Source: Mesostigma viride (Eukaryota > Streptophyta > Mesostigmatophyceae > Mesostigmatales > Mesostigmataceae). From it: a stretch of 64,000 bases of DNA. The stretch lies in NCBI GenBank assembly GCA_009746045.1, contig RPFO01000692.1, positions 529,640-593,639 of the forward strand, in the 5' to 3' direction. Both the position numbers and the translations under genes were made by a program. The notes beneath the pieces are model-generated. The model had not been told where the DNA came from and did not search any database. It saw only the letters and a program-made list of their open reading frames with translations. Of the stretch, positions 1-64,000 are shown piece by piece; position 1 is the stretch's first letter; each line of letters begins with the position of its first letter.

Positions 1-1101
1 ATGTCCGTCTCCGCGACGTCCATAGGCACCAACGACATTTACAATTACCTATAGAGGGTACAACGTATAACAAGAACCCCCTACGCGTGCGGTCCCAGAG
101 AGTAAGCGAGCTCGCCAGCTAGCCTTCAGCAGGCTTAGCTTGTAAAGAAAGAATTCTAACTAGGGGACGTACCATCGTCGATGACGTTAATCCCTCCTGA
201 GCTGGCCGCCACCCGGTGTCGTTGAAGGCAAGCCCTGGCCGCCACTAGGTGTCGTTGAAAACAGGAGAGCTGAACGCTATCGTTGACAGCACCTCACCAC
301 AGGACTATTGCTAGCCCCGCCGAGTATCCCAGACTGGCCGCTTGCTGCCTATAGGTCGTCGTTGAATCCCTTTACGGGCTGGCCGCCGACCTGTCAGCAA
401 TCGTTTAATTCCGGAACCTCTACCTACGCCAAGCTCCGCCTTGGTATCCTAATTGGCCTCACTAACCCTCTCCGCGAGAGTTAGCTAACCTTTCCAGCAC
501 ATTTCCTCCGATAACCAGTGTTACGTCCCAGCCCAGACACACCTAGCCTGAGCTACGTAGCGAAAGACCCTCCTTGCCGGAATTAGGAATAATTCAAGAT
601 GGCCTAATGTAGGTTGCGCTTCACGACGTGAGTCGTGAGATGTCTGGCATCACGGCTTGATGCCAAGCTAATTGTACACACTTATAATGGCTAGCAAGAC
701 CAATTACAAATGGATAATTGCCCCGGGCTCAATGTGTAGGCGTATTCGCACTTATCATTCATCAAACCAAGAGGACGAGACTCTCGTCCTCGGACTAATT
801 TAACCTAGGTTGGTTGCGGCGCAGATACAACACCAAACCCCATTGGACAATCCAAGTCACTCATTCCGCGTAGGATCCGGGCCGACATCGACCCCCAACT
901 ACAGGATCCACGCCTAGAACTATAGACAGACCCAGAACTGGCGCGGCGCCACGGCACCGGCCCCTAAAAGGTCAACCTAGGACCAAAATAACTAGTCCAA
1001 TTCACACAATAGTCAATATTCATAAAACCCAGTACAACGGCCACACGGCCTTAGTAATTTATTCCATTGTTACGTCCGACCAAAAGGGCCGGGACGTAAC
1101 A
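1..1101. other. No gene seen; low-complexity flank
   Basis: I find no supported coding region. A phrase of the form ggccgccac..ggtgtcgttgaa recurs several times between about 200 and 400. There is a short perfect hairpin near 770-792 (gaggacgaga and its complement). Confidence 0.5.
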
Positions 1102-2400
1102 ATGCGCTCGCCTTTGACAATGCGGCAGCTGAGGCTGCCGCTTCGCCAGATCCGGCAGGCAGCGGTGACACTAGTCGTGCACTGGTGGTCGCCCAGAAAC
1201 CTCCCGGCCTCAATGCCTCGCCATCGGCATCGCCTGACCCTAAACGCGCCCGCTCAGCCGACAAAACAGGAGGGTGTTCACGCCCCTCGGAACCGCGCTT
1301 TCGGTTCACACCTTTCCAGGTCGATGATCACGACTGGACCAACATGTCTCCGACCGATGCTCTGGACTGCATCTTCTACGGGGACTACGCCTCGCTTTAC
1401 GACCTGTGCATCCATCTCCACGCCACCGGACGCCTCATATCGTCCCCGACGGCCGTCGCTGGCACAACGTCAGCATGGTTTTCGGCTCCCCCCGCCCCGT
1501 CCTCCAGCATACCGGCATCCTCAACTCCCTTCTCCAGCGCTCTGACGGCGAGATCTGGGCTCCATCCATCTCCGCCCCCACCCTCCGTTCCATCCTCACG
1601 GAAGCCTTTCAACAGCACGTGACCCCCCTTGCTGCTGACGTCGCAGCAATGGGTGGTCCGCTGGCTGCTGAACTTCCTCACCTCACTGCCACCTCCGCTG
1701 CCATTTCCGCCTGCTCTGCCGACATCAAAGCCCAGCTCCTCGACCTCGACCAACGCCTTCACCACCGCCAACGCCCTTGAGAGCTTGCATGACACCGCCG
1801 GCCTCACCGCCCAGGCGGTGAAGGACATCGCCGCCCAGCCGGCGCCTGCTGGCCCGGCCGGCGATGCTCCCTCCACCTGGGCGGACTTGCTTAAGCAGCA
1901 CACCACCTCCACCACCTCCACCATCTCTGCACAACTCAAGCAACAAGCCCTCGACCTCCGCGAGGAAGCCGACATCGCCCGGCGCAGCCACAATGTCATC
2001 GTCAAGCACTTCGACCAGCCGGCAGGTGAGACCTCCACGAGCCTTCTTGAGGCATTTAACGCGCCATTTTTGCCCCCATGTTACTCACTGGTGAGCTGGA
2101 CATGTCGGCTGTCCGCCTCCCCCGCGCGCGAGGGAAGGCTGGCCCGGCACCCGTGCTCCTCACCTTTAAGTACATGGCGGACGAGCTGGCGTTCCTTAAA
2201 TGCCGCAAGAAGCTCTCGGAGACTCGCTTCACGCTGGACGACGACTTGACCCTGGCCCAGCAACAGCGGCGACGCGAGCTATGGCCGACCTACCTCCAGC
2301 TCCGGCAGAGCGCCCGGGGGAAGCCGGTATACTGGAGGGGGGCGGTCATCCATGTTGACCACAAGCCCTGGCAGCCCCTCCTGCCACCTCAGACTAGGAA
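1102..2400 (+). pseudogene. Decayed non-LTR retrotransposon ORF1 (copy 1)
   Basis: The protein is spread over three frames (about 1185-1622, 1629-2060 and 2078-2400), so at least two frameshifts have occurred. The C-terminal part carries the block seen in the intact copy at 8,621-10,012: LDDDLTLAQQQRRRELWPTY followed by VYWRGAVIHVDHK. The middle contains AQAVKDIAAQPAP and a Ser/Thr-rich linker before WADLLKQH, and a GETSTSL motif precedes the RRM-like region. Known for the family: ORF1 proteins of L1-like elements bind the element RNA through a coiled coil plus an RRM-like fold. Inferred: a dead copy. It is oriented opposite to the ORF2 relic that follows, so the two are not one intact element. 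Confidence 0.75.
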
Positions 2401-2542
2401 TATATATATTAAAAATATAATTACTTACAGCAGAGTGAAATCACTCAAACCAAAGCAAACGCCCAGCTATAAACCTATATACAGAGCCATGTCAAAGCTC
2501 TATACTACGATAAGACCAATGGAAACGCCTAACGGGAGGAAC

Positions 2543-4409
2543 CTAATAGCCCTGCTGCACCGCAAAATCAGCCCGCGTACGGCGGAGCATGATGTCAGCC
2601 ATGGCCCGAGTCAGCGCCACCGACAAGCGCTGACGCCAATATGACGTCCAGGTCCGCGCCGACCATGGGGCCCGCTGGCCCTCCAGGTCCAGCCGATCCT
2701 CCCGGAGCCGGCAACACTCCTTGAAGAAGGCGGAGGTCAGGGGCCCCATGGCCCCAAACTCCTCCAGGACAAAGGGCACCACACGATGGTGCCCGACGTC
2801 GCCGTAGGCCAGGAGCTTGGCCCGCTCCGCCCGGTCCGCCGTGTAACCTGCCGTGAGGGAGGCCCCAGCCACGTGGCTAAGAGCCAAGGGCCGCGCCACC
2901 GAAACGTCAATAAGCAGATGCCGGCCACCCCCCTCAAAGTCCAGCACCACGATGTCAGGCCGGTGGTTGGGGAATAGAAGGCAGCGCCATCCGCATCCTC
3001 GGACCGGATGTTCGCGTGGGGGAAAACCGACCGAATCATGGCGAGCACCACCGTCAGGAGGACAGTGTGCAAATACAAATACCAATTCTGATTCTGTTGG
3101 CCCCCATGCAGGCAAGGTAGTGAGTCCCCGTGGGATCCAGCGGCTGCCCACAGCTACCACAAGGCCGCCCGGCCGGAACAAGAGGCTGCGGGGCAAATAG
3201 CTGGTGCCGGAGCGCCACCGAGTAGTGGCTGGGAGCCAAGGCGAATGGGGGGGCCATGGGAAGAGCACGAAGGTACGCCGAGCCCACACTCCGCAAGGAA
3301 AGCGAGAACAGCCACGCACGTCCCTGGGCGTTGAGGTCCGCGAAAAGAGCAATCCAATCAGCCGTGTGCAGAATACCCGCGTAGGTTTTCTGGTGTTTAT
3401 CGATGACGCGAGCAGGGAATGCGGCGGGAGATTGAACGGAGGCGACCGAGGGAGTGCCGCGAGGGAGGTGGCGCTGTACCGCCTGAGCGGCACGGACGGG
3501 AGAACAGGCCTGCTGGATCTCAGCATAGGCCTCCTGGATGGCGGTGACGAAGGGCAAAGGGCTGCTGGGGTCCAGGAGGTCAGGCGCTGCCGTTGCCAAA
3601 AGGGGCAGGAGCCGGCAGCTTTCCGCCCACGACTGAGCGACGGAGCCCAAAAATGCTGCTGGGGCCAGCCGGGCGGCACGAGTCAGACCGCAGCCACCCA
3701 TCCGTGCAGGCAGGGAGGCAATGCGAATAGCATGTGGCGGGAGGTCGGGGCCCGGGACCAGCTGCGCCAAGGCCGACTGGATGCGTTCGTCGTGGCCCTC
3801 GGCGGCCAGCCGGACCTGAGACGGAAGAGCGCCCCTGAGCCAGTGAACGACGCGAGGGTGAGCGCAAAACCACAGAAGCAGACCCTTGGTCTGCGAGTCA
3901 TGAAGGCGCGCAATCAAGGGCAGTACCTCAGTGCGTGCCTCGAGGGCGGCCCGCAGAGCATCGATGACAAACGCGGGGTCGCCAACCGGAACGCCGAGGA
4001 CATCCAACCCATGGAGGCGCTCGTCCCGGCCCAAGAGCTGGGGCGGAAAGCCGGAGCAATCACCTTGGGGCGAGTACACCGCGCACTTGGCAAGGGTCAA
4101 CTGGAGGTTGATGTCGGCCACCGCGGTCTGCAGTGCCAGCAGAGCCGCGGTGGTGTCCGGCACAGGGCCCAGAAGGTAGATATCATCCAAGTAGGCCTGA
4201 ATAGCGACCGCCGGGTGGGCAGCATGGACCGCTTGGAGGCAACCCTGGAGGGGGGCGGCAAAGTACAGGGGTCCCAGGGGGTCCCCTTGTTCACTACATT
4301 TCGCCACCGCGGAAACCCAATTTATGCGAGAATGTGGTTCCGTCAATACGGCGGGGGTTACAAATTCAATTTCGAAGTTCGGCACCGTCGGATACCAGTA
4401 AAGCAACAC
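2543..4409 (-). pseudogene. Non-LTR retrotransposon ORF2 relic: RT C-terminal half plus nuclease-like tail
   Basis: Read on -, the frame from 4,409 to 3,054 carries reverse-transcriptase motifs: EQGDPLGPLYFAAPL, the catalytic YLDDIYLLG, then a thumb region and a zinc-binding-like CGSCGQPLDPTGTHYLAC. The frame then shifts near 3,060 (CT/GT-rich slippage-like stretch) and again near 2,965. The last part, ending at 2,543, has RPDIVVLDFEGGG..LLIDVSV and AERAKLLAY, which resembles the PD-(D/E)XK-like domain at the end of many algal RT proteins. The 5' part (endonuclease and the first RT motifs) is missing, as is usual for truncated insertions. The copy is inactive. Confidence 0.85.
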
Positions 4410-4990
4410 TTGTTATCTAGAATCGCGCCATTTGGCATCAATTGGCCAGTTCTGAAAATTCGATGAAATCTCTAGTCCTTGGTCGAATATTTCCCTCCGA
4501 TTTGGATGACGAAAATTGAGTACGAATTTCTTAGTACAGTCCACCGTTTAGTTCAGTTCAGTTTATTCCCACGCCGCTTGCTGACCTGACGGAGGCCAAA
4601 TTCGTACTGAACACTATCGCAAGTCCGGTCGATACTAAAAATTGCTACTTCCGAGATGTCTGACGGAATTCCTGCTAGGTCCATGCTTTGGTACTGGACG
4701 GATGCTGAAATTCACTGCGATTCTGTCCGAATGAGGAAAATTGTCAGAAATCTACTCTCGATACGAACGTAACGAGAATTTCAAGTATCTGACGCTCGGA
4801 GAGCTGCCACCGTTTTCCCCTACTTGACCGAACCACATTCCCCGCTAAAAAAGGTGTCCTAGGCGGCGAAATGTAGTGTTGGGTGCCCGACCGCGACAGC
4901 AGGCCGCCGCGAGTGCCGTCCTCCATGATGTGAACCAGTTGGCCGGGCTGGAATATATATACCAGTAGTGTAGATTAGTAAGGCTTAGCC
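4410..4990. other. AT-richer spacer, no gene seen
   Basis: No open frame resembling a known protein and no obvious tandem repeat. It lies between the truncated 5' end of the ORF2 relic and a dispersed repeat. Confidence 0.4.
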
Positions 4991-4994
4991 TAGC

Positions 4995-5352
4995 ATGTGG
5001 CCCACGCGCATGTGCGCCCACAATGGCCCCCATGGATGTTGCCTTCAGCATTTAGCCAAGCCATGCCTATAATGGGACCCCCATGGATGTTGAATTAAGA
5101 ATTTAGCCATGCTATGTCATGCAGAGAGATGCTCTCTGCCGAGACGCCATGTCCTAGCTCGTGTATAGCCATGATGATCTTCCCCCACATAACATACTCC
5201 CCCTTAGCTGGGCATAGTGTGAAGATTATTGAGGGTGCAGGTGCCCTGGTGCACCTAGAGCAAGGGTCGCTTACATTCCCACCCTTGCAGGAAGTAGCCC
5301 AGAATGTATTAAAAGCCATATGCCCCTTCTCAGGGATAAGTAAGTAAGTAAG
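4995..5352 (+). repeat. Dispersed repeat R1, copy 1 (likely retroelement UTR)
   Basis: It begins with gtggcccacgcgcatgtgcg, contains atttagccatgc and a block of gagagatgctctctgc type, and ends with cttctcaggg followed by (taag)4. The same order of blocks occurs at 26,753-27,190 (same strand) and more divergently at 31,140-31,330 (opposite strand, just 3' of an ORF1 relic). A short tetranucleotide tail (taag here, taat in copy 2) suggests the 3' end of a non-LTR element. Confidence 0.7.
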
Positions 5353-5466
5353 TACTTGCGTGTCATGCGCAAAGGCATGCCACGGAGTACTATGCTAATC
5401 TCATTAGAAAAATAATTACACAAAAGTTTAGACAAATATCGTCTGCATCATCCCCCAACCGTTAAC

Positions 5467-7185
5467 TCGTCGTCTGTCCCTGGTCCTCTACGGAGGACTG
5501 AGTTGAACTCAGTCCTCTCTAGAGGACCGAGTTTTTGGGTTTCGTAGAAAATTCGCCCCGGTCAGAATGTTTGACAAAAAAATTCTCTCAAAATTTATTC
5601 AAATACTACGTGAAAAGATCTTTCTTGGACATATTTTTGGGATTTTTTTGGATTTGGTATGAGCGGCTAAATGTACGGTCAAAGTACAGGTGGTAAGGGT
5701 ACTTTTCCACGTGAAACGCGAGTTCCGGAAATGCACGACCTAGCCATGGCGGCTCGCGCCCATGCATGCAGTTTACGTTTGCGGACGAGTTAGCTGTCCA
5801 AACTCAGGAAATAGATTTAACATGCCCTAAAGATGATATAAATCAATTTTTAGCTTGCGGGGATGCGATATACCCGGTGTCGGCACTGTTCTTGCTGGAA
5901 AAAACTGCGATAAGGCAGGTCGACGGAATTGATGACTGCGCTTGCTTTCCGGCGCAATTTCAATGGCTGATAGGTTTCTTTCTACATTGTAACATGCATT
6001 GTATTAGAATAAATTGAGTGACAGTATAGATTTGATGATTTCGACCATTCTGTCACGTCATGGCCTATGTGCCGCAAAATGCCACTTTTTCGGGCACCGC
6101 CTGGGCCAAGGTAACGCCAGCCGTGCCAGGTAAAGCCGGATAATCGTCGCCTCTTCGTTTCTTGATGTTCGTACATGAGTTTAAGCTTGCGAGGCGTTGT
6201 CAGGTTCAAGTCTTGATGCTCTTTCTTGACCGTTGCCTGCCCCTCTCTAAAACCCCCTTTTCAGATGATGTTATCAGGCATTTGCCTTAACCCAGTGTAG
6301 TTGTGCAGGGTTATAGGAGCTGTGCAGGTTTAAACACCTTCATAGATGTTAGTTATTCTTTTGCTACGTTCATACTGCATGATTGTGTGGCCACGGGCTG
6401 CGTCAAGGGTGCATTCAAGCTTTTACGGGTGAGTGAAAAGTCTTGGTGACAAACCACTGCCATCATGTGCCAGCAACTATGTTGGCCACATCATGGCAAG
6501 GCAAAACAGTTATAGCCATATCTATTGTTGTTAGAAACAATGGAAATATGCTTAACCTACCCATTATATTGGTGGTTGACACTTATAACATAACCCTTTG
6601 TTGGTAGGTATCCAAGCCCATTCCCTACATGCATGCATAGGCTCTCACTACATGCTAAGGTATGATATACCTGAAGTATGATGATGCAAGTGTGTTGTCC
6701 TGTAATGCTTGAAGGGAAATGAGTTGATTGGGATGGTTGGTGGCCACGGTGGTGTGTAGTATGACCGCACTTACATGCTAGCAAAGTTAGCAAAAGCCCC
6801 ATTCCTCTCCTGAGGACTGAGAGTTTTTTAATTGTACCAGGCAGTTGCAGTGGCCAAATCGAGCCCAGTTTTTTGCCACGTTTCAAGAACTATATTGTTT
6901 ACATGCCTATATTTTTTCTTCATGCACCAGGATTTGATTGAATTTTTCCCACTCGTTCTTATCCCGAAAAATGCAAATTCGTGAGGGGTGCCCAACGTCC
7001 GTGTAATTTTCAGGTGTTCGGGTCAAGTTTTCACATATGCAGTATTTTTGCCAACAAAATGACATCTAGTACACCCCTGATCCACATCAAAACATTTGGG
7101 ATGGACCCCCCACCTAGTCGCTACACGCGGTTGAAAGTTGTCAACTCAGTCCTCCTGTGAGGACTGAGTTGGGACAGACGACGAC
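5467..7185. mobile_element. 1.7 kb element with inverted, hairpin-bearing ends (non-autonomous DNA transposon candidate)
   Basis: The left end reads tcgtcgtctgtccc and the right end gggacagacgacgac, its complement. Just inside each end is a strong palindrome based on gaggactgagtt: 5,490-5,525 on the left and 7,143-7,170 on the right, the latter a perfect 12-bp stem with a 4-base loop. The interior is AT-rich and has no recognisable transposase. The only moderate open frame (5,766-6,017, +) is unrecognised. The right end directly abuts the last codons of the retroelement tail at 7,187. I could not define a target-site duplication. Confidence 0.55.
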
Positions 7186-7186
7186 A

Positions 7187-8010
7187 CTAGATGGGGATGT
7201 AATCCTCATCCGAGCTGTCCTCTACTGTAATGGCAGACGAGGCGGTAGTATAGCGGCTATCCTCAGGACCAATAACCTCCACCTGCGGACTTCTACCCTG
7301 GCTAGCAACGGGCCGCGGGGCCCGTGGGGAGAAAACAGGAGCATACCCCTCGGGGAGGTGCTTATCGCAGATGGCAGCCCATTTCTCCTTGTCAATCATG
7401 CGGGCGCGGAGTACGGATAGTCCCAGAAGCCCTGCATCTTCAAGCAGTTGTGTCACATAGGTCCGGGTCGCGCCGCGCCGGTGCCCGCGGCGCGCGCAAG
7501 TTTGCCAGTGGGTTGCGATGGGACAAGGGGACCCTGCCATAGGAGGAGGTGTCTACCTGGTTGGCCCGTCTTAAGCCCCCCGGCAGGGCCCACATCGGTA
7601 TTCACCTGGTCTGTGCGGGCAAGATGGCCGGCAAAGAGGAGGCGGCGGTGTCGGATGGTATGGGTGACAAGAGGGAGCTCGCAGTAGAGCTCGGCCCGGG
7701 TGCGGCGTTCTTGGTAGCGGACGCCGAGGATATGACGGAGCATTCGAGTGACGGTGCCGTCAAGCTGCTGGCTCAGCGCCTGGTCCAGGGTCCACGCCTC
7801 GCAGCCATAAAGGAGGATGCTGAGGACAAGGGCCTTGAACAGAATGCGCTTGCGTCGCTCACTCAGGTAGCGACAGGTCCAGAACCTGTCGAGGCGGCGG
7901 AGGGCCGCCCAGGCCTGGCCAATGCGGGTGTTGATGTCGTCGGCCGTGGAGGGAAGCCAGCTGCCAAGGAGCTTGAAGCGAGTCGCCGGGGGGACGGGGC
8001 TGCCGTCTAG
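7187..8010 (-). pseudogene. 5'-truncated reverse transcriptase C-terminus (non-LTR, RTE/craTBK-like tail)
   Basis: The frame running down from 8,010 encodes the typical end of endonuclease/RT polyproteins: FKLLGSW, then RIGQAWAALRRLDRFW, LSERRKRILFKALVLSILLY, GCEAWTLDQAL, MLRHILGVRYQERRTRAELY and RRLLFAGHLAR. The frame then shifts near 7,450; the remaining part (WAAICDKHLP to an acidic end) finishes with a stop at 7,187. No catalytic RT motifs remain. A related but shorter tail lies at 10,622-10,935. Confidence 0.8.
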
Positions 8011-8039
8011 CTGAGAGGAGGGTGGGTGGGGCTATCCCA

Positions 8040-8265
8040 GCAGGGAAGTGAGAACATATATCCCTGAGAACATATTCTCAGGGATATGTGCTACATGTAC
8101 TCCCAACGGAGTTATGTTTCTAATTAATTAATTAATTAATGACTCCGTTGGGAGATCATTAATTAATTAATTAATTAATTAATTAGACTCGTGCTCCCGT
8201 TGGGGAGTCACGGAGCATTAACCCCGATGGATGGATGGATGGGTGCAAACAGTCCTACCGGTCTA
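8040..8265. repeat. Dispersed repeat with (taat)n tracts and the actccgttgggag motif
   Basis: It holds a hairpin (ccctgagaa..ttctcaggg, about 8,068-8,092), actccgttgggag, two (taat)n tracts and the phrase cggagcattaaccccgatgg followed by a short ggat run. The same modules recur at 10,545-10,600, 24,990-25,020, 25,255-25,285, 25,420-25,445, 27,160-27,196 and 33,445-33,510. They are probably 3' tails of one retroelement family. Confidence 0.6.
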
Positions 8266-8620
8266 ATCTATCTACATTGGCTACATACTACATCTATCTA
8301 ACAGCATTCTAACTACAACATCTATCTAGGCAGCCGCACGCCGTGGGAGATCATGTAGCACATATTCCCGTGGATGGATGGAGGGGGGGCAAAGCCGCGA
8401 AACCGAACTAATCTAACTCTAAGCTAATCTAATCTAGAAAATGAGAATAACGAAAATGGCTGACGGCGGTATGGCTGACGGCGGAGTTCAGATCTTTTGC
8501 GTCTGAGCCCCAAATTCGGTCAGGACACTTGCATTTGATGCGCCTTTCTAAGACGCACTTGCCAGTATAAACGGTTACGGCTGCCACGCAGTATAGACAA
8601 AGTTACGCACGTGACCAGCT

Positions 8621-10012
8621 ATGACGACTACCAAAGCAAAACGAGGGCTGGAAAAGGAGCTGGCACAGCTTCCCAGCGCCCAGCCCAACCCTCTCGCCCT
8701 CGCCATTGTTCAGCCGCCAGGCTTACCCGCCAACCAGCCGTCTGGGCCTGCCAACCCACCGCCAGCAAACCCATCGCCCAGCGCCTCGCCCGAGCCCAAG
8801 AAACCCTGCCACGAACCCAAATGGCGAAAGTACCTACCAGATTACGAAAGCTTTTCTTTCACCCACTGGCTGGAACTGACCAAAGACGAATGCGCCGAAA
8901 TAGTGCGTTTCTTATCACAGGAACGCAAGCTCCATGGGGCCGTAGGGCCCATCCCCGCCGACGACCTGGAGAGGTTCCTTGCCAGGCCAGAGCTCAACCA
9001 CCGCATCGCCATCATGTGCAGCTACTTCCAGCTACCTATGAGCAGAATTGTCGCCAGGATCCGCACCCCAGCCCAGCCTGCGCGGCCGACAGCCACATCG
9101 GCTTCCTCCCTCTGCAAGGATGACATCCGAGCAGTGCTGGAGGAGCACGTGACCTGGCCGTTGGCCGAGAAGCTGACCTCGCTGAACACGACGCTCAACA
9201 CGGTGGAAGCCCGGGTCTCCAACGTGGAAACCAAGGTCGTCCACAAGCTACAACCCCAGTTCACGGCGCTACACACCGCGGCGCAGGCTTCGGAAACGCA
9301 TGCTGCACTTGTCTCTCGCCTTAACCAGGTGGAGGGCAAGTGTGGCGTGCTCCTGAAGAAGCTTGAGGCCATCACCGCCCACACCGAGGCCCTGGCCACA
9401 CAGGTCCCCAAGATAGCGGAGCAGACGGCCACCATTGCATCCCAGCCACCCCGGCAGGATGCTGGCGACCTCCCGCCGCTCTCCTACGCGGACCTGCTGC
9501 GGTCAGCGACCGCCTCCACCACCGACGCCATCGCCACAAAGCTCCAGGAGCTGGAGGACCACCGCCAGGCCCAGCAACGGGAGGTCACCGACCGCGCTCG
9601 CCGCGAGTGCCGAGTGGTGCTACGTCGCTTCCCCCAGAAGCCAGGTGAGACGTCAACCTCTCTTGCTGACGAGCTCAAGAACCAGCTTCTTACCCTCATG
9701 GGCCTGGTAGGTGAGGTAGAACTGCGTGGGTGCCACCGCCTTCCCCACTCACGGGACAAGGCGGCTCCCCCACCAGTCCTACTCACCTTCCCCTCCCCTG
9801 AGGATAAGCAGCGGTTCCTCTCTCGTCGCAAGCGGTTGCACGACCTCACCTGGACGCTGGATGACGACCTCACCCCCGCTCAGCAACAGCAGCGACGCGA
9901 CCTGTGGCCGGAATACCTCCGCCATAAGCAGGACCCCCAGAGGCCCAAGGTGTACTGGAGGGGCGGGGACCTGATGATCAACCACAAGATGTGGACGCCC
10001 CCAGCGGGCTAG
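8621..10012 (+). CDS. Intact non-LTR retrotransposon ORF1 protein, 463 aa
   Basis: A single uninterrupted frame from ATG at 8,621 to a stop at 10,012. The N-terminus (about residues 1-60) is Pro/Ala-rich and disordered, followed by a compact region around WRKYLPDYESFSFTHWLEL. Residues about 170-320 are heptad-like (LNTTLNTVEARVSNVETKV, LVSRLNQVEGKCGVLLKKLE) and look like a coiled coil. The C-terminus (about 320-460) has VVLRRFPQKPGETSTSL, a PPPVLLTFPS strand, LDDDLTPAQQQQRRDLWPEY and VYWRGGDLMINHK, an RRM/CTD-like arrangement. L1-type ORF1 proteins form RNA-binding trimers. No ORF2 follows, so this is an isolated or truncated copy. The open frame suggests recent insertion. Relics of the same family lie at 1,102-2,400 and 31,440-32,320. 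Confidence 0.85.
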   Translation: MTTTKAKRGLEKELAQLPSAQPNPLALAIVQPPGLPANQPSGPANPPPANPSPSASPEPKKPCHEPKWRKYLPDYESFSFTHWLELTKDECAEIVRFLSQERKLHGAVGPIPADDLERFLARPELNHRIAIMCSYFQLPMSRIVARIRTPAQPARPTATSASSLCKDDIRAVLEEHVTWPLAEKLTSLNTTLNTVEARVSNVETKVVHKLQPQFTALHTAAQASETHAALVSRLNQVEGKCGVLLKKLEAITAHTEALATQVPKIAEQTATIASQPPRQDAGDLPPLSYADLLRSATASTTDAIATKLQELEDHRQAQQREVTDRARRECRVVLRRFPQKPGETSTSLADELKNQLLTLMGLVGEVELRGCHRLPHSRDKAAPPPVLLTFPSPEDKQRFLSRRKRLHDLTWTLDDDLTPAQQQQRRDLWPEYLRHKQDPQRPKVYWRGGDLMINHKMWTPPAG

Positions 10013-10184
10013 AATAGCAATAGCCCTAGCTTGTAACCACTGGCGTCACTGCCGCTAAGGCAGCCATGCCTAGAATGTTGCCTAGCTGTGCCAACACACC
10101 TAGTCACGTGCCGCCAACGCACGGTACACAACCAGCCATAGCCTTAGCCTAGTCCTAGTACAGCCATGCTACGCCCTGGCTATT

Positions 10185-10332
10185 CTGATCAGACACTCCG
10201 CAAAGGTGAAAACCTTTGCGTTCAGTGCCGGGCCGCGGAAAACGCGGAAAACGCGATCTGCAAATGAATCCGACCGGAATCGAACTGGGGACCTCTCGCA
10301 CCAATTTTGCTGACTATAGGACGGACGTCTCC
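10185..10332 (-). mobile_element. tRNA-like SINE, copy 1 (148 bp match)
   Basis: On - it carries a pol III B-box-like agttcgattcc preceded by an A-box-like tagtcagcaaaattgg, and ends in a hairpin (gcaaaggttttcacctttgc) and ctgatcag. It matches 30,795-30,942 over 148 bp with, by my reading, one difference. The flanks ctggctat (left, about 10,176-10,183, and right from about 10,332) could be a target-site duplication. Confidence 0.65.
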
Positions 10333-10544
10333 TGGCTATGTTCAGATTACTTGCCCACGCTCCTTGCTATGATATTTGATGCTATGATATGCTCACATGG
10401 GTCTTATTGCACCCACAGTTTGCCGGATCGTTAGCCTGTCCTTAGCTAGCCGCGCCCGATTGCAGCTGTGGCATGCCTTTGGCATGAAGGAGACTGGGGG
10501 TCTCTGCCCTTTCTCCTGTAGTGCACACACAGGGATTAAAAGCA

Positions 10545-10605
10545 CTTCGGTGCTCCGTGACTCCCCAACGGGAGCACGAGTTTAATTAATTAATTAATTA
10601 ATCTA
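10545..10605. repeat. (taat)n tail with actccccaacggg motif
   Basis: cggtgctccgtgactccccaa is followed by cgggagcacgagttt and (aatt)n. On the - strand this lies just downstream of the RT tail stop at 10,622, as expected for a retroelement 3' end with a tetranucleotide tail. Confidence 0.5.
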
Positions 10606-10621
10606 GAAAACCCTACTTGTT

Positions 10622-10935
10622 CTACTCAGCAAAGCGCCCCTTCCGCTTGGGGGGAGGGGGCTTGCCCACAGGGGCGGGCGTATGAGCCTGGACAATGGTC
10701 TTCCACCTCCTCTTGTCCTGCATAGCAGTCCAAGCAAGAGAGAGGGAGTGAATGCGATGTGCAAACTGCGCTGGGACCACTAGGTCAGCCATCAACTGCT
10801 GTGGGTAGGTCATGACATGTTTGCCTACCTTCTTAGGAATGTCCTTAGGGCCAGGCCAGGTCAGGATATGCCGTCCTGGCTGGCCAAGCCGCTGTGGGCC
10901 GGCCAGACCGAGGGCGGTGTCTAGAGTCTCACTGC
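10622..10935 (-). pseudogene. Short reverse transcriptase C-terminal fragment
   Basis: On - the frame contains GQPGRHILTWPGP, comparable to GQPGRHLLLWQGP in the relic at 7,187-8,010, then WTAMQDKRRWKTIV and a basic, Pro-rich end with a stop at 10,622. Only the last hundred residues remain. Confidence 0.65.
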
Positions 10936-11961
10936 AATTCAAGCCTGATGTCTGTACGCACAAGGCGACTGGCATCGATGCCAGGCATCCATGACTATTG
11001 AAAAAAAGATATTTCAAGGGAAATGGATTCATATTCAGCATCAAAACTTATGAAGATTGCTCTCAAAAACATACTTCACATGCAGCCATTCAGATAGGAG
11101 TGACTTAGCATCATCGTTCATCAGAATGTCCAATCCTCCCCTCTTACCACAAGATCTGAACCCCCCCCAAAAAGCACACAGCTAACTGGGTCGAATGTCA
11201 GCCAATCAATCCCAAAATCCTTGTTGCTGGGGGCACGCATGTTTTTTTTTACTCTTGTTTTCACTTCCCATCTTCAGGAAAACCAAAAAGGCCTCCACTT
11301 TACGACAGCCATCCCTACAAATTCTAGGGGGCGGGGAGAGCGGCCAAGTACTCCCAACACCCCCCATGAGATGTTGCCTCATGCGCACATGCCACCGGCA
11401 TGTCACTCGTTTCCTACTCTAATCCACACCCCGTTTCACATGGCCAAGTTTGTTTGTCATCTGCCACCCTACCACTAGCAAATCATCTGCTTGCCTGCCA
11501 ACAGCGCCCACATTTGCAGGCTGCCTCCATGGCAAATCATCTGGGCTACGCCCTCAGGGTGCCTGCAGCACGCTCACATCGGCGTTGTTTTGCAAGCAGC
11601 ACACCCTTAAGACAATTTATCTGTTCTTGGTGGCGCACACACAGACCCCAATCCCTTTTCCTACCAAGGGGCACCTACACTTTCCGCCCAGTCTAATAGG
11701 ACACCTACACTTTCAGCTCCTACACTTTCCGCCCAGTCAGGTCACACTGTGACCTCAGCCACCCGTCTGTGGGGGAAAAAAAAAAAAGAGGGGTGGCCGC
11801 CCAACTGGATCTCATAGACGACTTGATTTCCCAAACCAAGACCACTCTCGTCGGCATGCCAAACAGGTGCTGCGCACACATGGTTCCGGCTGCCCTTTGA
11901 GGGCGCACAGATCTGTTTGCCTCTTGGCAAACAACAAAACTGTGATGGAAGTGAAATTTCC

Positions 11962-13088
11962 TCATTTCACGTGGACATGCCCCCAATGCACCGGCCCTGT
12001 CCAGTTTGAAGGCGCGGTCCATTTCACCCCTGCCTGGGGCCACAGGTCGCCCCCAGCCGTGGTCGACTCGTTGCTGGGCATGGAGGACTTGGAACTCGAG
12101 CCGGACATCTCGCCCTCGTCCTGGCTGGTCTTGGTGATGCTCTTGATGGCCGTCTTGCTCTTGGGGCCGCCCTTGCAGGAGCACGCGCTGCGGAAGCCCC
12201 AGCGGGCGAGCAGGGCAGGCCGAGTCCGCCAGGGAGGGACCGCCATGCCGTGGGACTCAATGGATTCTCGCATCTGCAAGGAAGAGGAGCAGAAGATTTT
12301 TTTAAGAAAAAAGGTGAGCAAAAAGGCGCAGAACAACAAACCATGTCTTTAACTTCCGATTCGCAACAACCACAAAGACAAGCCATGGCCGATATATATT
12401 TGTAAGGCACATAATTCAGCTAGCGGAAAGCTCGGCTTTGAGATAGTGCTCGGTCACTTACCCTATCCACCATGAAGCCCACGAGAGACTTCAGCATCGA
12501 GGCGTCGCCAACAAACACGGGCGGAAGGCGTTCCAATAAAGCGGCGTACTCCGGCGTTGGCTTCGCGACCTCGAAGTTGTCGCGCAGGCCAGGGTCAACA
12601 AGAAAGCGCTGCCCGCTATCCGCGTCGCACTTGACTTCGAGGAACGTGTTTTGGTGATTCCCTAAACAAACGCAGGAGCCTGCCGTGCTGCAAACACGGA
12701 CGTTGTAGCCACCAGTTTTCCAGAGCTCATAGGCAAGTTTCTGAGGAATGTCCGTTTTCCCCCACGAAGCGCCAAGACTTTTCAAAATATGTTCGGCATC
12801 AGCTCGGAGCTTCTGCCCGAATAAGCCTCCATTCCTTGTAAATCTCTCTAACAAATGAAGCCGCAAGAGCGTGCGATGCTCGTGATCAATGTCAAGCTCG
12901 GCACTTGCGCCCTCGTCCCTGCGCGGCTGCTGCGCTTCCTGGATGTCACAAAACAAATCCTCAAAGTCCATTTCCGAGCTATCGGTGCAGTCCGAGCTCA
13001 GAGACATGCGCGCTTCACGAGCTACCTCAAATAAAGACGGGATAGTGGCGTACAAGGGAGAGACAGTAAATGATCTACCCATGGCCAA
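11962..13088 (-). CDS. DUF506 / PDDEXK_6 family protein (two exons)
   Basis: Exon 1 runs 13,088-12,462 and ends at a GTAAGT donor; exon 2 runs 12,273-11,962 after a ttccttgcag acceptor. The join is in phase 0 and gives 312 aa. The N-terminal third is acidic (SSDCTDSSEMDFEDLF). The conserved core follows: ELWKTGGYNVRVC, FLEVKCDADSGQRFLVDP, FEVAKPTPEYAALLERLP, PPVFVG, and across the intron the hallmark HGMAVPPWR..LLARW. These are the signatures of plant DUF506 (PF04720), placed in the PD-(D/E)XK nuclease-like clan; the biochemical role is not settled. The C-terminal 70 residues are Ser/Lys-rich and not part of the family core. An ATG follows the 13,088 start by two codons and could also be used. 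Confidence 0.85.
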
Positions 13089-13089
13089 T

Positions 13090-14570
13090 GCCAGGCGCGA
13101 GGAAATATTTACAAACGGAACGTGAATTTGGAGAGCAGGATGGGCCTGGATTTTTTATTCCTGGCCATGTATCGGTGCGTAGGCGGTGTTGAAGAATTGT
13201 TCACGCCAGGGTCATGCCAAAAGCGGGTGCGCATGGCGGAAGCTATGCCCACTTGCCGCTCTGCCACGCGCAGTTATAACGATCTCTTCCCGCTGAAGCC
13301 ACGTCAATCTGAAAAGGATTTTCTCGGGCTCAGCACGCAATTCGAGGAACGGCGCGATAGACCTCGGCGCTGAAAAATTGTCCCTGATCCCGATTTTTGA
13401 TAGATCTTTTGAGCTTTGAATTTGCAACCAGAGGGTTGTCGGATAAACGCGCCGCCAACGTGGCATGAGGGCTGCACTACAAAAAGTTGTGCAGGCGTGG
13501 GATACAACTGACTCACTGACTGACAAAAAGTTGCACATGCCCAGATTCTTTACCGCCAAGGCTGACCCTTGACATAGATACATCCAATGAAAACATCTAT
13601 TTTCAACTATCAAACGCCCTTCTGGCTACTTTTACCTAAATTGAATGCTACAAATATCTCTCTTTGATATCTCCATGATACGCCCCTGACACTCTGTTAT
13701 CTGCATGCTTTTGCAACGTGATTTGTCAACGATCTATTGGCGACGCTCCATTGGTCGTACCGGCATTAGCTAGGAAGAACAGATAAGTCGCCACTCAACG
13801 AAACGCTTTGTATGGCCCGTTGCTAACCCTGAACAGCAAGCTCCACGCGTCCAGCAGACCTTGGCGCGCGCTTGCCACGTTGACCCAGACGAGCCCGCGA
13901 AAAAGCACAAGTGTTTACCCAAGACTCAAGAGTGTCGACTGTCGAGTCACGACTCACGAGTCACGACTCACGCTCACGAGTGTCGAGGCGACTGGTCCAA
14001 GCTGGTTCAGGCGGGAAGAATCCACTTTTGCATTTAGCTCTTTGTCAGCCTTTGTCAGCTGCATTCTGACAGCGAAAAGGTCGCCAGTTTTCAGCCAGAT
14101 ATCCACGTGAAAGATAACTATCCTTCCAAATACTGCACAGGTTGTCCTTTCGCGGTGGATATGCCACGTGATTATTCCAGATTCCTAGTCGCTGTGGACG
14201 GCGCTTTTCCTGACTTGGCGCTCAGATATTTTTCCGGGTTGCGCTAGCCGTTGGGACTTTTCCATGTCCGCGGGGTTGCGTTTGCGACTTTAGCAGTTAC
14301 GTCTTGCCTTCAGTTTCGTCTTGTAAACATACAGTCATATCCGGCGGAGCCCATTTTCGGAAGAACCAAAGGTTCGAAGAAAGGGCGAAGACAATTTAGT
14401 TGGAGAGGTGCGTGAGAAGGGGGATGCACGATTAGCGTTACCATTGGACGAAACTCAGATGACGGTGGATCTTTGTTTAAAGTTTTTGTATCTGCGGCTG
14501 TAATGGTACGGTCAGTAGAAAAAGGTCCAGTTTTTTGGAAAACTTCAACCGGCGAGTAGACCATCAACCG
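13090..14570. other. DUF506 upstream region and spacer
   Basis: No supported gene. It should contain the DUF506 promoter (reading on -). Near 13,925-13,985 there is a short cluster of overlapping gagtcacgactc-type palindromic repeats. Confidence 0.4.
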
Positions 14571-14595
14571 AATTATGTGCAAACGGCTAGTTGAA

Positions 14596-14722
14596 GAGTT
14601 TTTGTAAACATCAGACACTGATTTCTTCAGACGATGCACAAGGCTGGGCGCGGCGCAGCGTGCGCAAGGCTGGCGTGCGCAAGGCTGGGGAGTGCGCGAG
14701 GCTGGGAGTGCGCAAGGCTGGG
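14596..14722 (+). repeat. Left long inverted repeat core
   Basis: Pairs with 28,083-28,209. It contains repeated gtgcgcaaggctgg units, so part of the match is internally repetitive, but the non-repetitive gtttttgtaaacatcagac and ctgatttcttcagacgatgc blocks also match. Confidence 0.75.
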
Positions 14723-14932
14723 CGCGGCGCGACTTGACAGCTACCCACTGGTGCGGCGTAAAACTCCAACCGACGTAAAAGTGTGGCTTGCAAAAGGCGC
14801 CAAATTTTGAGCAAGCAGGACTTGGGTCAAATTCGCCGATGCGACCTCTGGTGATCATGGCCGCAACTAGCCGACTGCAATCCTCGTGAAGAACGTCGCG
14901 GCTTGCGATTTCATTTCATAGGCACTATCATC

Positions 14933-24275
<9,343 letters not shown>

Positions 24276-25935
24276 TTCATCCCCTTCAATTAGTCCATCC
24301 CAGCCTTGTCCATTGTACCACTCGGTCACGAGATAGCTGCCCTTGGGTGGTGCCATGTCCGGCGGATGAGTTAAAATGTTGTTATTGTATTAAAGCATGG
24401 ATAAAATAATTGCATTTTCATTTTAGCAACATCAAAGAGACAACATAACATGTTCATAATTCAATTGTGATTGATTTGGGTTTGATAAACAGTGCTCTCA
24501 ACGTTTTCCAATTCATCTACACCTTAGTCATGAATTTCAATACAAAATGCTGGTGGGATGGTGATGCATGGAGCATGAATTAATGGATTAAAATATTTAC
24601 TCATATAATTTTAACACCTAAAAAGTGATTTCAGTCGTCACATGCAATGTTGGGCTACCACCTCTTTTGTTTTGGAATTTTGGCACAGTATCGAGAAAGA
24701 GGTAATTCCAAAGTTTGCCAATGACTGCATGGTCTCGGAGCTAAACCAAGAGTTGTGTGTACGACCCTCATTTGTCGTGGCATGATCCACGTAGGGTCTG
24801 AGTACAAGGCTAACCAGGACAGTCATAATGCGTACACTCTATGCTCCTAGTACTTGTTGATATTGACATATTCTCCAGATTTCTGGCCTGCGCCGGTAGT
24901 CGCTTTGATATTGCATTCATTATGCTCACGTGATGCATGTCACGATAATATTATACTGTCTAACGTATTAGTTGCATTGAATTGAAGCGTTACTCCGTTG
25001 GGAGATCACGTAACACATGTCCGGTAGTCTGTAATATTAAGGCAGATGGTGCGCAAGGATAGATGGCAAGTAGTGATGAAGGAGACCACCCCCAAGTCTG
25101 TGGGGGCTCCGCGTGTGACCAAGTATGGCATTCATAGCGATTCGGGCCGCGGTGCCCACACCCCTGTAACTAGGACCTAGATAGCTTATACCATCCATTC
25201 CATCCCATGTTCCCCTCCCACTGAGGACTTATGCTCACGTGACGCAGTCACGTGTCTATTAATTAATTAATTAATGTCCGGTAGGGGCACCTCGGGTAAC
25301 CCGCTACGGTCGGCACAGTGCCACCGGCCGCGGGGCCCACAATCCTGCTACCCGTGCTTAGATAGTTTCTTTCGCATGTCATCCATTCCCTTCATGAGGA
25401 TACTGCTCACGCAGTCACGTGGTATTAATTAATTAATTAAATGTCCGTGAGAGGGGGTACATGGTCTATAAGCGTGCTAAGCAACAACCTGCAAATGATG
25501 TAAACTTAATAATGCTCACGTGATGTTTGTTAATTATAATATTGATAATTGTCTCTTGTTCACGTGGTGCAGTCACGTTCTTATCGCACGCAATTGATAG
25601 CACTGTTACGAGTTAACCCACCTCTATGTGAGAACCTGTACGTCTCCACCGTTGGCACTCGAATGGTACCTATCACCACTAAAGATGATTTAGAGGAATC
25701 GTTCGCGACAGCTAGATTGCAATGAAGCTTGATACATGTTCAGCTGCAATAAAACACATTTCCCAATTAACACAAGCAACAGCTATTGTGTGGGTCGACA
25801 ACAACCAACTAACTATGAGCCCAACTCGAACGTATCGACGTTGGCTAGACTGCCATTATTGTTCTCACGACAGACCATACATTGAGGTGCTCACAGAACG
25901 CTGGCACCAAGGGCAGAGGACATACAGGTAAAAAC
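24276..25935. other. MULE 3' flank, no gene seen
   Basis: AT-rich and without recognisable coding potential. Short dispersed modules are present: actccgttgggagatcacg near 24,990, and two blocks with tgctcacgtgacgcagtcacg plus (taat)n at 25,230-25,285 and 25,395-25,445, the first also found at 32,265-32,350. Confidence 0.4.
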
Positions 25936-26752
25936 CATGACATGAGTAGGAACGGGCATGGCATGACTAGGAACGTGTACAGCATGACTAGGAACGGGTA
26001 TGGCATGACTAGGAAGTAGGAACAGGTATGGCATGACTAGGAAAGAGCATGGCATGACTAGGAACGGGCATGGCATGACTAGGAACGGGTGTGGCATGAC
26101 TAGGAACGTGTACAACATGACTAGGAACGGGTATGGCATGACTAGGAATGAGTATGTCATGACTCGGAACGGGTATGGCATGACTCGGAACGACCATGGC
26201 ATGACTAGGAACGGGTACAGCATGACTAGGAACGGGTATGGCATGACTAGGAATGAGTATGTCATGACTCGGAACGGGTATGGCATGACTCGGAACGACC
26301 ATGGCATGACTAGGAACGGGTATGGCATGACTAGGAACGGGTGTGGCATGACTAGGAGCGTGTACAGCATGACTAGGAACGGGTATGGCATGACTAGGAA
26401 CGGGTATGGCATGACTAGGAACGGGTATGGCATGACTAGGAACGGGCATGGCATGACTAGGAACGGGTGTGGCATGACTAGGAACGGGCATGGCATGACT
26501 AGGAACGGCCATGGCATGACTAGGAACGGGCATGGCATGACTAGGAACGGGTATGGCATGACTAGGAACGGGTATGGCATGACTAGGAACGGGTATGGCA
26601 TGACTAGGAACGGGCATGGCATGACTAGTAACGAGTATGGCATGACTAGGAACGGGCATGGCATGACTAGGAACGGGTATGGCATGACTCGGAACGACCA
26701 TGGCATGACTAGGAACGGCCATGGCATGACTAGGAACGGGTATGGCATGACG
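25936..26752 (+). repeat. 21-bp minisatellite, about 39 copies
   Basis: The core unit is catgactaggaacggg plus a five-base variable end (tatgg, catgg, tgtgg). Because 21 is a multiple of three, the frame stays open and reads as a heptapeptide MTRNG(Y/H/C)G for about 250 codons on +, and two - frames are also open. I see no flanking gene signals and treat the open frames as a property of the repeat. Confidence 0.9.
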
Positions 26753-27196
26753 TGGCCCACGCGCATGTGCGCCCATAATGGCCCCCATGGATGATGCTTT
26801 CAGTATTTAGCCGCGCCCAGCCTACAATGGGACCTCCCATGGATGATGCATTAAGAATTTAGCCATGCGATGCCTATGCAGGGAGTTACTCTCTGCTGAG
26901 ATGCCATGTGTACACCAGCTATAGCCTAGCCACATACCCTCCACCCCATATGTCATGCAGGCCTTCTAGGCCCTCTCCTCAAGCCCCCCCTGGGTGCCTG
27001 TGCTTGTTAAGGAGGCATGAACCATCATGGCGGTGCAGGTGCACCTTGTGCACCCAGAGCAGGTGACAGTTGTACATCCTCCACCTGCAGGTTGTAGCCC
27101 TGATTGTATTACAAACCCATAGATGCCCTTTTCTCAGGGCTATGTGTTACATATGCTCCCAACGGAGCTATCATTTTAATTAATTAATTAATTAAT
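26753..27196 (+). repeat. Dispersed repeat R1, copy 2, with (taat)n tail
   Basis: Same block order as 4,995-5,352: gtggcccacgcgcatgtgcg, then cccccatggatg, ggagttactctctgctgaga, and cttttctcaggg followed by (taat)n. It sits between the large and small 21-bp arrays, so it may have been inserted into the minisatellite. Confidence 0.7.
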
Positions 27197-27303
27197 GGCA
27201 TGACTAGGAACGGGAGTGACATGACTAGGAACGACCATGGCATGACTCGGAACGACCATGGCATGACTAGGAAGGAGCATGGCATGACTAGGAACGGGTA
27301 TGG
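27197..27303 (+). repeat. 21-bp minisatellite, small second block
   Basis: About five copies of the same catgactaggaac unit as 25,936-26,752, with variants such as gaccatgg and ggagcatgg. Confidence 0.85.
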
Positions 27304-28082
27304 CGGCCAAGCACGTGGGCGGGTTCGTGCTATTCGTACCGTTGATGCTGAAGAGTCACAGGTATCGTTGGAACGGAACGGTCCAGGGGTCGCAGGCGGT
27401 TCTTCCCGGGACTGATCTTCCAGCGCTGCAAGAAAATCACGAACATGTCCCTGGTTGGGTAAAGAAAGCAGGCAAACCCCGACCGGCCGACCGCGTCCCC
27501 ACCGTGCATGTACCTTGGTAAGACGTACGTAAGGTTCTGTGGGCTGAACTGACCGCGCTTCAAGAATATGACGATTTGAAGCCACTATGAAGGTATATGC
27601 AAACCATGTCGGCGTCATCCGCTCGACCCCTCTTACTCAGATATAGTTGGATATGCAGCATAAAAAGCAACGGGGAGAAATTGTCAATGACTATGATCCC
27701 CCAACTGTGGGTGTTAGGAAATAGAAAAAGCATGGCAGGCATAGCTTGCGTGCAACATTGGGGGTCGGAAATTCTAGTCGGGGGGGTCAGTGGACTCCAA
27801 CGTGGACTCGAGACTCAGATTGATTGATTATTGAGGGTAAACTGCACGACTACAGGCTCTTTGCGCGCGCCACATGTTAAGTAATCATGCCATCAGCTGC
27901 CATTTTGAACGCATCATAAGGAAACCCGTCGGGTTAAAAACTAAGATCTAAACGGCCATCACCACTCGCATCGACGACGAAATTCGGCTAAGTCCAAAGG
28001 CAGCCGATACGATTTACGTCGTTTGCAGTTTTACGCGCCAGCCTTGCGCACGCTGCCGCGCCGCGCCCAGCCACGATGCACT

Positions 28083-28209
28083 CCCAGCCTTGCGCACTCC
28101 CAGCCTCGCGCACTCCCCAGCCTTGCGCACGCCAGCCTTGCGCACGCTGCGCCGCGCCCAGCCTTGTGCATCGTCTGAAGAAATCAGTGTCTGATGTTTA
28201 CAAAAACTC
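28083..28209 (-). repeat. Right long inverted repeat core
   Basis: Reverse complement of 14,596-14,722; see the candidate Mutator-like element. Just outside, ccagcaaacggctagttgaa is repeated in tandem. Confidence 0.75.
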
Positions 28210-28259
28210 CTAGTTGAATTAGGTGCAAACGGCTACAGTTCTGTAGTTGAATTTCCAGC

Positions 28260-30640
28260 AAACGGCTAGTTGAATTTCCAGCAAACGGCTGGTACCTATG
28301 CGCCAAAGCCCAGATTCGCTGTCAAGCCTGCGTCCAGGTCCGCACTCCGCGCTCCGGCTCGCCCGTCACGAATCAATAATAATGGTCGGGAGAGACGATT
28401 GACAATCAAGGAAATTCGCTGTCCTGAGACCATGATCAACCAGGTCAGGCCATGATCGGGGCCCGATCGCGTGGCCATTATTATGATGACGGCATTACAT
28501 TCCATGAAATAGTGCAGCTGTTTCCGAACGTAAGGCAGCCCTATGGTTCAGTTGTAAAGTGAGGCAGCCCTTTTTTAAGGGGCGTTCTATCATTACTCTG
28601 TTCTATCATTACTCGTGCCAGGGAGTGCATAGCATAGCGATAGAGGCTGTACGATGAAGACGTTGTTAAGACGCGGAAGGAAAGGTGAAATGCAAGTCTC
28701 ATGATAATATTATGATACTACCTCCGGGCCATTAAAATATCTACGAGGGTGGGCCTTTAAAATATCTACATATTGGACACTGTGTATGAGGCACTACCAC
28801 GGTAATTTATATGGGAATTTTTCAAAGCCCTTCCATGTCCTCATACCTAGAGATGTATAGCAAAGACCTATGAAAAAAAATCTGGGTTTGGACTCTGAAA
28901 TTAGAGGCACCACAAAAAGACACCTAGGGGGGTCACCTGGCCCTTGGCTGATTTTCGCACACATGCCCGCGTTAAATTAGTGCAAATGAGAGATAGGGAC
29001 GGCGTGTGAGATTTGACATCACACCCATGCTGGTGGCACACTTGGGTATGAGCCCACCAATTTGGGGCCCAATCGCAAAGCGTTTGGGCACATAAAACTG
29101 CCATGGCGCACATGGGTATTTTTCAGGGACATTTCAGTTACATTTTTTATTCACACTTTACATGCAGGCTTATAACTTTCTTAAATGAACAGGTCTTTGA
29201 GAGCCCCCTTATTGTAGCATCCCCAGACTTGTGTACAAGAGAGTGGCACCTCTAAAGCCACAGTTAGGGACCATTAACCCATGACTGGCGTAAATAATGC
29301 CTACAAAATCATCACAAAAAAGGACCTTCCCATGCCCTACAAACTTGAAAATCGGTGCAATACATGTCTTAATTATGGCAAGGGGAGAGGCTGCCACACT
29401 CAAAATTGGTGCAATACAATGTAGAGAGTATAAATCCCAGCACCCAGCATGTGGGCCTGCAGTTTACTAGGAGAAAAGATGCACGCATGGGCATGCCCAT
29501 TTCACGCCACCAAACATCAACCATACCACCTGCGACAAGCGTATGGTTCAAAAAACTGGGCAAAACCACTTCAAACTTAAAGTGGCGGCATATCATTACT
29601 AATGACAATTAAACCTGTGCTAAAGGCCGCAAAACCAGTGCTAAAGAAGCACGCTTGGCATGTAAATGAATGCAAACTGTCCTATTTCAAGGACTTTAGT
29701 CACCTTACTACGCTAGTGCCGCTTTCTTGCACCCCATTAGAACCTTGCATCTGCCTTTATAGTGGTGGTATAAACCAGTGGTGTTGCACACTATAGTTGC
29801 TTGTGTAAATGCTGGCTAGTCATTTGAATGCCAATCCTACTAAGAAACCCATCCATTGTTTTTACCTTCACATGCTGAGAATTTACCGGCTATGGGAAAG
29901 TGGGCAGAGGCAAGAGGAAAAGAGTACTACTTGCTTAAGCCCTGGGCTGCCTTGCTGGCATCTTTCCAACAGCATTCGTAAAAAGGGCTATCTGGTTGCT
30001 GAACTTGCATGCATTCTCACACGAACCAGAAAATACTGACGAATTTACTGCAGCATTTTTACAAAACACTTGCTCATTTTCTAACGTGATCCAGGACCCC
30101 GGCTATACTTCCAGCACCTGTTCATCCATCAGAACTCCACACCTTTTCCACTTTCTGCAGTCTTGTCAAATCTTAGTAAGATAACCGCATGTCATTCTCC
30201 CCTTTCTTGGCGCTGTCTACCATGTTTGAGAAGCGCGTACTTTTCAGCGATGTGCCGTTTAGGAAGCCGGCAAGTGCCCGCAGTTTCCGCTGCCATTTTC
30301 GCACGCAATATCTGCACTGTCGCGTTGAAAACCGTTTTATAGTTGCGAAATAACAAGAATACCAATCCCACGCACCGGCTGCTGCGTTTCTATCTCATGC
30401 AACCATGGCATCGTATGCCTGTCCGCTGCTCGGTCCCAGCAGCTCTCGGGCTCACAGCAGCGACCTTGCACTATCTGACCACCGACTTACTCCTCCGCAG
30501 GCGGCCATTTCCCGCCCAGTGAGTTTAAATGCATTGCTAAGGAAAACCCATATCGTAGAACATCTTATTACGCAACAAAAACTGCGGAATAAAATATGAC
30601 GCTCAGCAGGCCGCTGCTGCGAAAATCAAGCAAGTACTCA
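28260..30640. other. Non-coding spacer, no gene seen
   Basis: Moderately AT-rich sequence with only short, unrecognised open frames and no clear tandem arrays. Confidence 0.4.
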
Positions 30641-30643
30641 GGT

Positions 30644-30943
30644 CAGTACTCGCGTGCAGACACGTGTGTAGTACTCCTACACACAGATCTCGAGTGATTT
30701 ATCTAGTACCAAATCCGAAAGGCTTGCATCACTCCCCGGACAGGAGAACTTTTGCGGATGACTGTAGGTGTAAGTTGGCGATGCCATGGTATCCGGAGAC
30801 GTCCGTCCTATAGTCAGCAAAATTGGTGCGAGAGGTCCCCAGTTCGATTCCGGTCGGATTCATTTGCAGATCGCGTTTTCCGCGTTTTCCGCGGCCTGGC
30901 ACTGAACGCAAAGGTTTTCACCTTTGCGGAGTGTCTGATCAGA
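30644..30943 (+). mobile_element. tRNA-like SINE, copy 2 (longer)
   Basis: 30,795-30,942 matches copy 1 at 10,185-10,332 in inverted orientation with about one difference in 148. It has an A-box-like tagtcagcaaaattgg and a B box agttcgattcc. The 12-base string aagtactcaggt occurs at 30,632-30,643 and again at 30,944-30,955, which fits a target-site duplication around a 300-bp insertion. Confidence 0.65.
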
Positions 30944-31139
30944 AAGTACTCAGGTATAACCAACCATTAAAAAAAGAAACCCTGCGCCCTCCCAAACCAG
31001 ACCAGTTTTCAGGCGTGAACATGTTTAGTCATACACAAGTATTCTACTAACTCAGCATCTCGTTTAACGCAGGCAAGCATGAACTCCATCGCCAAATTCG
31101 CTTTTTTATCCAGAGTCTCAAGCAAAACCCAACTAAGGG

Positions 31140-31330
31140 GAGCCTGTCATGGGGGGGGAAGATCAGCATGGCGATACAAAAGCTAAGGCATGGCTTCTCA
31201 GCCGAGAGTGCATGGCTCTCTGCGTAGTCACAGCATAACTAAATAATAAAGCTAGGCATCATCTGGTGTGTGGCGCGTCATGGGCACACATGTACATGAC
31301 TGATACATAAATCAGCTGGTATAGTGCCTG
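31140..31330 (-). repeat. Dispersed repeat R1, divergent copy 3
   Basis: Read on -, it has atttagttatgctgtgac, gcagagagccatgc.ctctcggctgaga and gatcttcccccc, in the same order as 5,100-5,190. It lies downstream of the ORF1 relic on the same strand. Confidence 0.5.
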
Positions 31331-31439
31331 TAGTAGGCGTGCATGTACAAGGCCACGGTCTAACTATTCTACACTACTGCTGTATTCCCCTAAGTTGGGG
31401 CGTCTGGTGTCGCTGGGGCCGCGGTGGTCGCTGGGGTGG

Positions 31440-32320
31440 CGTGCCAGGGCTTGTGGCCGACGTAGATGGCCGCCCCCTTCTAGTGCACCGGCTGTCCCGC
31501 CTTGGTCTGCCGGAGCTGGAGGTAGGTCGGCCATAGCTCCCGTCGCCGTTGTTGCTGCGCCGGGGTCAAGTCGTTGTCCACGGTGAAGGGAGTGTTCTCG
31601 AGCCGCTTGCGGCGTCTGAGAAACGAAGTCTTGTCCGCTGCATGGGCTCTAATTAAAGATGAGAAGAAGCGGGGGCGCCCCCGCCTTACCCCGCGCGCTG
31701 GGAAGGCGGTGGGCGACCAGCTTAATCTCACCAAGGAGGCCCATGCGAGCAAGGATTTTGCTCTCAATCACACGTGCAAGCTTAGTCAGAATTCTCGCCT
31801 TCTTCCATGTCGAAGTTCTTGAGTATGGCGTTAAGGCTGCACTTGGCGAGCTCGGCCTCCTCGCGGAGGTCGAGCTTCTGCTGCTGGAGCTAGCTGTGCT
31901 GCAATGGCAGAGGTGGTGGAGGTGGTGTGGTGCTTAAGCATGTCCGCCCAGGTCTGGGTGGGAGGCCGCATCGCCGCCCGGGCCAGTGAGGGCTGGCTTG
32001 GCGGCAATGTCCTTCACCGCCTGGGCGGTGAGGCCTGCGGTGTTTTGCAGGACCTCAAAGGCGATGGCATTGTCCTGGAGACGCTGGTCGATGTCGCGGA
32101 GCTGGGCGGTGCTGATGATGGCGGCGGAGGAGGGGGTGGCGGCGGTGGAGGAGGCGAGGAGGCTGGAGGTGGCGGTGGAGATGGTGGAGAGGAGGGGGAG
32201 CTCGGCACTCAGCGTGCCGCCCATGGCCGCCACATCTGCAGCGATGGGGGCCACGTGCTGCTCCATCATCCATTCCATCCCATGTTCCCCTCGATCCCAC
32301 AGAGGACTTATGCTCACGTG
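31440..32320 (-). pseudogene. Decayed non-LTR retrotransposon ORF1 (copy 3)
   Basis: On -, the first frame (about 32,317-31,934) has AADVAAMGGTLSAELPLL and QNTAGLTAQAVKDIAAKPAL, both close to copy 1. After a degraded middle, the last part (about 31,767-31,480) has FLRRRKRLENTPFTVDNDLT and PAQQQRRRELWPTYLQL. At least two frame changes and stops make it inactive. Confidence 0.75.
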
Positions 32321-32329
32321 ACGCAGTCA

Positions 32330-33445
32330 TGTGTACATTACTACATTAATTAATATTAATTATTTATCCTTGTGGACCATCTGCCTCCAGATGATAGACA
32401 TGCCAGGGGGCTGCCCTGGCGTGAGCCCATTACATGGGTAACACAGTGAAAAAATAGATAGGAAGAACAAACATAACTGGTTGTCTCGATCAATGCAACA
32501 TCATTCCGGCTCGAATCATGATCCCTGATAACAGCGATAGCTAGTAATAGATAGGAGTAAAGGCTCAAAGAGAAAGTGGTAAAGACAAAGGAGAGAAAGA
32601 AAAAAATAAATATTGAAGAAAATATACTTTAAATTTTGTACTACCAAAATATAATATAATAATAATAATGAAATTCATATTCATCACCAATAATAATAAT
32701 AATAATAATAATAATGAAGTTCATATTCATCATCCTGAACGACTCGAAAACGCGGAAAAGATAACGGCAGGCTTGAGCTACCATGGTCCGGATTCTCCGG
32801 ATTCTCCTGATTTCCGGCCTACGCTGGTTGTCTCCTTGATAATGAAATGATCTATAAGAACAATAATAATATCGAGCATGTGCTTAATCAATTAGTTAAT
32901 GAACAGCACGCAAGCACGTTGGGGAGCTGCAGGGCATTAATGAAACCCTTTGATGTGAAGAAGCCTATACTAACTGATTCTAATTGCCTAGCATATCTAG
33001 GGGGCAGGGACCGTCGACTGGCAGAATTGCAGCAATTGAGGGTGAGACGTGCCTTCACAAGGCCTACCGGAGGATCAAGGCTTGTTGGCCTCCACTATCT
33101 GATGCCAAGCCAGCTTGCCCTGCATATTTCCCCCTAATAATCAGTGAGAGGCTTAGGCACCACATGTCTGCCACTTGTTGGTCCCGGAATGTGCGGGTCC
33201 CGTGCAGCGTTTGGCTGTGGGCCTGTGACTGGGCCGCCCCACGTAAGGAGGCGACGGCCAGGCAGCCAGACCACAGCATGAGTTTATCGATCCATATGGG
33301 GCATGCGCCAATCCTCCCCTCGATGGTTCTCCTGCCTAAGTCAACTTCAGGCGCGAATCACCGCGGAACCTGCTGAGCCGCAAGCGCTTGCTGGACCTGC
33401 AAATGCCCGCGATTGAACAGTAGGGGAACAGTGTGTGTGGATAAT
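32330..33445. other. AT-rich spacer with an AAT microsatellite
   Basis: An (aat)n tract lies at about 32,656-32,716, interrupted by gaagttcatattcatc-like units. No convincing gene. Confidence 0.5.
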
Positions 33446-33508
33446 TAATTCATTAGTTAATTAAACTCGTGCTCTGGATGGGGAGTCACGGAGTATTAAC
33501 CCCGATCT

Positions 33509-33792
33509 ATGGATGGATGGATGGATGGATGGATGGATGGATGGATGGATGGATGGATGGATGGATGGATGGATGGATGGATGGATGGATGGATGGATGG
33601 ATGGATGGATGGATGGATGGATGGATGGATGGATGGATGGATGGATGGATGGATGGATGGATGGATGGATGGTTGGTTGGTTGGTTGGTTGGTTGGTTGG
33701 TTGGTTGGTTGGTTGGTTGGTTGGTTGGTTGGTTGGTTGGTTGGTTGGTTGGTTGGTTGGTTGGTTGGTTGGTTGGTTGGTTGGGTGGGTGG
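33509..33792. repeat. Compound tetranucleotide microsatellite (ATGG)n then (GGTT)n
   Basis: About 41 atgg units run directly into about 28 ggtt units. It follows the cacggagtattaaccccgat module, which at 8,220 is followed by only a few ggat units, so the array probably expanded from that seed. Confidence 0.95.
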
Positions 33793-34192
33793 ATGGAACA
33801 CACATTCCTACTGGTCTATTCAATCTATTTCAAGTAGATGGGCCGGACCCTAGCGGTCACGCCCGGCATGCTTCCCTCGGGAGCAAGTACCCTTCTTCCC
33901 CACAGCAGGGTGTGTGTGGATAGTGTGTGTGTACAGCCGGCACAAACAAGGGGGCGGGGGGGGGGAACAGGGGTTGTCGCAAGTCGACGGGCGCAGCAGC
34001 GACAGTTAACCGATCGGTGATGCGCATACTGGTAGCGGAGCATGGCCCATTATTTTGCATAACCAGGAATCAGGACCGAGAGTACTACTGCAAGACAAGT
34101 AGTGCACTATGGGACATGGAGTGCACTGTACATGTTGGACCAGTAGTGCACAGAACAGGACTATCATGTCTATTGAACGTGACAATTACTTT

Positions 34193-37100
34193 TTAAGATT
34201 GGAACAACACACTATGGGATGAGAGGGATCGAGTACACTGAGAGATAGAGGAGAGTATGAGCATAGGATAGGAGTACACTGAGAGATAGAGGAGAGTATG
34301 AGCATAGGATAGGAGTACACTGAGAGATAGAGGAGAGTATGAGCATAGGATAGGAGTACACTGAGAGATAGAGGAGAGTATGAGCATAGGATAGGAGTAC
34401 ACTGAGAGATAGAGGAGAGTATGAGCATAGGATAGGAGTACACTGAGAGATAGAGGAGAGGGTGAGCATAGGATAGGAGTACACTGAAGGACAGGACAAA
34501 ATGCAGTGCGGGTTAGGAAAGAGACACCTAGGATGCCCACATAGACAGCACGGGGAAAGCCCATGACTCATACTGGTACAGCATTGTGGCGGGAGAATGC
34601 CACGAAGACGAGAACGTGGAACGAGCACGTCTCCAGGCATCATTGGAGGGAAGCAAGGTGGAATATGTGCATGGTTCATTGATCATGTGACGGTCCATAG
34701 ATCACACAACTACAAGAGTGCTGAGGCCAATGGCATCAGAATTCGAATCGTGTGCACATGTTGTACATACGGCCAGCCGGATGAGCAGGCTGTGCCTAGG
34801 GACGTAACTCGCTCGATACCCGCATGCAGGGCGGTCACATTACTTCATACACACATGTAAGGGACAAACCGGGCTTGGAGAGCCGTGCAAGGAATAGGGC
34901 GAGAAGGATGGCGTAGACGCACCAGGCTGAAGAAGCCGTGCAAGGAATAGGACGAGAAGAATGGAGTGGACGCACCAGGCTGAAGAAGCCGTGCAAGGAA
35001 TAGGGCGAGAAGAATGGAGTGGACGCACCAGGCTGAAGAAGCCGTGCAAGGAATAGGACGAGAAGGATGGAGTGGACGCACCAGGCTGAAGAAGCCGTGC
35101 AAGGAATAGGACGAGAAGAATGGAGTGGACGCACCAGGCTGAAGAAGCCGTGCAAGGAATAGGACGAGAAGGATGGAGTGGACGCACCAGGCTGAAGAAG
35201 CCGTGCAAGGAATAGGACGAGAAGGATGGAGTGGACGCACCAGGCTAAAGAAGGGAGCCGTGCAAGGAATAGGGCGAGAAGGATGGAGTGGACGCACCAG
35301 GCTGAAGAAGCCGTGCAAGGAATAGGGCGAGAAGGATGGCGTGGACGCACCAGGCTGAAGAAGCCGTGCAAGGAATAGGGCGAGAAGGATGGAGTGGACG
35401 CACCAGGCTAAAGAAGGGAGCCGTGCAAGGAATAGGACGAGAAGGATGGAGTGGACGCACCAGGCTGAAGAAGCCGTGCAAGGAATAGGACGAGAAGGAT
35501 GGAGTGGACGCACCAGGCTGAAGAAGCCGTGCAAGGAATAGGACGAGAAGGAAGGAGTGGACGCACCAGGCTGAAGAAGCCGTGCAAGGAATAGGGCGAG
35601 AAGAATGGAGTGGACGCACCAGGCTGAAGAAGCCGTGCAAGGAATAGGGCGAGAAGGATGGAGTGGACGCACCAGGCTGAAGAAGCCGTGCAAGGAATAG
35701 GACGAGAAGAATGGAGTGGACGCACCAGGCTGAAGAAGCCGTGCAAGGAATAGGACGAGAAGGATGGAGTGGACGCACCAGGCTGAAGAAGCCGTGCAAG
35801 GAATAGGACGAGAAGAATGGAGTGGACGCACCAGGCTGAAGAAGGGAGCCGTGCAAGGAATAGGGCGAGAAGAATGGAGTGGATGCACCAGGCTGAAGAA
35901 GGAAGCCGTGCAAGGAATAGGACGAGAAGGATGGAGTGGACGCACCAGGCTGAAGAAGCCGTGCAAGGAATAGGACGAGAAGAATGGAGTGGACGCATCA
36001 GGCTGAAGAAGCCGTGCAAGGAATAGGGCGAGAAGGATGGAGTGGACGCACCAGGCTGAAGAAGCCGTGCAAGGAATAGGGCGAGAAGAATGGAGTGGAC
36101 GCATCAGGCTGAAGAAGCCGTGCAAGGAATAGGGCGAGAAGGATGGAGTGGACGCACCAGGCTGAAGAAGCCGTGCAAGGAATAGGACGAGAAGGATGGA
36201 GTGGACGCACCAGGCTGAAGAAGGGAGCCGTGCAAGGAATAGGGCGAGAAGGATGGAGTGGACGCACCAGGCTGAAGAAGGGAGCCGTGCAAGGAATAGG
36301 ACGAGAAGGATGGAGTGGACGCACCAGGCTGAAGAAGCCGTGCAAGGAATAGGACGAGAAGGATGGAGTGGACGCACCAGGCTGAAGAAGGGAGCCGTGC
36401 AAGGAATAGGACGAGAAGGATGGAGCGGACGCACCAGGCTGAAGAAGCCGTGCAAGGAATAGGGCGAGAAGAATGGAGTGGACGCACCAGGCTAAAGAAG
36501 CCGTGCAAGGAATAGGACGAGAAGGATGGAGTGGACGCACCAGGCTGAAGAAGCCGTGAAAGGAATAGGACGAGAAGAATGGAGTGGACGCATCAGGCTG
36601 AAGAAGCCGTGCAAGGAATAGGGCGAGAAGGATGGAGTGGACGCACCAGGCTGAAGAAGCCGTGCAAGGAATAGGACGAGAAGGATGGAGTGGACGCACC
36701 AGGCTGAAGAAGGGAGCCGTGCAAGGAATAGGGCGAGAAGGATGGCGTAGACGGACCAGGCTGAAGAAGGGAGCCGTGCAAGGAATAGGACGAGAAGGAT
36801 GGCGTGGACGCACCAGGCTGAAGAAGCCGTGCAAGGAATAGGACGAGAAGAATGGAGTGGACGCATCAGGCTGAAGAAGCCGTGCAAGGAATAGGACGAG
36901 AAGGATGGAGTGGACGCACCAGGCTAAAGAAGGGAGCCGTGCAAGGAATAGGACGAGAAGGAAGGAGTGGACGCACCAGGCTGAAGAAGCCGTGCAAGGA
37001 ATAGGGCGAGAAGGATGGAGTGGACGCACCAGGCTGAAGAAGCCGTGCAAGGAATAGGACGAGAAGGATGGAGTGGACGCACCAGGCTAAAGAAGGGAGC

Positions 37101-40100
37101 CGTGCAAGGAATAGGACGAGAAGGATGGAGTGGACGCATCAGGCTGAAGAAGCCGTGCAAGGAATAGGGCGAGAAGGAAGGAGTGGACGCATCAGGCTGA
37201 AGAAGCCGTGCAAGGAATAGGGCGAGAAGGATGGAGTGGACGCACCAGGCTGAAGAAGCCGTGCAAGGAATAGGACGAGAAGGAAGGAGTGGACGCACCA
37301 GGCTGAAGAAGCCGTGCAAGGAATAGGACGAGAAGGATGGAGTGGACGCACCAGGCTGAAGAAGGGAGCCGTGCAAGGAATAGGACGAGAAGGATGGAGT
37401 GGACGCACCAGGCTGAAGAAGCCGTGCAAGGAATAGGACGAGAAGGATGGAGTGGACGCACCAGGCTAAAGAAGGGAGCCGTGCAAGGAATAGGACGAGA
37501 AGGATGGAGTGGACGCACCAGGCTGAAGAAGCCGTGCAAGGAATAGGACGAGTAGGATGGAGTGGACGCACCAGGCTGAAGAAGCCGTGCAAGGAATAGG
37601 ACGAGAAGGATGGAGTGGACGCACCAGGCTGAAGAAGCCGTGCAAGGAATAGGACGAGAAGGATGGAGTGGACGCACCAGGCTAAAGAAGCCGTGCAAGG
37701 AATAGGACGAGAAGGATGGAGTGGACGCACCAGGCTGAAGAAGGGAGCCGTGCAAGGAATAGGACGAGAAGGATGGAGTGGACGCACCAGGCTAAAGAAG
37801 CCGTGCAAGAACTGGAGCTCCCTCTTGCTGGCGTTGGCGCGCAGAAGCAGCCGCCGCATCTGGGGCACAAAACGGTCGCTAAATGTGTCGTCACCCGCGT
37901 TACCGCCAGCAATTCTGGCGCCTCCCTGTCTAGCAGGATCTTTACCGCCGCCCGTTTTGACACCGCCACTTTCACTGCCAGCACGATGGCTGGTTGCGCC
38001 CATGTCGTTTCTGCTTCCAACCGCGGCATCCACCGTACCAGCAGCCCGCTGGTACCCCCTGCCCTCAAACTCCTCTGGCGGCACATCACCACCAACGGTG
38101 TCCACACCACTAGCGTCTGCAACAGGGCCAAGGCGGCCAGGGCCGGCTTGAGCACGTGACGCCGCAGGTGTTGTGCCAGACGGGTTGCCTGCCGGGGGGC
38201 TGCCTGATGACGGCGTGCTAGGCCTCCCTGGCGTTGCTGTGCCTGCAGCGCTGCTGGCATCATTACCCGCCCACTGGATGAGGTCAGCAGAGGCGCTGAC
38301 GAGCTGGTCCCATCGCCGGATGACGGCGTCCACCTCAGCAAGTGTGGCTGAGCCTGCAAGGGGGTGGGGTGGACAAATCCGTGAGGCGAATAGGCACGCC
38401 CATAACTATTACTGCAGGGGGGTGGGGTGGTCACATCTGTGAGGGGAGTAGGCACGCCCATTACTAGGACTGCAGGGGGGTGGGGTGGGCACATCCGTGA
38501 GGGGAATAGGCACGCCCATTACAACGCACACTCGGCCTTCTTAAATATTGGCATGGCCTTCTTAAATATTGGCATGGCCTTCTTAAATATCGACTTCCAC
38601 ACCACACAAATAACAATTTATCACCCAAAAACCAATGGCTATCTATAGATCCTTGTTATATAGATTCATGGCTATCTATAGATCCTTGTTATAAAGATCC
38701 ATGGCTATCTATAGACCCTTGTCATATAGATCCATGGCTATCGTGCACAGGCGCACATGCCCACATGGAGGTGAGCCCAAGTGACATGTGTGCACCAGGG
38801 TGCACGGTGGGACAAGGCAAACAGAAGAAGCCGTGGCTCTTTTGCCCACCTGTACGACACAGCCAAAAATTAAGTCGTGTTTCAGAAACCCACCTGAAGG
38901 ACAAAGCAAAAAATTAACCAAATTGAGTTTCACGTGCCTACCTGGAAGGGACCGGTACGCCGCAGAGCGCGGGTGAGGGGCCATGGACCCTGGCAAGGCG
39001 GGCGCATTAGTGGGTCGCCCCACCTCATCCGCGTCCTCTGGCAGTGTCGCTCTGGCACCGTTGGCAGTGCTGATGGAGTCATGCGTGGTGGATAATTGCC
39101 GCAATGGCGGTGGCGGTGGTGGTGGCGGGGGGGACGCCACCCCTTCGTAGAGGCGAGACAGCGCGACGGCGCACGCCTGGCTCAGATCTGCCAAAGGGAG
39201 GGAGCCAGGGGCAATGCAGGGCAGGCTGGTGGATTCAAAAAATGGTTGGGCAGGCCAGCAGGCCAGCAGGCCAGCAGGCCAGCAGGCCAGCAGGCCAGCA
39301 GGCCAGCAGGCCAGCAGGCCAGCAGGCCAGCAGGCCAGCAGGCCAGCAGGCCAGCAGGCCAGCAGGCCAGCAGGCCAGCAGGCCAGCAGGCCAGCAGGCC
39401 AGCAGGCCAGCAGGCCAGCAGGCCAGCAGGCCAGCAGGCCAGCAGGCCAGCAGGCCAGCAGGCCAGCAGGCCAGCAGGCCAGCAGGCCAGCAGGCCAGCA
39501 GGCCAGCAGGCCAGCAGGCCAGCAGGCCAGCAGGCCAGCAGGCCAGCAGGCCAGCAGGCCAGCAGGCCAGCAGGCCAGCAGGCCAGCAGGCAGGTAGGCG
39601 GGCGGGCAGGTAGGCGGGCGGGCGGGCAGGCAAGCCGGCCAGCAGGCAGGTAGGCGGGCGGGCGGGCAGGCAAGCCGGCGGATCCGAAGGTGGGCAGGCG
39701 GGTGGGTAGGCCGGCAGTGTGGTGAGCACACGGGCAGGTGGCACTTCGCAGGGCCATCGCTCACGGCCTTTATCTCCCTTTCCGTCCAAGTGCTGGTATC
39801 ACCATTTATGGGCGCAACGGATCAGGTGAGGGAGCGTGACCCGCCCAGCCCAGCCGTGTGCGATAATCCTACTGCCTATAAGCATGCGATAGTCCACTAT
39901 GTAACAGCCATCAGTCAACTACATTACAGTAACCGGTCAACTGTGTGATAGCAATCGGTCAACCATGTTATAGCAATCGGTCAACCATGTTATAGCAATC
40001 GGTCAACCATGTTATAGCAATCGGTCAACCATGTTATAGCAATCGGTCAACCATGTTATAGCAATCGGTCAACCATGTTATAGCAATCGGTCAACCATGT

Positions 40101-43100
40101 TATAGCAATCGGTCAACCATATTATAGCAATCGGTCAACCATGTTATAGCAATCGGTCAACCATGTTCTAGCAATCGGTCAACCATGTTATAGCAATCGG
40201 TCAACCATGTTATAGCAATCGGTCAACCATGTTATAGCAATCGGTCAACCATGTTATAGCAATTGGTCAACCATGTTATAGCAATCGGTCAACCATGTTA
40301 TAGCAATTGGTCAACCATGTTATAGCAATTGGCCAGCTATGTGATAGCAATCGGTCAACTTACTCAAGCTGGGCTGCCACCTGCCGGTCGCAAGCTCGCA
40401 CACGTGGCTGCACATGGCCAGCTCCTCGGTGAGTAGGCCGATATCCTCGCGTCCGAACACTAGCTGCGTGGGGGGAGGGGAGGGGGGGGACATTACGCTG
40501 GTCATGAGGAGATATGTAATCATACACTACAAGATATCATAGAGGGATAAGGGAAGGGGGGACATTACGCAGGTCATGAGGAGATATGTAATCATACACT
40601 TCTAGATATCATAGAGGGATAAGGGAAGGGGGGACATTACGCAGGTCTCGAGGAGATATGTAATCATACACTACAAGATATCATAGAGGGATAAGGGAAG
40701 GGGGGACATAAGGTACGCGAGGCACGGAGGTGCTGCATTACCCGTTGGGTTAATTGGTTGGAAGGCATGGATGTGCACGGTGGCGTGTTTATGTAATGAC
40801 CCCAGTCATGACTTCAAAAGGTTGCTGCACACCTGCACAGTGTGACTTAACCACTGCACACTGGCACGCACTTCACACTACAACATACATGCACCCACTG
40901 CGAGTAGATTGCGCATGGCACGGGTTAGCCTTGCTACGAACTACGGAAGTCACTGTACACTGTAGCCTATAGCCACCCATTGAAATCTAGTCCCTGTACA
41001 CTAAAGCACTCGATCACCCACCGCAAGCGTTTGTCGCTCTGCTGCGCCCAACAGCGATGCTCTTTCGCCCCCTTCCTCTCCTCGCCCCTCCTCTTGCCCT
41101 TCCCCACGACCCCCTCCTCGCCCCGCTCGTTCCCCTCCCCCCTCTTGCTCTGGCGTCCGCGCAAGCTCCGCCAGCTGACGCACGTGCAGCGAGGGGAGCC
41201 GCCGCTGACCCACGCGACGGCTGAAGCCGACCGCCTGCCAGGTGGCACAAGGGGGGTGGGAGAAGGGGGCAGGGCGAAGGGGGCGGTATGTGTATTGGGG
41301 GCGGATGGGAGGATTGTGCGCATATGACCTCCAACCATAGGGGGCATGCGTTAAGAATCTCATAATGGCCTCGTGTGCTTATAGTATCTTCCCTATCGTG
41401 CAACCATAGGGGGCATGCGTTAAGAATCTCATAATGGCCTCATGTGCTTATAGTATCTACCCTATAGTGCAACCATAGGGGGCATGCGGTAAGAATCTCA
41501 TAATGGCCTCGTGTGCTTATAGTATCTTCCCTATCGTGCAACCATAGGGGGCATGCGGTAAGAATCTCATAATGGCCTCGTGTGCTTATAGTATCTTCCC
41601 TATCGTGCAACCACAGGGGGCATGCGTTAAGAATCTCATAATGGCCTCATGTGCTTATAGTATCTTCCCTATCGTGCAACCACAGGGGGCATGCGTTAAG
41701 AATCTCATAATGGCCTCATGTGCTTATAGTATCTTCCCTATCGTGCAACCATAGGGGGCATGCGGTAAGAATCTCATAATGGCCTCGTGTGCTTATAGTA
41801 TCTTCCCTATTGTGCAACCATAGGGGGCATGCGTTAAGAATCTCATCATGGCCTCATGTGCTTATAGTATCTTCCCTATAGTGCAACCATAGGGGGCATG
41901 CGGTAAGAATCTCATCATGGCATCGTGTGCTTATAGTATCTTCCCTATCGTGCAACCATAGGGGGCATGCGTTAAGAATCTCATAATGGCCTCATGTGCT
42001 TATAGTATCTTCCCTATCGTGCAACCATAGGGGGCATGCGTTAAGAATCTCATAATGGCCTCGTGTGCTTATAGTATCTTCCCTATCGTGCAACCATAGG
42101 GGGCATGCGTTAAGAATCTCATCATGGCCTCATGTGCTTATAGTATCTTCCCATAGTGCAACCATAGGGGGCATGCGTTAAGAATCTCATAATGGCCTCA
42201 TGTGCTTATAGTATCTTCCCTATCGTGCAACCATAGGGGGCATGCGTTAAGAATCTCATAATGGCCTCATGTGCTTATAGTATCTTCCCTATCGTGCAAC
42301 CATAGGGGGCATGCGTTAAGAATCTCATAATGGCCTCATGTGCTTATAGTATCTTCCCTATCGTGCAACCATAGGGGGCATGCGTTAAGAATCTCATAAT
42401 GGCCTCATGTGCTTATAGTATCTTCCCTATCGTGCAACCATAGGGGGCATGCGTTAAGAATCTCATAATGGCCTCATGTGCTTATAGTATCTTCCCTATC
42501 GTGCAACCATAGGGGGCATGCGTTAAGAATCTCATAATGGCCTCATGTGCTTATAGTATCTTCCCTATCGTGCAACCATAGGGGGCATGCGTTAAGAATC
42601 TCATCATGGCCTCATGTGCTTATAGTATCTTCCCTATCGTGCAACCATAGGGGGCATGCGTTAAGAATCTCATAATGGCCTCGTGTGCTTATAGTATCTT
42701 CCCTATCGTGCAACCATAGGGGGCATGCGTTAAGAATCTCATAATGGCCTCGTGTGCTTATAGTATCTTCCCTATCGTGCAACCATAGGGGGCATGCGTT
42801 AAGAATCTCATAATGGCCTCATGTGCTTATAGTATCTTCCCCATAGTGCAACCATAGGGGGCATGCGGTAAGAATCTCATAATGGCCTCATGTGCTTATA
42901 GTATCTTCCCTATCGTGCAACCATAGGGGGCATGCGTTAAGAATCTCATAATGGCCTCATGTGCTTATAGTATCTTCCCTATCGTGCAACCATAGGGGGC
43001 ATGCGTTAAGAATCTCATAATGGCCTCGTGTGCTTATAGTATCTTCCCTATCGTGCAACCACAGGGGCATGCGTTAAGAATCTCATAATGGCCTCATGTG

Positions 43101-45667
43101 CTTATAGTATCTTCCCTATCGTGCAACCACAGGGGGCATGCGTTAAGAATCTCATAATGGCCTCATGTGCTTATAGTATCTTCCCTATCGTGCAACCACA
43201 GGGGGCATGCGTTAAGAATCTCATAATGGCCTCGTGTGCTTATAGTATCTTCCCTATCGTGCAACCACAGGGGGCATGCGTTAAGAATCTCATAATGGCC
43301 TCATGTGCTTATAGTATCTTCCCTATCGTGCAACCACAGGGGGCATGCGTTAAGAATCTCATAATGGCCTCGTGTGCTTATAGTATCTTCCCCATAGTGC
43401 AACCATAGGGGGCATGCGTTAAGAATCTCATAATGGCCTCGTGTGCTTATAGTATCTTCCCTATCGTGCAACCACAGGGGGCATGCGTTAAGAATCTCAT
43501 AATGGCCTCATGTGCTTATAGTATCTTCCCTATCGTGCAACCATAGGGGGCATGCGTTAAGAATCTCATAATGGCCTCATGTGCTTATAGTATCTTCCCT
43601 ATCGTGCAACCACAGGGGGCATGCGTTAAGAATCTCATCATGGCCTCATGTGCTTATAGTATCTTCCCTATCGTGCAACCGGATCCCTCATGTGCTTTTA
43701 CTGGCATATAGTACACGTCTACAAGTGACTCATGGCAGCCTCATGGCAAGCAGGAAACCAGGGCCGGGACGGCCGATGAAGCCCTCCCTGTGTTGCAGCC
43801 GCACAGTGCTTCTGCATGGTCTACAAAGTTCCTCCATTCGATCATATTACATTCACAGCTCACCGCGGTTCATAGATACCCACCGCGTTGCAGTCGCGCA
43901 AGCCTCCATATGTGTCCCAAAGCCAGTGTTTCCCTTCCTATCTATAATGGTAGTATATTACCTGCTTACCACCTTGCACGGTGTTTCCCTTCCTATCTAT
44001 AATGGTAGTATCTTACCTGCTCACCACCTTGCAGTCGCACAGCGCCTCTGATTGTGTCCCGTCTTAGTAAGGTCTAGCAAGGTTTTCCCATTCTATACGT
44101 CAATAAGTTGCTCACCGCATTGCAGTCGCACAGCGCCTCTGCCAGTGAGGGCACCACGCGCACGCCCCGCAGCAGCTGCCACCCGACAGATGTCGCTGCG
44201 AACATGAACGCCTCCTCCGCCAGCACATCGCACGAGGGGTTCACCTGGGGGCGGGGAGCAGAGCAGGTCGGAGTGGGTGAGAGAGAACGGAAGGGGCGGG
44301 GGTGGCGAGGTACATGAGGCTGGCAGGGCAGGCATTAGCCAAAGTACACATCTTAGCTGCAATAGCTAACCTCAAACAAAGTTCCCGTGCGCACCATGCA
44401 AGGCCAGAGCATCTATAAGCAGAACCGGTCTCAGGAGCCTTGGGATAGGGCAGACAAAGCATGGGCATCGCGCCGGGGAGCTGCCACCCCCGCACGCATG
44501 TACACTTCTAGGGTTCCGAGTGTTTCGAGACAAGCGCGGCGTGTGAAACCCAGCGCACATACGCTTCAAGTGTTCAAGTGTTTGGAGACCAGTGTGGCGT
44601 GTGCAACCCAGTACGACCACTCACCACCCACAGGTTGCGGCACTCTGTCTTGTCAAGGGACGGGGCCGCCCCCGGGTATGCCAGCAAACGCACAGGCACG
44701 GCCGATGGGGTGTGGTGCCGATGCATGCCGCGGTGTGGGATGTGGTGGCACAGAGACCGTGGCAAGGGTGTGGCAAAGCGTGGCAAAGGGTGGCAATGCG
44801 TGGCAATGCATGGCAAAGGGTGGCAATGGGTGGCAATGCGTGGCAATGCATGGCAAAGGGTGGCAATGGGTGGCAATGCATGGCAATGCATGGCAAAGGG
44901 TGGCAAAGGGCGGCAATGCGTGGCAAGGGATGACAGGGTGTGGCATACCAACCGCAGGGAACCAACGCGCATGTTAGAACTTGCCAGGAAAAACCACACA
45001 GACACGAGGGGGTCGTCAGGATCAAGGGGTCTTGCCGAAGTCCAGGCGTTGCCAGATGCAAGGGTTGAGCGCCGATGCATGCATGCGGCGAGATGGACGA
45101 GGCCAGCCGCAACTTGCACACCGAAATGGGTAAGACCGAGAAGGGAATGCCTGCGGGTAGGTTACCGTTGAGAAAGTTACCAGGGCATGCCTGCTGGCCG
45201 GTGCCTGTTTCCCGAGAAGTCACTCGCCCAACGAAGGGATCACATCGCGACCACAATTGCGAATCGCCAGCCAGCCACGTGGCCCCAGGCCGCGTGACAT
45301 CCTAGAGGCCTGCTCGACTCTTCATCCACCAAACTACGCCGCTACAATACCGTTGTGCGAACCCTTCGCCGCGGTTGCCCCGCGACAACGTACCATGGTT
45401 TGCACAAAGCCTGGCCACGGCGCCAACGTTGCCGGGGCGCTGAGGTGACACCAAAACCACCCTGCACATGCTTAGAGCTCCGTTCGACAAATCAATGTCG
45501 GCGTCATTGGCCTCCCTGTGCGTGGCAGCTTGGCAGACAGGTGATGGAATGCGATGACGTCGCTTACATGTCCAAGCTTGCCGGACGGCTTTCGCGCCCA
45601 GCCCATCGAAGCCTAATTTCCGGCAAAATATGTCCGCAGAAGCTACGGAGGCAATCACATAAGCCAT
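34193..45667 (-). CDS. SpoU/TrmJ-like RNA 2'-O-methyltransferase (SPOUT fold), multi-exon
   Basis: Exons on -: E1 45,667-45,394; E2 44,244-44,116; E3 41,234-41,022; E4 40,463-40,364; E5 39,187-38,942; E6 38,353-37,788; possible last exon 34,237-34,193. E1 has a basic, transit-peptide-like start, then motif 1 VVLVSPQRPGNVGAVARLC. E2 has VNPSCDVLAEEAF and VPSLAEALCDCNA, and E3 VGFSRRVGQRRLP. E4 has motif 2 LVFGREDIGLLTEEL, and the E4/E5 join restores motif 3 PSLNLSQACAVALSRLYE. E6 ends with RRLLLRANASKRELQFL, like the TrmJ C-terminus. Proteins of this class methylate ribose in tRNA or rRNA using SAM bound in a trefoil knot; an organellar site is inferred. Low-complexity inserts (E3, E5, E6) make it about twice bacterial length. 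Phases E2-E6 agree. E1 (phase 1) to E2 (phase 0) does not, so a small exon for about seven residues is missing from my model. The last exon is uncertain. Confidence 0.85.
34229..34490 (-). repeat. 41-bp array, about 6-7 copies; each unit carries a splice-acceptor-like site on the minus strand
   Basis: Read on -, each unit contains ctctcctctatctctcag, a polypyrimidine tract plus CAG. The copy at the array's low-coordinate edge would serve a short terminal exon of the methyltransferase gene. Confidence 0.8.
34885..37812 (-). repeat. 53/57-bp minisatellite, about 54 copies, derived from the E6 splice junction
   Basis: On -, each unit holds cttgcacggcttcttcagc followed by ctg|gtgcgtcc, i.e. the end of methyltransferase exon 6 plus its GTGCGT donor. 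Some units have a four-base insertion (57 bp). Since 53 is not a multiple of three, one reading frame passes through all three phases of the unit; none has a stop in the common variant, which explains open frames of over 500 codons. Stops come from the ttctttag variant. If intron 6 were retained, the protein would gain about 290 repeat-encoded residues. Confidence 0.9.
38358..38525 (-). repeat. Three copies of the exon 6 splice acceptor region
   Basis: On -, the segment gtgcctattc..cacggat..ccaccccaccccc..tgcag occurs about three times. The last copy (38,354-38,375) is the real acceptor of exon 6; the others each give another caccccccctgcag-type site. Confidence 0.75.
38636..38745. repeat. 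Short tandem repeats in methyltransferase intron 5
   Basis: Three copies of atggctatctatagaycctt-like units of about 33 bp. Three copies of cttcttaaatattggcatgg lie just before, at 38,536-38,590. Confidence 0.8.
39247..39592. repeat. 8-bp array (CCAGCAGG), about 43 copies
   Basis: Perfect or nearly perfect octamer repeat in intron 4 of the methyltransferase, on the acceptor side. It degrades into gggcaggtaggcgggc units up to about 39,710. Long open frames on both strands (for example ACWPAGLL on -) are a by-product of the 24-base codon period. Confidence 0.95.
39935..40347 (-). repeat. 22-bp array at the donor side of intron 4, about 19 copies
   Basis: On - the unit is ttgaccgattgctataacat plus gg. 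The array starts five bases into the intron, immediately after the GTAA of the exon 4 donor (40,363-40,360). Confidence 0.9.
40484..40712. repeat. 72-bp array, three copies
   Basis: Units begin ggggggacattacgc and contain gaggagatatgtaatcatac; located in intron 3 close to the exon 4 acceptor. Confidence 0.85.
41332..43682. repeat. 69-bp minisatellite, about 34 copies
   Basis: Unit begins aaccatagggggcatgcg and includes aatctcataatggcctc and agtatcttccctatcgtgc. It fills most of methyltransferase intron 2. The unit is 23 codons long and some stretches stay open (MASCAYSIFPIVQP), but there is no sign of a gene. Confidence 0.95.
43790..44112 (-). repeat. Degenerate copies of the exon 2 3' end and donor
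   Basis: On -, the true junction gtgcgactgcaatgcg|gtgagc (44,131-44,110) is echoed as gtgcgactgcaag|gtggtgagc near 44,040-44,020, gtgcaag|gtggtaagc near 43,980-43,960, gcgactgcaacgcg|gtgggt near 43,900-43,880, and a weaker copy near 43,810. Confidence 0.75.
44265..45390. other. Methyltransferase intron 1 region with TGGCAATG repeats
   Basis: 44,755-44,945 is a run of short ggcaatgcatggcaaagggt-type units. A small exon joining motif 1 to VNPSC should lie here; I could not locate it. Confidence 0.5.
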
Positions 45668-46225
45668 GTAAAGGTTGCGCTAGATATCTTGGTCAGCTCA
45701 TAAGGGAGCGTCAGTCTCTAAGTGGTCACGAGCAGCTGCAGCTATTCCGGCAAACATTTCACCTGTGAGCCGCTTTTTCCCTTCAATGCAACGAAACGTT
45801 CCACGACATTGCCCTAACAGCAGCTGCGTAGAAGCCACAATGCCGATCAGCTGCTACCGGTATTAGGAACCATCCTCATTCGCTTGACTTTGTGCCTTCG
45901 GAATGTGGCATCACTTCCACTGCTTCGTATAGAACACACTACGAAAGAACGACAAAGGAGGCAGTTATTGCCACGTGGCAGGATCGGGGAACGCAAATGA
46001 TAGCATTAGGTCTGTGTCGCGACAATTTGCAGGACCCCGGTACACGTGGAGCCTAGGGCAGCACTGAGCCACACAGATACGAGGCCCTGACCAGGACCTC
46101 GCAGTCGCATCTCCAATGTTGACACCAAATTACTACCTCGATGGTGTAGAAACGACGGCTTTGTCTGACCTTCTAATGGCTGTATGAAGTCGCCTTCGTG
46201 ATTCGGCTTCTCATACGTCGGCACC
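45668..46225. promoter_or_regulatory. Likely bidirectional promoter region
   Basis: About 560 bp separate the methyltransferase ATG (45,667, -) from the first candidate ATG of the transaminase (46,226, +). I see no clear TATA box. The call rests on divergent gene arrangement only. Confidence 0.35.
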
Positions 46226-46257
46226 ATGCATCGGGCGAGGTATTTCCTGGCAAACAG
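46226..46257 (+). CDS. Candidate first exon of the GABA transaminase (mitochondrial presequence start)
   Basis: ATG in a good context (ggcaccATG) encodes MHRARYFLAN, basic and without acidic residues, and ends at AG|GTTGGT in phase 2. A phase-compatible exon could begin at 47,528 after ctctaggcag (GRYSSGASADAVAAAAPSV), which also looks like a transit peptide. Neither links directly to the exon at 47,931, so one more exon would be missing. Low confidence. Confidence 0.3.
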
Positions 46258-46867
46258 GTTGGTAATTGCGTCGAATTATGACTTGCTTGCGACCGCGGGC
46301 CAGGTGCTCGAGCGTTTTGCGATCCTGATTATTAGCACCTTGTTCCCAGCGTCTTTATTGGAATCTCACGCTTATTGGATTGATCTCGTCACGCTTGGTG
46401 TTTATGGCAGGCTTTCTGCCGTGACTTCAGCCGTTTTAGACACTGCTCCGGCCGTCGGTTTCCTCTCGTGGCGGAGTTCAGCGGAAGTATCTGCGCCCCC
46501 TTGGTCGCCCACGCCAGCCTTTGAACGGCGTTTCTCATATCCTGCAGCTGAACCGTTATCGTGAGTTTTTGGTCAAACTATCTACCCGTGTATTCTATCT
46601 ATGCAGCAACCCAGTCGGCGTGGTACTTGCAGGCGGCAGTCTAGCCATGGTAGTCCCTGTCAGATCTGTTGAGATCGGCACACGACAGATGGCAAGCATC
46701 TTATCCGGTAGCGGTTAGGCGGCCTGTTATCCATGCAGAGGAGTCTGCACTGACGAAAGCTTTGGCAATTGCACAAGTATTCCTCGGCATGCTCCAGCGG
46801 GTATTGCAGCCCGCATACTTCCATGCACATAGGACAGAAAGCCAGGAAGGGCTGGATGCTACACAGT

Positions 46868-47160
46868 GACCATTATTGGGATTGCTATTCATGACCATTA
46901 TTGGGATTGCTACACAGTGACCATTATTGGGATTGCTATTCATGACCATTATTGGGATTGCTATTCATGACCATTATTGGGATTGCTATTCATGACCATT
47001 ATTGGGATTGCTACACAGTGACCATTATTGGGATTGCTATTCAGGACCATAATTGGGATTGCTACACAGTGACCATTATTGGGATTGCTATTCAGGACCA
47101 TAATTGGGATTGCTACACAGTGACCATGATTGGGATTGCTATTCAGGACCATAATTGGGA
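46868..47160. repeat. 25-27-bp array, about 11 copies
   Basis: Units of gaccattattgggattgct followed by attcat, acacagt or attcag; probably within a 5' intron of the transaminase gene. Confidence 0.9.
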
Positions 47161-47321
47161 CAAGGCGCACAGGCATAGAAGGCTGACTTGGTGTGGCTTG
47201 TTCTTTGTGACAGATGTTGTATGTGTTGGTTCGTGGTGGCTGTTGTTCCTATTGGTTCGTGATGGGTGGGCCAATGTGCATTCCGTCGAGAGGCCCGCAC
47301 TTGATGAGGCAACTCGCTTGT

Positions 47322-47386
47322 TCCGCATGCCTAGGGTGCATGCACTGCCTAGGGTGCATGCCTTGCCTAGGGTGCATGCCTTGACT
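47322..47386. repeat. 18-bp array, three to four copies
   Basis: Units of cctagggtgcatgcc in tandem. Confidence 0.8.
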
Positions 47387-47930
47387 GGGGCGCATCTGCA
47401 TGTAGCTGCTCGCTCCTCTCGCGACATGCCTTTATTGAGCACAACATGCCTCTATTGAACATCTTATTCACCAGCGCAAGGTTGCCCCGTGCGGCATGAG
47501 CGTGCCACCCCTGATGACTCTAGGCAGGGGACGGTATTCATCTGGGGCTTCCGCCGACGCTGTCGCTGCCGCTGCTCCTTCCGTGCTGCGTTTCAGATGT
47601 CAAAGCTGCCTGCATGCCTGCTATACTCCTCACTGCATGCCTGCTTCCTCGACGGTCTTTAGTTGTTGATACTGTCATCGGCACTCAGGCCATTGGCATT
47701 GTGACGGCCCATTTCCTGTGGATTCTAAGTGAGAGTTCTCTTCTTGGATGCCAAGTTGATGCGTGTCGCGTCCTTGTTCCTCTGGCGTGCCTGCTGGATG
47801 GTCCACGGACATGCGGTCATGCGTGGTTGTACGGCAATTTTTTTGCGACTGCTTTGTGGGTCTGCTGCGGCTGCGTCCGCTGCGTCTGCATCCACACCAG
47901 CGATGGCACACCCCAAGGTCCCCTCCCCAG

Positions 47931-49063
47931 CCTGCTGGCACCCTTCAGCAACCTCACGCTGGCCACCCGCAAGGAACCGCTCACCATCACGCGCGCCGAG
48001 GTAGGGGTTGTGGTAGGGGTTGTGGTAGGGGTTGTGGTAGGGGTTGTGGTAGGGGTTGTGGTAGGGGTTGTGGTAGGGGTTGTGGTAGGGGTTGTGGTAG
48101 GGGTTGTGGTAGGGGTTGTGGTAGGGGTTGTGGTAGGGGTTGTGGTAGGGGTTGTGGTAGGGGTTGTGGTAGGGGTTGTGGTAGGGGTTGTGGTAGGGGT
48201 TGTGGTAGGGGTTGTGGTAGGGGTTGTGGTAGGGGTTGTGGTAGGGGTTGTGGTAGGGGTTGTGGTAGGGGTTGTGGTAGGGGTTGTGGTAGGGGTTGTG
48301 GTAGGGGTTGTGGTAGGGGTTGTGGTAGGGGTTGTGGTAGGGGTTGTGGTAGGGATTGTGGTAGGGGTTGTGGTAGGGGTTGTGGTAGGGGTTGTGGTAG
48401 GGGTTGTGGTAGGGGTTGTGGTAGGGGTTGTGGTAGGGGTTGTGGTAGGGGTTGTGGTAGGGGTTGTGGTAGGGGTTGTGGTAGGGGTTGTGGTAGGGGT
48501 TGTGGTAGGGGTTGTGGTAGGGGTTGTGGTAGGGGTTGCCTGAGATGGGGGGAGGTTGGTGAGTAGAGGGATCGTTTTTGCGTGCACCGGCTGGAGCGGT
48601 CGCTTGTGGGGTTGGCGCCGCGGTGAAGCAGGCGCTCATGGTTGGGTGACGGGTAGGGTAGGGGCAGTGGTTGTGCGTGCAGGTAGGGGCATGGGTTGGA
48701 GCGGTCGCTTGTGTGGTTGGCGCCGCGGTGAAGCAGGCGCTGATGGTTGGGTGACGGGTAGGGTAGGGGCAGTGGTTGTGCGTGCAGGTAGGGGCATGGG
48801 ATGGAGCGGTCGCTTGTGTGGTTGGCGCTGCGGTGAAGTCGGCGCTGATGGTTGGGTGACGGGTAGGGTAGGGGCAGTGGTTGTGCGTGCAGGTAGGGGC
48901 ATGGGATGGAGCGGTCGCTTGTGTGGTTGGCGCTGCGGTGAAGTCGGCGCTGATGGTTGGGTGACGGGTAGGGTAGGGGCAGTGGTTGTGCGTGCAGGTA
49001 GGGGCAGTGGTTGGCTCTGTGCGTGGCTGCTTGCCGAGGTAGGGTACTGGGTAAAAGGTAATG

Positions 49064-49157
<94 letters not shown>

Positions 49158-52100
49158 TGTGTGTATGTGTGTGTGTGTGTTTGTTTGGTTTCATGCTTGC
49201 GTGCAACGTCTTTTCCTTGCAATGCCATGCTTGGCCTCCTTGCTCATGATGTATGTGCATGGCCCATTCTGTACGCCCACTGCCGTGCGCAAATAAGTAT
49301 TTGGAGCTGTAATTGGAAGATTAAATTGTAGTTGTGGACTATTCTTCACCTGCAACAAGGGGCGTGGCGCGGTCGCACGTATGACATACTACGTACGTAT
49401 GAGAGCGTACGTAGTCGCTTCTCACGCTGCCACGCCCCGGCACACACGTGTGCCCTTGTGCCATGTGCCCATGTGCCATGGTACCTGCTGCAGGGCGTCT
49501 ACGTGTATGACAAGCACGGCAACAAATATCTGGATGGCCTGGCCGGACTCTGGTGCAACGCGCTCGGTGGGTTGTCACGCATGTCCCCACACACGATCGC
49601 GCGCGCAAGGGAGGTCATCTTAGGGGGTCAAGAGTACCTGGATGTTCGTATCCTGCCTGTGCTACCATAGGTATAATCGCAGCGCTCTGGACTCTTGTGC
49701 AACATGCTGAGTTGGTGGTCGCAGTGTTTAGATAGGAATATTGGATATGAGCCCGTGATGTGTGTATGATATTCGCCCTCACAAAGTGCTTTCCATGCTT
49801 TCTTTATCGAGCATGTTTGCAGTTTGTCTGAACTGATTTGCCCTTGCACAGGCTGGTCCTCGGGCTCACTCACCTATGCACTTCATTCATGCAAGGGATG
49901 GACCTCCTCCTGTCATTGGTTGTGCACCTGCCTGATGCTGTCATCATCATCATCGCCTCCTACCAAACATCGCTACCTACCAGCCACCTTCATCATTATG
50001 AAGAGTACCTAATACCTGCCAGTCGCCCCCACCCCGACCCTAACCCTTACCCGCCAGGTGGCAGCTGCCAGCGGCTACGGGACGCCGCCGTTCGCCAAAT
50101 GGATGCCCTCCCGTTCTACCCGTCGTTTTGGAACCGGACGACCGACACCACGCTGGTGGGTTATGTTTGGGATAGTAGTATAGTAGTATAGTAGTATAGT
50201 AGTTTAGTCGTAGAGTAGTAGAGTAGTTTAGTAGTAGAGTAGTATAGTAGTAGAGTAGTAGAGTAGTAGAGTAGTAGAGTACAGTAGTACAGTAGTGTAG
50301 TAGTATAGTAGTATAGTAGTATAGTGGTATAGTAGTACAGTAGTAGAGTAGTAGAGTAGTAGAGTAGTAGAGTAGTAGAGTAGTAGAGTAGTAGAGTAGT
50401 AGAGTAGTAGAGTAGTAGAGTAGTAGAGTAGTAGAGTAGTAGAGCAGTAGCGTAGTAGACTAGTAGGCTAGTAGACTAGTAGAGTAGTAGAGTAGTAGAG
50501 TAGTAGAGCTGTAGAGTAGTATAGTAGTAATGATGAGATATTGAGCTTACAGAGGCAGGGTGACCGACACCACGCGGGTGGGTGGTGTTAGACATGTTGC
50601 TGTGAGGACACCATGATGTGCATGAGCGTGTTGACACCGCCGCCTCGCTGGTAGGCTCCAGCTGGTTTGTTATCGCTCAAAGTAGTTGAAGGAGGAAGCC
50701 TGTTTTGTATTTGATGTATATGACATCTGGAGAAGGCGCTGGTGCTTGCCGGCTGGTTGTTTCTTAATCCATTTAGTGATTGTTCATTGAGGGATTCTGT
50801 GGGTGTATATACTTTTTGTCGACTACTGCGTTTTTTTGATACTTTTAGTCGGTTACAGTACCATCTTAAAGTTGCGGGCACCGCCTGGTTGCGATCCCAT
50901 GTCGCTGCTTGGATGGGATATCTTGGATGGTAAAACCTTATCTAGGTTGGATGGGAAATCTTGGATGGTAAAACCTTATCTAGGTTGGATGGGAAATCTT
51001 CGATGGTAAAACCTTATCTAGGTTGGATGGGAAATCTCGGATGGTAAAACCTTATCTAGGTTGGATGGGAAATCTCGGATGGTAAAACCTTATCTAGGTT
51101 GGATGGGAAATCTCGGATGGTAAAACCTTATCTAGGTTGGATGGGATATCTTGGATGGTAAAACCTTATCTAGGTTGGATGGGAAATCTCGGATGGTAAA
51201 ACCTTATCTAGGTTGGATGGGAAATCTCGGATGGTGAAACCTTATCTAGGTTGGATGGGAAATCTCGGATGGTAAAACCTTATCTAGGTTGGATGGGATA
51301 TCTTGGATGGTAAAACCTTATCTAGGTTGGATGGGATATCTCGGATGGTAAAACCTTATCTAGGTTGGATGGGAAATCTCGGATGGTAAAACCTTATCTA
51401 GGTTGGATGGGATGTCTCGGATGGTAAAACCTTATCTAGGTTGGATGGGATATCTCGGATGGTAAAACCTTATCTAGGTTGGATGGGAAATCTCGGATGG
51501 TAAAACCTTATCTAGGTTGGATGGGAAGTCTCGGATGGTAAAACCTTATCTAGGTTGGATGGGAAATCTCGGATGGTAAAACCTTATCCAGGGTGGATTG
51601 GTTTTTACTTTCTAGCTCACTTGTCCATATCCTGTGCTGGCGCGTTTTGCCATGGCTGTGGGCAGTGATGTGTACTCCTGCCTGGACTTAAACGGGCAAG
51701 GATTTTGCCTGGCGTTTGGTGAAGGCGTTTCTGCGTGGGCCCAGTGATCAAAGCATCGAGGTCCAGCTGCTCCGCAGTCTCCACAAGTTTTGTGGATGCG
51801 CGCGCCATGGGATGCGCGCGGGCTCATCCTGTGCAAGGGATGTGGTGCCTTTGGGTTCAGCTGTTGTTTGAGGCGCACAGGGCGTGCCGCGTGCCCGCAC
51901 TATGCAGTGCCCGCGTGCCGGATGAACGAATCATAGCGTTGCCCCTGTGTTCTGTGAGGTACCCGAATACAGTCAATTGTTACTTTCTGTTTCTCTTACG
52001 TTTGTTTCAACTTTTTGTGTTCCGTTTCCCCCCTTTGCGTGGCCATGCGCGCGGCGTGCGCAGGCACTAGCGGACGAGCTTCTTGCTTCCTTTCGGCCTG

Positions 52101-55100
52101 TCGTGGAGAACGGGCAGGTCTTCTTCACGAGCGGGGGATCGGACGCCAATGACAGCATCGTGCGTGGCTGCTGGTGGTTGCATAGAGGATGGTATAGGGT
52201 ATCATCATGGTGCGATAGACGATACAATAAGGAATCTTCACAAGTGGTGGATCGGACGCCAACGACAGCATCGTGGGTGGTTGTTAGAAAAATAAATATT
52301 GAAATACTTGACCCCATACACAGCATCGTGCGTTACTGCTGATGTGATAAATAATGCGACCTTAAGGAATCATATGACCCATCCAGAACGGGCATGTCTT
52401 CTTCACCTGCGGCGGGTAACACACCAAACACGGCATTCCACCCTGATTATTAGAAATAATCACAACTCAATTAGACATAGATTGACGCACTAGGCGTCAC
52501 TATAAGAAACAGCACCGCCGTTTCTAATATGGTCACGCACGCATAGCTGCTGCTTTCATAATTGCTGAGCTGTGAAGACGATGTACGATGTGAGGCATTT
52601 GATCTGTAACGGCACAGGCAGCTGGCGGCTCCTTCCGCTGTTTTCTTCCGTTCTCCCGTTCCCCGCTCCCTGCTCCCCGCTCCACCCCTCCCTTTGAGGC
52701 CGCACGTCGATAAGGGGGGAATGTTTGCACGCGAATATGCTCCCTCTTACCGACTAGTGCCATTAGTGTGTATTTGCTTGAAATACCTATATTGTTATAT
52801 TATATTTGTTTGAGTCACCTATCCATACAACCCCCCCTACGGTTTACTCCTTGCTTCCACCTTCCTACGCCACTTACCATATCATGTTGTTTTTCCGTTG
52901 TTGTCTTTATTGTCGTGTATTTGGCTTTGTTTGACGCCACAGTATCTTGGTGTGCTGGCTGTTGCCGTGGGATGCCTTTGTGTTGGTCGTTTGCAGGTGA
53001 AGCTCGTGTGGTACTACCACAACGCCATCGGCCTACCCAGGAAGAAGAAGATCATTGTGCGCGACCGCGCGTACGTGACGTAGGGGCTAGCGTGATAGTA
53101 TAACACATATGATAGTGCATGGGGTAGTGCATGAGGTAGTGCAAAGGGTAATGCATGGCTAGCGCGACACCGCGCCGCATACCATCATGTTCTTTTCTTG
53201 TGCGACCGCGCGGATGTGACCGCGCCAGCTTTAGGGGTTGATGTGATGCTATGATTACGAAACTATGCAATAACGCACGGGGTGGTGTGCACGTATGCGG
53301 GAGCTCATATGCGTGTGGCAGCGCCAGCGTTATGGGGTGACTGTATGCGGGAGTGTGTGCTTATGCGATATGGACGTTAGGACACCAAAATAATACTAGC
53401 CGCAGGACACTATAGTGGCATACGATTGTTAGCGTGCAGGACACTATAGTGATAATATTCGGCGTTGGACACTAAAATAGCATGCAATTGTTAGTGTGGG
53501 GACGTAGTGTGGGGTGGGGTGCATGCGCGCAGGGGGGCGCATACGTGCTGCATGTACAGTTTTTATTTCTACGTGCCGCTGCATGATGGGGTGGTGGGGC
53601 ATACATTGACAGCTGGTGTCTGCATGCAGTATCGAATTGTATGGCTAATGGTATAGCTACCTGTTGTCTATCTGTGATACGTCAAGCATGCAAGGTCCTT
53701 GTACCCCGGTGTTCCATTTCGTGCTGTTTATCTGTAGCCTACGTCAACGTGTGCTTGTCCCAGGGATAACTGGATGGCATCTCGGTGATATGCTGGGGCG
53801 CAGGAGGGGTGAACCAGGAAGGCCTAGGCGGACCTACTTCTCGAGTAGCTAGCCTAAAGGCAAGCCATGCCAGACATTCCCGACCCCACGGTACCTTGAC
53901 AGGTTGTCATCCAGCTGCGTCGGGTGATGGTTCTTCTTTCTGTCTTGCAAGGCCCATGCTGACGTGTGGCCAATCGCCACAATCGGTCGCATCCCTGCCA
54001 TTAACAGTTGCCTGCAAGTAACATTTGCCCCCAATCAACGATTGCCTGCGACCAAAAACTGCCTGCTTTTGTCTGCTCCTCTTGTCTGTGTCCCTCCGGC
54101 ACTTGCCCTCGGCGCAGCTATCACGGCTCGAGCGTCCTCTCCGGCAGCCTTACTGGGTAAGCGCGATACGGGTGGGGAGGCAAGAAAAACGGGCATGGTG
54201 GCCTCCTGCTGTGTCGGCGTGCCCCTAAGAACTGCACATGACAACCTGTTTTTGGGTAGCGGGCAACCGTCTGGATGCACAAGTTTTTGTGCCAGGATAG
54301 CCCAACCAACTTGACCATGTTGTGTTGAAAAGGCTTGCGTCATCCCAGTGCTTTGCAAGGCAATTCCCTATTTAGGAATGGGGTTGGCTTTCAATGATGT
54401 TGTCCGAAACTCGATACCGTTTCTGGATTTGACGCCGCCGTAGTATTTAACGCTGTTTTTTCTTTACCCTGGTGAGCCTTTGACTCAGCCGACTCATCAG
54501 AGGGGGAAGGGTTGCGAGCTATTGGAGGGCTTGGCTGTCATGCAATCATTTGCGTGTCATGATTTGCATCCTTGCCCGCCTGTGTGCCATATTGCTTGCA
54601 TTCTGCACCCCCCTTTCCCTCACAGGCTGGCGCTGCTCCACAGCGGCTTTGATGCGCCCGTGACCGGCCTCATCTTGCGCACGAGCAGCCCCCACTACAA
54701 GCGGCATGCGCGGCCAGGTGGGGATGAGACAGCGGCTACCCAAGTGCGAGGTGGGGATAAGACAGCGGCTATTCTTGGTGCACTAAAGGCCATGCGTCTG
54801 CCCGTATGTTTGCAAGCCGCAGGGCCCCTACCAGCGCTTGCACATCCATGTGGGGAAGGTGCCTGTGCGGGCCGCTCATCGTTCCTCGGCTCTTGCTGCA
54901 CCTCTCTGGTGTGCCATGGGGCATGTGTGCGCAGGCGAGAGCGAGGAAGACTTTTCCACACGGATGGCGGACGAGCTGGATGCGCTGATACAGAGGGAAG
55001 GGGCAGACACGGTGGGTGCGCCAGTATACGTTTGGAATGGCCAGAGGGAAGGCGCGGACTCGGTGGATGCGCCCGTGTACGTTTGGAATGAGCATGCGTC

Positions 55101-58100
55101 TGTTTGGTGATGCAGAGTGAAGGGGCGCACTGCGTGGGTTCGCGAGTGTGGGAGGTGAGAGGGGAATGGCAGATGGCGTCCGTGCGCGCATGTTTCATGG
55201 GCAAGACGCGGCCTGCATCAGCTCTAGCTCCGCTGGGACTATGGAACCCCGCTTCTCTATTTGCGGGCATGTTTGACTTTGGGCCTTTGAAGGTTGTTCT
55301 CACAGCAAGCACCCGCGCTGACGCAGTGGTGGGGGATGCCATCGGTTGCCCTCACGGGGTTGGCTGCCACCCCTTGCGGTGCGCTCATGGTGGCTGCCAC
55401 CCCTTGCCCTCATCGTGTGAGGGTTGCCACCACTTGCACCACCCGCATGGTGTGCAATCACTTGATTATCTCGATCATCTGCTTGCACTTGCGTCCGCAG
55501 ATTGCTGCGTTTTTCGCGGAGCCTGTTCAAGGGGCGGGCGGCGTCATCCCGCCCCCCAAGACGTACTTCCCCAAAGTAAGCACTCTGTCCTCGTGTATTT
55601 TGTGGACGTAGTTATGGTGAATGAAAGCCATAACAAGTAAGCACCTGTGCTCCGGTATCAAAGTTGTTAACGAGTTACATGACATTAGGCCAGCAGGCTC
55701 CGCTCTCTTTTCTGTTGGTGCACCAAGGGCGAAAGCTGGGGAAATTCGTGTTGGATCTTTCACCATGGGAAGAAGCACACGCATGTAACCAAGGGACGGC
55801 AAGAGTAAGTTCCGGGAGATGATGTTTGTGGGGTGGGTACTCCATGTTGGGGAAGTCATGTGGAATTTCGGGCTTTGGAAAATAAGGAAAGCGCCTCAAG
55901 GCAATGACGTTTCTCGCAACAAATAAGTAATTATTGTTTTTCTAGGAAGGGCGGCGTCTGCTTGTTGTTCATACTGTGCTCTGGCGCCCCGTGCACCGTC
56001 ATGACAGCCCTGGTGAAATTGGTATAGGTGGGCTTCCCCAACGTGGGAAGCATGTCATTCTTTTTGCATCCTTCTTTTGAGTTTCGTTGATTTCAAGACA
56101 AGGCATTTTTTGTGGCCCATCAATCACATGCAGAAGCAAATGGTTTTACCATGAATTTCTCTGCCTGCACTGGCTGCCTTCTCCCCCCAACCCCCTCCAC
56201 TCACCTCCTCCACTCACCCCCTCCACGCCCCCCCTCCACTCACCCCCTCCACTCACCCCCTCCACTCACCCCCTCCACTCACCCCCTCCACTCACCCCCT
56301 CCACTCACCCCCTCCACTAACCCCCTCCACTCACCCCCTCCACTCACCCCCTCCTCTCACCCCCTCCACCCACCCCTCCTCTCACCCCCTCCACCACCAC
56401 CCTCCACTCACCCCTCCACTCACCCCTCCACCACCACCCTCCACTCACCCCCTCCACCCACCCCCTCCACTCACCCCCTCCACTCACCCCCTCCACCCAC
56501 CCCCTCCACTCACCCCCTCCACCCCCCCTCCACCCACACCCTCCACTCACCCCCCTCCACTCACCCCCTCCACTCACCCCCTCCACCCACCCCCTCCACC
56601 CCCCCCTCCACTCACCCCCTCCACCCACCCCCTCCACCCACCCCCTCCACTCACCCCCTCCACCCCCCCCTCCACTCACCCCTCCACTCACCCCTCCACC
56701 ACCACCCTCCACTCACCCCCTCCACTCACCTCCTCCACTCACCCCCTCCACGCCCCCCTCCACTCACCTCCTCCACTCACCCCCTCCACTCACCCCCTCC
56801 ACCCACCCCCTCCACTCACCCCCTCCACCCACCCCCTCCACTAACCCCCTCCACTCACCCCCTCCACACCCCCTCCACTCACCCCCTCCACCCACCCCCT
56901 CCACTCACCCCCTCCACTCACCCCTCCACTCACCCCCTCCACTCACCCCTCCACCACCACCCTCCACTCACCCCCTCCACCCACCCCCTCCACTCACCCC
57001 CTCCACTCACCCCTTCCACCCACCCCCTCCTCTCACCCCCTCCACCACCCTCCTCCACCCACACCCTCCAATCACCCCCCTCCACTCACCCCCTCCACTC
57101 ACCCTCTCCACCCACCCCCTCCACCACCCCCCTCCATCACCCCCTCCACCCACCCCCTCCACTCACCCCCTCCACCACCCCCCTCCACCCACCCCCTCCA
57201 CTCACCCCCTCCACTCACCCCCTCCACTCACCCCCTCCACTCACCCCCTACACCCACCCTCGTCACCCACACCCGCCACCAACCCTATACGCCTACTACC
57301 CCCCTCCACCTGACCCTTGCGCTGTCGGCCGCAGATCCAGCAAGTGCTCAAGAAGCACGACATCCTGTTCGTGGCGGACGAGGTATGCGACGTGTCTATT
57401 TTTAGCACTCTGCGTTCGGCTGCCGCCGTGGCCTCATTGGGACCCTGGGCATCGCCTTTGCGGGTTGCGAGAGCACCCAGGCATTTGCAAGGGGTCGGCT
57501 TCAACAGCTCTAGGCCGCCGCTGTTCACAGCGCAGTGTTATGCGTGCAATGGAGCGTGTGACGATGCCGTAGTCACATCGTTATACTACACCAGCATGTG
57601 TCCTGACACATATGAATAGGTGCCTGGGTGAATCCTCCAGCAGTTCCGAGAAAGACTGTTTTCAGCGTGGTCATTGTCAATCCCTCGTCAGTAATCCTGT
57701 CAACTGCAGTAGTTATCCTGTCGACTACAACAGTACTCCTGTCGACTACTGAAAACGGCACGTACAGGGAGTGGGACTATTTCTGCCTTGTCCTGCATTC
57801 ATGCACACTTACTAATGACATGCACTGGGATATGCGCTCATGCATGCAGAATTTTCACAATTCAACCCCCTCTTGAAGCCGTAGCGCGTCAGTGGGTATG
57901 TGCTGTCATAATCGATTGGAATGCTTGCTTTCATGTCCGTGCATGCTGTCGCGTTGTACTCTGCGAGCTAGCGCGTCTGACTTCATGCAGATACCCTTGG
58001 GGCTTCTGTGTTCAGTATAAAGACTCCAAAAGAAAATAAGAAGAAAAGAGACTCCAAAAGAAAACGAAAAGAGACTCCCAAAACCACAAAAAGAAAGTGG

Positions 58101-59993
58101 CGTGCGCTGCTCGCTGACTGGTCGCCACGTAGCTGCCACCGCGACACGGGGTTCATGTGCCGCCACCTGTCCCTCCCGCAGGTCGTCTCCGCGTTTGGCC
58201 GACTGGGCACCATGCTTGGCTCCCAAAAATTTGACATCAAGCCCGACTTTATCACGATCGCAAAGGTGAGGACGCATCGCGGTGGGTGAGGACGCATCGC
58301 GGTGGGTGGGTGAGGGCGCATCGCGGTGGGTGAGGACGCATCGCGGTGGGTGAGGGCGCATCGCGGTGGGTGAGGACGCATCGCGGTGGGTGAGGGCGCA
58401 TCGCGGTGGGTGAGGACGCATCGCGGTGGGTGAGGGCGCATCGCGGTGGGTGAGGTGAGCACAGCCTCACAGGGAAGTACTGGGTCTGTATTCTTTACTT
58501 CAGCAGTTTGCACAGGTGAGCAATGCTTCAGGAAGTGAGGAGAGGGACCCTTTGCAACTACACTGTGACCCTCTTAAAGCTGTGGGTTTGAGGTAGGTGA
58601 CCGTTTTCTTTAAAAGGGGCCAATCTGGATTTCACCTTAACGGCACGTCGTCAGGGTGGACAAGATGAGAATGTCACTGCTATGCGTACAGCCATGGCAA
58701 GTTGCCGATATGCGTACAGCCATGGCAAGTTGCCGAGGGGAGGAAAGTCGGGGAACCGTCGGCAGCACGCTGACATGTGGGAGCGGGGGGGGGATATCAC
58801 GCTCGTAGTCCTGCCTGCCGCTGTCCGGCTTGTGTGGGCATGGTAGGTGCAGGGATGCTGGGCACGTAATTTGGTGCACTGGCTTTTGAGCCCTTCGCAC
58901 TCCCTTGCGATTGACAACCCTTTCCTCGGTTGGTATCCATTCCTTGTTCGCTGCCTAGGTTGGCGCCCTCCTTTCTCGCTCCCCTTCAACATACTTGCCG
59001 CCTTAGCCACCCGCTCTGCCCCACCGTTGTCTTCCCCACCACTCCCTGCCCCACCCTCCCTGCCCACCCCCCTGCCAGGCCATCACCTCGGGCTACATCC
59101 CGCTGGGCGCCGCCATCATCAACAACGAACGCGTGGCGCGCGCCATCACCAACATGTCGGACAAAATGGGCGGTGGGTTAAGGGAGATTAGACAAGGTGG
59201 GAGGTGGGTGGATTAAATAGGCAAGTTGGGGGGTGGGTTGAGCAGGTTGGGGGGTGGGTTGAGCAGATAGCTAAGGTTGACGGTGGATGGGCGCACTGCG
59301 ACATGATCCCTCTGTCGTGCCAGTGCAAGGTAACATGTGTTTTGTCAAAGGCCTTCTTTATCCCAGCATCTGTCAACTGAGCAATGTTCTCAAAAGTGGA
59401 GGAGTTTTTTCCTCTGCCCAATCATTTTGTTATCAGGACTGTTGTCTCCTTCATTTTGTTATCAGGGCTGGGACCCGAGGATGACAATGACGTTGCAGAG
59501 ACCTCCCTTGACTTTGGTGAATCTGGACATGGGACTGGAGTTTTTTGACTTGTGTGAAATAATGAGAACTTTCATTAGCTGGGAAGCTCTTTACCCAGAA
59601 GGTTACCCAGTCACCTCGTTCAGCCAGTTGGCAGGGCAGAAGTAGAAAAGGGCAGCTACGCCTTGGGGCTTGGCTGTGAGCATGTTTCCAGCGACCTCGT
59701 GAGATTTGTAGTTTTTTAAGGACATGGGTATATATGTATATGTACTAGCTTGCATGTATTCCCCCAAGGGAACACAGGGATCATGGTTTGGGATATCTAT
59801 GCGGCCTGGATTCTGTCCAAAGCCTATACCACTCATCTTACTTCTTCCCTCTAAAGCGCTCATCTCACTCCTTCCCTCCGTTCTGCTTGTCCTGGCCCTG
59901 ACCGCACCCTGCAGGTTCCTTTGGCCACGGCTTCACATACACAGGGCACCCGGTGGCGTGCGCGGTCGCGAGGGAAGCGCTCTCGATCTACCG
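47931..59993 (+). CDS. Gamma-aminobutyrate transaminase, plant pyruvate-dependent type (class III aminotransferase), 13 exons, C-terminus not found
   Basis: Exons: 47,931-48,000; 49,494-49,566; 50,058-50,155; 52,064-52,159; 52,997-53,070; 54,118-54,156; 54,626-54,717; 54,935-55,011; 55,501-55,575; 57,335-57,382; 58,182-58,265; 59,079-59,172; 59,915-59,993. Every join is GT-AG and phase-consistent, giving 333 residues. Order of motifs: [42 protein letters not shown], the cofactor-phosphate loop [63 protein letters not shown] (Asp to the pyridine nitrogen), [14 protein letters not shown] (Schiff-base Lys, last codon of the 84-nt exon) and [17 protein letters not shown]. Family role: PLP-dependent transfer of the GABA amino group to pyruvate or glyoxylate, usually mitochondrial. 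All cofactor residues are present. About 100 C-terminal residues are not seen by 64,000. Related class III enzymes are possible, but similarity to plant GABA-T is strongest. Confidence 0.92.
48001..48538 (+). repeat. 12-bp minisatellite (GTAGGGGTTGTG), about 45 copies, beginning at the 5' splice site
   Basis: The first base of the array is the first base of the intron after exon 47,931-48,000 (GCCGAG|GTAGGG). Every unit therefore repeats the donor-like GTAGGG. It is nearly perfect (one gtagggattgtg variant near 48,351). Confidence 0.95.
48591..49013 (+). repeat. 105-bp array, four copies
   Basis: Units start ggagcggtcgcttgtg and include gttgggtgacgggtaggg and gtgcgtgcaggtaggggca; they follow the 12-bp array in the same intron. 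Confidence 0.9.
49066..49153 (+). repeat. (GA)n dinucleotide tract
   Basis: About 43 perfect ga units followed by a short (gt)n run to 49,180. Confidence 0.97.
50172..50532 (+). repeat. GTAGTATA/GTAGAGTA-type array in intron 3
   Basis: Starts 17 bases after the donor at 50,156 and continues for about 360 bp with 8-9-bp units (gtagagta, gtatagta). Confidence 0.9.
50912..51595 (+). repeat. 38-bp minisatellite, about 18 copies
   Basis: Unit holds ttggatgggaaatctcgga and tggtaaaaccttatctagg; sits in the middle of intron 3. Confidence 0.95.
52228..52420 (+). repeat. Duplicated pieces of the 52,064-52,159 exon in its downstream intron
   Basis: 52,233-52,271 repeats the last 36 or so bases of the exon and is followed by GTGGGT. 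52,320-52,334 repeats cagcatcgtgcgt. 52,386-52,415 repeats the earlier part (gaacgggca.gtcttcttcac). See findings. Confidence 0.85.
53188..53345 (+). repeat. Copies of the 52,997-53,070 exon end and donor
   Basis: cttgtgcgaccgcgcggatg at 53,197 echoes attgtgcgcgaccgcgcgta at the true junction. The intron sequence that follows (taggggctagcgtgatag) is echoed as taggggttgatgtgatg and again near 53,320. Confidence 0.75.
56183..57258 (+). repeat. 12-bp pyrimidine-rich array (CCCCTCCACTCA), about 90 copies
   Basis: Fills intron 9 up to about 75 bases before the acceptor at 57,334, so the + strand RNA would have a polypyrimidine stretch of about 1 kb. Long Pro/Ser/Thr/His frames here are repeat artefacts. 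Confidence 0.95.
58266..58457 (+). repeat. 20-bp array starting at the donor after exon 58,182-58,265
   Basis: Unit gtgaggacgcatcgcggtgg, about nine copies (one is 24 bp); the first base is the first intron base. The end of each unit (gcatcgcggtg|ggtgag) resembles the exon end gatcgcaaag|gtgag. Confidence 0.9.
59173..59270 (+). repeat. Donor-derived gggtgggtt repeats after exon 59,079-59,172
   Basis: The true junction gggcg|gtgggttaaggg is followed by two clear copies of ggggtgggttgagcag and by looser ones (gggaggtgggtggatt). Confidence 0.75.
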
Positions 59994-60312
59994 GTAGGGC
60001 AGGGGGGGAGGGGTCGCGATCTACCGGTGTGTGTGTGGGGGGGGGGGAAGGGTCGCCATCTACCTGTCGGGGGGAGAGGAAGCACCTCGCAGTCTACCGG
60101 TAGCGGGGGGGGGGGAGGGTTGCAGTATACCGGTAGGGCGGGAGGGAAGCGCTCGCGATCTACCGGTAGGGGGGGGGGGAAGGGTCGCAGTCTACCGGTA
60201 GGGGAGGGAAGCGCTTGTGATCTACCGGTGGGGGGGGGGGAAGGTTTGCAGTCTACTGGAAGGGGGGGTGGAGGCGCGCGATCTACCGGAAGGGGGGGGG
60301 GGAAGGGTCGCC
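59980..60312 (+). repeat. Array of about nine copies of the exon 59,915-59,993 end and donor
   Basis: The junction gatctaccg|gtaggg is repeated with variations (gatctaccggtgtg, catctacctgtcgg, agtctaccggtagc, agtataccggtagg, gatctaccggtagg, agtctactggaagg) separated by long G runs. Most units keep a GT after ccg. Confidence 0.88.
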
Positions 60313-60319
60313 ATTCACA

Positions 60320-62470
60320 GGTAAAGGGGGGGCGGGGGAACTGCTTGCGCACGCCTTCACCATGACCAGGCAAATGTGTTGAGGCAAAACAGGTTGTGGT
60401 TAGTGAGGCAAAGGCACGTTGCGTATTGAGATCTGCAACGTGTGTGCACGCACCTGTCCAAGTGAGAATAGGGGGGTAATCATGTATAACTCTACAATAC
60501 CAGCTTCTAGTTTAATATTCTATAGGCTATACAGCTACTAGATGCCCTGCATGAGAAGCCTCAGTGACGCTCGGAAATGTGGCACACCTCGCAGCAATAT
60601 AGTAACGACACCTGGATGGAGGATGACAGCATAAAGCGAGAGGTTGGAGGTCGCAGGGTTTACCGAACAGATGGGTTGAGATGGGGATGGTTCTCTTGGG
60701 GGGGCGAATGTACCCTCTCAAGGAGACAGGACATACCTAAAGGGCACTTTTCTGGAACCATAAATTCGCATACCTATGCATGTGCAAAAAATCCAATGAT
60801 GATTGGGGACCATAAATACGTTTTATAAATTTTTTTTCCCAGCCACTTGGGGGAGGTACTAACCACCACCATACGCCGGTAACGCGCTAAAAATAAAAAA
60901 GACGCTATTTTAGTCACATTTTTCCTAGGGCAATGGGCAAACATACTGGGACCAAATCATATATTCCTGCATAGTTCCCCCACTTTTGAGAAATTCTACC
61001 TGATTGGGACCAAGAAATACGCATGTTTACTCAAGTTGATGGATTTCCCGCAAAACAGGTGCTTTTTGAAACAAAAAAAAAAATCATAAACACATTATAT
61101 CATGCTCCACCATATATTACCAAATATTAGAGGTGGGGGGACGTGCCGCCCAAATTTTCAAGGTCATTCTGCCAAGTGCAGCTCTAGTTGATGGATTTCC
61201 TAGGTGCCCACATGTGACAAAGCTAAGGTTGGTTTTATAGTGTATTTTACCACACTAACACCGCTGTATCCATCTAAACCACGCGAAAGCTGGCCAAACC
61301 ACATACTACCATCCTCTGCGCATATGGTACCTCCTATGTTCAAGGTTTGATGCCATTCCGAGAAAACTGCCCACGCTATGACCATTCCAAAATGGCCACC
61401 CATGAAGACGCTACAAGGAGCTTTTAGGTAGCGTTTGGCCACTTTCTGGCCTGCGCTGGTTGTCTCCTTGACATGAGCATCGCCTTCCTCATCAAAGACC
61501 TCTGCAAACTGACCAAAGCACATATGTTTAACTTTTTCACACTTGACGACAATGCATGCTCAAGGTTGGGGGTCATTGTGACAAGAACTGCTTAAGTTGA
61601 TGGGTTTCATATATGACCACCTGACAAGGCCCTAAGGACCACTCAGTAAGCTAGTAACCCCACAGTGCCACTTCATATGCCATCCAACATGCACCAAAAC
61701 CATGCTGAATATGTTTGGAAAGTACAAAGTGGTGGCCACGCGCCTCATACGCCTTCACCGCCCCTCGAGCATGGCCAGCCTTGCATCTCTATGTGAATAG
61801 CAATAACGACGGTAGCACCAACATGCCTAACCAGCATTTTCTTTGTTCCTCCCAGGTAAGAGTGTAAGGTTGATTCCAACCAAGCTAATCAACACTACAA
61901 CACCTCCTAAACTGCCGTACCCAGCATGGGCAACAAGCAGGGACTATGGAGGGCAAGAAACCAAGTAGGATCATGGCATTCAACGCTTGCATGCAGTCAA
62001 CCATGTCAACCATGGTTGGCTCAGCACATTTCAGTCTTGTCGCATCATCATAACAAGAGAAAGCTCAAACAAACCAATAGTGGCAGCTATCTACATGCAG
62101 TCACATGAATGCAATATCTCTAGAATGGTCATCAGCAAAAAACTTCCTTCCCTGCACGATAAAATGTAAAGAAACCGTTGGCGGCCGTTCATCTTCTGAG
62201 CGCTGTGATGCCGCTGCGAGGAAAGGGTGCGTCACTATCACACAACAAGAAGCGTCCATACGCACAACATCCTTGCCAAAGCACGTTTTATGAAATCCCT
62301 TGAACCTTCCCGAGAAGCCACAGGCTGCGACTGAAGCGTTCCTGACCACGACATCAACGAAAACAGTCTAAAGCTGCCAGGTATTCGACAACACAACGGC
62401 AAGAAACGGCGAACTAGCTGGCCAAAACTGCCCAAAAAGAACACAAAAACCTCGAACGGCGAGTTAATAG
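60320..62470. other. No gene seen; expected transaminase C-terminal exons not found
   Basis: AT-richer sequence without tandem arrays. I looked on + for the GABA-T end and did not find it; the exons may lie beyond the window. Small open frames on - (for example 61,200-61,523) match nothing I know. Confidence 0.4.
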
Positions 62471-62477
62471 CTTATAG

Positions 62478-63640
62478 CAGATAACGTTCACCACAGATCA
62501 ATACCCTACCCGATGAGCTCATAGAAGAATGCACTGATAGCAGGTAACGTTCACCACAGATCAATACCTTACCCGATGAGCTCATAGAAGAATGCACTGA
62601 TAGCAGGTAACGTTCACCACAGATCAATACCTTACCCGATGAGCTCATAGAAGAATGCACTGATAGCAGGTAACGTTCACCACAGATCAATACGCTACCC
62701 GATGAGCTCATAGAAGAATGCACTGATAGCAGGTAACGTTCACCACAGATCAATACCTTACCCGATGAGCTCATAGAAGAATGCACTGATAGCAGGTAAC
62801 GTTCACCACAGATCAATACGCTACCCGATGAGCTCATAGAAGAATGCACTGATAGCAGGTAACGTTCACCACAGATCAATACCTTACCCGATGAGCTCAT
62901 AGAAGAATGCACTGATAGCAGGTAACGTTCACCACAGATCAATACCTTACCCGATGAGCTCATAGAAGAATGCACTGATAGCAGGTAACGTTCACCACAG
63001 ATCAATACCTTACCCGATGAGCTCATAGAAGAATGCACTGATAGCAGGTAACGTTCACCACAGATCAATACCTTACCCGATGAGCTCATAGAAGAATGCA
63101 CTGATAGCAGGTAACGTTCACCACAGATCAATACGCTACCCGATGAGCTCATAGAAGAATGCACTGATAGCAGATAACGTTCACCACAAATCAATACGCT
63201 ACCCGATGAGCTCATAGAAGAATGCACTGATAGCAGGTAACGTTCACCACAAATCAATACGCTACCCGATGAGCTCATAGAAGAATGCACTGATAGCAGA
63301 TAACGTTCACCACAAATCAAACCCTACCCGATGAGCTCATAGAAGAATGCAATGATAGCAGATAACGTTCACCACAAATCAAACCCTACCCGATGAGCTC
63401 ATAGAAGAATGCAATGATAGCAGATAACGTTCACCACAAATCAAACCCTACCCGATGAGCTCATAGAAGAATGCAATGATAGCAGATAACGTTCACCACA
63501 AATCAAACCCTACCCGATGAGCTCATAGAAGAATGCACTGATAGCAGATAACGTTCACCACAAATCAAACCCTACCCGATGAGCTCATAGAAGAATGCAC
63601 TGATAGCAGATAACGTTCACCACAAATCAATACCTTACCC
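62478..63640 (-). repeat. 63-bp minisatellite, about 18 copies, each with a donor-like GGTAAGG on the minus strand
   Basis: On -, the unit runs ggtaaggtattgatctgtgg, tgaacgttacctgctatc, agtgcattcttctatgagct and catcg. Variants have ggtagcgt or ggtagggt in the donor-like position. The unit is 21 codons long and is open as SSGKVLICGERYLLSVHS. Confidence 0.92.
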
Positions 63641-63945
63641 TCGTGAATCCCTCGCACAGGAGCGCAACAACGGCCGTTCTTCCATGGAAAGGTCAGACAC
63701 GCACTGCGCAGGCCTGAAGAATCACTTTCCAATAATGGCCGAAAAATTGGCAAAAAGCACTCGTTCGGTTTAAAGTTCGGTGCTTCCGAAATTAATGCCT
63801 CCTTCACGGTCAGAACCCCCCCCAAGAACTGCAAATTTACAGCCGCTATCATGAATTCTATTGCGATTCCCGCGGCCAAAAAGTTCAGTTTACCCCCCCT
63901 GCCGATGGCATAAAAAATCAAGAGGGATATCGCAAACCAGCTCAC
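63639..63945 (-). CDS. Possible exon of an unidentified minus-strand gene
   Basis: An open frame from ATG at 63,945 has a hydrophobic start (MSWFAISLLIFYAIG) and runs to CGAGG|GTAAGG, where the 63-bp array begins. I do not recognise the protein. The main reason to list it is the same arrangement of exon-like sequence, donor and donor-bearing array seen elsewhere in the window. Confidence 0.25.
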
Positions 63946-64000
63946 TTCCGTGACAAGCCGACATCATAAACTTATCATCTTTAATATTTGAGCAAACTTT

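Follow-up and report, generated by a model that had tools for sequence, protein, structure and literature searches.

That introns can be gained through tandem duplication is accepted (PMC3443670, PMC4974935), and the described cases include ATP2A1, fission-yeast genes, and the potato RdRp gene; in the potato gene, the duplication crosses the acceptor (PMC4974935). A duplication across a donor has been described in human MSH6, where c.3936_4001+8dup is a 74-bp tandem duplication spanning the exon 9 donor. Carriers produce no normal transcript from the duplicated allele; instead, the downstream donor is used or the exon is skipped (PMC9818763). Furthermore, a title cited in PMC2572611 names a human interferon-induced minisatellite providing multiple splice donors, and introner elements, described in Micromonas and others, are recurrent repeated DNA in algal introns (PMC3443670, PMC9860276).

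We analyzed a 64,000-nucleotide stretch (the window; contig RPFO01000692.1, positions 529,640 to 593,639) of nuclear DNA from the early-branching streptophyte alga Mesostigma viride, whose assembly measures 440 Mb. According to the genome paper, introns average 1141.9 bp and repeats take up 30.1% of intron space (PMC6947507). Its text on introns and on tandem and repetitive DNA does not describe junction copies, and words starting with "splic" are absent from its main text (PMC6947507). An earlier note on this DNA had claimed that introns of two genes are built from copies of their own splice junctions. Our analysis confirmed that observation and extended it beyond the window; the accompanying interpretation was partly supported and was changed to a general duplication habit that is probably filtered by splicing.

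Junction copies in two genes of the window

Both window genes match annotated proteins exactly over the parts that lie in the window. The first gene encodes a GABA/omega-amino-acid transaminase (PF00202; 46226 to 59993, + strand) and has 15 exons in the window, ending at 46257, 46560, 48000, 49566, 50155, 52159, 53070, 54156, 54717, 55011, 55575, 57382, 58265, 59172, and 59993. The joined exons are 100% identical to the Mesostigma protein P0001 (Mv21582-RA.2) over the 343 aa searched, and exact spliced mapping places residues 1 to 404 of its 478 on the 15 window exons; the family was assigned by Pfam. Since the protein tail lies beyond the window end, donor 59993 was fixed by the GT rule and not by a next exon; a search of the 20 kb past the window, which contains 7500 N, did not locate the tail. 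The 11 exon ends given in the earlier note agree with these exact models. Two upstream exons that it had missed (46226-46257 and 46411-46560) are followed by introns with no copy. The second gene encodes a SpoU/TrmH-type RNA methyltransferase (PF00588, likewise by Pfam; 33361 to 45667, − strand). Its eight exons, at 45667-45394, 44644-44625 (a 20-nt microexon), 44244-44116, 41234-41022, 40463-40364, 39187-38942, 38353-37788, and 33396-33361, together yield all 528 aa of P0121 (Mv21581-RA.1). A recent paralogue for comparison was not found with P0001, whose 14 matches were 12 to its own gene and 2 to distant relatives.

For every intron, we aligned the junction (up to −60 to +40) against the intron sequence and accepted a copy when it scored above the maximum of 100 shuffles; transaminase intron 15 was included only as far as the window end. 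Copies above all shuffles were found in 10 of the 15 transaminase introns, with 1 more marginal, and in 5 of the 7 methyltransferase introns (2, 3, 5, 6, and 7). Transaminase introns 1, 2, 8, and 12 and methyltransferase intron 1 stayed below the 95% shuffle level, and methyltransferase intron 4 scored exactly its shuffle maximum. We also applied a stricter 24-base test, which on the exon side required a score of 21 or more, with no more than one of 21 other exon ends scoring as well, and on the donor side 0 of 200 shuffles as good. This test identified exon-end copies in 8 of the 22 window introns and donor-flank copies in 8, the union being 13 of 22. At the acceptor, a copy of the first 24 bases of the exon was present in none of 20 introns of the window.

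The copies range from 12-bp donor arrays and single echoes of 63 to 89% identity to as many as 54 copies of a 53-bp unit. In the transaminase gene (all on the + strand), a 12-bp array, GTAGGGGTTGTG, with 44.9 copies (48000 to 48538) starts at the donor after exon end 48000. Exon end 49566 is followed by a diverged echo of junction −22 to +18 at 49689 to 49727 (76% identity; score of 37 versus a shuffle maximum of 28), and exon end 50155 by an echo of −16 to +12 at 50562 to 50589 (89%), downstream of an 8-bp array (50174-50529). Three echoes of exon end 52159, aligned to its own junction, occupy 52235 to 52436, namely, 52235-52283 (−38 to +11, 88%), 52310-52356 (−18 to +32, 74%), and 52385-52436 (−53 to −1, 77%), and a fourth at 52933-52974 is weaker (70%). 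The echo of exon end 53070 (−13 to +31; 53199 to 53252) has 63% identity including one 10-base gap, with a score of 34 versus 28. The donor flank of exon end 54717 is copied within 54751 to 54856 (donor 24-mer score of 37, matched by 0 of 200 shuffles), accompanied by a weak exon-end echo at 54819-54856 (34 versus 30). A 51-bp tandem duplication runs across exon end 55011 (54991 to 55090), with a further echo at 55108-55176, and alignment of exon end 55575 to its own junction places an echo of −2 to +39 at 55635 to 55677. Finally, a 20-bp array of 9.4 copies (58265 to 58455) starts at the donor after exon end 58265, and a 33/62-bp array (59984 to 60332) that copies −30 to +35 of exon end 59993 starts inside the exon. 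These ten were all among the 11 exon ends at which copies had been claimed; the remaining one, 59172, proved marginal, its G-rich echo of −6 to +39 (59248 to 59290) scoring 40 versus a maximum of 47 and reaching the 95% level only. Just 1 to 2 exon bases are included in the copies after 48000, 55575, and 58265.

In the methyltransferase gene (all on the − strand), the copy after exon 2 is wholly intronic. It repeats intron +13 to +40 downstream of the microexon (exon end 44625) at 44527 to 44553, without exon sequence (38 versus 33); the echo of exon 6 (end 38942) spans junction −8 to +40 at 38858 to 38900 (69%; 33 versus 31). Three diverged echoes of the exon 3 end and donor (44116) lie within 43784 to 44050, at 44050-43976, 43906-43874, and 43815-43784. 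The copy after exon 5 is again wholly intronic, a 22-bp array of 21.3 copies (39892 to 40359) that starts 4 nt past the donor and holds no exon sequence. The earlier note had also claimed an acceptor copy, for exon 6. A 58-bp array of 2.9 copies (38354 to 38522) does end at the exon 7 acceptor, but it consists of intron sequence only, and the exon is not copied. A 53-bp array of 54.2 copies (34881 to 37809) follows exon 7, and its units carry the donor GTGCGT together with the last ~22 nt of that exon. Between −22 and +40, one aligned copy shows no difference from the real junction, which makes exon 7 a gauge of the required first-donor preference. The copy numbers at 48000-48538 and 34881-37809 are in line with the arrays of about 50 described in the earlier note. 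The arrays at 48000, 58265, 59984, and 34881-37809 have a donor site inside the tandem unit, as in a minisatellite with donors.

Donor and acceptor sides in a wider sample of introns

We pooled the window introns with 45 further introns, located outside the window in genes for chaperonins and kinesins, giving 67 introns in 24 genes. Exons were located by whole-genome profile searches (at least 58 chaperonin and at least 129 kinesin matches), and 37 stretches were taken. Outside the window, GT-AG junctions were derived from reading frame, profile continuity, and splice-site score, and an exon pair was accepted when it scored at least 5, differed in length by at most 2 residues, and was unambiguous. 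For the chaperonins, 57 of the 58 matches listed were used (one single-exon gene was excluded) and 24 of 31 neighboring exon pairs were accepted; removal of the C1641 twin and of C777:7427, a GTGC microsatellite, left 22 introns. For the kinesins, 60 of the 129 matches listed, in genes with neighboring exons, were used and 26 of 40 pairs accepted, and removal of three C622 twins left 23. Aldehyde-dehydrogenase (12 matches) and tRNA-synthetase (28 matches) genes were excluded for having few neighboring exons. Among the junctions kept outside the window, which are profile derived, C777:5118, C557:10368, and C1424:2279 are doubtful. All 6 of the junctions derived for a chaperonin-eta gene (5 of them in the pool) align gap-free to two moss orthologues.

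In the pool, 23 of 66 downstream introns contained a copy of the last 24 exon bases, with the proviso that introns sharing a gene are not independent. By comparison, reverse-complemented exon-end 24-mers gave 1/66, the exon ends of other introns 0.6%, and windows from exon interiors 2/161. The copies are in direct orientation and present in 15 of the 24 genes, on many contigs, so the recurrence of exon-end and donor copies that had been reported from the window holds more widely. The copy rate falls into the exon, being 35, 14, 8, 5, and 3% for windows at −24 to −72 (9/65, 5/64, 3/63, and 2/63 for those starting at −36, −48, −60, and −72), as repeat units measuring tens of bases would produce.

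Only 4 of 65 introns carried a copy of the following exon's first 24 bases, the acceptor-side window, compared to the 23/66 for exon ends (Fisher P = 5.9e-5). Outside the window alone, the counts were 16/45 on the donor side and 4/45 on the acceptor side (P = 0.0045). By gene, the donor side exceeded the acceptor side in 12 and the reverse occurred in 0, with 12 ties. The asymmetry held at score thresholds from 20 (26/66 versus 5/65) to 30 (12/66 versus 1/65). By eye, 1 of the 4 acceptor-side echoes retains AG at the matching place. Windows just inside the 3' end of the intron were copied in 16/66 introns at −36, 10/66 at −24, and 7/66 at −12; copies are thus still present near the acceptor, which indicates a barrier that is graded up to the exon start. 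The donor/acceptor asymmetry, the main regularity in these data, was absent from the earlier note.

None of the 23 best exon-end echoes falls outside the first half of its intron; their median distance from the donor is 97 bases. Of the echoes that span the junction (37, from 22 introns), 34 retain GT, in agreement with the earlier statement that many decoy donors are left. Mean identity in these echoes, which were chosen to span the junction and so favor a well-kept center, was 88% in the exon part (−20 to −4), 89% in the donor core, and 78% in the intron part (+7 to +18). Divergence is therefore 22% in the intron part and 12% in the exon part, a ratio of ~1.8, close to the ratio of ~2 expected when one constrained and one free copy are compared with two free copies. 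Introns with echoes were also longer, as the earlier note would have it (median of 922 versus 661 bp; P = 0.014), in a comparison that includes the window-cut transaminase intron 15 and in which longer introns offer more room for matches. Haplotype twins were compared as well: two single-base indels separate C2 from C622 over about 3.9 kb, and C1641 and C887 differ by ~2% over the 2.9 kb compared. The longest indel between the latter two, one isolated example, consists of an 18-bp near-tandem copy, and one of their introns measures 4087 bp in one twin and 912 bp in the other, with no array at its donor.

Origin and retention of the copies

We consider it probable that tandem duplication is common in the non-coding DNA of M. 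viride and is then filtered by its splicing outcome at the donor versus the acceptor. Short tandem duplications would arise often throughout non-coding DNA, and selection would filter them accordingly. A duplication crossing a donor would leave the exon intact if the 5'-most donor stays in use, the new copy of exon end and donor becoming intron, and repeated events would add decoys one after another close to the 5' end of a lengthening intron. A duplication crossing an acceptor, on the other hand, would leave extra exon sequence in the mRNA each time splicing used the upstream acceptor, and it would be removed. Continued use of the first donor, which we deduce from the annotated proteins and the conserved protein length, may thus be what allows donor-crossing copies to survive, and the decoys are presumably ignored in RNA. 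If splicing favors the donor attached to the true exon, the asymmetry would follow; selection would then be its maker, and an exon-anchored or first-come choice of donor its likely cause.

Directed duplication, in which a boundary feature (an R-loop, a G-rich donor, or stalled transcription) makes duplications start at donors more often, survives best among the alternatives, although we judge it unlikely. The earlier note had implied a process directed at the splice site. Windows straddling the junction were copied in 28/67 introns, compared to 16 to 22 of 65 to 67 for interior windows from +24 onward, a mild excess (paired P = 0.019); in the kinesin set including twins, the exon-end window was copied in 12/26 introns and the +24 to +60 windows in 3 to 4 of 26. 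The distribution of tandem arrays, counted at a score of at least 80, is less favorable to it. There are 55 arrays in 35 of the 67 introns, 41 of them with units of 11 to 83 bp. With the best row taken per array, 9 start near a donor versus 6.1 expected from uniform placement (P = 0.14). This count lacks the 59984 array because only the best row of each array was taken, and merging of overlapping rows raises it to 10 (P = 0.07). Seven of the 37 arrays inside the window start within −30 to +20 of a donor, which taken alone made directed duplication look likely, but outside the window 3 arrays near donors compare to 3.3 expected. Arrays are thus without clear concentration at donors, and a splice-site-directed process is not supported.

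Furthermore, duplication in intron interiors is roughly as frequent as at junctions: 854 of 2351 intron-interior 24-mers have local copies in direct orientation and 30 of 2351 in reverse. Six stretches outside known exons, some of which may contain unannotated genes, show local copies at rates between 7.5 and 36%, in no case exceeding the 36% average of introns. Duplication is therefore not limited to donors or introns. The stretch at 36% may be part of the last transaminase intron. The junction excess can be explained by slower decay of copies that have a conserved exon partner, as expected from the one-sided decay described above (88% versus 78% identity), although mild targeting would look alike.

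We find it quite improbable that the decoys are functional, whether as reserve donors, in alternative splicing, or as steps of recursive splicing. The intact GT in 34/37 echoes and the 89% identity of the donor core would fit such a role, but the exon part of the copies is equally conserved, so that no extra constraint on the donor is needed and functional decoys are not supported. In addition, decoy spacing modulo 3 is 6:8:8 (22 introns, a slightly different set from that of the identity analysis); this lack of frame bias indicates that frame-preserving use is not the cause of decoy tolerance. Both listed methyltransferase isoforms keep the first donor of exon 7.

It is very improbable that the copies are remnants of intron birth from a tandemly duplicated exon segment (the AGGT model), even though tandem duplication is an established route of gain, which the earlier note had also raised. 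Under intron birth, the 3' end of the intron should hold a copy of the upstream exon end, and the intron should begin with sequence resembling the start of the next exon; each signature was found in 0 of 66 introns, and this origin was rejected. The position of all 23 best echoes in the first intron half also speaks against it. Least credible of all is an artefact of assembly or chance, in which low-complexity sequence and the donor consensus mimic copies: the region is rich in simple repeats and adjoins an N stretch, but on the donor side the cross-intron control gave ~0.2 to 2% and the reverse-strand control 0 to 5%, and the copies diverge by 0 to >30% and recur in 15/24 genes on many contigs.

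Donor choice and comparison with known systems

Under the preferred reading, duplication followed by filtering through splicing, about one-third of the introns examined carry copies, which suggests that, where several near-identical donors are present, the first is reliably the one used by the splicing machinery. If so, the donor of the real exon would beat dozens of near-identical downstream donors. A stricter version is possible, although we would not put it at even chances: an exon-tethered first-donor rule, in which donors would be chosen by position and exon context and not by sequence, the asymmetry would be a footprint of reading direction, and introns would grow at their 5' end. Choice among equal donors is usually studied with engineered constructs; these introns are natural constructs of that kind, with up to 54 near-identical junctions in a row and an outcome readable via protein conservation. 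The data also suggest a simple route for intron lengthening. Moreover, the comparison of donor copies with acceptor copies is a sequence test of the orientation of splice-site choice that is usable in any genome. Such prevalence and asymmetry of junction copies were not found in the open-access literature searched.

Introner elements and the Mesostigma copies are alike in being recurrent repeated DNA in algal introns. However, the Mesostigma copies derive from each intron's own junction and are not common to introns, and same-offset windows of other introns match at 0.2 to 2% (donor side, near-junction windows only). The interferon-induced human minisatellite (NAR 1995;23:1854), which is reportedly 6-16/IFI6, resembles the Mesostigma arrays in being a short tandem repeat with a donor in its unit. 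As its title has it, the repeat supplies multiple donor sites, in one gene, whereas in Mesostigma the pattern recurs across genes and the decoys appear to be unused. Intron gain by tandem duplication shares with Mesostigma that the duplication touches splice sites and that splicing hides the extra DNA (PMC4974935, PMC3443670); unlike in those cases, existing Mesostigma introns appear to grow at their 5' end. The MSH6 duplication likewise places the exon end and donor in tandem. There, only 8 intron bases are duplicated (PMC9818763), while in Mesostigma such duplications are common and the protein is intact. Given that a comparable duplication destroys normal splicing in MSH6, the tolerance of Mesostigma is unexpected.

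Transposase, PDDEXK_6-family and repeat features of the window

Pfam searches identified a MULE transposase domain and a SWIM zinc finger in two adjacent open frames on the plus strand (19927-21819 and 22620-24272), which probably belong to a single MULE-type element. An exon of a gene of the PDDEXK_6 family (PF04720) lies on the minus strand at 12423-13154. Two other tandem repeats occur in the window: a duplication of a 363-bp unit with 97% identity (19001-19696), the unit being much bigger than most splice-junction units, and an (ATGG)n array changing to (TTGG)n (33509-33797), located inside intron 7 of the methyltransferase gene.

Reading frames of the methyltransferase gene

The methyltransferase gene contains a 20-nt microexon (44644-44625, minus strand); isoform P0122 lacks it, and the frame over the subsequent exons differs. 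On the minus strand at 36927-38405, the frame of exon 7 is stop-free far into the 53-bp array, whose units copy the end of this exon and its donor, and further frames of the array are also long and open.

Downstream sequence and near-identical gene pairs

The last exons of the transaminase gene were not found in the 20 kb downstream of the window, a stretch that includes 7,500 N among the 10,000 bases immediately following the window. Elsewhere in the genome, two gene pairs are each located on separate contigs: C1641 and C887, with approximately 2% divergence, and C2 and C622, which are nearly identical. Both pairs probably represent haplotype copies. Within the C1641/C887 pair, one chaperonin intron measures 4,087 bp in one copy versus 912 bp in the other.
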